Source of the DNA: Bryum argenteum
Lineage: Eukaryota > Streptophyta > Bryopsida > Bryales > Bryaceae
NCBI GenBank assembly: GCA_037043015.1
Contig: CM073321.1
Span: forward strand, 27,231,510 to 27,295,509
DNA: 64,000 bases
Direction of reading: 5' to 3'
Positions 1 to 64,000 of this stretch are shown here, one piece after another. Positions within the stretch are counted from its first letter, which is position 1; each line of letters starts with the position of its first letter. The notes beneath the pieces are model-generated. The model did not search any database. It worked only from the letters and a program-made list of their open reading frames with translations, and was not told the DNA's origin. Position numbers and translations under genes: made by a program.

Positions 1-926
1 ATGCACATCCTAAGCTTGCCATCCTTCTTGTCCACAAAGAGGACCGGTGCACCATATGGTGACTTGCTTGGTCTCACATAACCCCTTTCCAACAAGTCGT
101 TTAGTTGCTTCTTTAGCTCCATCAACTCTTTTTGGTTTAACCGATAAGGTGCCTTAGAAGGTGGCTCACTCTCAGGTAGCACCTCGATCTTGTGATCCAC
201 TTCTCTTCTTGGGGTAGCTCTTTGGGTAACTCATTGGTAAGCACATCCTTGTACTTGGCCAACACCTCTTGAATTACTTTGGGAAGTGGTTGTTGCACCC
301 TCTTCCCCTCATGCCCAAGTTGCTCTTCACGAGCCATCACCACAAATTGATGTTTCAACATTTGGTCTAAAGAGACCAAGTTTAATTTGCCCCCCGCTAT
401 TGAAGGGCCACGAGTTAACTTCAACACTAACTCCTTGCCATCACGGCGCACCACTAACCGTCTTGGCTTGCGCCTCACATCCACTGTGTGCGCCTCAAAG
501 AAGGTATCCCCTAAGATGAGGTCTACCTCATCCATCTCACATAATGTGAAATTCTCAACAAACTCCAATGTCCCACACTTCAAGGTCACTTGCAACGCCA
601 CTTCCTCCGTCTTGTGCGGTTCGCCCTTTTGCAAAACGCACATTGATGGGCTTGCTTGCCTTTTGCAGTGGCAAGCCCAACTCCCTTGCTAGTTTGGGAC
701 TCATGAAGGAGTGCGTTGCCCCCGTATCAACCAAACATGAGACATCTTTGTCCTTCACTTGGGCCTCAAGAAACAAGAGGCCCGGCCTTGGCTTGAGGCT
801 ACTTGCCTTGGCCACAAAACCTCCTTCTAGTATGCGGTCTTCAACACAAGCAAGACTTGCAATGGTACTCACCTTCTTGTCGGGCACTCCGCAATGAAGT
901 GGCCAATCTTGCCACAACCATGGCAC
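1..926 (-). pseudogene. Ty3/gypsy protease and start of reverse transcriptase (runs off the left edge)
   Basis: Continuation of the minus-strand polyprotein. A retropepsin with the active-site string LVDTGATHSFM lies near 715-750, followed by a second conserved stretch DLILGDTFF near 500-530. The reverse-transcriptase N-terminal region begins at about 130 and reads leftwards through [14 protein letters not shown] and [11 protein letters not shown] to base 1, where the window cuts it. Frame changes near 560-640 and 130-210 separate these blocks, so the copy looks mutated. The remaining RT, RNase H, integrase and the 3' LTR would lie left of the window. Ty3/gypsy is preferred over Ty1/copia because RT follows protease directly and the RT motifs are gypsy-like. 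Confidence 0.85.
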
Positions 927-2033
927 CTCTTGGCCTTGGTGTCATCACCTTTGTCTCCCCCTTTAGATGGCTTTCCCCCTTGGTGTTCCCTTTTGTTAGA
1001 GGCTCCACCATCCACTTGTCCCTTGTGTTTGTTGCCAAAGCCAAACTTCTTGCGCTCTTTGCCTCGAGCCGCATTCCTATTTGATCCGCTTTGTTGAGAG
1101 GGGCCACTTGACTTCCTCTCGGGTCCATCACCTCAATCCTTTCAACAATCTTGATGATGCCCGCCACATCCTCAGGAAGTTTTGGGAACTTGAACAAGGC
1201 ATCCACCACCCACTTTTGAAGCCCACCCAAAAAGATGCACTTCTTAGAGAACTCATCCATCTTGGGTGTGGCATTCATTTGGGCATTGAAGTCACGCACA
1301 TAGGCCTTGAGAGACCCAGTGTGCCTCATTTGCACCAAGTTCATGCCTTCCTCAACTCCCGATACTACGGTGTGAAGCGTTCACTCAACAAGTCTTTGAA
1401 GCCACCCCAAGTCAAGTTTGCCACCAACTCCGGCTCTTGCTCCTTTTTGCTTGTCCACCATTGAAGAGCATGATCCTTGAGAAATGTCACCGCAATGGAA
1501 ACTTTGTCCTCCTCATCCGGCTTTTGGACATCATAGTAGTTATCCATCTCAAGAAGGAATTCCTTCACCTTCCTTGCCTTACCAAGTCCCGAGAAGGTGC
1601 TTGGCATGTTTACCTTAGCCAACTTTTTGGTGGAAGATGAAGGTCGGGACCCTTGCATCATGAAGTGTTCAATCAACCTCTCTTGGCGATCCCTTTCTTC
1701 CTTCCCACGCTTGAGCTCTTGATTCACGGAGTCCATGAACTCAAGCATTCACATTTGGAAAGCCAATTGAGGATCTTGTTGTTCCACCCCTTGGGAAGAC
1801 TCTAGGCGTCTCGACCTAGAGCGCTCCTCTTCACCCAAGGGCTCCTCTTGAAGTGACAATTCCATTTGCTCATTGCCCTCACTAGTGGCAGCTTGCTCAT
1901 TGGAGTCATGAGAATGAGCCTCACTTGTAGGATCGGGGTCTTTGTTCCCCCTCGTGCGTGGCCGCTTGGAAGCTCCAGGCTCATCACCCTCAATGGTCTT
2001 CTTCTTGCCCATTGCTCCCTCACAACTTTGCAC
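850..2033 (-). pseudogene. Ty3/gypsy gag polyprotein, 5' part
   Basis: Minus-strand gag of an LTR retrotransposon, translated leftwards from about 2033. It opens with a hydrophilic low-complexity leader (2033-1749, ending at a stop), then a retrotransposon gag core in 1748-1365 containing the typical WW pair (HALQWW) and FKDLLSERF, continuing in 1344-950 with IFLGGLQKWV-type capsid sequence. A CCHC zinc knuckle (CHGCGKIGHFIAEC) lies at about 900-935 in a different frame from the preceding stretch, so at least one frameshift and one stop interrupt the polyprotein. Gag packages element RNA into cytoplasmic particles. The primer site and LTR follow immediately at higher coordinates, which fixes the orientation. 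Family is confident; this copy is probably inactive. Confidence 0.85.
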
Positions 2034-2046
2034 TTGGGTACTAAAA

Positions 2047-2063
2047 GCCTCGCTTCGATACCA
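2047..2063 (-). promoter_or_regulatory. Primer-binding site (tRNA-iMet type)
   Basis: On the minus strand TGGTATCGAAGCGAGG starts two bases inside the LTR end. The first seven bases equal the usual plant initiator-Met primer site TGGTATC, and the rest is similar. Its place between LTR and gag identifies 2066-4177 as the 5' LTR of the leftward element. Confidence 0.75.
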
Positions 2064-2065
2064 AG

Positions 2066-2315
2066 TGTCGCAACCCTTGCTAGCTCACCTTAGCTTACAC
2101 CAACTTTTTCCCAACTGTAGCAAGTGTCACGAGCGCTAACTCTGCACATCCCCCACATGCACAAAGTTAGCTCTCCATACCAACCACCAATGTCGCAACC
2201 CTTGCTAGCTCACCTTAGCTTACACCAACTTTTTCCCAACTCTAGCAAGTGTCACGAGCGCTAACTCTGCACATCCCCCACATGCACAAAGTTAGCTCTC
2301 CATACCAACCACCAA
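2066..2315. repeat. 125-bp tandem duplication at the LTR edge
   Basis: Units 2066-2190 and 2191-2315 both begin TGTCGCAACCCTTGC and end ACCAACCACCAA, and are almost identical. The duplication repeats the U5 edge of the LTR. Confidence 0.85.
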
Positions 2316-4177
2316 GCTCACCGCTTGGTTATCAATCCTCTTACTCATGCAACGGGACTCAACCCCTTCGTAGGTAGCCAATGGTTAGGTGCGGACTTCC
2401 ACTTATGTCCAAGGCCCAACTTGGTGGCACTCCCATACCACGCGGCCTAACCGCACTTGGTGGTGTCTCCTCACCACCGCCCATGACCACCATGGTGACC
2501 CCAAGGCCACCAAGTAATCACAACGCCGGCGGTGAGACACCACCCCACATCGGTAGCACTCATGGTCCTCATTTTGCCTATATGAGTCCCCGTGGTGAAG
2601 CCCCAACACTAGCTCCCCCACCGGGACTCACCTTGTCCTTATGAGCCACCGTGGTGAAGCCCCAACACTAGCTCCACCCACCGTGCCTCATTTTGCACTT
2701 TGAGTCCCCATGGTGGAGCCCCAACACTAGCTCCACCCATTGGGACTCACCTTGGCTTGGGAGTCCCCATGGTGAGGCCCCAACACTAGCCACACCACTC
2801 GGGACTCCCACCTTGGACACCACCAAGGCACCATGGGAGTGGGGAGGGAGACCAGCCCTCCCCATAGTATACTCTGTGGGATTCGGCAGCCCCCTAGTCC
2901 TAGGTGAAGGGCTGGACCCTCACACCTCTAAGGTTTGGAAGACCACCCAATCTCCCAATGCCTTAGCCGCTGGAAGGCCCTGGGAGACTTCCCGAACCTT
3001 CCAGGGCTCGTATCTACCTCGTTTCGCATCCAAACGCGACGAGCGACCACTCTATCGACATCTACTCGTCAAGTAGATGCCGATAGACACCTTACTTGCC
3101 TCATTCCGACAAGTATTGAGGGAGTTATGCCCCTCTGAAGATTCGGGAGTCCCGGGCCAGCTTCCCAGTCCAGCACTGTCCCTGGACAGCACTCCCTTTA
3201 GTCCCACAATCTTCCAACTCCCATAACTTTTAGCTCACACCTCCAAATGAGGTGCTCCTTAGCATCCCGGAATCGTGGCAACATGAGCTTCCATAATCTC
3301 ATGTCCATTCCCTCGTGGCTCCTAGTCTCCGTGGGTGAGAGACGTCTCCAACGCCCGGGGTCCTCTCCCACACTAGGCCCACTTAGGTTCCCTTCACCTT
3401 GGCACCCCAAGGCCCGGGCGTCACTCCGGTGTCCCCCTTGGGCCCTTGGTGTTGCGGGCACTCCTCAAGGAGAGGTGCGCGACATTCTGTGACACACTTT
3501 TGTTTTGGAAGACCACCCGTTTTTGCCTTAGTCTCAAAAACGGGCCGTATCTTCTTCTCGGGCTAACTTGTAGCTCAGTTATCCAAATGGGACGTGCAAG
3601 CCCATTTTCGACATCTACTGTTTGAGTAGATGTCGATGGACTCCTCACTTGTCCCAAGCAGAGCTTCCATGTGGGAGCTATGCTCCTCTGAACATTCGGG
3701 AGTCCCAGGAGGCAGCAGTCCCGGAGTCCCGAAGTCCCGATGCTTTGGAGAGCCATATCTCCCAAAGCATTGCTTTGCTCCTCACGAGCCTTAGCATTTT
3801 GGAAAGCTCTTGTCTAAAGCTTTTCAAAGACATGCAACATGCCACCATCCAAGAAGGACGACATTTTGAGTCCCGAAGGGCAACACTCCCAAGTCCCGGA
3901 GTGTCCCGGAACACGCTCCAACTTTGGAGAGCTATATCTCATGACTTACAACTCCAAATCGCGTGTTCTTTGGATCCATGGGTGTGTGCTCAGACAAGGT
4001 TTCCAACCATATAAGGCACACCACCCAGTTTGTCCCGAGCACGACGCCATTGCGTGCTGTTTGCTCGGGACTCCCCTTGGTCACTTCACCTTGTCTCTTG
4101 CGAAGCCCGGGGCGTCACTCCCGGGGTCCTCTTGGCTCACCACGGTGTTCGGGCATCCTTTGGAAAGGGATGTGACA
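2066..4177 (-). repeat. 5' LTR of the leftward Ty3/gypsy element
   Basis: The block starts TGTCGCAACCC and ends GATGTGACA, giving TG...CA termini. Positions about 3490-4177 are nearly identical to the same portion of the two solo LTRs further right (5325-6017 and 14290-14983), while 2316-3480 differs, so this is a longer subfamily of the same LTR. The partner LTR is outside the window, so the TSD cannot be checked. The ORFs inside it (up to about 130 residues, on both strands) are chance frames. Confidence 0.8.
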
Positions 4178-7100
4178 TCAGGTGACTCGCTACGGGCGTG
4201 CTTTGGCCGTTTTTGCCTTGATGACTCTCCAGGCAAGTAGGCAGGCGTCACACAACGTGGACGCTCTGCTGGGGCGACCTCATCATCTTCTAGATTGTCG
4301 ATCAGAAGCCTTTGTTGGCGGCGGTCTACCAATGGTAAGTTGACCTCTTCAACTTCAGACTCCGGTGGCTGGAACCCGAGTACGAATTGGCTTTGAGTAT
4401 GATCTGCCTCGTGAAGTGCAACTCTTGACCTTGGGGTTGCCTGTCGTACTGCTGCGTTCATAGCAAGTGCTGGTGTTGCAAATAATGGAGCCGGAGTGTC
4501 GCGGCCCTAATTACTCCAACACATTTTTTTCTTAGTGAGCCTTACTTGGTAGCGGAATCCCGGCTCACTTAGTTGGTAGCAACCGGCCACGACTTTGCTA
4601 ACACTTGCATGTGCCCCACACACACAATGTTAGCACCATTCTAAGTCAAGGTGTCCAACCCACCTTGACTCCATAACTCATTATCCGGTACTCATTACCC
4701 GGAACTTCGACCAACACATGGGCATGCCAACCCGGAACTCCCACAAAACACATGGGCATGCCACTTGGTGGCACGGGGCGGCCTTCCACACATGTCCAAG
4801 CTCCCAAGGGTGCTACTAATCACCCCCGGAGCTAACCGCCCTTATCCATTTTCCAACTTCCCACTAGTCCCCTTCCACTCTTGTTTCTCACCCCATTCGG
4901 GACATTGCCGGAAATCCTCCCGGAATCCGGCACTAGTTTTCCCGGGGACTAGTTTGGAGCGGGACTCTTTCCAACCCAATGTTGCGGGATGCTCAAGAGC
5001 ATCCCACAATGCCCAAGGTGTGGAAGTGAGGCTTCATTTCCATGCCTCACCCTTTTGAGCCATTCCCGGTCACTCCCGGGAACCGGCACTACTTATCACG
5101 GGGACTAACTTGGAGAGGGACATTTCCCAACCCCATGTTTAGAGATGCTCCAAAGCACTCTCTACTTTCCACAAGGTGCGGGAGTGAGGCCCCATCCCAA
5201 GCCTCACCCCTTGGAGCCACCCCGGCTCCTCAAGGCACCATGTGCAAGTGAGGAGGGAGACCACCCCTTCTCATAGTACTCTCTGGAGTCTTCGGTAGGC
5301 CCCCCCCTCTTGTGTTGAGGGGCCTTCTGTGACACACTTTTGTTTTGGAAGACCACCCGTTTTTGCCTTAGTCTCAAAAACGGGCCGTATCTTCTTCTCG
5401 GGCTAACTTGTAGCTCAGTTATTCAAATGGGACGTGCAAGCCCATTTTCGACATCTACTGTTTGAGTAGATGTCGATGGACTCCTCACTTGTCCCAATCG
5501 GAGCTTCCATGTGGGAGCTATGCTCCTCTGAACATTCGGGAGTCCCGGGAGGCAGCAGTCCCGGAGTCCCGAAGTCCCGATGCTTTGGAGAGCCATATCT
5601 CCCAAAGCATTGCTTTGCTCCTCACGAGCCTTAGCATTTTGGAAAGCTCATGTCCAGAGCTTTCCAAAGACATGCAACATGCCGCCATCCAAGAAGGACG
5701 ACATTTTGAGTCCCGAAGGGCAACACTCCCGAGTCCCGGAGTGTCCCGGAACACGCTCCAACTTTGGAGAGCCATATCTCATGACTCACAACTCCAAATC
5801 GCGCGTTCTTTGGACCTATGGATGCGTGCTTGAACAAGGCTTGCAACCATATAAGGCACACCACCAAGTTCGTCCCGAGCACGACGCCATTGCGTGCTGT
5901 TTGCTCGGGACTCTCCTTGGTCACCTCACCTTGTCTCTTGCCAAGCCCGGGGCGTCACTCCCGGGGTCCTCTCGGCTCACCACGGTGTTCGGGCATCCTT
6001 TGGAAATGGATGTGACACGGAGCTTGCACATCAGCCTGACACTCACCCTTTCTAAGGCGCTTCTTTGATTTCTTGGGGTTCAGTGCCGCTGGTGGAGTGG
6101 TATCCTCGACTTCATCCAAGTCCACCACGTCTTTGCTGATGTATAAGAAGCCAAGTTCAATGCTGTTCAGTTGATCCACCTCCCAACTCGGACACTTGTT
6201 CCTCTGGCAGTCCAAGTACCAACCACAAAAATAAAAATGCTGACGCCCATACATGGTTTGAATTGCTGTTGTGTACATGCATGTGTCTTGAGTTGGATCA
6301 GTCCAATTCTCAAAATACACGAGAAGCTTCGGCACAGCTTTCGCTACAAGCAAGACGTGTTTGAAGTAGCGGTATAACACTCGACGAGCTGCCTCCTTGA
6401 AACCAAGCTGGTCCTTCGGTTGGTAGCCTTTGTAGATGCCGACTGAGTTCGCGACTTTGGGATCCACCTACGGGCGGAATTCTCTGTAGAATGCCGAAAC
6501 CCAGAGTCTGCAGCGCATTTGTTCAACGTAGTCCTGGATTTGCATGATTTGGTCTCGCCCCTCTCCTTCGTAATTGACGTCCACCCTCAATGCCTTGAGA
6601 GCACTAACTACTTGAGTTTGACAATCTTCCGAAAGCTGCAAGAAAAGGAAAAGCCACATTCTATAAGAAGCCTGACATTCCAAAGGTCACAATTCAGTTG
6701 CCGACATTTACATGTGCCTTGAAAGTAGCTTTGTTCAGGAATGAATTGAATTGCTCATCGGTGAACTTCTGTTTTGGGAATTTCAATTCCTCCTTGGACT
6801 TCGGGTTCCAGTTTCATATGTCCAATCAGGTGAGCTTGGAGTTGATGTCCATTGCAGAGGTTGCGAATGCGTACAGCTTCTCGCTGAGCATCTCGGGCGG
6901 ATGGAAGGTCTCGTAATGCTCCTTCACCTTCTCGATGAATTTACCTTCGTACTTCTCATCACAAATGGGAAGTAGCTTCTTCAACTCACGTTCTAAAGTA
7001 CATTTCTTGGCTGTTACATGTTTGTGGATGTATTCGTTAATCCCGTGTCATGTCCATTCGTCCCTATTTGGAAACATCTTCTCAAAATTTTTTGCTGCAG

Positions 7101-7455
7101 TATCAGCAGCCTCAGATATCTCACTCTGCATTACACCAGAAAGGTGTATTAGAAGCGTTATAAAAGTGTATACTGGGAGGGACTCATATGTGATAACTAA
7201 CCTGGTAAAGGAAGTTTGTAAGCCCAGGAACCATAAGCGAGAACCAAGTCCGAACACTTTTGGTCTCAGCTTTGATATAATCAGCCTCTGACACCAAGCC
7301 CTTGAAATATTCAAGAGGCTTCTTTCCAACTGCATACAGTCGATATAACTTATGCACAAAATTCTCCTTCACATGGCTGTTTTGATTGCGTCTGAAAATC
7401 CATTCATCGGCAAGCAATAAATGAGAAAAGTCGTTGTACACCCTTTTCATCCTTA
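4178..7455 (-). pseudogene. Unrecognised minus-strand gene, interrupted by a solo LTR
   Basis: Coding-like sequence runs leftwards in several pieces: 7450-7050 (leucine-rich, with VKENFVHKLYRLYAVGKKP), 6683-6471, 6467-6023 and 4496-4178. The 6683 and 6467 pieces share one frame, separated only by a TAG at 6468-6470. The last two pieces are separated by the solo LTR; taking out the LTR and one copy of the 5-bp TSD restores an uninterrupted frame through the junction. Introns are likely between 6690 and 7050. I do not recognise the protein: no catalytic motif stands out, and its tail is lysine- and proline-rich. It could be a host gene fragment or a transposon accessory ORF. Confidence 0.45.
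4497..6017 (-). mobile_element. Solo LTR A (Ty3/gypsy)
   Basis: Begins TGTCGCGGCCC, ends GATGTGACA, and is flanked by perfect 5-bp duplications cggag (4492-4496 and 6018-6022). No internal region is present, so it is a solo LTR left by recombination between two LTRs. It matches solo LTR B over most of its length, and the gypsy 5' LTR over its last ~690 bp. Strand is assigned by comparison with that 5' LTR. Confidence 0.92.
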
Positions 7456-8560
7456 GATGGTGTCATGTCCAGGATATCGCGGATTTTCTCGGGGTCGGGG
7501 AGCTTGCCATACTTACGGACAATATATTCGAGTATGACGCCAACAAAATATAAGAACATGCACGTTGAGAGTGACAACGTTGGTTTGGCATGCGTGGAAA
7601 ATTTGTCGGAGCTAAGTAACGTGGTCTTGCATCTTTGCGTAGACTGTCCCATCATCCAAGTAGATTCTAAAGAATTGTTTTAGATACGGTCTAAAAATCA
7701 ATTCTATCACCCGTTGGAATGTCATCGAGGCATTCTTCGCCCCAAATGACATTCGTTTGAATTGATATGGGCCCTATTTTGTGGAGAAAGCAGTTTTGTT
7801 TTAACCGTGCTCTACCATGGCCACTTGGTAATACCCTAAGAAGCAATCGAGGAAGGAATACATTTTGTGGCCAGCAACTTCGACAATGATCTCCTTCATG
7901 TATGGTAGAGGATAATGGTCCTTTTTCGTAGTTGCGTTGAGTTTCTTGAAATCCACGCACATACGTAAGGTGCTATTCTTCATGGGGATGATCACTATGG
8001 GTGATAGCCACGACGCGGCATCTACGGGAGATATGAACTTAGCGAAGAGGATTTTGTCCAGTTCAGCTTCACTCGGTCTGCGTAGTTTGTATTCATCCCA
8101 TAGCGCTGTTGTTGTACCGGGGTGGCGTCAAGGATGAGGTCGATGGTATGTTCGGCCAAGGAGTTAGGAATTTCCTTCAAATCCTCGTGGTTCCATACGA
8201 AAATATCCCGGTATTTGTGGAGTAGTGCTGTAGCTGCATGTTTGATGGACGGGGGTGCGTTTGCGTTGATTTTTATGTACTTGGGTGTTTCCGTGGTTCC
8301 CAAGTTTACTAACTCAAGCCTTTCCTTGGCCCTGTGGGTCCATCTAGTGATGGTTTTGTGGTGCAGTGTTTGCTTAGCAGGGATGGTGTTTATATCCACC
8401 AATTCATGGACTTCCTCGGAAAAATGTGCGGGAATGTCCATTCTCTCTCGTCTGGTACCAAACTTGCTAGGTGTATCTCAGCTACGGGGATTAGGTCGAG
8501 GTGTACATGAAGGATGCAATTCTTTGTGTTGGTGTGCAAGTTTGAACCAGATGTAGACCT
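7400..8560 (-). pseudogene. Ty3/gypsy pol fragment, second and diverged
   Basis: Minus-strand reverse-transcriptase remnant. The upstream connector (8441-8022) contains KYRDIFVWNHEDLKEIP and a Q-Q-R-Y-x-MN string typical of the segment before RT. Then comes an RT palm block (7995-7801) with LRMCVDFKKLNATTKKDHYPLP and YSFLDCFLGYYQV, and a later block (7655-7460) with YGKLPDPEKIRDI. The frame changes at about 8020, 7800 and 7690, and no LTR, protease or integrase is visible. It differs clearly from the gypsy element at 1-4177, so it is a separate, older insertion. Its left edge abuts the unrecognised gene at about 7455. Confidence 0.8.
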
Positions 8561-8564
8561 ATTC

Positions 8565-8964
8565 ATCCATGCGCCTACCCTAAGTTTCAACGAGGTGAAG
8601 ATAATCATGGAGAGAGGCATTCTTGAGCACGCCACAGTTTCAATGTCATAGTTTTTCACACTAAACCCCCTGTTCACCTTAAACCTAGACTGTGTAGTTA
8701 ACATGTTGTGTGACAATATTTTGCAATATTGCATTAAAAAAAATATATTAGTATCTATGTTCACAAAATTGTTTGACTCGTGTCACCCCATAAGTGTCTC
8801 CATGTCTTTTGAATGTTGTTGAAGTTTGCCAAATTTCGGATTTTTTTCCCTCATTTCCACGGGTTTGGGTTCCAAATCCACAGTAATAAGTCAAGAATAT
8901 TCAAATATTCTCTAGAATATTCGGAATAAATTTAGAATTTTTATATTTTTAGTAAAATTTTCCA
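8565..8964. other. AT-rich gap, nothing recognised
   Basis: Sequence between the gypsy pol remnant and the methyltransferase-type element. I see no supported gene or terminal repeat, only AT-rich sequence with short GAATATTC-like runs. Confidence 0.4.
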
Positions 8965-9000
8965 AAAAAATGTTCACACCACCGCTCTCCAATCTGAATT

Positions 9001-9060
9001 TCTCCGCTCTACGCTCTCCGCTCTACGCTCTCCGCTCTACGCTCTCCGCTCTACGCTCAC
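9001..9060. repeat. 16-bp tandem minisatellite
   Basis: The unit CTCTCCGCTCTACGCT is repeated nearly four times without change. Related CGCTCTACGCTC words occur at the right end of this element and of its inverted copy. Confidence 0.9.
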
Positions 9061-9097
9061 GCCCAAGTAACGTCTAAGACCGGGAGTATGGAGTGCA

Positions 9098-12069
9098 ATG
9101 GATAACGGCATCAAGGCTGAAATCAAATCAATTCGTGGCAAAAATTCCGTCAAGATGGTCGCTGTGGCTAATAACAAGCTTGGAAAAGTATTTCCAAAAG
9201 AGGTAAATAAGACTATCTTTTTAGTATCTATATCAGCCTATATGTTCTTACGTTCCATAACTGTGCAATAATTGTGCATCTCATGTGCAAATTTATTCCC
9301 ATTACAGCCAAAACTTGAAGCCCGATATGACAATTGATCGTTTACACATGATAGCTACTACCAGCATTCATTTCAATTTCAAGGGAAAGTGGCTACAATG
9401 GTGGAACGCACCAAACGAAGTTTGAGGATATTATCATTTCCCAGAATAGCGTCCAATAAAAGATAAAACTTTGGTTGCATTTCTCCATCGCGCTTCTCTT
9501 TGGGCACACGTATCTTGGATTTTTGTGACGTGTTTCCAATATTTATGTTGTTGTCGTGTTTCAATTTCTAACAATTTCTCTTTATTTTCAGTTGGAGCAT
9601 TCACTTGAGAGTGAAATGCAGAAACTGGTTGAAAACGACAATCTCAACATTGAGTAGTCTAGTGTTGTACTGAAGCCATTGGCGTATGTAGAGAAGTGGA
9701 GGTTGCTCTTACGGGAGAAGGCCTACGGCGACTACCTTTCTCCTAATGCAAGTCCAAAGTTCGTAAAAGGCTCAGATATTCAGAAGATTGGTGGTGGCAA
9801 AGTTACTATTAAGCGATTGTTCTTCCGGAAAGCATTCAATCCGTTATTCAGTATTCATTATATTTTAACAAAGTATTCAATTTTCACATTTTAATATCTT
9901 TGCTTTTGTGTAGATACTTGAAACAAGAGCTTATTGCCAAAGGAGCATTAGCTTCATGGTCCCTTCCACTAGAGTTCAAGGACGTTTCAGTTGCAAATGA
10001 TCCCTCTAGCATCTTCTCCGCAACTCAACAAACGCAATTTACTACCTCCCAATTGACAACCGGTGGTTGGTTTATTGAGTGCAACAACAACTACGTGCAC
10101 AAGGAGGAGAAACACCTTCTTCGAAACTCTGGTTCAAACGCTCCTGACAGTACACTTATGGAGATTGACGATGATCACGACTTATCGCTCTGACCAGGCG
10201 CACCTGTCCCACGCTCTCCACCTCCTTCACCATCTCCACTGCCCAAACCTCGAGCAAACAAAAAGCGACAAAATGCTGCTGCAGACCCTAAACAAGAATC
10301 CGGGGAGATGGCTCCTCTCCCACAAGATTTTGCAAATTCGGAGGAACCTGAAATGACTCAGGCTTTAGATAGAGCGAGAGTCAATGCACCTACATGCCGT
10401 GCAAGATTGACTCAACTTTTCTGTAGGTGGACTTTCGAATGTTAGGTCCTCAATCTTTCACGGTCGACCACAACTTCCCGTAGTCCCCTCGTTGCCTCAG
10501 TCAGCCAAAATTCGCCAAACGCCCTATTCTGAAACCCAAACCTTGTCGTCAAAAATATCGGTCACTTTGCATATGTATCTCAAGATGGGGAACATTGGAG
10601 ATCTGGTTCATCAATCGTTGACAATTGGAAACAGAGATTTGCAAATTCTGGATATTGTCCAGCACATCAACAAGGTACTATAACGTACAATTGTCATTTA
10701 AATTCTCCTTACTTACATTCTGTACTCGTAAACCTATTATCCACTATCTTAATATTTGCGTGTATCTCAGATTGGAAAAGACCAGAAGTACCGGTGTACG
10801 GCGATGGAATATAATCCTAAGCATCTAGGGATTGATCTTATTTTTGCAGACGCTCCAGAGAACTTGTCTGTACGTGGTGTGTCTCCTACTGAGATTCCAT
10901 CTTGGAACCAGCGTGGTAAAAACTACTTTGAGGACATCTTCTTCTTTGCCGCATATCATTTGACAGACGTTGGAGCGATTCTTGTGATGCATCCCAAGGA
11001 TCGTAGAATTGAGCGTACTCTCGATTCTGATTCTGCAACATATAATCTTTGTGTTGTTCGAGACTATTGGCAATATAATCCCTTGCCTATGGCCTCTACG
11101 CTACCGCACTAGAAAGAGGTACGGGGCAATTTGTAGTTCCCAATTTCACAATTCATTATTAATGTCCTATCTGCTTGTATGTTAATATTTCTCTAATTGT
11201 GTTTCGCAGACTGACAACTTCAACATCAAGGTCTATGTTCGTAAGGAGTTTGTTTTGAAGTTCAAATCTTGGCAAGTGGGACACTCGTTCGCGGGTGTGT
11301 CAATCATGCCTGACGAGGAAGACAATGTCTGTAACTTTGCAGACAAAGAGACATTGCGTTATCGTCCAAACGGTACACCATGGCGAGGCTCACGAGAGAA
11401 GGACCCCTCCTTCATTCAATGCTTCATGGATTGCCTCACAGACGATGGACGTATCGTCTTAGACTAGAGCGCAAGTACAGGTAATGTTTACATAACGGCT
11501 ATTTTAGAATTTGTTTATACATTTTGTATTGCTAACACGGGTTCTTGAATCTTTAGGTGCATCTGTAATTGCTTGCGCCCGCTCAAACCGACACCTGATT
11601 ATTATGGAACCCGAGGAAGAGATCTTTAATGGTGTATTAGTAGATTACAAGGATGGTCCTCCCAGTGATGAAGAGAGTGGAGAATCAGCCCTACCGGCAG
11701 ATAATGACTTCAACGAACCGCAAGTGAAGAAGCCACGAAAGTTCATTGGTGCGTAATATCCTCATCTGTGCTCTTCCTCAATTTTGGATTCTGCTCTTAC
11801 AAATATATAGTACTGACTTTCTTTGTACTTTTAGCATCGCACGTCCAAAAGAGCAATTGACTCGCAACGCTCATCTCTACAACAGCCCTCCATCAACATT
11901 CACCCTACCTTCATATGCCGAGCATCTTGCACAAGAGTTTGTTTGAGCTCCATCTTCCATTCTATCTGACAATACACGTCCACATTATAGCAATAACGTG
12001 CTTAAGTTTATAGACTTTGAGGATGATGAGTGTGACGAGCACTTCAATGGTGCTACACCTTCAGCGTAG
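9098..12069 (+). pseudogene. Beta-class DNA methyltransferase-like gene, multi-exon, copy 1
   Basis: Coding blocks separated by probable introns (gt...ag edges): 9098-9202, about 9592-9840, 9914-10192, 10770-11110, 11211-11480, 11557-11750 and 11836-12069. The block near 10840 has DLIFADAPENL followed by a long region ending GAILVMHP, in the place of motif IV (DPPY) and the strand after it in N6-adenine/N4-cytosine methyltransferases. Near 11385-11560, PWRGSREKDPSFIQCF is followed by DDGRIVLD, then SASTGASVIACARSNRHLI and an acidic MEPEEE, like the KP region and the DPFxGSGTT SAM-binding motif I. This motif order (IV before I) is that of the beta class. The canonical residues are altered, and a TAG falls just after VLD at about 11465. 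Further stops at about 9660, 10193 and 11944 suggest decay. A DNA-binding or inactive homologue is also possible. Confidence 0.45.
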
Positions 12070-12700
12070 TATGTGCTTTGTTTCCAATAGGTACTCAACT
12101 TGGTAGCACCATTTATTCGTAGTTGCCATAATCTACTATTTATCTATGTGTTTTTCAATTCGGTTTTATATTTTTACTTATCATGATTATCGTTGATAGC
12201 TAAACCTACACTAAGTGCTTCACAAAAGTCAATACACTCAAATGGAAAATGACGACGTCAACCCTAATTCTATTGTAGAATTTACTACTCCAACTTACAT
12301 GCCTCTAATAGAATATTATTTCGATCTCATAATTGAAATCAAAATGTGTATAAAAAATTAAATCATATTGAGAGACAATGGTGACCTCCAATTTCATATG
12401 GTTAAAGACGATGACGTCAGCCCTAATATATGGTCGACATTAAAGTACGAGGCCAGGATCCTCGCCTTAATGAATTATGAACTGGGGCCATCATCACATT
12501 CACATGGAAATAGTATCTAAATCCACGGATTTGGGGTACTCAATTGGACTGAAGTAATCCTTAAAAATTTTCAAGACGCTTAAATCAATGGTCATAGGAT
12601 TCCTATCTCTCATAGAAAATTTTTAAAATGTTCACATCTACCCATACCATCTCACAGACCTCACCACGCTACGCTCTATACTCACCGCTCACACCTCTTC

Positions 12701-13491
12701 ATTCCCCCCCCCCCAAAATCATCCGGACTTCTCTCAGATCCACAATTTACGTAATCCGAAGAAGCTGGGATACTTGTCTACTCCGGTAGTCTTGTCTTGT
12801 TCTGCCAACCCGGACTCTCTAACTGCCTCCTACCACTAGCCTACTTGCCTAGTCAAAACTCTTTGTAGTTAAACTAGACGTTTGACTTAGACGCTAGCGC
12901 CTTCCTCTATCCGCGCCTTCTTACCCACATGTGATCCGGATTCGCCGACCTTGGACACTGCCGCTGCCACAACTCGGTCAAGAGGCCCGTCGACCTCCAT
13001 CTTGCCTGTGGCTGATACAACTCTTGTGGTTCTTGGATCAAGCAGCACTATTCGATCAAACTCCTACCGCATTGCTACTTCGGTCGTTGCAGGCCCCTGT
13101 AGCTGCGCAGCTGGATTCAATTTCTTTCCTGCAGGTGCTACCCAAATAGAATCCCCAGGGATTGCCAAACCCAAACCCTCGATGCTCGGAATAAGAGCTA
13201 AAGTGGCCATCAACTCCCAAGTAACACTACTTGGGGAAGAACTCCGGATTACCAAAATGAGAGGTAAAGAAGACACGCTCTATCTCTCTCCTCCGAATTC
13301 CTGTCAAGCCAAAGTTTTGCCCTTCCTTCTTGAGTGCATCTCCTCCGCGGTCAGTCCTCTAGAAGGTCCCATCTCTACTGTTGCCGGGGACTCCCTGGCA
13401 ACTCTAGAGATACCCAAATGAGGGGTCGCGGCGGACTCTGCTTGTATCCCTATCTTCTCTATGATCGGAGTTAACCTGGTCCGTCCTTCTC
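12701..13491. other. Stretch without a supported gene
   Basis: From the end of the methyltransferase element to solo LTR B. A 156-codon frame exists at 12951-13421 on the plus strand, but it has no recognisable domain and its serine/alanine-rich composition is not convincing. A poly-C run lies at 12706. Confidence 0.3.
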
Positions 13492-14983
13492 TGTCGCAAC
13501 CCTAATTACTCCAACTCATTTTTTTCTTCTTAGTGAGCCTTACTTGGTAGCGGAATCCCGGCTCACTTAGTTGGTAGCAACCGGCCACGACTTTGCTAAC
13601 ACTGCACATGCCAAGCACACATAATGTTAGCACCATTTCTAGTCAAGGTGTCCAACCCACCTTGACTCCCCCAACTCATTACCCGGAACCCGTAACCAGA
13701 ACTCCCACAAAACACATGGGCATGCCACTTGGTGGCACGGGGCGGCCTTCCACACATGTCCAAGCTCCCAAGGGTGCTACTAATCACCCCCGGAGCTAAC
13801 CGCCCTTATCCATTTTCCAACTTCCCACTAGTCCCCTTCCACTCTTGTTTCTCACCCCATTCGGGACATTGCCGGAAATCCTCCCGGAATCCGGCACTAG
13901 TTTTCCCGGGGACTAGTTTGGAGCGGGACTCTTTCCAACCCAATGTTGCGGGATGCTCAAGAGCATCCCACAATGCCCAAGGTGTGGAAGTGAGGCTTCA
14001 TTTCCATGCCTCACCCTTTTGAGCCATTCCCGGTCACTCCCGGGAACCGGCACTACTTATCACGGGGACTAACTTGGAGAGGGACATTTCCCAACCCCAT
14101 GTTTAGAGATGCTCCAAAGCACTCTCTACTTTCCACAAGGTGCGGGAGTGAGGCCCCATCCCAAGCCTCACCCCTTGGAGCCACCTCGGCTCCTCAAGGC
14201 ACCATGTGCAAGTGAGGAGGGAGACCACCCCTCCTCATAGAACGCTCTGGAGTCTTCGGTAGCCCCCCCCCCCTCTTGTATTGAGGGGCCTTCTGTGACA
14301 CACTTTTGTTTTGGAAGACCACCCGTTTTTGCCTTAGTCTCAAAAACGGGCCGTATCTTCTTCTCGGGCTAACTTGTAGTTCAGTTATCCAAATGGGACG
14401 TGCGAGCCCATTTTCGACATCTACTGTTTGAGTAGATGTCGATAGACTCCTCACTTGTCCCAATCGGAGCTTCCATGTGGGATCTATGCTCCTCTGAACA
14501 TTCGGGAGTCCCGGGAGGCAGCAGTCCCGGAGTCCCGAAGTCCCGATGCTTTGGAGAGCCATATCTCCCAAAGCATTGCTTTGCTCCTCACGAGCCTTAG
14601 CATTTTGGAAAGCTCATGTCCAGAGCTTTCCAAAGACATGCAACATGCCGCCATCCATGAAGGACGACATTTTGAGTCCCGAAGGGCAACACTCCCGAGT
14701 CCCGGAGTGTCCCGGAACGCGCTCCAACTTTGGAGAGTCATATCTCATGACTCACAACTCCAAATCGCGCGTTCTTTGGACCCATGGATGCGTGCTCAAA
14801 CAAGGTTTCCAACCATGTAAGACACGCCACCAAGTTCGTCCCGAGCACGACGCCATTGCGTGCTGTTTGCTCGGGACCCCCCTTGGTCACTTCACCTTGT
14901 CTCTTGCGAAGCCCGGGGCGTCACTCCCGGGGTCCTCTCGGCTCACCACGGTGTTCGGGCATCCTTTGGAAAGGGATGTGACA
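13492..14983 (-). mobile_element. Solo LTR B (Ty3/gypsy)
   Basis: Begins TGTCGCAACCC, ends GATGTGACA, with perfect 5-bp TSDs ttctc (13487-13491 and 14984-14988). It is close to solo LTR A through most of its length, apart from a short deletion near the start and a longer C-run near 14270, which indicates recent activity of this family. No internal domain is present. Confidence 0.92.
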
Positions 14984-15052
14984 TTCTCTGGTCGAACCAC
15001 CCACTTATTTTACACCGGGTGGAGTGGAAAATTCCTCCAAGAGGCTACTACT

Positions 15053-15454
15053 TCAGATCTCCGGGATAATGTCGTTAAACTTGGCGACTTGTTCCTTGAA
15101 AGTCTGTAGGTTCAGCTCCACTGCTGCACCGTATCTCTGGACGAGGTTGGTAACCCGGGCTGCACCTTCAGACCTAAACACCTCTGCTTTTATATTGTAG
15201 AGCATCGCCTTCGCCTAACATTCTCCATGTGCTCTGAATAGGGTTGCCGTCGTGTACAGGGCCTTGGTGTCCATTTTCTCTTGCTTCTCCAACCCTTCCT
15301 GCAACTCTTTTGTGCGATTCTCCGCCTCGCTGGCCAGGGTTGTCTCCTCGGCTATGCGCCTCTGGAGTGCTGCTGCATCCTTTTGCAAAGCACCAACGAG
15401 TTCTAGATGCCTTTTAATTTTCCGGAAACGAAAAGCCTTACCCACGTCAAGCAA
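15053..15454 (-). pseudogene. Coiled-coil gene fragment, unrecognised
   Basis: Minus-strand coding-like segment, first part 15454-15215 and second part to the stop at 15053-15055, in one frame and separated by a TAG at about 15217. The first part is rich in Glu, Lys, Ala and Leu with heptad-like spacing (ALQKDAAALQRRIAEE), a probable coiled coil. The second part ends FNDIIPEI. It may be the 3' part of the gene whose 5' part lies at 17582-18720, the CACTA element at 15833 separating them. Function unknown. Confidence 0.4.
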
Positions 15455-15984
15455 GGGATGAAAAGCCTTTTCTCCTCTTCCTTCACCATCCGAAGAACCT
15501 CTTCAATTGGCGGGAGTATCCTTTCCTCAGAAAGCCGCAGAAGTGGGGCTTACTCCCTTCTCTCCGCTTCTCCCTGGCCCGAAGTAGCGGAGCCTAGCTC
15601 GACACAGTGCGCCAGGTAAGAATAAAAAACTGGGGTGCTTAAGAGCATTCATCCTCTCTCAGAATTGGAGAGCCTCCGGCCACCCGGGATACCTTGACAC
15701 ACCTCTTCCTCGGGGATACCCTCGTCAGAAGGTGCGTCCGGACTAGGGAGACATGGTCAGCCGCAGGTTCCTCTTCACTTCTACCGGGTTGGAACAGTCC
15801 TGCCCCATCCTCTAGCAATGCCTTTGTCCTTCCACTACTAGAAAATTGTGACCAATTTCACAAAAAATCAACACATTTCTGTTGCTTGGGGCACTAGATT
15901 AACCGTTTTATCAGATTTTTGAATTGTTGCTGAAAGCAACAGAAACTTTTGTCGACTAAGATAGTGCGATGACCAAATCAACAA

Positions 15985-16335
15985 AATTTGTTGAAGTTTG
16001 GAATCTTTTGGAACCTTGGGAATCTTTTGGAATTTGTTAAGAATCATTTCAAATCGGTTGACAATCTTTTAGGATCTTCGGAATTTGTTGAGAATCTTCT
16101 TAAACGAGTTGACAATCTCTTAGAATCTTTTGGAAATCTTTTAGAATCTTTTGGAAATCTTTTAGAACCTTTTGGAATCAGTTGGAAATCATTTTTAGTC
16201 TGTTGGGAATATGTTGGAATCTTTGGAATCTTTGGAATCTTTGGGGAGTCTATTGTATTTTGTTAGGAATATTTTGGAATCTTTGGAATATTTTGGAATC
16301 TATTGAGAAAATATTGGAATCTTTTGAGAATCTTT
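15985..16335. repeat. Degenerate GAATCTTTTGGAA minisatellite
   Basis: Inside the CACTA element. Irregular tandem units around GAATCTTTTGGAA and GAATCTTTGGAATC repeat about twenty times with substitutions. The two ORFs that cross it encode only a periodic artefact. Confidence 0.85.
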
Positions 16336-17264
16336 TAAAATCCGTTTAGAGTCTAACCCCTAAAGTCCAGATCAACCCGAATCGGGTCGATTTGACCTTG
16401 GTCAGCCTCCAATTTATTGAATTTAGAACGCATGAAGTTGAAACCATTGCCAAGTTACAGGGTTTTCCCATACCTTTCCAAAGAGACTTTTCATGCTTCA
16501 AAATTCCTCATACTTCAGAAGATATTGAAGTTCAAAGTTTGATAACACTATTTGAAAAGTGCCCAAAAGTGCCCAAACTACAGTATATTCTCATTTATTC
16601 TCAAAATATGCCTAAAATCAATAAGATTGCACAAACTTTGAAAATTCACCAAAAATTAAGATTTTACTTTTTTCAAGTTTTGTTTTGACTACATGTAGAA
16701 CCAATACCAAGGAATCTCATCGTTTTGATTTCCGATCCAATAATCTTTCACATGTCTTTTAAATTGTTATAGACCGGCCTTTGTATTTGAATTTCAACAT
16801 ACCTCCATGTGAATAATAAAGAATTTCTTTAAGTTTTATAAGTCCAATGAGGATAAAAATCTTATGTAATGTGTTTTATAGTGTGTTTTATAAGTCCAAT
16901 GAGTAACAAATATTTTCTTTAATATGTTTAAACACCCCCTCTGAATTTTGTGTATAACTTTTGACTGGGGGCTCAAAATCACAAACTATTTTTTGAAGAT
17001 CAAACCTTACTTGATTACTCAACTTATCTCAGTTCAAAAGTTTTTGCAAAAAGTCATTTTACTATGCAAAACTGACCACCAAAGTCTACTGAGTCTAAAA
17101 ACAATGTAATGTAAGTCTATATGTACTATAAACACACTAAATTGGACATCCAAGTGACAAGGCGGTGAGGTGGTTAAGGCGATTCGCTAAAATGAAGAGG
17201 TTGGGGAATTGGGTCCTTCTGTAGGACGTTAGTGAGGATGATCCAGCGGTCGGGCAGTCGAATC

Positions 17265-17401
17265 CCATCTCCTGCCCGGACTTCTCTGACAGGCGGACCC
17301 CATCTCCTGCCCGGACTTTTCGGGCAGCCAGACCCCATCTCATGCCCGGACTTTTCAGGCAGCCAGACCCCATCTCCTGCTTGGACGTTTTGGGCAGCAA
17401 A

Positions 17402-17402
<1 letters not shown>
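17265..17402. repeat. 35-bp tandem repeat, about four units
   Basis: Units start CCCATCTCCTGCCCGGAC and end GGGCAGCCAGAC, with few differences. They lie near the right end of the CACTA element, before a long poly-T tract (17416-17438). Confidence 0.85.
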
Positions 17403-17432
<30 letters not shown>

Positions 17433-17581
17433 TTTTTTATAAAAAATTTTTTAATTTGTCCAAATCAACAAAAAATTTCACCAGATTCTTGTTGATAAAT
17501 GTCCAAATCAACGCGTCCAAATCAACAGAGAAAATCAACGCTTTTTTGTTGATTTGGACGCTGATCTTTCTAGTAGTGTTC

Positions 17582-18720
17582 TCTCCTTTAGTGCAATCTT
17601 CCTATGCCTCGATGGCCTTACCATATTCGGAGCTGGATTCTCCTCTGTCCATCATTCCGGAGTCCGAATCACTTCCTCGCTTGCGTTGGTTTCACTCACT
17701 CCCTAAACTGAGATTCCGAGTCCCTCTTCTACATCTGACTCGGAAGTTAACTTTGATTCTCCAGAGGCCAATACACGGGGATCATGTGGCGTGGGTGATC
17801 GCTCAATGACGATTGTCCGTGCAGCTGCTCGGGGTGGCTGAACACGTTGTTCCACCGATCGCTTGTCAATCCGCGGTATTGTTCCACCAGATCCATCCGA
17901 GAGGTTGATTGGCCCTATTGGAGGTCGAACTTCAGCTCGACCGGGTAGGGCTGCAACTGGTCTAGGCTATAGTCAAGAGCTTCCTCGAGCGGTGTTGCAA
18001 CTGGCTTGTCTGGGTTGCGGTGCTGCCACTGGCTTGACGGGTTGTCCGGTTGTGGCGCCTGTTGTAGTTTCCTCGTCGCAACCTCCATCTGATGTCTCTC
18101 GCGCGCGGTGAGGGCACTGCGGTGCGCGTATAAGTGCAGGAGGAACGGAGCCACGGGACATCCGTTCCAAGATCCTAGCTTCTTATACTCCTTCTGCACG
18201 ACCTCATGGATGATGTAGTACCACTCACAAGCGTGTTGTCCTTGGTAAGCTTCGTAGATAGACTGGGTGCTCTGAACTGTTATGGTGTGGGGCTTATTTG
18301 GACAGAGGATGGGGTTGAGAAATGCGACCAGTCTATGCACTTGCGGGTCCCTAAAAGCGGCCACCCGGAATCCGTTCTTCTTAGTGGGCAGCTCAAAGAA
18401 CTTCAGCTTCAATCCTATATCCCTCCTGGAGCGATTGTACCCATTAGTGCTGTTTGGGAAGTTGGAAGTAGCCTGCCACGCTTCGGGAGTCCACAATTCC
18501 GGATCCGCGCGGATGCTGTCCGAACTTACTCCATTTGGGACGACTGGGCCACAGAGCTCCGCCAAGAATTTCTGTGACGGCATCTCCCACGGCAAGTCCA
18601 AGAACTTCTCATAGCCCAGTCTGCGAAGGTCCTCCCGCAGCTGTTGTCACTCCACCGGGTTGGCTCGAATAGATGGCCGCATAGTCTTCACCGGCACCAC
18701 ATGCTCCTATGCCATTGCCT
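17582..18720 (-). pseudogene. Unrecognised minus-strand gene fragment
   Basis: An open stretch of 228 codons runs from about 18601 to 17915. The same frame extends upstream to about 18690 through LREDLRRLGYEKFLDLPWEM but crosses a TGA near 18652 where Trp would fit (TGG to TGA). The protein has a compact N-terminal region (QKFLAELCGPVVPNG), a central region with YNRSRRDIGLKLKFFELPTKK, and a Gln-rich end. The reading continues in another frame towards the CACTA insertion. I do not recognise it; it could be a retroelement gag-like or host protein. Confidence 0.4.
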
Positions 18721-19139
18721 TCTTCTATGCGCCAACGTCCACGACCAGCTTCCTCGAGCAACGCCTCTCCGACACCTATACACAAACTCCAATATTCACA
18801 GCACCCGGAATGAAGCACAAAACGACAAAAAAAAAATGCGGCGAACTGTAGCCGGAAAGTTGGCGCTCCGTATTTATAGACATACGGCGGCGCGTCTGGA
18901 AGCGTACCAACCTACCCTGATTGATACCCTTCCGCAGTCCGGATAGCGCTTGTCCGGGTATCAGCATCTACCCCGGATAGTTGGAATCCTGTTAACTCTA
19001 ACAAACCCCTAGCTAATCTGCTGCGCAACCATTTTTTCATCATTTTCTTCCCATTTTGATCCTTGGGCGCTTTATTCTCACACTCAAAATTAACATATAA
19101 CACAAAATCCTACCGAAGACTGATATTCCGAGGAAACGA

Positions 19140-22100
19140 AGTTTGATAGTAACACCGACTAGATATTCGTCGATGGAGAATCTTTCGGGTCAAGCGTCTT
19201 ACCCGTTTGCCATGCTTTATATATGTCATCAGCATCATCACCATCGAATACCATGAACGCTTCACTTGATAACATCTGAAGACAAAGGTGAGAAGTCAGA
19301 TTAAGCATTTTAGCTCAAGTTAAGCTAAACTACATGCTCAGAAATAGCAGACAAAGTAGGAAATCAATGTCATTGGTAGAATCAAATGACACAATTTAGC
19401 TCAAGTCAAGCTAAACTGCCCTGAATCTAACTACGCTGGTAGTAATGGCTTTTGAGCCCGTGTGCAGAAGAGATAATTAACCTCCAGATAGAACTCCACC
19501 CTCAACTTGGTCGAGAACATGTTGTACTCCACCTCATTATATTTTTGCGTTTTCTCACACAGCATGTACTCTAGGCCGTAGTAGCTTGGTTTAATTTCTT
19601 TACGGACCACTACGGTTGACTACATCAAGAAGAGAAGTCGTACGGGCTCCATGGCTTGCTTGCTTGTTGCTTGATATTCCCCAAGTTGCTCGTTACTGGC
19701 CGGATAGTACAAGGATTGAATTAACTTGTACTTTGTACCTTTGAAGTAGGAACAAGTTCTTACAAAGTGTTCAACAATGGCGTAGTCTCTTTGGTCCCCG
19801 CATATGAACAACCAGAGAGGAAGACTCGTCAGAGAAGGTTGGTTGTGCTCTCCAAGGATTTTTCATGAAATGCTCAAAGAACAGTTTCTCAATGGTCAAT
19901 CTAACCTTCCCACCGGATACTGGAATTATTTTGAAGTCAAGAATTCCAAGCAAAGAGTTTCTCCTTCTATATCCTAGGTATTCTTGCTCCTATCATAAAG
20001 TTATATTGGTGGCTTCCAATCAAACAATCGCAATGGACGGTTTGAATTCGCCCCGAACTTCAAGAATTACGCGGAAGAACTCCTTTGCGTATGGCAAGAT
20101 ATCCTCGCAGCGGCCGTTCCAGTGCATGGTTGTCTTTTGGTTGGCAGAGGAAATATCCTGAACACCCCACTCGAGAAGCGCACGCATTGACGCCTTTGTA
20201 ACGTGGTAGTCTTTTTAAAATTGTTTTCACGCCTCAACGTCAAGTACATTGTCCTTGAAGATTCCCAAGTCCAGATTGATCTTGTGAAGCTGGAACTGTG
20301 GGATAGCTTTCCGCTTCATCCGTTCAAAGTAGCAATCCTCTAGCGCTGCCTTGGTTGAAGCGTTCCTTCGCCACGGAGCAATCGTCTAGTGCTGCCTTTG
20401 GTTGCTTTAGAACAACCTTGGGGTAATGAAGGCGCCTTGATGGTCCTGACTGGTTGAAAATATGTTTACAAAGTTTCACATGGTTAGTCTCGGAGAGGTT
20501 GCGAAGAAATTCTCGATTAAGCGTCTGATTTTTGTCCGGAAGAAAGCCCTCTTTGTCCTTGAACTTCAATCCTTTTTTGAACTCGGGGTCAGTGAGGTCT
20601 CCTTGAGCGGCCCATGTGATCACCTCTTGACACAGGTTCCACAGGTTTTCCGAATAGGTGATGATTTTGACCTTGTTTGTGAGGATCAGAAGTTTTATTC
20701 CACCCTTCTTTGGGAGTTCTTTCTTATGCTTGACAAAGTCAATGATTGAAAACCTCTCGCTTATAGTCGTCATGAATTTCTGCAGACTTCAGTAGTAGTT
20801 ATTAGTAATTTGAATCACCTGAGGACTAACATTTAGCTCGACTCGAGCTAGAATGCATAGAAGTTCAACAAGTACGTAGTAATCAGAAAGCTAATAGTAT
20901 AATATTACAGTTTAGCTCGAATCAAGCTAAATTGAGTGGATTAGTACTTCTTGTAGTGCTAGTTCACTTTAGCTCGACTCGCGCTAAAGAGATCTGTGAG
21001 GGTGCGGGTAATCGTCGTGCAGTTTAGCTCCAGTCGAGCTGAACTTGTACAAATTGCTTGAAGAGCACTTAACCTCAATTCCGTTAATTTGGCAATATTC
21101 TGGTAAAATGGCACGATTTAAGGTGGAAAAAATGAAAAAAACAACACTCGTTTTTGTCATTTTTTTGACATAATAGAGCAAATTTTTCTGAGCGGCCGCT
21201 CAAAACCAGAGATATTTCTGAGCGGCCGTTGAGAAAAAACTGCCCTTCGACAGAATTTGAAGGTCAAAATTCATCAAATAGTGTGATATTATGGAATTTT
21301 TGATGATATTACAGAAATTTGTTCATATGATGGAAGATGTGGGTGATATTAAAAAACGTGCCATTTTGCAAGCATAAATCTTTGAGATTTTGAGTTCAAA
21401 AATATGCCGGTAAAATGGCACGTTTCAGAAACGCGACCAAATTGGCACAACATGGCTTTGGCAATATGGCACAAGGAATTGTGCCATTTTAACGGAATTG
21501 AGGTTACTTACATCGTACTAAATGTGTTGGTTTGCGGTTCTCTTCGACGAGACCCAATTTTCCGCCAATCCTGTTGCTTCATGTCTTGGAGGTGGGCATC
21601 TACACGTTTTGAGTGGCAAGGATGTTCATTGCTGACGTCGGTTGAAACTGTGCGAAGTGGCTCACTTTGTTATAGAATGCCAATATCTTGCGTAGCTGGT
21701 TGACATCTTTGGTCGAAACAATGAAGGCGTTCCAAGTTAAGAAGTCTTTTGGGATTGTCTCGGGGACCGACTTTGCTCCAATCATCTCTCTTGACGCGGC
21801 AACGCTGTACTGGCCGTTGATGATCTAGAATTTGGAGTTCATGATCTCCGGTTTAATTGTTGGCTTTTTTGGCAAGTCAGACACTGCACAGAGAGTTTGC
21901 TTCTAAGTCCTGTCCGGCAAATTAATGAGGTAATTGATTGACTCCTTGAAGATGAAGAATGCACCAATGGAAATTGATAGACTCCTTGAAGATGATGAAA
22001 AAGCACCAACAGAGAATACTTCTGGAGATTATTCTCAAAGACTATAACGTCTTGACAGTCTGATAGAAACTTTTGGTATATAACATTCAGGTTTGTGTAG

Positions 22101-22690
22101 TCATTGTCTTCCACCTTGTCATGAATCATAAGGATCTCCCTCTCGACGTCATTTATTACGCTGTGGCATCCTCCTCAGAGATAAGCAAATGAAGTCTAGC
22201 CGTCAACTCCAGAAGTATCGTGTTGTGGATGCAAGCTTTGGAGTTGAGGGCTAGACTTCATTAGTTGTCCTACTTTGTATAGGGTTGTTTGTTGCCATGA
22301 GACTTGATCCCTCCTGGAGTGGTCGTTGTGCCACAACTTTGGCTTTTGCCGCAATGGATGTCTCTTTTATTGAGTTTACTACAATACGGAGTTTCAAGGA
22401 CAAAGTTTTAGCTTTGCGAGGCCCTTCTCGCTTTGTCTTTCATTTTCCTCCTATAATATCAGCTCTGAGGGTGGATTTCATTTTATGCTTCTAAACTCTG
22501 TAGCATCTCAATAGCACCAAAGGGCTTCGCTATAGTATCTACAGCTACAATGAAGTTGTACGGTTGTGCCCATGGAGACGAGCAGATAATTTCTAGCACT
22601 TCAGTTGACTCGCAATGAAACTCGGTGATTCCTGTGTCGACATCTCTTATGATCGGGTCTTTCACGACTCTTGTGAAGCTCATTCAATTG
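19140..22690 (-). pseudogene. Decayed minus-strand coding region, unrecognised
   Basis: Separate minus-strand coding-like blocks lie at 19811-19500, 19953-19771, 20773-20324, 21785-21600, 22129-21839 and 22683-22483. Their spacing suggests exons, but no complete frame can be assembled. The 20773-20324 block is the longest (149 codons, Lys- and Leu-rich, with ITYSENLWNLCQEVITWAA). No domain was recognised. A MITE (21071-21505) and several palindromic motifs lie in the gaps. The region could be one multi-exon gene or several fragments. Confidence 0.3.
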
Positions 22691-23003
22691 CGAGGTGCGT
22701 CGTGTATGCTGCCCATAGTGATGTTCAAGATTTGCACTTTGCTCAGATTTTGCATTCCCAACAATTCGGGTTTAAGCTATCATCGCCATCGTCGTCTTTG
22801 ACAGCCACAATTCTTAGTTGAAGGAAGTGGCGCAACAAGTGTATGAATCAAAAACATATGGATTTAGTTTACGTTGCAATTTCTAAATATACAGGGTAGT
22901 TGAACTTTGGATATTTAGTTTAGCCAGGCTTGAGCTAAACTGCTAAATTGTATTATAGGCGGTAGGCAAAGGTTGCAATATAGCTTGAGTCGAGCTAAAC
23001 TGT
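19310..23003. repeat. Dispersed palindrome family TTTAGCTCGAsTCGAGCTAAA (8 copies)
   Basis: Eight imperfect palindromes with arms TTTAGCT/AGCTAAA occur at about 19310, 19395, 20832, 20911, 20967, 21021, 22918 and 22980. The centre is usually CGACTCG, CAAGTCA or close to it. All lie within 3.7 kb and outside the coding-like blocks. Confidence 0.8.
21071..21505. mobile_element. MITE, copy 1 (AACCYCAATTCCGTT ends)
   Basis: The terminal inverted repeat AACCTCAATTCCGTTAA recurs at the right end as its reverse complement, at 21489-21505, and a 4-bp TSD actt flanks the element (21067-21070 and 21506-21509). It is 435 bp long, has no ORF of note and several AAATGGCAC words. It is the same family as 62534-62790. 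Confidence 0.88.
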
Positions 23004-24317
23004 AAGCATGCTTTGTATTATCAAAAGCAAAATAAATTTGTAGTTTTCCTAATCCGGATGGAGAGATTGAGTTGGTTTTATACTTAAGAATGACAAGATT
23101 TAGCATCTTTCAGCCTTTTCAGCCATTTCGGTGAACTGGAATGTTTAATTTATTGTTCCTATACTTTGGCTTTGTCATTTATCTGCACAACATAGCAACG
23201 AATTACTAGCAAACAACACTGGGGTGATACTTCAAGAGTTACAAACTACACACTCTTTTGTGTTTGCAAAATCCTCAAGACAATGAAGATGACAATGGAC
23301 TTTCTAACGACCATTGGAATGCCAATTTTAGAGCATGTAAACATGTGTTTGAAAATAGTAATGCAAAGAATGTAGAAGCATTCAAATGTTCAAAACATGA
23401 ATACAATCAAGTAAAAATAATCTTTGACCTTATTTCAGTGTTCTTCATTGAAAAATAGAAGAAATCAGTACTGCAATCAAGGAAAAAAACTATCAATGCT
23501 AACTAACTAGGAAAACGCAAACTCGGTCCGGATGTGCTTCGAGCGAGAAAATTCTAACTTTCATCATTTTCTTAGTCAGTTCAAAATTCTAAATCAAACA
23601 TGCTAAGTTTAGTATTTAGTCTAATAATATTAGTTCTATATTCAGTCTTATACTTCTTTTTTGAACTGAGTATTATTGCGATGTTTACTACTCTAATTTA
23701 AGTATGAGAACTTTACGATGTAGTTTCAATCACATTTTTTTGATCAAGTTTATTTGTAGACATTAGTATAATGAGTCAAATAGGCTAAGTTTATTAGTTA
23801 TTGAAGGTAGTTTTAGATTTCAAAATTCCAAGACATGTGGCATGTTTAACCATTGCACTGTAATTATGTGAAATCAACAACACTTTTTCAATCATATTTC
23901 TTTAGATAAGTAAGACTTTAGGATTCAAATATAAAGGGTTTAATTTCCAACTTTTGTCCATGGTAAATGTTCGTGGAAATTTTCACCATTTAAAGGCTTA
24001 TATATAAGACAAGATATTATTCCGCTCAAATATGTTTGGTACAAAAGGGTCCTCTTTTTCATTTATGATTCTATTCTGGATTATTGTTATTTATATAATA
24101 GTTTACTGCCATTTTCTACCAACTTTATAAATATTAGATTCAATCATACAAATGTATACATCACCAATACATGTAGAAGTATCTAGTAACAAGTAATCAC
24201 AACTTATTACTAATGCTATGTATTCCCAATGTACTCTTACATAGAACTTAGATGTAAATATTTGTGATTTGTTACGCTAACTTAATATTCATAATGCTAA
24301 TAATAATGTCAGTAGTG
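22691..24317. other. AT-rich stretch, no supported gene
   Basis: Apart from two palindrome copies near 22918 and 22980, I see no gene, terminal repeat or tandem array. Short frames here lack any recognisable motif. Confidence 0.4.
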
Positions 24318-24657
24318 TAGGTTAGGGGCCGGTTCAACACTTGTTTGTCGAATAATTAATTAAAGTGAACAATTTGCAATTGACTAAATAAAGTTTTTTT
24401 TTTTTTTTTTTCCAACTTTTGTTTAATTTTTTTTTAAAAAAATCGGCTGGAAGCAGGGTTGTCTTATTAGACACAATTTTGGGAATGTCTGTCTGATTTG
24501 TCGTATTGGACATGTCTGTTAGACGTCGAGTCGACGAAAATGACGACCGTACCAAAAATTACATAGTAAAAAACTTGCTGAGATTTACCTTGAGGTAAAA
24601 AGCTATTTTCCTACGTGGCGTAGGGTTGATAATGACGTGGAGAATCAAAATACACGT

Positions 24658-25060
24658 CACAGTGGGCAACCGCGGGTGGGCGACCTCGGTAGGCGACTGA
24701 CGGTCGCACCGGGGCGAACGTCGGTCGCCTACTGCGACCGCCGATCGCCCTGGCTGCCGCAAGAAGGCGACCGGCGGTCAAAGATGGAGACCGTGGTCGC
24801 TTCGATCGCCGCAAGAAAGGCGACGGCGGTCCAAAGATGGAGACCGCGGTCGCCCCGGCAACCGCTAGTAGGCGCATCGCCGGTCGATCTTGGCGACCGA
24901 CGATCGCCCAGGGCAATCGTCGGTCGCTTATAGCGACCGGCGGTCGCCCTGGCAACCGCTATTAGGCGACCGCCGGTCTAGTACTTAGCAACCGACGATC
25001 GCCCAGGGCGATCGTCGGTCGCTTATGGCTATCGGCGTTCGCCCTGGGGGTAGCGCCCAT
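24658..25060. repeat. CGACCGCCGGTC array, left subterminal
   Basis: Dense GGCGACCGCCGGTCG and GCGATCGTCGGTCG words in both orientations, starting about 200 bp inside the left end of element 1 and downstream of its transposase. Its place mirrors the array at 43790-44000 near the other end. Confidence 0.85.
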
Positions 25061-25416
25061 TTGGCGATGTGTGTGGTGACCAGCACTATGGTTGTATATG
25101 AAACAAGAAAAATATATCCATATTGGTACAAAATGAGCTTCAAAGCATTTTTATGAATACCTTTTTAATGGAACCAAGGTCAATGGTGCATTTCAAAGTA
25201 CAAATTTGCTCATGTCTATAATCATAGTATTCATATATATGATGTAACTATTACATATACCAAACTATATGTATTATACTCCCGAAACATACTAGGATAC
25301 CAAAGTATTGTAAGCTAATAGTTGCCCTACTTGCAGTACATTGTAGTATTGTACCGAGTACTAACAATGAACTTCGTGCTTCCAATCCAAAATAACAAAA
25401 TTCTAATAACCCGTCT

Positions 25417-28400
25417 TTAGGTATCCTTCAATGTATACGTATCGTCGCTTGATATTTCATCTGCGTTTGGATCGGTTTCACTTAGAGAGTCATCAGTGCT
25501 TTGGTCGCCATCCTCGTCTTCATCCTCTGTCTCATTGCGTACTTCACACTCAACCACACTCGCCAAATTGCGCAATTCCGTGTCCGTGGTTGTTTTCTTG
25601 TTCACTGTAACGAGGCGCTTCAAGGGCCGTGAAGCATTAGTGATCCCGTTTGCGTTCAGTGGTAGATGGCGCATTGTACGTGTATTCGGATTATTGGATG
25701 AAGCAATCCCAGCATGGACTTCTTCATGTACGCGTGCTCCTTTCCGACATCGTCGATCGTGTGCCTTCCTCAAACGCTTCTGGCCTCGTGTAATACGATT
25801 GCGAGGTTGTATAGATGGCCCGACGTCTTGTGCCACTGCCAATGCCCGGTTGCATGTTGGACTTGTTGGTTCTATCTTGACCTCCATCTTCGGCAATACC
25901 ATACGAGTTGTATGGGCCCCTTTAGGTTGGGTAACCCTTGGGAACAATTGTTGTAGAGGTACATCGGAGTCATCTCCGTTAAGAGTTGAATTCCTTGATC
26001 GAATGGTTGAAACTCTAGGTGACCCCACTTCCATGCAACCTGAATTGGATACATCGTCTGGTTCCACTTTAATTTGGTCCATTTGAACTCCTGTCGTGGT
26101 AACCGTGCCCTTCACACTCTCAAGTTTATCGTCGTTGTTAGAGTGTGGGCTGCCTTTAAGTGGACCAATGTTCTCTTCATCCATCCGGTTTACCAAGTCT
26201 TGTTTCGCTAGGCAGATACTCTCTTGGAGTTGTAAATTTGCCACTCCTTCTCCTTCTGTGTCGCTGGCAAATACCGCAAACTGGCGAGGCAGTTCTGGAA
26301 CATCCTGGTCGTCATCGAACTCAAACGGGTCCTTGACATGAATAGTCATGTTTCCTTCATTGTCGTTCCAATTCTCTAGGTCGTCGTGTTCGCTACCGTC
26401 ATTGACATAATTGTCGTCATCCGCCTCCGGGTTATCCATGAATACACCATCATCCCATTCATTGTCGGGTACATAGTCTTCTTCGTCAGAGTCCTCTTCT
26501 TCTAAGTTTTTTCCGTACCACGTTCTCGGCGATTTGGTACGTTTCTGGCGCTCGAGTTTGGCGTTCGCATAGATGTACACAAGGTCCTCTGCTTCGGAAG
26601 TTGACAACCGATTCCTCACTTTGTTGTGCACGAAAGAGTACATGCTCCAATTCCTCTCACATGATGAAGCTGAACATGTCAATGCCAAAATCCTCTTCGC
26701 AATTTTTGGCAAGGCATTCCCCCCGACTTGATGCCACCATTGATGTGGTAACAAGTCACAGTGAGCTAGATCAGGGGCCTCTGAATTGGTGTTAAATGGA
26801 CCCGTCCTCTCCTCATATTGTATGAGTTCCCGCACCACTTCCTCATAGACCACTCCCATTGGGGCGCTAAGCTTCCTTATGACCCGGTTTAAAGCTCTTT
26901 TTGCTTCTCCATTGTTTTGAATTGCTCCAATATTTGTCAAATAAGGGTTCAACAAAGCTGCTGCATAGTGGAGGTCTGTGAGCATCATTTCCCATCGTTT
27001 TTGAAATGCATCCTCATATTTTGTAGCAATGTCGGGGGATAGTTTGAATGGAGGTTCACGTAAAGAGAACACGTGTTCCTTAAGGTCCGACATGATCACA
27101 TACGCCCTGGGCATGGCTGGTACTTCCCCGTCGAACTCCCGAAGAGCTAGGAGTACTGGTTCAACTACTTTGACAAACTTCGTACAATTCTCCTTGAACT
27201 CATCGCTTCTAATGCTATTCCACACATTCCTTGCCTTTGTCTGTAACTGGTGATTGTTTTGTCTGTTGAACAATGTTTGGACAAACACATGCCACTCCGG
27301 ATCGATCACCATGTTGTTCAGAGGTTGTTGTAGCTTTAACAACCGCTCTATCATCAAGTAGTTTGTTGCAAATCGAGTTTGAGGTGGTACCTTGAGCTGC
27401 AGCTTCGGCGAGTACTTCCTGAATAGAGCAAGGGGGACGTGGGACCCCTTAATAAATGTGCACACTCTCTTGGCTTGCTCCACCAAATGCTTAACCCACG
27501 CCTCTTTCTCCCAATCTTCCAGAAGGAGGTCTAGAATATGTGCCGCACAACCTTGTCCATACAAGTGAGGATAGTCTATGTGCAACTTCTTCACAGCACC
27601 TAACATGGAGCTTGCATTGTCGGTGCATATCTGCACGATGTTTTGTGGTCCAACCTCCTCTATGTACTTCGCCATTTCATTTGCCACATAAGCAATGTCC
27701 TTTTTCTTCCCCGTAGTATCCATCGATCCCAAAAACACCTCTCCCTTTGGGCAAACAAGCATCATGTTAATGAGTGGTCCGCTTGTGACATCGGACCACC
27801 CATCTCGAGCATATTGTTCCTCCGTACTTCTCGATAGAAAGTTTTGTTCGATCCTCTACCGACCTTTGCACATTTGCCTTCTTCGCATCGAGCATCATGA
27901 TCCTAATAGCATGATACGAGGGTGGTTGATATCCACCAATACCGGCTTTTCTTTGTCTCTTGAACGACACTTATGAATGTTGGATGTCGTACGACATTGA
28001 ATGCAATGTTTGCCTCATAGAAAAATGAAGCCCACTTTGCATCCAAATTTTGCCTAATGGCAAGATCAAAACTATCCTCCATACTCCTTTGCCCATGTCG
28101 CCGTCCACTAGAGAGTGTAGAGATCCTTTGTCCATTGCTGCCATGACTCCCCTTGTTAGAGGATGGCACCTGATTAGACCTTAGGTTAGAGGATGGCACT
28201 TGTACAGACTTGATGCGAGGGGTATCTATGTTCTCTGTGGTTTCCCTTGCCGCATATGGTATGCCGGCATCCACTCGTGAGTCAGGAACAACATCCACAT
28301 AAGAAATGTTGTTCTTTGGAACTATCCCTCCGCAGTCACGGAATAGCTCGAGAACTCCACGGAGCAACCTCGTACACCGGGGTAATGGGGAATTGTGAGG

Positions 28401-28577
28401 ATATCCAAAATGAGCTAATGCTCGTTGCCTTACAAAGACTGTGCTTTTTCCACAGAATAAGCACACGCGAGTATTTGGCTTGTTGTTCCGTTCCGTGGAT
28501 ACTCGTAGCCACTCGTCCCATATGCGAGTGTCTCTTCTATTATCTGGTACCCCGTTGGATTGGGAAGAATGCTCCAT
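25417..28577 (-). pseudogene. hAT transposase with BED finger and long acidic tail, element 1
   Basis: Catalyses cut-and-paste transposition of hAT elements in the nucleus. The N-terminal part (28577-27960) holds a BED-type zinc finger (WDEWLRVS, CLFCGK, ALAHFGY). The RNase-H-like catalytic core includes SDVTSGPLINMMLV (first acidic residue), CTDNASSMLGA (second) and GCAAHILDLLLEDW, and the hAT C-terminal dimerisation region reads CSASSCERNWSMYSFVHNKV. About 390 further residues follow: an acidic stretch (EEEDSDEEDY), two KxE-P words (IKVEPDD, VKIEPTS) resembling sumoylation sites, and a basic patch (RGQKRLRKAHDRR). Two apparent single-base frameshifts, near 27965 and 27805, break an otherwise well-kept frame, so this copy may be newly inactivated, or the assembly may be wrong there. 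A TATATAAG lies ~170 bp upstream, next to a CGACCGCC array. Confidence 0.88.
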
Positions 28578-28747
28578 GTTCTGGAACCGCACCTCCGCTG
28601 CTGCAATGAAAGCGGTGACGACAACACGCACTACAAGGGCTCAAGTTACTCTTTGCACATATAGACCGAGCAGGGGGCTTCTCATGGGGAGACCCAAGAC
28701 AACGGGCCAAGCGCAAAGGAAAGTAGCTTCGAGCCCGTGAACGACTC

Positions 28748-28755
28748 CTTATATA
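28748..28755 (-). promoter_or_regulatory. Probable TATA box of the element 1 transposase
   Basis: TATATAAG on the minus strand, ~170 bp before the chosen ATG (28577), directly followed upstream by a CGACCGCC array. Confidence 0.55.
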
Positions 28756-28761
28756 CTCCAC

Positions 28762-28920
28762 AGCCAGATCGGTGGTCGCCACAGCCAGGTCGGCGGTCAC
28801 CCTAACAACAAGGCTGTCGCGCCATGTGAACCGGCGGTCGCCCTGGCCTTGACTTCATCGCGCTAGCTGGACCGCCGGTCGCCCTAGCCCTGACCCAGTT
28901 GGACCGCCGGTCGCCATAGA
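28762..28920. repeat. CGACCGCC array upstream of the transposase
   Basis: About five copies of GACCGCCGGTCGCC or close variants, immediately upstream of the TATA-like site of the minus-strand transposase. Confidence 0.8.
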
Positions 28921-29459
28921 GATGACAGATTGTTCCGACAAAGAGCACTTTACTCTCCAAGTCAATATCCATGGTCCACGCAGTACAGCTATTATTAACT
29001 AGAATCCTGGAGACCATGTGGCTCAAAAATGTTTGATTCGCAATAATGCTTTTCTTTTGAAAAGAAAAAAAAATAATAAAAATAAAGGGAACATGTGAAG
29101 GCAAGAGAGAGAACAATAAGGACTCATATTAGAAACTAGAGTTTTAACTTCTCTTGCTCCAAATCCAAAAAATAAAGGGATGAATATTGCTCAATCCACG
29201 TTTCCTAAATAATTAAGAATGATAAAAATTGCCATGTATCAATGACGGTACCTCGGACATTGAAGGTTTTTCCTTTATGCTTATACCACATGCAATAGTG
29301 AGATTTCATTCACCAAGAATATTTAAATTGAAGAAAATCAAAAACTTCATATTCACATTCAACATTTTTGCATACAAAATGGCAATTGCACTTAGTGTTT
29401 GGTATTGAGTACACTACTTTTCTACAATTGCTAAAAAAACGTGATTAACTAACTACCAG
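28921..29459. other. Intergenic, nothing recognised
   Basis: AT-rich sequence between the transposase promoter and the 3' end of gene A. No supported coding or repeat feature. Confidence 0.4.
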
Positions 29460-30137
29460 TCATTCTTCGCTTGGGCCCCCTTCATTGTAAAGTTGGCTTG
29501 GCCCCCCTTCATCAAAATGTGCTCGACCTTCCTCCATCGTTTGGTTCGGCTCCCCTTCATCCACTTCTCGCCTTTCGGTCCCTTCTTCTTCCGAATCTGA
29601 CCAAACTATGTCCTCATCAGGGATTCCTCCTTTGTAACCCCTAGGTGTTGTAAGCCCTTCTCGTGGGTTGGCCGCTGGATAAGGAGCTCGCGGAATATGG
29701 GGTTCTGTTGGCTTAATTGTTTGAGGGGATTTTTTAAACGTCCTCCAATCCACGTCCCTCTGCAAAATTACCTCCGCGTACACCATTTGTGCTATGTTGT
29801 ACGAAACCTCGTTGCTCACCACATGCACACCGGCGTAGAATAACTTCCACACTTCAATGCATCGTTGCACAAATTCATCGTGATGGCAATAGTGCAAATT
29901 TGCGCAATTCAGGCGACGATGAAACTCGTGACGATAGTGTGGAAACAAATGGCCGATGTGGCACCAAGCAATGTACCACTTGCAAGTCTTAAGGGTCCAC
30001 GGTTCCTCTACTTGCGCCCACCCCGGAAAAGCATGTTGCGTGGGATCTATGAGAATCTTGTGAAATCTCCTTTGCTTCTTTCCTTTCCTCTTGCGGTCCT
30101 TGTCTCTCGCTATCTTCCGCTCTTGGCTAGGCGTCAT
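29460..30137 (-). CDS. Element 1 cargo gene A: short FPGW/WCHI/VDW-domain protein
   Basis: Unbroken frame of about 225 codons from MTPSQERK; an in-frame ATG seven codons earlier (30158) is possible, but the chosen start aligns with gene B. A Lys/Arg-rich start (KDRKRKGKKQRR) leads into the domain shared with genes B, C and D: HAFPGW, then W-x(9)-WCHIGHLFPHYRHEFHRR, CANLHYC, FVQRCIEVWKLFY, NEVSYNIAQMVYAEV and DVDW. The rest is Pro-rich then acidic (SDSEEEGTERREVDEGE). I do not know this domain; conserved Cys and His (WCHI, RHxxH, NLxxC, RCIEV) could bind zinc. Basic N-terminus and acidic tail would fit a nuclear regulator, but that is inference. It lies upstream of the transposase on the same strand, downstream of a CGACCGCC array. 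Confidence 0.65.
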   Translation of the reverse strand: MTPSQERKIARDKDRKRKGKKQRRFHKILIDPTQHAFPGWAQVEEPWTLKTCKWYIAWCHIGHLFPHYRHEFHRRLNCANLHYCHHDEFVQRCIEVWKLFYAGVHVVSNEVSYNIAQMVYAEVILQRDVDWRTFKKSPQTIKPTEPHIPRAPYPAANPREGLTTPRGYKGGIPDEDIVWSDSEEEGTERREVDEGEPNQTMEEGRAHFDEGGPSQLYNEGGPSEE

Positions 30138-30414
30138 GGTCACCCAAATGCTAACCAAGGAAGAAAATTTTTAAACTAACTCAAAACAAAGTTATATCTA
30201 TTCCGTGGACTAACACAGAAATTAGAAAACTAAAAAATCGGGCAGCATGTATGTGTAAAATGCACACGTGTGGCACGTGTGTGCCAATCACCGCACGCTC
30301 TAGCGCTCGAACAAGCAGGCGGCAACCAGAGGTCGACACCAGACAATGCGCAAGGCTCGACACGTGGAGGTGAAAAATGGCGACTGGCGGTGTCCGCGCG
30401 CGTATATGTAACCC

Positions 30415-30722
30415 TGGTTCTAGGGCGACCGCCGATCCAGCTGAAGGGCGACCGCTGATCCACCCGATGGGCGAACGTCGGTCGCTGGGGCGACCGCCGA
30501 TCCAGCGGATGGGCGACCGCCGATCCACCTGGTGGGCGACCATCGGTCAGAGGGCGCGACCTCCAAATGGGAGGGCGCGACGTATGCGTGGGGGCGCGAC
30601 CTCTAGATCGCGCGACCGCCGATGCAGCCGACAGGCGAACGTCGGTCGCTGGGGCGACCGCCGAGCCAACTGGTGGGCGAACGTAGGTCACTGGGCGACC
30701 GCCGGTCCAGCTCATGGGCAAG
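30415..30722. repeat. CGACCGCC array upstream of gene A
   Basis: Repeated GGGCGACCGCCGATCCAG and GGGCGAACGTCGGTCGCTGG words about 280 bp before the gene A start. Part of it (about 30536-30640) is duplicated almost exactly at 32455-32560. Confidence 0.85.
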
Positions 30723-32397
30723 GACTAACCTTCCTCCCAGCGTGTTTGTCAGAATTATCAAAGTAGTAACGAATTTATATAATGACTTTTGGTGGCAAAT
30801 ATTTGGAACCATTAAAACTAAAAACAAAAAAAAATAAAAAAAATACATATATATATATATATATATATGGGGCAATAATGTGATTTTAATACTTGGACTT
30901 CCTAATAATGACCCTATGAAAATGATTGAATCATAAAAAAAACCATAGGGAAATCGCATCCATATGTCATAATTTAGGTGCACCCACCACAACTTCGAAT
31001 GATAAGGGAAAAGAGAATGAAAGCATACAGGAGGTGATACGAACACTTGAATTAGGTAATAAGGGCCTCATAAATGTAATGGAAGAATTCATAAAACCAT
31101 GGGAGAATGCGAACTAAGTGGTTGAGTTTATATGGGGATATTTGAATTGCGGGGTCTGAAGCACGGGGAAATATGTAAATATATAAGTAAAAAGGGAGTA
31201 GAAGGGGTGTTGATAACTTTCCTAGGTGATGCATATAGTGTAAAAAATATAATATAAATCTTAGGGGCACAGCAGGAATGAAAGTATTTTTTCCGAATTT
31301 CCAAAAATTAAATAGTCATGTGAAAGTAGGCGGTGTGCGCACATGCATACGAAAACAAAGTGGGGAATGTAATTTGAACATTTGGACTACACTAAATAAG
31401 TACATTAGTGTTAGATTTTTATAAGATTTGAAAATGCTACAAGTTTTTACTTTTGGGATAAAATTTTTACGAAGAGTATCGATTCCAATTTTATGTACGG
31501 ATTCGCATCTTCACCTTTGTAGAGGGTACAAATATTGACTAATAGTAAAAACTTATAGCCTATTTATGTATATTAGTGTATCTAACACTAATCTACCTAT
31601 TTAATGTAGGTAATATGGATCATATAAAAATAATGGAACCATCAAAAATATTATAGGACAACCTGTACTATTTTTCCCAAATTAATATAGAATTTTCGAA
31701 CTAAGTAGAGCTTTAAATAATAGATAAAAAATAGTTAAATGGAGAGAAAATATATTTTAAAAAGAATTGGACTATTTAATAACTACCTTATGAACATGAT
31801 GGAGCTATAAAAAAAAAATCGTTGGAGTAAAGGATCTATAGGGTGGATTTTGGTTGCAAGCACTTAGAAACACCAAAACTTCAAAAAATAAGAAAAAATA
31901 GATAAAGGGGGTAAGGGGAAAATTTAAACCCTTAGACTACCTAATGATGACCCTATGGAAATGATGGTGTTATTTAGAAAATCGTGGGGATATGTCATCT
32001 ATAGGTCATCATTTACTTGTAAGTCATTTGAATGAGTAGAATATTGAATGATATACGGAAAATAGATTTGTGGAAAGAGATAACAATTTTAAAACTTGTG
32101 TTGACTTAAAAAGACCTTCTAAAAATTATGGAAGAACAAAATTTCCCGTAAAAGAAACGTATCTACATGTTATGATTTACTTTGACTTTGTAGGATGCTA
32201 AGTAATAGAGGAAGTTATACTAAAGGGGGGAGGAGGTGGTTTTATTATTTTCTCTAACCGTATTAAATATATTAAATCATGAAAGAAGCCACATGGAACT
32301 TGGATTCACATGGAAGGAAATACTTGGTGTTAATTTGATTCAACCTTGGCATGGTATAGGTCTATAGGATACTTGGTGTTAACTTCATTCAAAACCT
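30723..32397. other. AT-rich gap inside element 1
   Basis: No convincing ORF. It holds a short (AT)n run at about 30846-30868. The next array (32398-32795) has no gene on either side within 600 bp, so a cargo gene may have been lost here. Confidence 0.4.
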
Positions 32398-32795
32398 CCA
32401 AATCGCGCGACCGCCAATACAGCGGATGGGCGACCGCCGGTCCACCTGGTGGGCGACCATCGGTCAGAGGGCGCGACCTCCAAATGGGAGGGCGCGACGT
32501 ATGCGTGGGGTCGCGACCTCTGGATCGCGCGACCGCCGATGCAGCGGGCGGGCGAACGTCGGTCGCTAGGGCGACCGCCGATCCAGCTGATGGGCGAACG
32601 ACGCTGACAGGGCGACTGGCGGTCTACGTGATGGGCAAGCACGAAGGAGAAAGTGTCCGCGAGCCTCCGCGCACCCTCCTGCTGGGGCGACCGCCGATCT
32701 AGGCGATGCGCGAACGTCGGTCGCTAGGGCGACCGCCGATGTAGCTCATGAGCGAACGACGCTGACAGGGCGACCGGCGGTCTACGTGATGGGCG
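32398..32795. repeat. CGACCGCC array without an adjacent gene
   Basis: The same words as the other arrays. It contains a near-identical copy of the array upstream of gene A, including GGCGCGACCTCCAAATGGGA, so it arose by duplication. No ORF directly follows on either strand. Confidence 0.85.
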
Positions 32796-33493
32796 CGAAT
32801 ATCTGCTTCCCCCCCTTTTGCTACAAATCTTTTTCTGCATATTTGAAATCATGTACGAATCATTACCTTTAGATGTTTTGGGGGGTTTGTAAAAATATTC
32901 ATCGACTCTAAATACTTGCAACTAAATCCCACCATATATTTATACGTAATTTCAACAACTTAGTTACGATTCCAAATTTTTACAAATTATTTATCATTAC
33001 TTCATCGTGGATGAATACTAATCAAAGCTTTCCAAAATTCAATATCATTATATATACATATGGAATGGTATACACGACATAATTTTCTAAAAGACCACTG
33101 TCCAAAGTATCCACCAACCTACCAACATACAAACCTACCAACTTAAATAATTACCAACCTACATACCATTCTAAGAACCTTTTTTTAGATATTTCCAAAT
33201 CATGCATTTCAAATAAAAAATAAACAAATAAAAAGAATAAACAAGATGATTAAAATAACACCGTGCGCATATATACAAATAATAAACATAACATCGTTCA
33301 ACGGGTATCTTACTAGTAAAAACATATCATATAATCAAAAAGATACATTGTATAACATCCAGCCTAGCACTTATCTCCCAACTTTCAGTTCACAAATAAA
33401 ATAAAGTAAATGGATATAACCAACACACGAACGTCTTTCTAAAATTTGATTCCGCTTACTCTAATCTTCTTCCATTGTACTTTCGATTTTTTA
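32796..33493. other. AT-rich gap, nothing recognised
   Basis: Sequence between the orphan array and the 3' end of gene B. Short CCAACCTACCAAC-type repetition near 33115-33165; otherwise no supported feature. Confidence 0.4.
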
Positions 33494-35074
33494 TCAATGG
33501 TACCAGCTCCGACATTTCTCCTTTGTCTTATTTGCAATACATAGATCTTCGATCCTTGCATTTAAGAACCTCTCCTCTTCTGCGAGCACAAGTAGCTTTT
33601 TGACCAACTCCTCAGTTGTTTCATTGCGCTGTGAACTTTGACCCTCTTCTGCAATATCCACGGTTCCATCTATTCTATTGAGGACTAACTTTTCCTTGTT
33701 CCCCTTCAATCTTATTGATGCTAGGTTCACCCTTTCGATCTTAGCTCTCAAGGCATCGCATGCCGAAATGAGTTCCTTTAGCTCCTTCTCAAAATGACCT
33801 TGGTCCTTGGCTCCTTCAACCATAAAATCCTTCTCGCGACCCCAATCATTGACCACAAACCATTCGTCGACGCGCTTGTATCTCCTATGCACATCCTCGA
33901 AATGTTTCGTCTTCTTTATGAGCTCTTCCTCATAATCGACCTGATCCGATGCAACCAGAGCTGGGAGAACATTCGTTGCCTCCTCTTGGATCTTCATTTT
34001 TGCATCCTTGATGACCTCTATGTCATGTTGGAGTTCAACACACTTTGCCTGTTCGTATGACAAAGCATGAAACAAATATTCATAATCCTCATAAGCCTTG
34101 TTCAACAACTTCATCCACAAATCATCGTTTTCATTCGGGCGTTTCGCTTTGAAGACTACTTGAACTTCCTTCTCCAGCTCTACTTCTTCATTTCCTTCTC
34201 TTTCTGGCTGTTCAATCGTTTCCATTGGATATTCTAGAGTCCCATCCTCTACGCTAACATTTGTTTGAGGAGAGGCGCTCATAGCGGGCCGAACTATAAC
34301 TTCGGGTGTTCCCAAAGTACAAGCACCAAACATTGCTTCAACCTCCATGTATTCAATGACATCCGCTTCTCCTTCTGTTCGTAGGTCCTCGATGTGCTTC
34401 ACAGGTGCATCAATCACATCCAAATCTTGCATGGTTGTTTCACCCACATGAAAGTGTTCAACGCCACCAATAGAACCTTCTACAAGAGGAGTATGATGCT
34501 CCCTCTCCTTAACCTCTTCTTCATCAGAATTAGGATTTATCCAAACATACACATCATCAGCATCCCCATCTTTCCGATGTCTTGCTGCCGTAAGTCCTTC
34601 TCGTGGGTTTTCTATCAATGGGGCTCTTGGAATATCTTGCTTGGTTGGAAGGAAGAATTGAGGCGATTTTTTCATTGAGCTCCAATCCACCACTTTCTCC
34701 AATATTACCTCTGCATACACCATTTGAGCAATATGATACAAAACCTCGTTCTTGGTGACATTCTTGCCTTTATAAAGGAACCTCCACACTTCAATACATC
34801 GTTGCACAAATTCGTCATGCTTACAATAGTGCAGATTTGCAGCATTTAATTTCAAGTGCGCCTCATGTCGAAAGTGTGGAAACAACTTGCTGATGTGGCA
34901 CCAGGCGATGTGATTCTTCACTGTTGTCTGACTCCACACACCCTCTTCGGTCTCCCACCCCGGAAAAGCGCGTTGAGTGGCATCTTGGAGAATACGGTGA
35001 TTCCTCTTCTGTGTTTTTCCTCTCTTCTTGCGTCGCTCCCCAAGTACTATTTTACGTTCCGCAATTGTAGTCAT
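33494..35074 (-). CDS. Element 1 cargo gene B: FPGW/WCHI/VDW-domain protein with coiled coil
   Basis: An intact frame of 526 codons starting MTTIAERK. The basic start (RRKKRGKTQKRNHR) and shared domain occupy residues ~10-135: RAFPGW, IAWCHISKLFPHFRHEAH, AANLHYC, FVQRCIEVWRFLY, NEVLYHIAQMVYAEV, VVDW. It is very close to gene A here (HAFPGW, WCHI, FVQRCIEVW), suggesting duplication. A long acidic middle follows (residues ~180-330), then a probable coiled coil from ~340 to the end (e.g. EEELIKKTKHFEDVHRRYK; LVKKLLVLAEEERFLN), pointing to oligomerisation. No catalytic motif was seen. A CGACCGCC array lies 200 bp upstream. Length and lack of stops suggest selection or recent insertion. Function unknown. 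Confidence 0.75.
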   Translation of the reverse strand: MTTIAERKIVLGERRKKRGKTQKRNHRILQDATQRAFPGWETEEGVWSQTTVKNHIAWCHISKLFPHFRHEAHLKLNAANLHYCKHDEFVQRCIEVWRFLYKGKNVTKNEVLYHIAQMVYAEVILEKVVDWSSMKKSPQFFLPTKQDIPRAPLIENPREGLTAARHRKDGDADDVYVWINPNSDEEEVKEREHHTPLVEGSIGGVEHFHVGETTMQDLDVIDAPVKHIEDLRTEGEADVIEYMEVEAMFGACTLGTPEVIVRPAMSASPQTNVSVEDGTLEYPMETIEQPEREGNEEVELEKEVQVVFKAKRPNENDDLWMKLLNKAYEDYEYLFHALSYEQAKCVELQHDIEVIKDAKMKIQEEATNVLPALVASDQVDYEEELIKKTKHFEDVHRRYKRVDEWFVVNDWGREKDFMVEGAKDQGHFEKELKELISACDALRAKIERVNLASIRLKGNKEKLVLNRIDGTVDIAEEGQSSQRNETTEELVKKLLVLAEEERFLNARIEDLCIANKTKEKCRSWYH

Positions 35075-35275
35075 TGTTACCTCCGTTCACGGAAATGCCG
35101 CTATGATGTGATGTTAGATACAAAACACCAAAAATAGTGCAGTCCACGTTGGCCTCCAATCGAGCAAGCAAGTGGCAACTTTGAGTCGACACTAGACAAT
35201 GCGCAACACCACGGCACGTGGACTGAAAAGTGACGACTACGGCCAATAACGATTGTATTTAACCTCCTCTGGCAG

Positions 35276-35466
35276 GGCGACCGGCGGTGTCACGGCAACA
35301 TCGTTAGGGGGCGACCGTCCGGTCAGTGTTTCTTGCAAGACTCGCTCCAGGGCGACCGCCGGTCCAGCTGCAGCAGACCTCCGGGGCGACCGCCGGTGCA
35401 GCTTCAGAAGAGTTTCGATCCAGCCTCAACGGAGCGCTTCGGGGCGACCGGCACTCTGCAGGGGCG
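35276..35466. repeat. CGACCGCC array upstream of gene B
   Basis: Several GGGCGACCGCCGGTCCAG-type words starting 200 bp before the gene B start codon. Confidence 0.8.
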
Positions 35467-36767
35467 ACTTCGCGAGAGCTCCCGCTCTTTTTCTTGGATC
35501 CTCTTTATGCAATATTCAAATTTTGAATTAACCGATTCAAGCATCTCCCCATTCCCCCTTCAATCCCCCTCATCCCCCCTCATTCCCTCTCATTCCCACT
35601 CACTTCTTCCTATATCTCATTCCCAATTGAAAATGATTCTCATGGTCATGGGCATTTTGCCAAGAGCGGTGACCATGATACATGAAAAATGATTTTATGC
35701 TCATTGGATACTCTTGTAGTGTAATATGGATTTAGATCGATACAAGTTTAATCACAATTTACAAAATTATAATTTTCAACATTCTCAAAATTCTCAACAT
35801 AAAATACTCATCAAATATTGGTTCCAAAAGTACGCTCAGGAATGGGTTGATAAGAATGTCCGCAAATCATTAGTCTTCTTGACTTCAAATATTTACCTTC
35901 ATATACTGGTCACTCATTTTTTCTCCAAACATATAATATGTCATGATATATCACCTTTTAATTTGGTAAGCAACTATTTCTCTCAGTGCTTTCTAGGGTA
36001 TATGCACTAATTCCATTCACTTAATTGTATTTCAAGGCCTTATTATTTGACTTGCCAAAATTTTCAAATTCCTCCTCCCACTCAATTTAATCAATTTCAT
36101 AATGTTATGAGCCCATAAACTCATTGCAAGGATAATCTATCAGTCGGATATTATATACGGAGATCTTATAATTTATTAAAGGCTCCACTGATATAAAAAG
36201 AAACTAGAAATTGTTCTTGAATGTGATGTTAAAACATGAGGTGCAGTTTTGGTACAGAAATGGTATCTTATTTAGATGCTAGGAATTGACTACCTTGGAT
36301 TACATTCTTAGATTGTAGGTATTGAATCGTTAGATTCATTAAAGTGTTTTCATGCATTGAAGAGGCTGATGCTCTATAAATGAATTCACATTTTATCAAT
36401 TATTATAACTGATTAGGCACGATATGACTTCTTAAAATATACACCATACAAAATAATATATACCATTCATGCCTACAAAGAGGACGAGGAACTCTCACCC
36501 CATCCTTCCTCCCATTCATTATTATCCATTTACACATCTCTTGTCCATTTCTTAGGAATTGAATGATCATAAAATGGGAATTATGGGACCCACGATCCGA
36601 AATTCCTACCCTATGCATACCTTCCTAATTTTTAAATTAATACATTATAAACTAAAGGGCTCTTTTATTCCTCCCCCATCCAATATTCATCCTCATCTCA
36701 TGATTCTCATCCTCGTAGGAGCTGCTATGAAACCTGATGCACTCCCATTCAACATAAAGAGGTGAAA
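35467..36767. other. AT-rich gap, nothing recognised
   Basis: A pyrimidine-rich stretch (35550-35620, CCCCTCATTCCC-type) and AT-rich DNA between genes B and C. No supported gene. Confidence 0.4.
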
Positions 36768-36995
36768 TAGGGCAACCGCCGATCCAGCTCATGGGCGAAC
36801 GTCGGTCGCTGGGGCGATCGGCGGTCCAGCCAATGAGCGAACGTCGGTCACAAGGCGACCGCCGGTATACCTTATGAGCGAACGTCGGTCGCTCATGGGC
36901 GAACGTCGGTCGCTGGGGCGATCGGCGGTACAGATAGGGCGATAGCTGGACCAGCGGGCAACCGGCGGTGCACATTTTGTAGACAGCCGGTCGCC
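36768..36995. repeat. CGACCGCC array upstream of gene C
   Basis: Repeated GGGCGAACGTCGGTCGCTGG and GATCGGCGGTCCAG words ending about 180 bp before the gene C start. Confidence 0.82.
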
Positions 36996-37172
36996 TTATC
37001 ACTGTGCTTAAGAACACGACGGGCAGTCCATTTTCACACTTTGCGAGTTCCTCCTTTTCGCGCATTGACTAGTAACGACTTCAGAGTTGCTGCTTGCTTG
37101 CTCGTAGAGGGACTTTGCGTTTTTCTACGAATTTTTCTTATGGAGGCACTACCCGTTGTAGCGGCCACATCC

Positions 37173-38460
37173 ATGGTGCGCCATGATCGAGGTCGGATTG
37201 CGAAGAAGCGCAGAGCTATCTTGAAGAATCCAAAGATAGTAGCGTTTAGAGGATGGGAGGAAGAGAGGGGGCCGTGGTCTTTTGCCATATGTGAGAAATA
37301 TGTGGAGCCACATCAACAAGCTCTTTCCTCTACATTGGCACAATATTCATCGGCACAAGAATGAAGCTAACCTCCGAGAGTGCCATCATTACGATTTCAA
37401 AGCGAGATGCATCTATGCTTGGCATATGATATACGGTAACAACCATATTTTTAAATATGAGGTTCCCTACTTTTAGGCAAAAATGGCATATGCGGAAATG
37501 ATTCTCAGGAAGGAGGTGGATTGGTGGACGCATCCACGTTTGCCTATACAAGAGAAGACCGAACCAATAGAGGTTGGAGAGACATCAAAGACTATTGAAG
37601 TAGATGGAATTGGAACTATACCTATGAGTCCTAAGGCCAACGCGGAATTTTACACAGCAGGGTCTTCTTCCGAATCCTCGGAGGATGAACACACACACGA
37701 ATACGAGCTCTGTGAACCAACTCGTCCTCCAATAAATTGGATTGAAGGAATTTCCTTTGAGGCAAATCCACTCCGAAAAGTGGGTGGAAGTTTATCCAAA
37801 GTCATGGATACTTTGATCATTTTGCACAATTTCAGTATAGGAAAATGCATGGAATTGGAGTTAGTACTGCAGAATAGAAAGGAATTGGAAGCCCTCAAAG
37901 AAAGAGCCCTTTCTACACCATACGATGTACAAGAAGAATGTCGGGAGGTTTTCGAAAAAGCTCTAGACTGCATGGCTGACATGGAGACCATGCTTGTGCT
38001 ACGAAAAGAGGCTAAGGAGAAGTTTTTCGAGAGAAAAAATTCAAACAGCCTTTCCATAGAAGACTACGTAGAGTTCTAGACAACTAAACATAGTTACCTG
38101 GAAGGGGTCCTGGCTGGGAGGAGGGATCGGTTGACGGATATTGAAGAATCTATTGCTCTAGAGGTAGATAAAGAGATGCTACGCATTCGTGATTTGGCAT
38201 TAGCGGGTAAGTATGGCAAGACTCCAGAGGAAGTTGACAAATTAAAGAGGCTGGTGAAATGGAGTGAAGGCCATAATGTAAAACTCTCAAAGCAACTACG
38301 TGTAGCTGAGGAGAATGCTCGATTTGAGGACGCATGGGCAGAGTGGGCTCATCGTAAAAATAACGCAAAAGTTGACATCAACAGAAACGCAATTGACGTT
38401 GATTTGGAACCGCAACGATCACTTTTTTCAAAGGACAAGGAAAAATTTGAAGATTCTTAA
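37173..38460 (+). pseudogene. Element 1 cargo gene C: broken FRGW/HI/VDW-domain protein with coiled coil
   Basis: Plus-strand member of the A/B/D family. The start MVRHDRGRIAKKRR matches the basic starts of A and B; an ATG at 37140 is an alternative. The shared domain reads VAFRGW, then, after a one-base shift near 37303, WSHINKLFPLHWHNIHR, EANLREC, YDFKARCIYAWHMIY, YEVPYF, a TAG at 37474-37476, then KMAYAEMIL and EVDWW. The frame continues through an acidic middle to a TAG at 38077-38079, then through a coiled coil (residues rich in E, K, L) to 38460. The WCHI cysteine is Ser here. One frameshift and two TAG codons make it a pseudogene unless the assembly is wrong. Confidence 0.7.
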
Positions 38461-38891
38461 CGTAGAGGCGATGACTTACACCCCCAACATTCACCAAACG
38501 ATATTTGATTTACGTTAATTAGGTGTAGGGAAAGTGTAGGTAATTTCTTCTATGTACTTTTTCGCATACATTTTATATATGGAAGTTTGTTTTTACCTTT
38601 TATCATGCGTGAGTACGTGTTTGTGCATTGGTACAAGGGGTTGGGCGGGTTATATGGACTATGAAGATGTAAGATACAATAAAAGCTGACAAAGTACAAT
38701 CGATAGACCACAAGCAAAGGAGCGAACCAAATACATACCATAGATTTAAGCGATGCAAAAAGTAGTACAATAGGAAATGAGATACATTGTTGCAAAAAGC
38801 TGCCACTCGATAATACTATAATCAAATATAGTCCTATATAGCTAAAACCATACGCTATGCTGGAGTGTATGGATTCACAATATCGTAATTA
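38461..38891. other. Intergenic between converging genes C and D
   Basis: The 3' ends of genes C (plus) and D (minus) face each other across 430 bp of AT-rich sequence. No separate feature recognised. Confidence 0.4.
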
Positions 38892-41222
38892 TCATTCACT
38901 AGGCTGAGGGTTGGAGCATTCTCCAACAAGAAGTTTGCGCTTTGCACGAGTTCGATTGAATGGACCATCTGCATTTAAGATCAGATCTAATACTCTAGAG
39001 TCTTTCAAGTCTTGCAAAGTCCTTCTTGTGAGGGGACTATGTACATCCAGTAAATAGTCTAGAGCTTGAGACTGGTATTGTGGCCCCCAAGTAGACTCAG
39101 CATATTGACACTCTTCCAAATCTTCCATGGAGGCACGACCTTCACCGTCGGTTACTCTCTTCCCATATTGATTCCATCGATGTCCCATTGGATGGGGCCC
39201 CCACTTGAATGTATTAGAGCTCACATCAAAATAGCCTCCAAGGCATTGGAAGAAGAACATCCGATTACCCTCATGCTGTGGACCTTGTCCGGCAAGTATT
39301 GGTGCAACTCTTAGAATCTCGTTTGGGTCAGTCTCCCAATTCAATTGGGAGCTAGGAGTACTCTTCTCGAGATCATGTTCACCTCTACGCCAACTCCAAA
39401 TAAGGTCTTTACCCCAGAATCGAACCTCGTCAGTAGTCTCAGCATTGTGTTCCCAAGAAGGCGGCATATAAGTTCTTAGATTGAACATCTCGTAGAACCG
39501 CTCGTGAAAAGGCGCTTTGCATATAGCACAACGACTTTGAGTCAAACAATGAACTAAAAGACACTGCGGATGATACATATGGACACAAGAGCCTAAAGCC
39601 CATCCACCCTCAGGTCCAAATGGATTTAGGCATATGGGACACGTAGAGTGATCCAATACAAACTGCGGAGGGTTGGGCCACAATAATGTCCTGGATTCTA
39701 CATCAACATGTGCCGACATGTGGTGTTTGAAATTCCACCCGGCCTTGCTCCAATCTACAACCTCTGTAGAAGTGTCATCCTGCATCTTGATGTCCATCAT
39801 AGGAAGATTATCAAACAATGTATCCACACTCGGCCACGAGGTCATATCGAACGTTCGCCGACCAGATCCACTAGTAAAATTCTTATCGATCTTCTCCAGC
39901 TCCGCTGCAACTTGTCTCCCTCTATCCACCGAAAGTATACATGCCACCTTCCAATGGTAGGAAGTGGCAGACAACTGCTCCAAACGGGCTTGCAGTTGTT
40001 GCTTTTTCTTTAATAAGGAGTTGTATCCATCAGACGACATGAAAGGGGGATTACGAAAAGGGGGGAACAGCGGTAAAGATAAAGAATCTTGAGAATCACA
40101 TCGCACATCTTCTTCTCGTTCGAGGCCCGACATATGAACAACACATGGCTGAGCTTTCACAGGACGGCGCAATATAGGACGTTGCGGTGACATTTCTCCA
40201 AATGCCAAGTCCTCTGTAAGGTTCAAGACAACTCTATCAACATCCGCCATGTCAGATTTCTCTACATCTCCACAAATGTTACGTGCGTGAGATAGTTCTT
40301 GCATCTTCTCGCGCATGCGTGCATATTCCACGGAAAGCTGCTCCCCTTCTTTCACCTTCTCCTCATACATTGCTCGTGTTTTTTCGAGATCCGCTTCCAA
40401 TCTTGCTATGACGTCGTCTTTACTCTTCAGAAGAGCTTTGAGATCAGAAGATGTGTCAAGTTCTTCCAATGGTAAGATGCAAGTACCATGGGGCTCTACT
40501 ACGAGTGAATTACTTGCTATTGCAAGGCGAGAGCCACCTATTTGAGGAACGCGGCCAGGTAAATTATGACGCTGATCCGCATCAATCACAACGCTGGCGG
40601 GAGGAAGAGGTTGTTGTACTTGACGCACCGCCTTACGAGGCCGCGAACCATCCGAGTCATCGTCCTCTTCCGATGTAGCACTATGATAGGAAGCCTCTTC
40701 CATAGCCTTGGTAATAGACCTCGTCACTCCCATGCCACCATTAGGAGCGTCAAGGAATCTTAGAATGCCTGTCGGAATGTCACTCGTTGAAGGTCGTGTT
40801 ACATGCTTCCCCTCTTTGACAGTTGTCCAATCCACTCGTTTACCAAGAGCAACCTCGGCGTATACTCCACGAGCAAGAAACAAAGGAACCTCGTTGCGCT
40901 CCACATATGGCATGCCATACAGGACTTGGCAAACCTCAATGCATCGTTGTTTGAAGTTTGGGCATTCGCAAAACTTAAGATTTGCCTTGTTGGTGCGCCG
41001 ATGAAAATGGTGACGAGACAGAGGGAATTTCTTGTCAATGTGACACCATTCAATGAACGATTCGCAAGTGGCCATCGTCCACATATCTGGTTCATCTTCC
41101 CAACCTCTGAAGACAAGCTTATTTGGATTTTGAAGCACGTGTAATCTTTTCTGTTGTGGAGCGCCCTTCCTCTTCCTCTTCTTGTCATTCTCTTCCTTCC
41201 TAAGTTGCCCGAGAGTAGCCAT
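38892..41222 (-). CDS. Element 1 cargo gene D: FRGW/WCHI/VDW-domain protein with RING-H2 finger
   Basis: Intact frame; start chosen at MATLGQLRKEEN (41222) because its homologue in element 2 also begins MATPG. About 776 residues. Basic start, then the shared domain (residues ~20-145): LVFRGW, FIEWCHIDKKFPLSRHHFHRR, KANLKFC, FKQRCIEVCQVLY, NEVPLFLARGVYAEV, RVDW. A coiled coil follows at ~285-330. A RING-H2 finger sits at ~527-571: CPIC, then CVHMYHPQC after 14 residues, then CAIC after 10 more, which fits C-x2-C-x14-C-x-H-x2-H-x2-C-x10-C-x2-C. RING-H2 proteins are usually E3 ubiquitin ligases, so recruiting an E2 enzyme is the likely activity. The C-terminal ~200 residues (WSWRRGEHD, FFFQCLGGYFD) are conserved in the element 2 copy. 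It is divergently arranged with kinase gene E across a shared array. Confidence 0.82.
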   Translation of the reverse strand: MATLGQLRKEENDKKRKRKGAPQQKRLHVLQNPNKLVFRGWEDEPDMWTMATCESFIEWCHIDKKFPLSRHHFHRRTNKANLKFCECPNFKQRCIEVCQVLYGMPYVERNEVPLFLARGVYAEVALGKRVDWTTVKEGKHVTRPSTSDIPTGILRFLDAPNGGMGVTRSITKAMEEASYHSATSEEDDDSDGSRPRKAVRQVQQPLPPASVVIDADQRHNLPGRVPQIGGSRLAIASNSLVVEPHGTCILPLEELDTSSDLKALLKSKDDVIARLEADLEKTRAMYEEKVKEGEQLSVEYARMREKMQELSHARNICGDVEKSDMADVDRVVLNLTEDLAFGEMSPQRPILRRPVKAQPCVVHMSGLEREEDVRCDSQDSLSLPLFPPFRNPPFMSSDGYNSLLKKKQQLQARLEQLSATSYHWKVACILSVDRGRQVAAELEKIDKNFTSGSGRRTFDMTSWPSVDTLFDNLPMMDIKMQDDTSTEVVDWSKAGWNFKHHMSAHVDVESRTLLWPNPPQFVLDHSTCPICLNPFGPEGGWALGSCVHMYHPQCLLVHCLTQSRCAICKAPFHERFYEMFNLRTYMPPSWEHNAETTDEVRFWGKDLIWSWRRGEHDLEKSTPSSQLNWETDPNEILRVAPILAGQGPQHEGNRMFFFQCLGGYFDVSSNTFKWGPHPMGHRWNQYGKRVTDGEGRASMEDLEECQYAESTWGPQYQSQALDYLLDVHSPLTRRTLQDLKDSRVLDLILNADGPFNRTRAKRKLLVGECSNPQPSE

Positions 41223-41831
41223 GGATGAAATAGTCAAAAATGGCAAATAGTTATTACCTACCCCGCACGAGCATGCAGCCAATTTAATGGATGTATGACA
41301 ACGCGCTAGGCCAATAAATCCAAATAACAAGTTAAGGTACGATGGGGGAATATATACGTCGAGGCGACCAGAAATTCAAGGCGACCGGCGGTCCAGATAG
41401 AGGTATGACGTTGCGTGGCGATCGCCGGTCCAGTGAGAGCGCGACCGCCTGTGCAGCTAATCGCGACAGCGGGAGGCAGGGCGACCGCCGATGCAGCTGT
41501 TCGCGACAGCGGGACATAGGGCGACCGCCGTTGCAGTTGTTCGCGACAGCGGGACGTAGGGCGACCGCCGGTGCAGCTGTCGCGACAGCGGGACCTGGGG
41601 CGACTGCCGGTGGGCGACTGTAGGGCGACTGCCGGTCTCCAGGGATATATAAACCCCAACGCGCGGGTTTGATATTACTTTTCCCCAAACCGCTACCGAA
41701 TTCTCCTCCGCCCTGTGTCGTTGCTCGTCTTAATGATGCGCACTGCCGGGTCGTCTGAGGAGTTTTTGGGGTTTAGTGCACATTGATAGCAGGGGGGAGA
41801 TTTTTTGCCGGTTTTTTCAAGAAATTCAGCG
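41223..41831. promoter_or_regulatory. Bidirectional promoter between genes D and E
   Basis: 609 bp separate the two divergent start codons. TATATAAA at 41646-41653 points to gene E, and TATATA at 41351-41356 could serve gene D. The CGACCGCC array (41370-41640) lies exactly between them. Confidence 0.55.
41370..41640. repeat. CGACCGCC array shared by genes D and E
   Basis: Long units of about 55 bp (GGGCGACCGCCGGTGCAGCT and TCGCGACAGCGGGACNTAGG) repeat about four times from 41470, preceded by shorter CGACCGGCGGTCCAG words. Confidence 0.85.
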
Positions 41832-43381
41832 ATGAGTAAATCCAAAAAGCACGGGGAGGGACAACGAGCATGGGATCTGGATGCCCCTGAAACATTTGCA
41901 CCAGACCTTGGTATGCAACAACCTAGTGGAAGTGGAGGCCATAGGAGGAAGAGGAGACACCCAAAAGAAGTAGCTCCCGGATTCCCAACATCAGATTATA
42001 CTAGGTTTGCAGAAAAAGCATGCTTGGATTGGTATGAGGAAACGGAGGCTCAATTCCTAGAGCACAACTACCTGAAGAATGTTAGCACGGGCAAAGAGAG
42101 AATGAAGAAGAAATTGGCGGCAGTAATTTTGAAGGCCATGGAGGAAACGGAGAAATACCAAGATGTGGATTATCATTCACAGTACGAGTTGTGGATGGAT
42201 AATACAGTTGAACAATGCATCTTCAATGTAAAGGAGTTGTGGAAGAAGCGATTTGGAACGAGGCGTCTAACACAAGAGGAGGACCAGTTTAAACGCAGGA
42301 TGGATTGGTGGCAACACACAATCCAAAAGCTTAGCAAGAATAAAACCCGAGGGAAGTCATGGGAAAAAACCGCTTTGCGCGCGACATTTGAACGAGACAC
42401 AGGGTCGGGGGTGGTGTGGATTCCTCAAGATGCTACGATAGAAGCTCTATCAGGCCGCAATATGGAGGGAGGCCATGGACTGGTGCGGAAGGTGAAGATA
42501 CTTGGAGTAGACCACGTTCCAGAAAATGTCGAGTTTGCAACAAAGCTTTCCAAGAATATGAATCTTCAGAAGAGGAGGATAGAGACTGCTGCAGAAGCTC
42601 TTGTATGTCCTTTGAATCATCCAGGAATTATCAAGTTTTGGGCGTTGTATACAAGGACATTCGAAGCTTACTCATATTGGTGGAATGGGGAATCACTACA
42701 CGAGATGTTGAAGTTGGATGAGAAGGTCGGGGACAAACATCTTCACTGGTCGAAAGTGAAGGAAGTTCCGAGTCTCACTCAAGAGGAGGCTTTCAGAATT
42801 AGCCTTTCCCGTCAGCACATGATGAAGTTAGCTTGGGGTTTAGTGTACATCATGAATCTCGTGCATAAGACAGGAGTTCTTCACAACGACCTATCCCCCT
42901 CGAACATACTATTGCATTTCCCAACTTTCGGAGGAACCAAGATTTGTATTGGAGTGTGTGACTGGGGGATGGCATCTCGTATAGTAGAACAACAGCCTTC
43001 ACGTTACGGATACCAGACGACGCCAAAAAAACAAGAAGATATGACACGTCGATGGTGGGTGGCGCCCGAGTTGTTCTATACTTATGGACCTGAAGGTTTT
43101 GATACAAATATGAACGTCCAAGAACTTCGACATCCAACCACGGTAGCATCAGATTCGTATGCAGTTGGCAAGCTCATCCAGCTGATTGGTGTGCATAACG
43201 AATTCGACGAAGAATTATTACCGAATTCGACGGTGCGAGATTCATGTCTAACGAAAGTGTTTTCAATGCCACGCATGAATTAAAAGAGAGAATGACCTAT
43301 GCGGAGGTGGTGAACCGCTTGATGGCGAAACCATATCATATGCTTCCACCGGAGCTTGTATTTAGAGAGGACAGTTATTAG
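41832..43381 (+). pseudogene. Element 1 cargo gene E: protein-kinase-like protein
   Basis: Start at MSKSKKHGEG; an ATG at 41805 in the same frame is possible. N-terminal ~180 residues are basic and family-specific. A glycine-rich loop (GGHGLVRKVKI) lies near residue 212, WWNGESLHEML ~285, catalytic-loop HNDLSPSNILLHF ~350, CDWG (in place of DFG) ~376, APE in VAPELFYTYGPEG ~403, and SDSYAVGKL after it. HND replaces HRD and DWG replaces DFG, but the catalytic Asp, Asn and metal-binding Asp remain, so activity is possible. The long frame stops at 43281-43283, but a +1 shift near 43230 leads into NATHELKERMTYAEVVNRLM, the expected last helix, ending at 43379-43381. The homologue in element 2 ends the same way, so that is taken as the true C-terminus and this copy as frameshifted. 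Confidence 0.78.
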
Positions 43382-43789
43382 TTTATAATATCAATATATC
43401 TTCTTGCAATTCATAGACTCCTTTGGATGACCATCTCACGTCATTGAGTGCTCATTTAGCCATGTAATTCACATTTCATACTTGCAATATATACAATCTA
43501 CTTTTTGACATATTGTTCCAAATCTAATAGATTTTTGCAACTCTTATAATTATGTTCCCTTTTTACACTAGTCACGTATGTATGTCACCACATTTTTTGT
43601 TACATGAGTTTCAAACCTCATGGTTGATGTTAGCCTTTTCTTCAGGGGTTTGTGGATTGTTGTAATTTGTTTCATCTTGAATTCTTAATGCTTCATCTAC
43701 GTTTAAAAACGTGAACGGAAGAATTTTGGATAATGTTAGATAAAAAAATTGACTTACTCTACTCGGGGGAAGCCTCCAATGCAAGGCCA
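43382..43789. other. AT-rich gap, nothing recognised
   Basis: Downstream of gene E and before the right subterminal array. No supported feature. Confidence 0.4.
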
Positions 43790-44000
43790 GCCTAGGCGAC
43801 CACCGGTCCAGGGGCCAGAATAGGCGACCGCCGGTCCAGCGAGACCGCCGGTCGCCCATGGGCGATCGTCGGTCGACCCTGGGCGATCGTCGGTCGACCT
43901 GGGCGATCGTCGGTCGACCTGGGCGATCGTCGGTCGCTAAGGCGACCACCGGTCCAGAGAAGGCGACCGCCGGTCTAGATGACGCGACCGCCGGTCCAGT
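43790..44000. repeat. CGACCGCC array, right subterminal
   Basis: Includes near-perfect 20-bp tandem units GGGCGATCGTCGGTCGACCT (43855-43935) and GCGACCGCCGGTCCAG words. It ends about 195 bp before the right end, mirroring the left subterminal array. Confidence 0.87.
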
Positions 44001-44551
44001 CCTACGTGGCGCGGTCGCGAACCGTATTGCTGAGCTGTACAGGCCACGTGGCAGCCACGTAGGATGCAACGTGGATAGGGTAAATCCAGGATAAAAAAAT
44101 GATTCTGTAGATTCTATTAGACATTCTGAGGCTCAATGTCTGTCTGACATGTCGTGTCTGTCTGACGTCCGTCTGTGTCTAATAAGGCAACCCTGGCTGG
44201 AAGTAAAAAAATGTATGAGAAATTTACATACAATATTACTGCAAATGAATATTTTCTCATTTCCCAAAAAGATTCATTTCTCTTCATAAAATAATATCTT
44301 GACATAATTGCACAAGGGATGGCTAAGTGACGGCTTATTTGAAGTTAACCTAACTAATTACCCTAATATGAATTTAGAGCTTCTTGCAACACGCAACACT
44401 TCTTTCATGTGTTCTTGCTTTTAGGTTTTGGATTGTTGATGGTTTGGGTACTGGTATTGAAATCGTTTTGCTTATTTTGAGGTTAGTTGAAGTCAAAGTG
44501 ACAAAATCAAGAACTTTGAGTAGCATTTTTGTGCCATTTTCCGAGGAAGAG

Positions 44552-46387
44552 ATGCAACACAAAGTAGATCGTGATTTTGAAACTTTGAGAACCAAGATAG
44601 ATGAGGAGAAGGCATTGCATGTGGGAGTGGTCAAACGTCCGGTTGGGAGGGCACGAAGCACTTTGGAGGCTACATTCCTAACTCCTAAAGTGGAAGAAGA
44701 CGAGCCGTCTTCCAAGAAGGTGAAGGTTAGGAGCCACTACACAAACTGGTTTCAACCTTCTCTTTGGGGGCCTATTTATGCTGCAGTTAGAAAACATAGA
44801 AATATCAACAATGCATGCAAGTATTTGAAGATGATGTACAAGAAACCAGGAGAGAGTTATAATACTTATGAAAAGCTTTCTAGAAGCAGTATGTATGAGT
44901 GGTTTACCTCTACAGGAGAGTTTAAAGAAGCATACAAAAAGCATGTAGATGAAGGGTCTTCTCATTTTCATGGAGGAGATCAAAATTGCCATATTCTTTC
45001 TAATCATCAAGAATTGAAGGAAGCTATCATTGAGATGCTTCATGCTCATAGGAAGGCTGGACAACCTCTTTATGCAAGGTCAATTCGCAACCTTATCACC
45101 CCCTTCATTCAAAAAAGAGCTCCAGATCTACTTCAAGAAGGCTCATCATCATTCAAAGTTTCCCTTGAATGGCTGAGGGCATTTGCTAAAAACGAGTTGA
45201 ATTGGCCCTTTAGAAAAGCAACCATAGCAGCAAGTAAATTACCTAAAGATTGGGAGCTACAAGGTTTGAGGATGAGCCAACGAATAGCCTACTTGGTTAA
45301 GTGCTATAATGTCTCATGTGAGTTAGTAGTAAACAGAGATCAGACTGGTATCAATCTTGTTCCAACAGGTGGAACAAAAATCTGAGAGGAGAAGGGATCA
45401 AAACATGTAGCTGTGCTTGGAATTGAAGACAAACGACAAATTACAATGGCAGTTTCATCTTCTTCACCTGGACAAATTTTACCTTTCCAAGTGATATTTA
45501 CAGGTACAACAAGTAGAAGCTTACCTCCTATAAATTCAGGCCGGAAGAAATGTGAAGATGCCGGATGGCACATCACATACACAAGCAACCATTGGTCTAA
45601 TCTTCTCTCATGCCAAGAATTTGTTGAGAACATACTTCAACCATGCAGACTTAAACAAATTGGGTTACTTGGACTCCCCATTCATACCCCTCTTATCTGG
45701 TTGATCGACTGCTGGTCAGTACATACCTCTCCACAGGTTTTGACATGGTTGAAGATATCCCATCCCTTGATAAAAACGATTTTTGTGCCTGCAAATTGTA
45801 CAAGTGTTCTACAACGAGCAGACGTTATCTTGCAACGACCATTCAAGCATGCATTTCGAAGTGAATATGACAAGTGGAGATTGGATCAAGTTTCTCAACA
45901 GTTGGAAACAAGTGAAGACAACATCAAGGTTGACACTAAGCTAAGTGTTTTAAAACCTCTTATTTGTTCATGGTTGTATGAGGCCTGGCTTAGCATTCAT
46001 AAACAAAGAATGATGCAAATCGGATGGGAACAATGTAGCATCTCCAAGGCATTCCAGAATGATTTTCAACAAGCTGCCTTATGTGCAAATCTGTCAACAC
46101 CACTTTTCAAAGAAGAAGCAATTCAAGCCGAAATGGTCACAAACAAAGATGACGTTGAAGACAACACGGAGCCAGATGCAAATAGCACAACAGTTATGTA
46201 GGAATCTTTAGACAGAGTAGCTGAAATCAGCCAAGTACAAACATCTAGAGGTCAAGTTTTGTCCCTAAAGGCTGCAGCTAGAATGAAGTACGCTCTATCT
46301 GCACAAACACAAACCAAACAACGACATTCCATACCAAATTCAAGTCCACACTATCAAACATGTAGAACTTACAATATGGAATGCTAA
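44552..46387 (+). pseudogene. Pogo/CENP-B-type DDE transposase
   Basis: The coding sequence opens with a Lys/Glu-rich region, then KVRSHYTNWFQPSLWG and a helix-turn-helix CENP-B-like region (ELNWPFRKATIAASKLPKDW). The DDE_1 catalytic core has NRDQTGINL (first Asp), WLIDCWSVH (second Asp) and LQRADVILQRPFK (third Asp), so the DDD triad is present. The frame is cut by TGA at 45383-45385, where GGTKI is followed by EEKGSK, and by TAG at 46199-46201; the same frame then runs to 46387. It belongs to the pogo branch of Tc1/mariner, which makes TA TSDs. An upstream exon before 44552 is possible. It lies just outside giant element 1. Confidence 0.82.
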
Positions 46388-47040
46388 ACTAATGATACAA
46401 CATGTTAAAGGATGTACTTACTTGGATTTCAGGTCTTTTAAGGAGGTTGGTTCATTGACCAAGAGCTCTGGAAGTGTGGAAGCTCATACTGTCTGTCGGA
46501 CTTGAGGTGATTCGAAAACGACCGAAGGCAAAGGAAGAGCAGCTGTAGGTACAAACATTACTTTTTTATTTTTTTTGTTTCATCGTCCAATCTTGCTCCA
46601 ACCTTTTGCTCCAGCAGTCGATCAACCATTCAAATCCTTCTTATCCTGCTAGCAATACACACCGTCTCACACTTAGTTTCCAGATCCTGCTCGCATGTAC
46701 AGAAAAGCACACGCCATCATGGGCAGAGCAGATCAACATCAATATAGGAAATAACTTAGAAATGCAAAAGGAGCTCAATCAACATATAAGTGTGGCTACA
46801 GTGAGCTACCTAAGTACGATACTTGCACAGTCTTGAGCAACCTCGTCTCTTGTGTCCATCCTGTATCCATCCTCGTCCTGAAAAACAGTGCAAGGGTAAT
46901 CAATTTGCTTTCTCATCCTCGCAGTCAAGGGTGATTAACTTACTTGCTCGTCTCGTGTACTAGGAAATCAGATCCATACGGAAACAAGTGACAGAAAAAA
47001 CCACTCACCTCAAATCACTTGGTGCACTGCTGCTAGTCGG
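46388..47040. other. Gap between the DDE gene and the polyketide-synthase fragment
   Basis: No supported gene. The first exon or intron of the synthase fragment could lie here but was not recognised. Confidence 0.35.
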
Positions 47041-47431
47041 AGATGGAGATTTGGAGATGAATACCTCAGGCATCGACAAGCGCCACACTGTGGTCACGTC
47101 GGTGCTGGTAGCGCAACACCTCAAGCTGATTTTGGCTGATTGCCATGCTAGCCTCTAGACACGAGTGGCCATAGCCAACAAAGTGATTTTGGAGCTGGCA
47201 GTGGAAGCAGCACAAAACGCCCTGCACGAGTCGGGTCGTCCGCTTACGGCCATCACGCACATGGTGCTTGCCACAACCACCTCCACTTTTGTTCCTGGAG
47301 TGGACGTGGCCATCGCCCGCATACTGAACCTGGCCCCCACCGTGGAGCGTATCATCTTATACTCAACTGGATTCTCTCGCGGCGGAGCTGTCATTCGCAT
47401 TGGCAGGCTCATCGCTCAAAGCGCTCGTGAT
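47041..47431 (+). pseudogene. Chalcone-synthase-like (type III PKS) fragment, part 1
   Basis: The frame reads SGIDKRHTVV, CHASL, a TAG at 47156-47158, then TRVAIANKVILELAVEAAQNA, ITHMVLATTTSTFVPGVDVA, LAPTVERIILYSTGFSRGGAV, matching the chalcone-synthase order (KKRH, ITHLVFCTTSGVDMPGADY, YQQGCFAGG). The catalytic Cys of GCFAGG is Phe here (TGFSRGG), so the fold is recognisable but condensation is not expected. The fragment stops abruptly at Ala-Arg-Asp, where giant element 2 begins, and resumes at 60615. Active enzymes make chalcones, stilbenes or related polyketides from malonyl-CoA. Confidence 0.8.
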
Positions 47432-47599
47432 CAAGGTTGTCATATCGGTCGTGTTGAGGTAATCAGGCGGACAAAACGGACATACGAGTTGTCCCGGACG
47501 GACGGGCGTGCCCGCCCACCTTGATTGTAGGGGTGTGTAATTTTTTCATGGGTAACAAACTTTGCAGTAAAAAGCCATGTACGATGTGACGTGTAAGTC

Positions 47600-48030
47600 C
47601 ATCGTGGCGTCCGGGCGGGTGAACTTTTGAGGGGACGGGTGCACTTTTGAGGGGGCGGGTGACATTGGTGGCGGGACGGGTGAGGGGGGGAGGAGGGCGG
47701 GTGACATTGGTGGCGGGACGGGTGAGGGAGGGAGGGGGGCAGGTGATTGAGGTGCGCGACAGGTGAGGGGTGGAAGGGGGCGGGGGAGGGGGTACACGGG
47801 GTGGGGGAGGGGAGGTTAGGGGCAGGGGAGGCAGGGGTGCACGGGGCGTAGAGGGGAGGTTAAGGGCGGAGGAGGGGAGGTTAGGGGCGGGGGAGGGGGG
47901 CTTAGGGGCGGGGTAGGGGGAGGTTAGGGGTGGGGGAGGGGGTAAGGGGGGTAAGGGCAGGTTTAGGGGAGGAGGTAAGGGGGGTAAGGGCGGGTTTAGG
48001 GGAGGGGGTAAGGGTGGTTGCTGCGTTTTT
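47600..48030. repeat. G-run array, left subterminal of element 2
   Basis: Imperfect repeats of GGGGGAGGTTAGGGGCGGG and GGTGACATTGGTGGCGGGAC on the plus strand. The long proline-rich frames on the minus strand are artefacts of it. Many G runs could form quadruplexes. Confidence 0.85.
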
Positions 48031-48569
48031 TTTTTTTTTATTGAATTTCTTAAAATAAAAATTACGTAGTATTTACAAACTGATTCATGCATAGGTTGAG
48101 TGGAAATTCGCAAGGTATGTATATGAGCGGATGGACGAGTGAGGAGAGGTGGGAATAAGTAAATATGTACACTCAAATCAAAACAATGCAATTAAATATG
48201 TCATAAGACAAAGTACACATGCATCGAATAAGAGAAATTGCCTTAATTTTCATACATAAGGCGAATGTAATGTAGTAAAAAGTAGAAATTATGAATAATA
48301 ATATAATATAATTCATATTGAATAACGATACAACGTAGATATAAGGAAATTATATATATATTTCCACAACACATAAACTGAATTTCTCTATTTCTTTCTT
48401 TTTTCATAAACTTATGCACTATAATAGACTAATAGTAGTGTCTAATAAAGGACTACAACAATTATGAGAAGTTCAAAAATACCCAAATAGATAATATAAG
48501 TCCATTTTACTTATTAAAACGGTTTGATCGCCGCACCCTTTTAGTGGATGTACCCTCCATGTTAGGATC
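48031..48569. other. AT-rich stretch repeated at 57820-57975
   Basis: 48065-48250 (TTTACAAACTGATTCATGCATAGG onwards, through ATCGAATAAGAGAAATTGCC) is a direct, diverged repeat of 57820-57975, which lies just 3' of the kinase gene. Otherwise no gene was recognised. Confidence 0.6.
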
Positions 48570-51500
48570 TCAGATCAGGTCTTGGATAACAACGTCATCA
48601 TCATCGGGCACCTCATCGCACTCTCGGTCACCATCATCGTCGCCGTTGTTGTTGCTGCCACATTCAATATCAACGTTGGGGTCGCTACCACTTGAAGAAC
48701 AAGTAGACTCATTGCAAAGAAGTGCTATTTTTTTGCCGTATAGGTTATCCTCAAGTCTAATAACCTTGTGTCTCTTTGCTCTGGGACACTCCGCATCCAA
48801 ATTCACCGGCGGTCCTCTAGGAACAACAAAAGCTGGTGTTGATGAAGTACGACCAGGAACATATGTGTCCACGAATGGTTCAATTACCGTGTTTGGGTTC
48901 TTCCCCCCTATTCCTAATGAAGAACGTGTGCTTGGCCTGGAAGACAAGACATCGCCAACATTTTGTCCCATTCCATCTACAGTGTCTGCAATGCCTCTAG
49001 GCCGTATCCGTTTTGTAGTGGATGTTGAGCCTCCAAACCCTCCGCGGTCTATGTTTCCGCTAGGAGTGTTAGTTCCCCATGTCCTCTAGCTCCGTTTCTC
49101 TGTGCTTCGTGGTATTGTCCCGTTGGATGATGGATAGCAGGCCTAGGGATAATAGGAGGCCTCCCACGGGACCCATCAGATTGGGAAGCTCTTCCACTAG
49201 GATTTGTTGCTCTTCCACTAGTATTTGGCGTAGGTGTATTTAGCCCAGAGACTGTTCTGGACACCGGAATATCCGCGTGCCCTAGGTCAACATCATCGGT
49301 GAATTCGATTGCATCGTGAATCCTACTGAAATTCGGATCAAGACATTGGGACGCAACAACGGGTGTAATAGTTCTCCCAATCCCTCCCAATCTTGATGCA
49401 TTTGGGCTATTTTCCACTTCTCGTGGGGCCCCATCTTCAAAACGATCGACAATTGATGTGTAGGTATTAGAAGTTCTACTAGTACCAATTGTGCCATCTT
49501 CTCCCCCGTTCTGCTCAATGTCCTCATTGTTTCGGAAAAAGGGGTGGTTGTAGTCAACATCATGAGCGGGTATGGTTTGATTTGCTTCACAATCTTCCCC
49601 ATGATCTGAATCTTTGTTTTTCGAATCCGATACTGTAATCCGCGCTTGATTGATGCCGACATTGGGACGATTGTCTGGCGATGGAGTGCGACGAGTAGGA
49701 CTTGTACTCCATGCCCCAACACCCCAATGGATTGGCTCTTGGTCATCGTCTATTGCATTGTTTTCACCGTAATATTCCCTACTCTCCCCTACAAGGTCCG
49801 CACCTTAAGTCCAGAGATCTGGATTTGGTCGGTATTCTCTCCCTTTCCAATTGGCTTCCATTTCACTATCGTCCTCGTCTTCTAGGAACTCTCGATTGGG
49901 CTCATCTACGCATATTGTCTCTCACATGTTCAGCTAGTTCGTGTGAGCGTAATTGGAGTGCTTACTCATTTGTGCACAATAAGAGCCGAATTGATTGGTC
50001 CCAGAAAAGGCAGAGACATTGGTGTATATTTATACCAATGGCCATGTATACATATTTTCGAAAGAGACTGATCTTCAATCCTATACCTCCATTGATGGGG
50101 GAGCATGTTTGTTGCACGGATGTTGAAGGCAATGTTGGGGCTATATAGCCCTGTACCTTCGTCATACTCTTGTAATTCGGACATGACGTCTTCATACTTC
50201 ACAACCACCACGTCTTTTAATTTGTGAATTACATGATATAGCGCACGGAGGGCTACGCCGTCTTCCTTTAGCGTTGCATTCTCCTTGAGTTATGGATTCA
50301 AGAGGGCAGCTGCGTAGTGAAGATCCGTAAAACACATGGCCCTCCTCGCTTTGAATGAGTCCTCCAATATTGTTGCAATATCTGGTCGGACGCTGAATGG
50401 TGGATTCCTGAATGAAGTCACATGTTGATGCAGTCCTTGTAGTATGAGCCATGCCTTACCCATTGCCGGTTCTTGGCCATCAAACACGCGTAATGCTCTC
50501 AACACCTCCTCTATCATGTAAATGGAATTCTTGCACCGCTGCCAAAAGGCCCCATCCTCAATAGTGCGCACGATATTGCGCATGGCGGTGGCTGCCCGCT
50601 CCCCTCCCATTCTGTCCCTCAATGTATTGGTATAGTTCTGAATTCGGGGATGGTCTTTCAGTGCCTCTAGGACAGGCTTGAGTTTCACAAGTCGGTCCAT
50701 CATCAACATATTGCATGCAAAGCACGTCTCTTTCGGCACCAGGATTGAGAGTTTAGGACTCAATTCACAAAATGTTGCCATTGTTGCATGATGGTTCCTA
50801 ATATAATGGCACAACTTTCTTGCCCTCTCAATAAGGTCCTTGAAGATGTCGGTTTTTGCCCAATCTTCCAATAGGAGATTCAAAGCATGAGCCATGCATC
50901 CTTGTGAAAAAATCCATGGATACTCCTCGATGATACATTTCATTGCTCGAAGCATGTTTACAGCGTTATTTGTACACACTGCAGTCACATTCTTAGGTCC
51001 CACCTTCTCAAATGAATACTTTGAGTTTGTTTGCTATATACGTCGCAGATTTTGTCTGCCCAGTGGTGTCAATGCTTCCTAGAAATATATCTCCAGGTGG
51101 GCACGTCATCATCACATTCATGAGGGGCCTATGATTAACATATTCAATTCTCTCCTCTTTGAAGTGTTCCAAGATTCCTCCATGCTACGTTGGCGTATTG
51201 CTATGACCCTCGTAGAATTGGATGCTCCTCGGACGGTTGACATGGAGTGTAGATTGTCACGTCCCTCTACCACGCGCGCATCCCGACCTCCTCTATGAGG
51301 ATTTCCACCCTCACTCCAACCCTTGTGTTTGTATCTACAACTACATGGCATGAAGAACCAGTAGGAATTCCGTTGGAGGGACCATCTGTAGTAGAATCTC
51401 CACTGTACATGTCTTCATCACTCATTCTGGCTTGAACTATGCCCCCAGAATTTGCAAACCTGCTGCGAACACGACGCGATACAAGAGAATACACACTCTT

Positions 51501-51650
51501 CTCGACTTTTGGCATGTAGCCTAAGTGCATGAATGCTCAAATTTGTTTGTAGGTGAATGTTGTGTTGCAAAAAACACAAGTAATGTTCCCATCATCATGA
51601 AATTCATACCACGAATTCCACTTTCTTGTTGTCCTCCGTTGGCTTCCCAT
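48570..51650 (-). pseudogene. hAT transposase, element 2, with inverted dimerisation segment
   Basis: Homologue of the element 1 transposase. Start MGSQRRTTRKWNSWYEF (51650), BED finger CVFCNTT...FMHLGY with a TGA inside it, then a linker in shifted frames (51530-51120), then the catalytic core 51003-50290: VTAVCTNNAVNMLRA and GCMAHALNLLLEDW. A stop near 50292 is followed by the middle region ending LPHQW. The next ~160 bp, coding CSASSCERNWSAYSFVHNK, are on the plus strand (about 49890-50055): this segment is inverted. After it the minus strand resumes with an acidic tail (EDEDDSEMEANW) to 48570, like the tail in element 1. Several stops and frame changes show it is dead. Confidence 0.8.
49890..50055 (+). 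other. Inverted segment within the transposase gene
   Basis: Plus-strand coding of the hAT dimerisation motif lies within a gene otherwise read on the minus strand. Breakpoints are near 49890 and 50055 and follow from comparison with element 1, where LPHQW and CSASSCERNW lie ~20 residues apart in one orientation. Confidence 0.75.
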
Positions 51651-51782
51651 CGCATTCGAGCCTAAAGGATGAAGGCTCTAGTGGCCAATTTGATATATGA
51701 TGTAAACCCTCGTAATAATTCTTTGCTCTACTGTCGTGCATGAACCAATTTTGACATTAGCTTCGCTGTCAACTAGCGCTGG

Positions 51783-51950
51783 TCTCCATCGTTGTAGAAA
51801 AAAATTCAAAAACCTCCTCCCAATGTGCTATAACGCCCTTCCCAATCCCCAATCCAACCCTCATGAAGAGAAGTGAATCTTGGGAGCTAGGAAGGGCAGG
51901 TTACAAATGAGAAGTCTGCCCCTTATATAATGGTTGGACCCCCCCATGGT
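51783..51950 (-). promoter_or_regulatory. Transposase leader/promoter, duplicated upstream of the RING gene
   Basis: On the minus strand this block runs from CCAACCATTATATAAGGGGC to the ...CTACAACGATGG end. It is nearly identical to 57114-57287, including the TATA box (TATATAA at 51923-51929 here) and the AATTCAAAAACCTCCTCC sense-strand word. Two genes of one element thus share a promoter module. Confidence 0.75.
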
Positions 51951-51959
51951 ATACGAATG

Positions 51960-52365
51960 GGAAGATGGAGATTTCTATAGGGGGAGGAGTGGATACGGGG
52001 ACGAGGGGCAAGTACGGGAGGGGGGGGGGAAAGGGAGGGGAGCGGGGGAAGGGGGGGTACGGGAGTAAGGGGGGGTAGGAGGAGGGGTAAGGGGGGGTAC
52101 GGGAGGGAGAAAGGGGGGGTACGGGAGGGGGGTACGGGAGGGAGTAAGGAGGGTAGGTGGGATAGGGGAGAGGGTAAGGGGGGGTAGGTGGGATAGAGGA
52201 GGGGGTAAGGAGGGTAGGTGGGATAGAGGAGGGGCTAAGGAGAGGTAAGAAGGGGTAGGTGGGATTGGGGAGGGGGTAACGGGGGGTAGGTGGGATAGGG
52301 GAGAGGTAAGGGGGGGTAGGTGGGATAGGGGAGGGGGTAAGGGGAGTTGCGGTGTTTTCTTTTTT
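51960..52365. repeat. G-run array upstream of the element 2 transposase
   Basis: Tandem GGTAGGTGGGATAGGGGAGGGGGTAAG-type units of 25-35 bp, directly upstream of the transposase TATA box. Strong quadruplex potential. Confidence 0.87.
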
Positions 52366-52417
52366 TTTTTAATTTTTTAAAAAAAAGTGACATTTGAAGA
52401 AGAATGGAAGAACCATA

Positions 52418-52963
52418 TTACCACCCACCAGTATATTCTTTAGTCTTAATATGTATTTGATCGTAAAATCAAATATATGATTAAACTAATAGGATGATAA
52501 ATTTAATTGTAATATAGCATTCGAAAGGAGAATCATATAAACATAATACCACCCACCAGTATATTCTTTAGTCTTCATATAAATTTTGAGCGTAAAATCG
52601 AATATATGGTTAAACCAATAGGATTATAAATTTAATTGCAATATAGCATTCGAAAGGAGAATCAAATAAACATAATACCACCCACCACTATATTCTTTAG
52701 TCTTCATATAAATTTTCAGCGTAAAATTGAATATATGGTTAAACCAATAGGATTATAAATTTAATTGTAATATTGCATTCGAAAGGAGAATCAAATAAAC
52801 ATAATACCACCCACCAGTATATTCTTTAGTCTTAATATAAATTTTGAGCTTAAAATCAAATATATGGTTAAACCAATAGGATGATAAATTTATTTGCAAT
52901 ATAGCATTGGGAAGAAGAATGAAATAAACATAATACCACCCACCAGAGTGTTCTTTAGTCTTA
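52418..52963. repeat. ~128-bp tandem repeat, five units
   Basis: Units begin ACCACCCACCAGTATATTCTTT and end near ATAAACATAAT; starts at about 52418, 52548, 52677, 52806 and 52935. The last unit is interrupted by a MITE and resumes at 53537-53640. Confidence 0.87.
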
Positions 52964-53536
52964 ACCCCTAAAGATCCTTGGGTGTTGTCGGGAGCTTGAG
53001 ACCTCAAAACTCCAGTTCTCTACCTCTATGCATTTCAAGGGGTGCTAAACAATTTATTTATTTATTTTTTAACTTCCAACCGTAAGATCTTGTACCTAAG
53101 CCAATTGTCAGTATCTGATTTAAAAATTGACGTTGGATGATTATCATTTGAGAGATCATAACATCAAAAGTTTGTCCGCGAAGTTTTTTTGGGTTTTTTT
53201 GAGATTATTTTTGACACTTTTGGAGGCTGCGCTTGTAAAATTGGTTCTCTATGTGACTTAGGGCCCTTTGGAACTTAAGTAGTGATTTGGTCATGAACAT
53301 ATCTCCAAAATAAATCCCAAAAAAACACTAAATTTAAACTACTCAGTTCAGCTCACAAACCAAGAATTGTCGTAAAAGACTCAAAAATTGGAATTTGGCT
53401 TTGCAAATTTTACTACATACACTTTGCAGTATAGAGCGCATTAAAAATATTAGGCAAAAATATTACTTTTAATCTATTCATCTAGGGCGCCCAAAATAGC
53501 AAAAGCCTGATTTGGTCCTCTTGGATCTTTAGGGGT
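52964..53536. mobile_element. Tc1/mariner-type MITE (ACCCCTAAAGATCC ends)
   Basis: Inverted ends ACCCCTAAAGATCC and GGATCTTTAGGGGT with a TA duplication (52962-52963, 53537-53538). The uninterrupted tandem units (CTTTAGTCTTAATATAAATT) serve as the empty site and confirm the insertion and TSD. 573 bp, no coding capacity. Confidence 0.9.
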
Positions 53537-53640
53537 TAATATAAATTTTGATCGTAAAATCAAATATATAATTAAACCAATAGCATTATAAATTAATATG
53601 TAATATAGCATGGGGAAGAAGAATCAAATAAACATAATAC

Positions 53641-54830
53641 AAGGTGGGATTGGAGAGAAATAGCACACATTTTAAGAAGATCATTCATTTGGGATGTGGT
53701 AGCTCGAATTTGTAAAAGAGGGGGGAATTGGTGAGTGGTGGGGCAAATTTAATTAAGAGGGGGAAGTACGGAAACTTGAATTCTCTCTTTTCTTGGATCC
53801 CCTCTTGGCCCCTTCTTCCAAACACAGGGTATTTTTAAGGTAATGAAGTCCAAACATTCCTCACTAAAGCCGGGATTTGGACTTTTACGGATATAGTCAG
53901 AAAATGTTTGACTTTCTATGATTGGATTGACTATGCCTTCCCTTCCATCCTCAACCCCCCGCTCACCTTCACCTGCCCTCAGCCCACCTCACCCTCACCC
54001 CCCCTCACCCTCAGCCACCCACACCATCAACCCCCCCTCACCCTCACCCTCCCCTCACCCCCTTCACCCTCACTCCCCTCACTTCACCATAACCCTCCAC
54101 CCTGCCTCCCTAGTACCCCCCTACCCCCCGTGGTACCCGCCCTTACTCCCCGTGGTACCCGCCCTACCTCCCGTGGTACCCACCTCTACCCTCCCGATAA
54201 CCGCCCCTACGCCCCCGGTACCCGCCCCTACCCCCCGTAACCCGCCCCTCCCCTCTCACCACCCCACGTAGTTTTGTGAAAAAGTTTGCAAAGGTTTTTC
54301 TCATCTTTCTCACCAATCTTATGTTTTGCAAAGAAGCATCATTAATAAAATATGCAAATCCAAACAATCCCTCACTAAAGCCGGGATTTGGAGTATCCCG
54401 AATATAGTGGGAGAATGTTTGGATTTGCAATGATTGGACTGACCATCCCTCCACTCCTCTTCTCCTTCCTCCCCTTCTTTCCCCACTCCTCCCTTTATTT
54501 TCTTCTTCTCTCGTCTCCTCCCCCCTCACCCGCCCCCCGCCCCTCACCCTCACACCCCCTCACCCTCACCCCTCCTCACCCTCACTTCCCCTCTCTCCCC
54601 CCTCACTTTGGATTGACATCCCGTACCCGTATGTATATTTTTTTATTGTCCTATCATGTTCATAAGATACTTATTAGTTGTAACAAGATTTAATATAATT
54701 TCTTCTCCCACTTAACTATTTATTCTCCCAACAAGTTTGCAAAAGAAAAGCATATGTATTTCAGTAGTGTTTAAGGATACAGAAAAAGATAAGTATATCT
54801 TGGTTGCTACACAACTACGAAAATCTACAA
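53641..54830. repeat. Two C-run arrays with duplicated flanks
   Basis: Pyrimidine-rich arrays (53940-54260 and 54470-54605, CCCCTCACCCTCAC-type) each follow a copy of the block TCACTAAAGCCGGGATTTGGA (53862 and 54373). The proline-rich frames are artefacts. The arrays face plus-strand sequence where no gene remains, and lie 3' of the RING gene. Confidence 0.75.
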
Positions 54831-57123
54831 TTAGTTCTCCTCCATTGCTACACCGCTTGGACCGGCCTCGGCATCATTTGTACCCTCCGACAAATCTTCA
54901 CCTCCGCCCACTTGAAGTCTACGAACTGTTGATCGAGTCCTCCTTGCAGGCCCGTCTTCTTCAAGAATATCCCTCAAGAATTTTGATTGTTGCATGGCTC
55001 GAAGCATGCGTCTGGTGTGAGGATTATGATGTTCCATCAGAAAATCAATGCTTCGATGGTGTAAAAGGTTTGTCCATTCGGATTCATCCGTTGCCTAGTT
55101 CATCTCATAATCGCGGTCCGAATGCTCTTCCGACGAATACATCATTACATTTGACTTCCATCTTAGCCCTTCTGGATGAATCCCAAATCGAAACTCCTTG
55201 TGCACTTCGTCCCAATACCCGTTGTAAACTGGTAGAAGAAGTTTCGCTTGCCATTGGCATTTGAGACATTTGATGGAATTAAATGATGACACGCCCTCGT
55301 AATTGCCTCCAGATTCCTTTCCCAACCAAAATTCACCCCCACCAACTACTTCTCTATAGAAGTGCAAGACAATTTCCAACTCCATACCAAGTCTTCTCCC
55401 CATTTTCCTTTGTGGTCTTTTGCATTGGTTTTATTATACTCCCAATGCGGTGGCATGGAATCCTCTAATCCAAAAAGGTTGTACAAGCGCTTGTGGAAGG
55501 GAGATCTACATAGCGGACGTCGTCGTCAAACAACCATGAAGCCAATCAGGCAAATCGGATGAAACACGTGGCGGTAAGTGCCTATGCAAAATCCTCCTTC
55601 AGGTCCAAAGGGGTTGCAATACATCACACAATTTTTGCCATCCGTCACGAATGGTGCTGGTGCAAGCCACAGTTTGGCTACTTTCTTGATGTCCATTGTG
55701 TTTTCAATATCCCACTCGCACTGAGCCCAGTCAATTGTTCCATCCGGTTTCATTGGCAATTCGTCCGAAAACATCTCGTCTACAATTGCCGATGATGTCA
55801 AACCAAATACCCGCTCTTGATTATGATCCTTCCATGTCCTATCAATCATCCTCAACTCCTCAGCTATTTGGTCACTCTTGGCGATGGATAAAATGCAGGT
55901 CAACTTCCACTAGTAGTATTGCTCAGTCATCTGATTCAGTCGACTCTTCAAGACCTCATTATGTCATCTAACATCTAGCAAATCAACTTCAAGGGGTGTT
56001 GCAAGCGAGCCTAATACTTCGTTGAAATCTGCATTATGAAATGCCAAAGAGTCAAGCACACTTACTATAACCAAACCGTTTGGACTAGACGATACCCTAG
56101 GTCTTGTTGTCGATGTAGAAGCCCCCTTCCCCTTTGCCATGACCCCCTTAAGCTCCATGATACGTTGTTGCTGAGATGAGATCTCGTCGCTAGCTCTTCG
56201 CATATAGCTCTTTCAGCCGTTGATTCTCTTCCTTCAAGCGTTGATTTTTTCCCATCAATTGCTGAATCTGGCCTTCTCTTGCATCAGAATGCTCCATCTC
56301 GACGGACAAATCTACTGGTGGAATTTCATTCGGCACGCCCCCAACGACAACAACCTCCACTTCTTGGGGCTCAATGTTTCCACCAACTGCATGAACCATC
56401 TCCTCATCTACTATGTCGGGAAGTAGCTGCACCGAAACTAGTTGTCTTACTTGGACCAATGAAGCCATGGGCATAGGCTCTAATGATAGAGCTAGCCTCT
56501 TCCGCCTATTCCTCCCCATTCTTTTCCGTCAAGGTAAAACTATCGTGTGGGAGCCATCAGAGTCGGAATCAGGCGGGCAGTCAGACATATGGTTATGAGG
56601 GTCCAATTCCGTAGGTCTGTCGGCCAAGGGAAACCACCCAGGATCCTCTACCGCCCAAGTTCCAAAGTCAGGGAAACCATTTTGTACTCGTGGTGCTCGA
56701 GCCTTGCCTTCTAAACCCTTCAGAGTAGACCAATCGAACCTCTTCTTTAAAATGATCTCCACATGAACGCCGCGCACTAAATATAACCCGACCTGGTTCT
56801 TGTTTGGTAACTTCGTGGCGTAAAGGGGTTGGTAAATTTGAAGACTTCGGGAAAGGAACTCCGAGTAGGTGCAGTAGCGCAAATCGGCCTTGTTGCTTCT
56901 CAAGTGTAAAACATGGCGTTCAGACTGGAAGGATCTGTCGATGTGGCACTACTCAATGTATTGCTTTGCATGGTCAAAATCCCATGGGTTAGCTACATCT
57001 TCCCAACCTCTGAATGCCAATTTTGACGGTTTATTTAACACATGAAGACAGGCTCGCTGCTATTTTCCTTGTCGCACTCGATTTTTGTCTTTTTCTCCCT
57101 TGCGGATCGCACCTGGTGTCGCC
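54831..57123 (-). pseudogene. Element 2 RING-protein gene, homologue of gene D, decayed
   Basis: Alignable with gene D from end to end. Start MATPGAIRKGEKDKNR, FRGW, YIE-stop-CHID where gene D has IEWCHID (TGG to TAG, 56949-56951), SNKADLRYC, LVRGVHVEIIL, RFDW. Other stops: TAG at 57060-57062 and TGA at 56529-56531 (CGA to TGA); frame shifts near 56200 and 55970. A coiled coil (GKNQRLKEENQRLKELY) is near 56200. The RING region keeps NPFGPEGG and FHPIC, but the third Cys ligand is Tyr (GTYRH versus GSCVH) and one of the last Cys is lost (PLCRSPF). The C-terminus (HNPHTRRML...LEEDGPARRTRS) matches gene D's HSPLTRRTL...NADGPFNRTRA. Clearly a pseudogene. Confidence 0.85.
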
Positions 57124-57287
57124 ATCGTTGTAGAAAAAAAAAATTCAAAAACCTCCTCCAAATGTGCTGAAATGCCCTTCCCTAATCCCGAATCCAACCC
57201 TTACAAAGAGAAGTGAATCTTGGAAGCTAGGAAGGGCGGGTTACAAATGGGGAGTCCGCCCTTTTTATAGTGGTTGGATCCCCCCCC
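57114..57287 (-). promoter_or_regulatory. RING-gene leader/promoter, duplicate of the transposase leader
   Basis: Nearly identical to 51783-51950. TATA box TATAAAAA on the minus strand at 57262-57269, about 140 bp upstream of the ATG at 57123. Confidence 0.75.
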
Positions 57288-57289
57288 CC

Positions 57290-57725
57290 AAACGGATCCT
57301 AGCACCAAGCCAAGGCGGATTCCCCGAGGCGGGGAGGGTGACTAGGGCGTGGGGGGCGGGTTACTGGGAGGCGGGGCGGGGGAGGGGGTCAGGGCGGGGG
57401 AGGGAAGGAGGTCAGCGCAGGGGAGGGGGTCAGAGCGGGGGAAAGGGGGAGGTCAGGGTGGGGGAGGGGGGGTCAAGGCGGAGTTAGAGGCGACGGTAGA
57501 GGGAGTTGGGGGTGCTGGTAGAGGGGGTAGGAGAAGAGTTAAGAGGGGTTGGGGGATTAAGGGGGGTTGTTGTATTTATTTATTTTTACTTTGTTTTCTT
57601 TTTACTCTTTTTCATTTTTTTTTAATTTTTTTTAATTTTTTTAAAAAATTTGTTTTAGGGGTGGGGGAGGTAGGGGGGTTAGGGGTGGGGATTAAAGGGG
57701 GTTGGGGGAGTAAGGGGAGGTTGCT
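57290..57725. repeat. G-run array upstream of the element 2 RING gene
   Basis: GGGGGAGGGGGTCAGGGCGG-type units (57330-57560 and 57655-57722), separated by a T-rich tract. Directly upstream of the RING-gene TATA box. Confidence 0.85.
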
Positions 57726-58067
57726 GCATTCTTTATTTTTTTTACTTTTTTTTTAAAACTTTTTGTTTAATTTTTTTAAACAATATTTTTTTTATTTTTT
57801 TATTTATTTATTTTTTGTGGTATTTACAAACCGATTTATGCATAGGTTGAGTGGTATTTTACAAGGTATGGAACCAATAAATATGTGCACCCAAATCAAA
57901 ACAATGCAATTAAATATGTCATACGAAGATGTACAAATGCATCGAATAAGAGAAGTTGCTGCCTATATTATATGTATGTGCACAATTCGAAGTACATATA
58001 GTATTGTAATTAACCATGCAATCCTTCTACATCCAAAAGGCAGACGCTAACTTAAGAGACCGCTAAA

Positions 58068-60024
58068 CTAAATAGCTGAATTACGGAAACAACACATAGG
58101 CATGGTCCAACTAAACGGATACTTTTCCAAGGCCTCAATAACATCGGAGAGTGTCAACCTTTTGGACACATTCGGGCAAGGTTGTCATACTGTGCGGGCA
58201 CGCCGCCCGCCCGTCCGTCTGCCTTGTCCGTCCGATTGAGTTGTGGCTAGCCTGATAGGGTCAAATGATTGTTGACTTTTAGTTTAGGTAAAAAAACGAC
58301 GACGTGACAAGGGTTAAGGTGAAAACTAAGCCACATGGCCGCCGCGTACGGGCCGCGTGGAACGCCACACACACTTTTTACTGCAAAGTTTGTGACCCAC
58401 AAAAAATTACACACCGCCTACAATCAACATAGGCGAGCACGCCCGTCCGTCCAGGACAACTCGTACGCCCGGTCCTGGACGACTTTAAATTTGAAGCTGA
58501 GATACTCGTAATTCATGGTGCGGTCTGTGCAGTGTGGCATAAAGTACTTCATATCATACTCTTCTTGCCAAATGTGTTGTGCTAACCACTCGGCGGAGAA
58601 TGCATCGACCGCCTTGGAATATATGTGTTTGCATTCCATAACCTCAAGGGGATCGACAGAATCGCATGGACCATACAAAAACCATAATTCCAGTGCCACC
58701 CATTTTTGCCAACTGCGTTGTTCATCCAACTCCTCTTGCTTCGCATATACACTTGAATTGCGCTTGTTCTACCACTCGACTTAAAATCCCCCAATCGCAA
58801 AGCCAGTTGTACACCGTCTCTAGTTTCCAATCGTCGAAATGCATTAGAACATTGGTTGGAGTAATGTCGTTGTGTAGATAATTGTGTTCATGACACTTTT
58901 CCACGATGACAAGCAACGACAATGCCAAGTCAAGTCGTCGTTTACGGAATGTTACAACCCAACGTAGTTGTATATGGGATAGCCCTGACTTGAGATCTTT
59001 TGGAATGTCGTCGTATTCCAAGTGCTTTGGAATTTTCTGGTTGATATGGATGTCAAAATTTTTGTAGCTACCTTTGTTCCACCATAGCAAAAATCCATCC
59101 ATTGTTCTAGGATGCAAGTATGATAGTCTGATGATTCCACGGGGCTTCACTGGACATCTACCCGCCTCATTAACGATTGCCATGCGCTTTTCCCTCTCGT
59201 TGTTCACATTCGTCAATTCTTCACGCGCGAATGGAATCCAACTAGGAATATGTTGAAGTTTCGTAAGCACCACTTTAGTAACCTTCCCATATCCACCTTG
59301 GATATGTTGTCGTGGCATAGATACCACGGTAACGGTTGATTCTAGCAACTTGAAAGTTCCACTGTTGCAATGAGACATAACAACATCCTCGGCTTTTAAT
59401 TTCCATCTCTCATTCCTCTTCCCATGAGCTTTCGAGAAGGATTGACCAAAACTTTTCACTAAATTTAGCTTTGAAACTAGTTCGTCATCTTCAACTGTCC
59501 ATTTGCTCTTGTCTGACAATTTCTGACAAGCTTCGAAATATACGTCCAGGCGTCTACGGTGTTGGTAGTCAACTCTACCACTCTGAGGTCCAACTATGCA
59601 CCATGGTCGTAGAAGTTGGTCCAATCACAAAGTTTGTAATTGTTTTCAAAACAACCCTCCAGGTATTGGTGAAGCTTCTGACACAAAATGTGGTATCCTT
59701 CATCATTCGCCGCAATGGAAGACTTATGCAACTCTTGCATATTTCGTATCTCATAGAAATGTATAGCACTCCGCTGTGCAAATTCGAGATACTCCTCGGG
59801 TGGCATAAGTGGTGTCTCTTCCTCCCCTGACAAGATCGAATTGTTCTTTTTTGACCCCTTACTTTTTTCTTTCTTCCCTTTCTTTTCCGTGATCCCCATG
59901 AAGAAGGGTTTGTAGATCATGTCTCCTTTGGAATTTCCTCTGTTTCCTCAAGACGGTCAAGGGGGGTTTCCAAATCTTGATTTCCATGTCGCATACTCGA
60001 ACCTTGGCTCCCTTCACCCTCCAT
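58068..60024 (-). pseudogene. Element 2 protein-kinase-like gene, homologue of gene E
   Basis: Start MEGEGSQGSSMRHGNQ at 60024; frame shifts near 59935 and 59610. Conserved with gene E: PPEEYLEFAQRSAIHFYE (gene E: TSDYTRFAEKACLDWYE), glycine loop GGYGKVTKV, PRGIIRL and LLWWNKGS, catalytic loop HNDITPTNVLMHF, CDWG, then after a shift near 58725 WVALELWFLYGP (gene E WVAPELFYTYGP; Pro to Leu). After VVQD an insertion at 58177-58470 splits the gene; it resumes as PNVSKRLTLSDVIEALEKYPF and ends at the TAG at 58068-58070. HND and DWG in both elements show these are family traits, not random decay. TATAAAA at 60161-60167. Confidence 0.8.
58177..58470. mobile_element. Internal-deletion derivative of an element-2-type hAT
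   Basis: Its left ~175 bp match the inverted right end of element 2 (CAAGGTTGTCATAC, then CGGGCACGCCGCCCGCCCGT); its right ~110 bp match inverted 47485-47590 from the left end, lacking the outer ~55 bp. It therefore joins the two ends of such an element with the middle removed, in reverse orientation. It sits between kinase codons VVQD and PNVSKR. The 8 bp before it (cattcggg, 58169-58176) have no full partner on the other side, consistent with a truncated end. Confidence 0.72.
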
Positions 60025-60160
60025 TTCGAATCTGAGAAAAAAAACGGCAAAAACTCCTCCCTCGTACTGAAAAAACACCCCGCAAAGTGCCCACACTAAC
60101 TCAATGAAGAAGTAGTGCTTGGCAACTAGCGGAGTGAGGTGAATAATGAAATAACTTGGC

Positions 60161-60167
60161 TTTTATA
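60161..60167 (-). promoter_or_regulatory. Probable TATA box of the element 2 kinase gene
   Basis: TATAAAA on the minus strand, ~140 bp before the ATG at 60024 and adjacent to the G/C-run array. The leader also contains a CAAAAACTCCTCC word like those of the other two element 2 genes. Confidence 0.6.
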
Positions 60168-60189
60168 GGGGAGGGGAGTGTGGGCACTT

Positions 60190-60430
60190 GGAGTGCGGAA
60201 AAGGAAAAGGAGGGTGGGCCCTCCCGCGCCCCTCCCGCCCTGGCCTGCCCCTCCTCCGCCCTGTCCCCCGTCCTGCCCCCCCCTCCCCCGCCCTGTCCCC
60301 CCCCCCTCCACCGCCCTGTTCTCCCCCCCTTCACCGCCCTGCACCCCTCCCTCCCCGCCCTGCTCCCCTGCTCCCCGCCCCGAACCCCTCTCACCCGCCC
60401 CTAACCCCTTTCACCCGCCCTGTCCTCAGT
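60190..60430. repeat. C/G-run array, right subterminal and upstream of the kinase gene
   Basis: CCCCCGCCCTGTCCCCCC-type units on the plus strand (G-runs on the kinase sense strand). It lies ~185 bp inside the right end and directly upstream of the kinase TATA box. The proline-rich frames here are artefacts. Confidence 0.87.
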
Positions 60431-60614
60431 CCTACGTGGCGCGTACGTGGCGGCCAAGTGGCTTGGTTTTTACCCAAACCCTTGTAACGTCCTCGTTTTC
60501 TTACCTAAACTAAAAGTGAACAGAGGTTTGACCATATCGGGCGAGCAAGAGCTCAATCGGACGGACAAGGCTGACGGACGGGCGGGCGGCGTGCCCCCCG
60601 GTATGACAACCTTG

Positions 60615-60830
60615 CCCGTGACTCACGCCTCGTGTTGATTGCCGTGGAAGCGAACCCCATCCTGACGTTTAGGAAATCCGCAGTGGAGGCGGAGCATCAA
60701 CCCGATGGTTCTCGCTTGGCTTGTGGGTACACTCGACGCTCGGTGATGACGCTGCGGGACTGATCATTGGATGCGAGCCACTAAGTGAAGAGGAGCGGTT
60801 GAACACAGAGGAGCAGAGGAGACGGTGCTG
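60615..60830 (+). pseudogene. Chalcone-synthase-like fragment, part 2
   Basis: Resumes the frame left at 47431: after Ala-Arg-Asp it reads SRLVLIAVEANPILTFRKS (chalcone synthase: RVLVVCSEITAVTFRG). After a frame change near 60715 it continues LGDDAAGLIIGCEPLSEEE (family: FGDGAAALIVGSDP) and fades near 60830. The catalytic His and Asn region of the C-terminal domain was not found, so the fragment is truncated as well as split. Confidence 0.75.
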
Positions 60831-62337
60831 TCTAGATGCGAGAGAAGGCCAAGAATGATCCAAGTGAAATCGAAAGTTGCCTTTTGAGCTGGCCCATGTG
60901 CTCATAGCCAAGCACTACTTGATTTCATGGCGAAATGTTGCATTCCAGTTGTCTCTTCTAACTTTCATCCATCATGGTGGCAACATGTCATCTATTTATA
61001 GATTGACTCTTCAGGCTTAGCAGTTGCATGCATTTTAGTGTAAGAAGTATTTCTTAACTTCCTTTTCACTTGATCTTCTTGATTTTAAAATATTTAGACG
61101 TCATTGATATATAATTTGGTGATTTTCATTTATTTCATCAAATGCTTACTATATTTTAGATTGATTCCGGCATTACCAAATAATAATTTCAATTAAAATT
61201 CAGCTTAGAATTTTTGAATTATTTAGTGTCGAACTGGCCCCTAACCTACGGTATATAAATTAGCATAAGAATATATCATACATTATAATATATCAACATA
61301 TTATTTTATACTACTATTAATATTTTTTATAGTTTAATTATGATTTTTAATGTTATCATTGTCATTATATGGTTGTAGATAATTATGATTAGAGTGTTAT
61401 TAACATATGTAACTACAGACTATTTATATTTGTATATCTTTTTAAAAAAGAAAATTTTGATAAGTCCATGTCCCTTAACAGTTAATTTTAAATTAAATGC
61501 ACATTTTCATTCACATGAACATCAAAATTCATTCTAACGAATTGTATATAATAATGAATGAACCAAGTGATAAAAGCGTGCAGACTCTATTTACTAACAC
61601 TACTGTTTTGAGGCTGATACATCTATGTTACTTATTGTTGTTAAGATCTATTTAATATGGAAGCATCAGTTCCATTTTGTGTTCTATATTTTAATTTCTT
61701 TACATGAGGTGGCTTGCTGCTCCTCAATTGCGTTGGTATATGCTTCCACCTAATAGTGCAGGCTATTTTCAGTCTTTGCAGTGCATTTGATAGATAATTT
61801 AAGACCTTCTCTTCTGATACTTGTCTTGGAGCTTAAAACCTAGGCTGTATTATGAAAAATGCTGGCTTGCACTCAGAAGCTGAATGAAAGCCTAAAACCG
61901 TCATTGATAGTAAACATACAAATCAAGCAGACAATAATACTTTAGATGTTGTGGTTGATGTTGATGGTTCAGGGTTTAGGGTTAAGGGTTTAGATACCTT
62001 GTGTAGATAGAGGTTAATGTTCTTGCTCTTACATGAGAGCGGAAGTATGAAACCCGACACTTGTACCTCCTTAGATGGATGCTTTGATGAACCAGGGACT
62101 CATTTATTATTCATGTTGTGATGCATGAAGATAATATTTTGTCTAATTGTGGTTCATAATGTTTATAATAATGTCATTATAATACAATAAATTTGATACA
62201 TTTGATACATTTGATTTATACTTTATGCTATTTGTTGGGAAGTGAGTTTAGAGGGTTAAATAATGTAGCTTATCTCTTTGAGGTTATCTATCATGATACA
62301 TTATATTTGTGCTCTAAGATGGATATTGCGGGGAATG
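60831..62337. other. AT-rich stretch, no supported gene
   Basis: Contains the right end of the pogo-like element at 61246. Beyond that I see only AT-rich sequence with a short GGTTCAGGGTTTAGGGTTAAG run near 61965-61990, reminiscent of, but too short for, telomere-type repeats. Confidence 0.4.
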
Positions 62338-62533
62338 TAGAGATGTGAGCGGTGAGCGTAGAGCGGTGAGCGGTGAGGTCCAAGATGCTATGGGTTTAGG
62401 GGAACGTTTTAAATTTTTCTATGAGAGATAGGGACCCTATGACCATTGAGTTAGGTGTTTTTAATTTTTTTTAAGGGTTGCTTCAGTCCAATTGAGTACC
62501 CTAAAGCCGTGGATTTAGATCCTATTTCCATGT

Positions 62534-62790
62534 AACCCCAATTCCGTTAAAATGGCATTATTCCGGTAAAATGGCACACCTCAACTTTCTGAACTATAGC
62601 TCAAAAACCATGTGATATAACAGAATTTTAAGGTGATATTAGGGAAAATGAGTGACAAAGTATATAAAGAAGTGATATTAAAAAAAATATTGTGATATTA
62701 CAAAATATACCATTTTATATGAGCACAAATGTAAGATCTAGTGTGAGAAAATGGCACATGGCATAGTGCCATTTTAACGGAATTGGGGTT
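62534..62790. mobile_element. MITE, copy 2 (AACCYCAATTCCGTT ends)
   Basis: AACCCCAATTCCGTTAAAAT faces the inverted right end, with a 4-bp TSD atgt (62530-62533, 62791-62794). Copy 1 of the methyltransferase element has the empty site at about 12,500-12,515 (CACATGGAAATAG), proving the insertion and the TSD length. Confidence 0.93.
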
Positions 62791-63244
62791 ATGTGAAAGT
62801 GATGATGGCCCCATTTCAGTATTCATCAAATTGAAAATAATGGCATCGTACTTTATTGTTGACCATAAATTAGGGCTGACGTCATATTTTCTAACCTTAT
62901 GAAATTGGAGATGACTACTGTCTCTCAGTAATACTAAGATTTTTTTTACACACTGTAATTCCAATTATGAGATCGAGAGTGTAGCTTATTAGAGGCATTT
63001 AAATTGGAGTAGTAGAGCTTACATTATAATTAGGACTGATGTCATCATTTAGCGAAAAAATTGGCTTCTATTACAGTGTATTGACATTCGTGAAGCACTT
63101 AGTAGGGGTTTAGCTATCATCGATAATGATGATAAGTAAAAATATAAAACTGTATAAAAAAATACATAAGTATATAGTAGAGTATGGTCACTACGAATAT
63201 ATGGCGCTACCAAGTAGAGTACCTACTAGAAAACAAATCACATA

Positions 63245-64000
63245 CTACGCTGAAGGTGTAGCACCATTGAAGTGCTAGTCACACTCATCAGCCTCAAAGT
63301 CTATAAACTTAAGCACATTATTGCTATAATGTGGACGTGTATTGTCAGACAGAATGGGAGATGGAGCTTCAACAAACTCTTGAGCAAGACGCTCAGCGTA
63401 GGAAGATAGGGGGAATATTGATGGAGGGCCGTTGTAGAGATGAGCGTTGCGAGTCAATTGCTCTTTTCAGACATGCGATGCCAAAAGTACAAAGAAAGTC
63501 AGTACAATATATTCGTAAGTGCAGAATTCAGAATTAAGAACGAGAAAATTGATGATAGTACGCACCAATGAACTTCCGTGGCTTTTTCACTTGCGGTTCG
63601 TCAAAGTCATAATCTGCAGGTAGGGCTAATTCTCCACTCTCTTCATCATCGGGAGGACCATCCTTGTAATCCACTAGTACACCATCAAAGATCTCTTTGT
63701 CAGGTTCCATAGCGATCAGGTGTCGGTTTGAGCGGGCGCAAGCAATTACAGATGCACCTAAAGATTCAAAAACCCGTGTTAGCAATACGAAATGTATAAA
63801 CAAATTTTAAAATAGCCGTTACGTAAACATTACCTGTACTTGCGCTCTAGTCAGAGACGATACGTCCATCGTCTGTGAGGCAATCCATGAAGCATTGAAT
63901 GAACGAGGAGTCCTTCTTTCGTGAGCCTCGCCATGGTGTACCGTTTGGACGATAACACAATGTCTCTTTGTCGGCAATGTTACAAACGTGGACTTCCTCA
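63245..64000 (-). pseudogene. Beta-class methyltransferase-like gene, copy 2, 3' part
   Basis: Exon-like blocks 63885-63830 (PSFIQCF...CLTDDGRIV, then a TAG, then SAST), 63770-63565 (GASVIACARSNRHLI, MEPDKE, KKPRKFIG) and 63470-63245 (TRNAHLYN...QEFVEAPSPIL), closed by a TAG at 63245-63247. The motif I region is the same as in copy 1, including the TAG just after it, while the later QEFV-stop of copy 1 is a normal Glu codon here. Introns have gt/ag edges. Confidence 0.55.

Follow-up and report, generated by a model that had tools for sequence, protein, structure and literature searches.

A 19,742-bp hAT-like element of Bryum argenteum with six genes and arrays of a palindromic motif

Textbooks describe hAT elements as one-gene transposons. 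The superfamily includes Ac/Ds, Tam3, hobo and Tol2, and Ac carries one gene. VANDALs are Mutator-like, and the cargo of Starships varies. The TIRs of hAT elements are given as 5–27 bp (PMC12506042) and Ac is described as a 4.6-kb element (PMC3260210). VANDALs, which encode the anti-silencing protein VANC, are reported as plant DNA transposons that have accessory genes and whose non-coding DNA contains arrays of short motifs (PMC5735166), Starships as elements that move by a tyrosine recombinase captain (PMC12506042), and ToxhAT/ToxTA of wheat-pathogenic fungi as a 14-kb class II element with several genes, first named a hAT (PMC12506042). We dropped ToxhAT as an earlier example of such a hAT, because the authors who described it doubt the class and the element is now thought Tc1/mariner-like (PMC12506042). 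A 2019 review of giant transposons (PMC6431247) has 0 occurrences of the word hAT in the text examined, and the available text of PMC13317346 likewise gave 0 matches; judged by titles and the first lines of abstracts, none of the papers listed in our literature searches showed a hAT of the build described here.

The family studied here resembles the hAT superfamily in its short TIRs starting CAGGG, 8-bp TSD, dimerisation domain and non-autonomous relatives, but differs in its length of ~19.5 kb, in having five conserved accessory genes and in the arrays that accompany every gene. With VANDAL/VANC it shares accessory genes and arrayed, element-enriched motifs in non-coding DNA, a functional likeness only: unlike in VANDALs, the enzyme is a hAT transposase, and Pfam revealed no relation to VANDAL proteins among the candidates for motif binding. 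Being a class II element with several genes, it is like ToxhAT/ToxTA, and as a large multi-gene mobile unit it is like Starships and other giant eukaryotic transposons (PMC11623301). A Pack-TIR element with captured host fragments was also considered and rejected, since the large copies share the same gene set and order.

Ends of the element and other copies in the genome

The window, a stretch of 64,000 nucleotides, had been annotated initially as holding a ~20-kb hAT-like transposon at 24454-44195, with near-identical terminal repeats and a perfect 8-bp duplication. Our analysis bears out both ends and the size, 19,742 bp. The left (24454..24475, + strand) and right (44174..44195, − strand) TIRs are 22 bp long, follow the form CAGGGTTG[T/C]CTTATTAGACACA and are identical at 21 of 22 bp, and the TSD GCTGGAAG lies at 24446-24453 and 44196-44203; short TIRs and an 8-bp TSD are both hAT features. 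Across the genome, the TIR pattern matched 1119 times (at most 3 mismatches) and its reversed control 0 times; among 100 listed places of this search, 11 TIR pairs were picked by eye. Fuzzy end matching gave 33 real matches against 0 in shuffled end stretches. Together with the reversed-pattern control and the TSDs, these figures rule out chance ends.

The unoccupied target site, which the annotation had proposed to seek in another accession, was recovered as a contiguous repeat elsewhere in the same genome. When fused with a single TSD, the window flanks matched contiguous DNA at four other genomic sites (87–92%), and junction alignments at three of the four contained one target copy each, GCTGGAAG at two and GCTGAAAG at one.

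Other copies with the same ends, for which the annotation had also proposed a search, are of similar size and have perfect 8-bp TSDs. Both ends and an 8/8 TSD were found at 15 of 22 transposase-kinase pairs 10–21 kb apart, a count in which each copy enters once, further pieces of a copy (9 of 65 transposase and 4 of 90 kinase entries) having been removed. These 15 represent three chromosomes, and 10 measure 18–20 kb; at one, the right TIR is degraded and the ends were read by eye. Among the other seven pairs, six had one or both ends unrecognisable in the fetched stretch and one had a TSD of 4/8. Same-strand pairs within 40 kb were classed as odd, and none occurred among the scored copies, which are the best 56 of 1185 transposase, 86 of 1010 kinase and 55 of 1781 c4 candidates. 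Colinear copies span 17.7–19.7 kb. Gene content, order and orientation recur among the large copies compared: all six genes were matched, whole or in part, in five of six large copies read through, the sixth being without c3 and c4. In an open-frame check of six large copies, the window's included, none had every gene whole. Short non-autonomous relatives also occur. The window element is thus one copy of a repeated mobile unit, a conclusion that we hold as virtually certain.

Six genes between the ends

The transposase is encoded on the − strand in two parts that are out of frame with each other: an N-terminal part (27906..28640, predicted ATG at 28577) and a main part (25420..27855) with DUF659, a hAT dimerisation domain and a long C-terminus. 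In a copy on C7, the gene is a single open frame of 1073 codons, whereas the window copy has no in-frame transposase, which bears on its autonomy and not on its membership of hAT. The window copy is decayed, with the transposase frame and one paralogue, c3, broken. Of the BED/hAT transposase initially annotated, the hAT part stands: Pfam matched DUF659 in the window transposase, and Dimer_Tnp_hAT (PF05699) passed the cut-off in both the window (E 5.2e-6) and C7 (E 1.8e-6) copies. Pfam matched no BED zinc finger in the transposase with E values of up to 0.1 allowed; by eye, the N-terminal part shows a C-x2-C ... H ... C stretch. Pfam found hAT domains instead of any Mutator-type domain, and no match to the Starship captain domain DUF3435 in the eight open frames scanned within the element.

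The annotation had also placed a kinase-like gene and four genes sharing a domain between the ends, and all five are present. The common domain of c1–c4 receives no family name from Pfam. It is accompanied by an acidic tail in c1 (29463..30170, − strand, 236-codon open frame) and by an additional C-terminal region in c2 (33497..35086, − strand, 530 codons). The fourth paralogue, c3 (about 37140-38460, + strand), is the one broken in the window; the copy at C1:21435767 has it open over 466 codons. In c4 (38895..41375, − strand, 827 codons), the domain is N-terminal and a RING-H2 finger follows at residues 578–620, with the C3H2C3 spacing C-x2-C-x14-C-x-H-x2-H-x2-C-x10-C-x2-C. Its Pfam match to zf-RING_2 (E 5.7e-5) falls under the curated cut-off, and a PDB search with c4 returned a single weak RING chain; from the spacing, c4 is a predicted RING-type (ubiquitin-ligase-like) protein. 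The protein kinase gene (41790..43280, + strand, 497 codons) matches Pkinase above the cut-off (E 7.3e-12) and retains the glycine loop, HND, DWG and APE motifs; it had 0 PDB matches at 1e-6. To probe a viral origin, we used the domain alignment in one scan of viral contigs, which yielded 29 pattern matches but no relative, a result of little bearing on distant relatives. Neither Rfam nor tRNA scanning of the window gave a match.

Among five copies, dN/dS values, which are noisy and were computed with gapped codons skipped and stops counted separately, were 0.31–0.71 (10 pairs) for the main part of the transposase and 0.91–1.47 (6 pairs) for its N-terminal part. The accessory genes gave 0.20–1.34 for c1, 0.34–0.92 for c2 and 0.43–1.24 for the kinase (10 pairs each), 0.49–0.68 for c4 (6 pairs), and 0.40–1.07 and 1.08–1.37 for the first and second parts of c3 (6 pairs each).

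Arrays of the palindromic motif

Arrays of the palindrome GACCGNCGGTC (at most 1 mismatch) lie at both ends of the element and, at a distance of 148–290 bp, upstream of each of the six predicted start codons. The subterminal arrays hold 8 motifs on the left (24695..25020) and 10 on the right (43798..43996). Internal arrays precede the transposase (28829..28912, 3 motifs), c1 (30427..30707, 7), c2 (35279..35398, 3) and c3 (36797..36992, 7), and another lies between the divergent c4 and kinase genes (41383..41637, 4); one more (32432..32782, 8) has no recognised gene start beside it. Of 51 matches in the window, 50 fall within the element, against 0.3 in shuffles, and none of these 50 is in coding DNA. 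At least three motifs occur within 600 bp upstream of 6/6 start codons, an arrangement reached by 2 of 20000 random placements, and the enrichment was seen in 12 of 12 elements. The exact 14-mer occurs 1232 times genome-wide (reversed control, 0); among 100 listed places, which all come from the initial 4.6 Mb of C1, 72 lie less than 10 kb from known copies, compared with 13 for random places. This distribution makes it reasonably likely that the arrays serve as shared regulatory sites for all six genes.

The arrays might instead be transposase-binding sites or promoter CpG-island elements with no role in anti-silencing, the accessory proteins aiding transposition or regulating copy number. 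We consider this a real possibility, though not the one we favour. hAT transposases bind subterminal repeats, and the arrays occupy both ends and are present in short gene-less relatives as well; set against this are five arrays that precede genes in the interior of the element and a lower CpG decay in arrays than in coding DNA (55/1027 vs 130/1457, Fisher p 8e-4). The decay figures come from four comparisons that all share the window copy and in which alignment within repeats is unsure; in one of them (E21434), arrays decay more than coding DNA. The lower decay weakly suggests that arrays may be protected from methylation.

As a whole, the data are probably best explained by a fixed six-gene hAT whose accessory genes serve the element, with the arrays as shared control sites. 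Transposase from intact copies would cut at the TIRs, aided by the subterminal GACCGNCGGTC arrays, while the arrays before each gene would place all six under a single trans-acting factor, most likely one among the paralogous domain proteins c1–c4. Such a factor would maintain the promoters and both termini in an active or unmethylated state, as VANC does in VANDAL elements, and the RING protein and kinase would target proteins of the host, in the simplest case its machinery for silencing or repair. By analogy with VANDAL/VANC, we infer a shared regulon with a promoter or anti-silencing function. That anti-silencing is the purpose of the array system is a tentative proposal, and it is rather unlikely that host silencing is the target of the RING protein and kinase. 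If the arrays are binding sites, they would constitute an independent case, besides VANDAL/VANC, of counter-defence through motif arrays, directly testable, and might also provide new ways of stripping DNA methylation from chosen sites in plants.

A sister family and the origin of the accessory genes

An older element of a second family, family B, lies at 47432..60614 of the window, with the TIR CAAGGTTGTCATA and a TSD of CTCGTGAT/CCCGTGAC (6/8), and contains a degenerate transposase, a RING-type gene and a kinase. Family B elements are 13 kb long and have their own TIRs and TSDs; two further copies fetched from elsewhere have TIRs and 8/8 TSDs. The transposases of the two families are ~45% and the kinases ~30% identical. 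A kinase in the same relative orientation was found within 25 kb at 21 of the 40 best family B transposase places and in one odd arrangement, lower-scoring entries (80 of 136 kinase and 110 of 150 transposase, including family A copies and fragments) being left out. The family B kinase keeps its catalytic motifs, its RING protein has the same C3H2C3 spacing as c4, and c4 clusters with the family B RING proteins (support 94/91). Transposase, RING protein and kinase are a three-gene core common to both families.

Because the gene set and order recur across copies and the core is present in a second family, the genes look like the element's own; the transposase, RING protein and kinase held by family B likewise give the accessory genes the appearance of an old intrinsic set. 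We consider it very probable, on these sequence comparisons, that the five accessory genes are maintained for the element's benefit. The 'cargo' genes of the initial annotation therefore need rewording: the large, gene-rich hAT holds, but a constant set with its core in family B is not a one-off capture. Transposase, RING protein and kinase retained together in two diverged families, along with a set of paralogues and one motif linking every gene, would mean that the superfamily can evolve a virus-like gene content.

The GC-rich arrays of family B are weaker, with 34, 49 and 22 matches against shuffle means of 9.7, 15.0 and 6.3. Tentatively, the two families may belong to a clade of self-contained giant hATs with an anti-silencing programme of their own, in which domain proteins encoded by the element bind palindromic CpG arrays at both termini and ahead of each gene, the RING protein and kinase disable host silencing or steer repair, and arrays and proteins co-evolve, making the motifs family-specific.

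The accessory genes could also be passengers, host neighbours trapped by a short ordinary hAT whose 20-kb form then spread by chance. Genes broken in many copies and dN/dS values frequently above 0.5 would agree with such a history, yet it appears improbable, given that transposase, RING protein and kinase have been kept together in two diverged families with catalytic motifs retained and that arrays precede all six genes. Even less probable is an adaptive cargo benefiting the plant host, a role that has been proposed for the cargo of fungal Starships. Kinase and RING proteins could conceivably work in host signalling, but instead of varying, the gene set stays the same from copy to copy and its core from family to family, and the best-scoring copies, to which all contig shares refer, are found chiefly on C1, where both host gene families that were tested are scarce. 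The genome has 90 matches to the chlorophyll a/b-binding family, and one such protein is most similar to the solved chains 9vfj_2, 8htu_U and 7xqp_a, the latter two being moss entries. Chance stacking of unrelated elements, or an assembly artefact, is effectively refuted by colinear copies with their own TSDs at many places and by the contiguous empty site, even though larger TIR pairs exist, such as one of 32.9 kb whose TSD is perfect and for which a nested insertion is presumed.

In another copy, a 5.7-kb relative with the TSD CTTCACAA interrupts the kinase gene; the kinase gene of the window element represents the intact form of that insertion site.

Structure and gene content of the element

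The element occupies window positions 24454–44195 (19,742 bp) and is bounded by 22-bp terminal inverted repeats (TIRs) that differ from each other at a single base, with the target-site duplication (TSD) GCTGGAAG on both flanks, confirming the limits and 8-bp duplication proposed in the initial annotation. The TIRs, the TSD and the dimerization domain of its transposase identify it as a member of the hAT superfamily. The window corresponds to C1:27231510–27295509 in a genome of 258.8 Mb and 25 contigs, which 90 matches to the chlorophyll a/b-binding family mark as that of a plant. Both flanks were fused with one TSD and matched against this genome, yielding four uninterrupted copies of one host repeat (87–92% identity); alignment across the junction in three of these revealed a single GCTGGAAG in two and a single GCTGAAAG in one. 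An empty site of the type that the annotation had suggested seeking exists, as a repeat within the same genome. These TIRs, TSDs and empty sites imply that a hAT transposase moved the element by cut-and-paste in the past. The flanking DNA is repetitive in its own right, having at least four unoccupied relatives, and the neighbouring gene (44378–46201), which spans two open frames, has a DDE_1 transposase domain.

The transposase contains DUF659 and the hAT dimerization domain. The window copy is split over two frames; a copy on contig C7 provides a single open frame of 1073 codons. The predicted kinase-like gene and four genes of one unknown domain family (c1–c4) were all found between the ends, with c1, c2, c4 and the kinase open in the window copy, and c3 broken there and open in another copy. 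In the remaining five large copies examined, the majority of genes are broken at some point, as expected for old insertions. The kinase carries the glycine loop, HND, DWG and APE motifs. All four accessory proteins share an unnamed domain of ~150 residues, in which C-x10-H-x2-H-x10-C, a putative zinc-binding signature, is invariant in the alignment of c1, c2, c4 and a family B fragment and was recognized by eye in c3; c4 contains a RING-H2 finger in addition. Between copies, dN/dS is mostly below 1 for the main part of the transposase, c4, c2, c1 and the kinase, and around or above 1 for the N-terminal part of the transposase and the second part of c3. At 37477–38076 of c3, dN/dS was 1.08–1.37 in six of six copy pairs, with no stop among the compared codons, compatible with either fast evolution or loss of constraint.

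Copies elsewhere in the genome

The TIR pattern yielded 1119 genome matches at up to three mismatches, and its reversed control none. Among 100 of these matches, 11 further inward-facing pairs on contig C1 were picked by eye, eight with perfect 8-bp TSDs, one with 7/8 and two with none. They include two full-length colinear copies (19,383 and 19,695 bp) and two shorter ones, one of 17.7 kb that has no TSD and one of 13.2 kb from which c3 and c4 are missing. The other seven are relatives of 4–9 kb, which have perfect TSDs in five cases and no gene match bar one of 39 residues. These gene-less relatives retain ~300–350 bp at either end, together with parts of the large element's non-coding DNA.

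By a second, independent route, best-scoring transposase and kinase matches were paired by position, giving 30 pairs in the expected orientation within 60 kb, 22 of them within 21 kb. Inspection of the ends of all 22 bore out the expectation of copies with the same ends, similar size and 8-bp TSDs: 15 pairs, located on C1, C5 and C8, retain both ends together with an 8/8 TSD (14 scored by script and one, in which the right TIR is degraded, by eye), one has both TIRs and a 4/8 TSD, and in six one or both ends were not recognizable within the fetched stretch. Ten of the 15 elements measure 18–20 kb, and the rest 12.8, 13.2, 17.8, 20.4 and 22.6 kb; the end stretches contained 33 end matches, compared to 0 after shuffling. 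A 32.9-kb TIR pair, also with an 8/8 TSD, presumably holds a nested insertion. In another copy the kinase gene is interrupted by a 5.7-kb relative, and the unbroken counterpart of this insertion site is the window kinase gene, with one CTTCACAA.

C1 (44.1 of 258.8 Mb) is poor in two host families, with 0 of 90 light-harvesting and 2 of 52 DEAD helicase matches, yet 43 of 56 best-scoring transposase places and 65 of 86 best-scoring kinase places lie on it, as do 11 of the 29 near-exact right ends. This contig could represent a sex chromosome or one that does not recombine.

A sister family sharing the gene core

An older, degenerate element of a sister hAT family (family B; 47432–60614, TIR CAAGGTTGTCATA, TSD 6/8) begins ~3 kb to the right of the first (family A) and carries TIRs, a transposase, a RING-type gene and a kinase of its own. 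Copies with 8/8 TSDs, read from the flanks, lie on C3 (12,827 bp) and C5 (15,629 bp). The two families share ~45% identity in the transposase, ~30% in the kinase and identical cysteine/histidine spacing in the RING protein. For 21 of the 40 top-scoring transposase places of family B, a family B kinase lies no more than 25 kb away and is arranged in the same way; one odd nearby pair also occurs among these 40. When the shared domain was placed on a midpoint-rooted tree, c4 grouped with family B (support 94/91, just below the tool's star), and c1 and c2 came out as sisters (100/98). We infer that the transposase–RING–kinase core predates the split between the families, and that c1–c3 are later duplicates of the c4 N-terminus.

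Palindromic motif arrays

The window contains 51 copies of GACCGNCGGTC at up to one mismatch, of which 50 fall within the element, against 0.3 in block shuffles of the element; the motif was enriched in 12 of 12 elements examined. The arrays lie at both element ends and upstream of all six genes, the closest motif being 148–290 bp upstream of each predicted start codon, and none of the 50 motifs falls in coding DNA of the window element. All six predicted starts have at least three motifs in the 600 bp upstream, which random placements equalled in 2 of 20000 trials. The array at 32432–32782 has no recognized gene alongside. Exact GACCGNCGGTC was not found in the three family B copies, which have GC-rich clusters of CCCGCCC[CT] instead, enriched to a lesser degree.

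This placement suggests that the arrays would work in trans. The nearest working model is VANDAL/VANC, in which arrays of short non-coding motifs are bound by a protein of the transposon, which causes loss of methylation (PMC5735166). For the RING protein and the kinase, our best guess at a target is host silencing. CpG decay between copies was 55/1027 in arrays, 130/1457 in coding DNA (Fisher p 8e-4, arrays versus coding) and 38/513 elsewhere. Local protection of the arrays from methylation is only hinted at by these counts, since one of the four comparisons ran in the opposite direction and the window copy is common to all four. The element size, constant accessory gene set and arrays are new for the hAT superfamily; no description of a comparable hAT was found in the limited collection of papers searched.

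The exact 14-mer GGCGACCGCCGGTC has 1232 genome matches (control 0). Among 100 of these places, all on C1 below 4.6 Mb, 72 lie within 10 kb of known copies, compared to 13 at random. Runs of the 14-mer at an exact 21-bp spacing, observed at C1:1081708-1081889 (9 units) and C1:3388161-3388279 (6 units), suggest that the arrays grow by tandem duplication.
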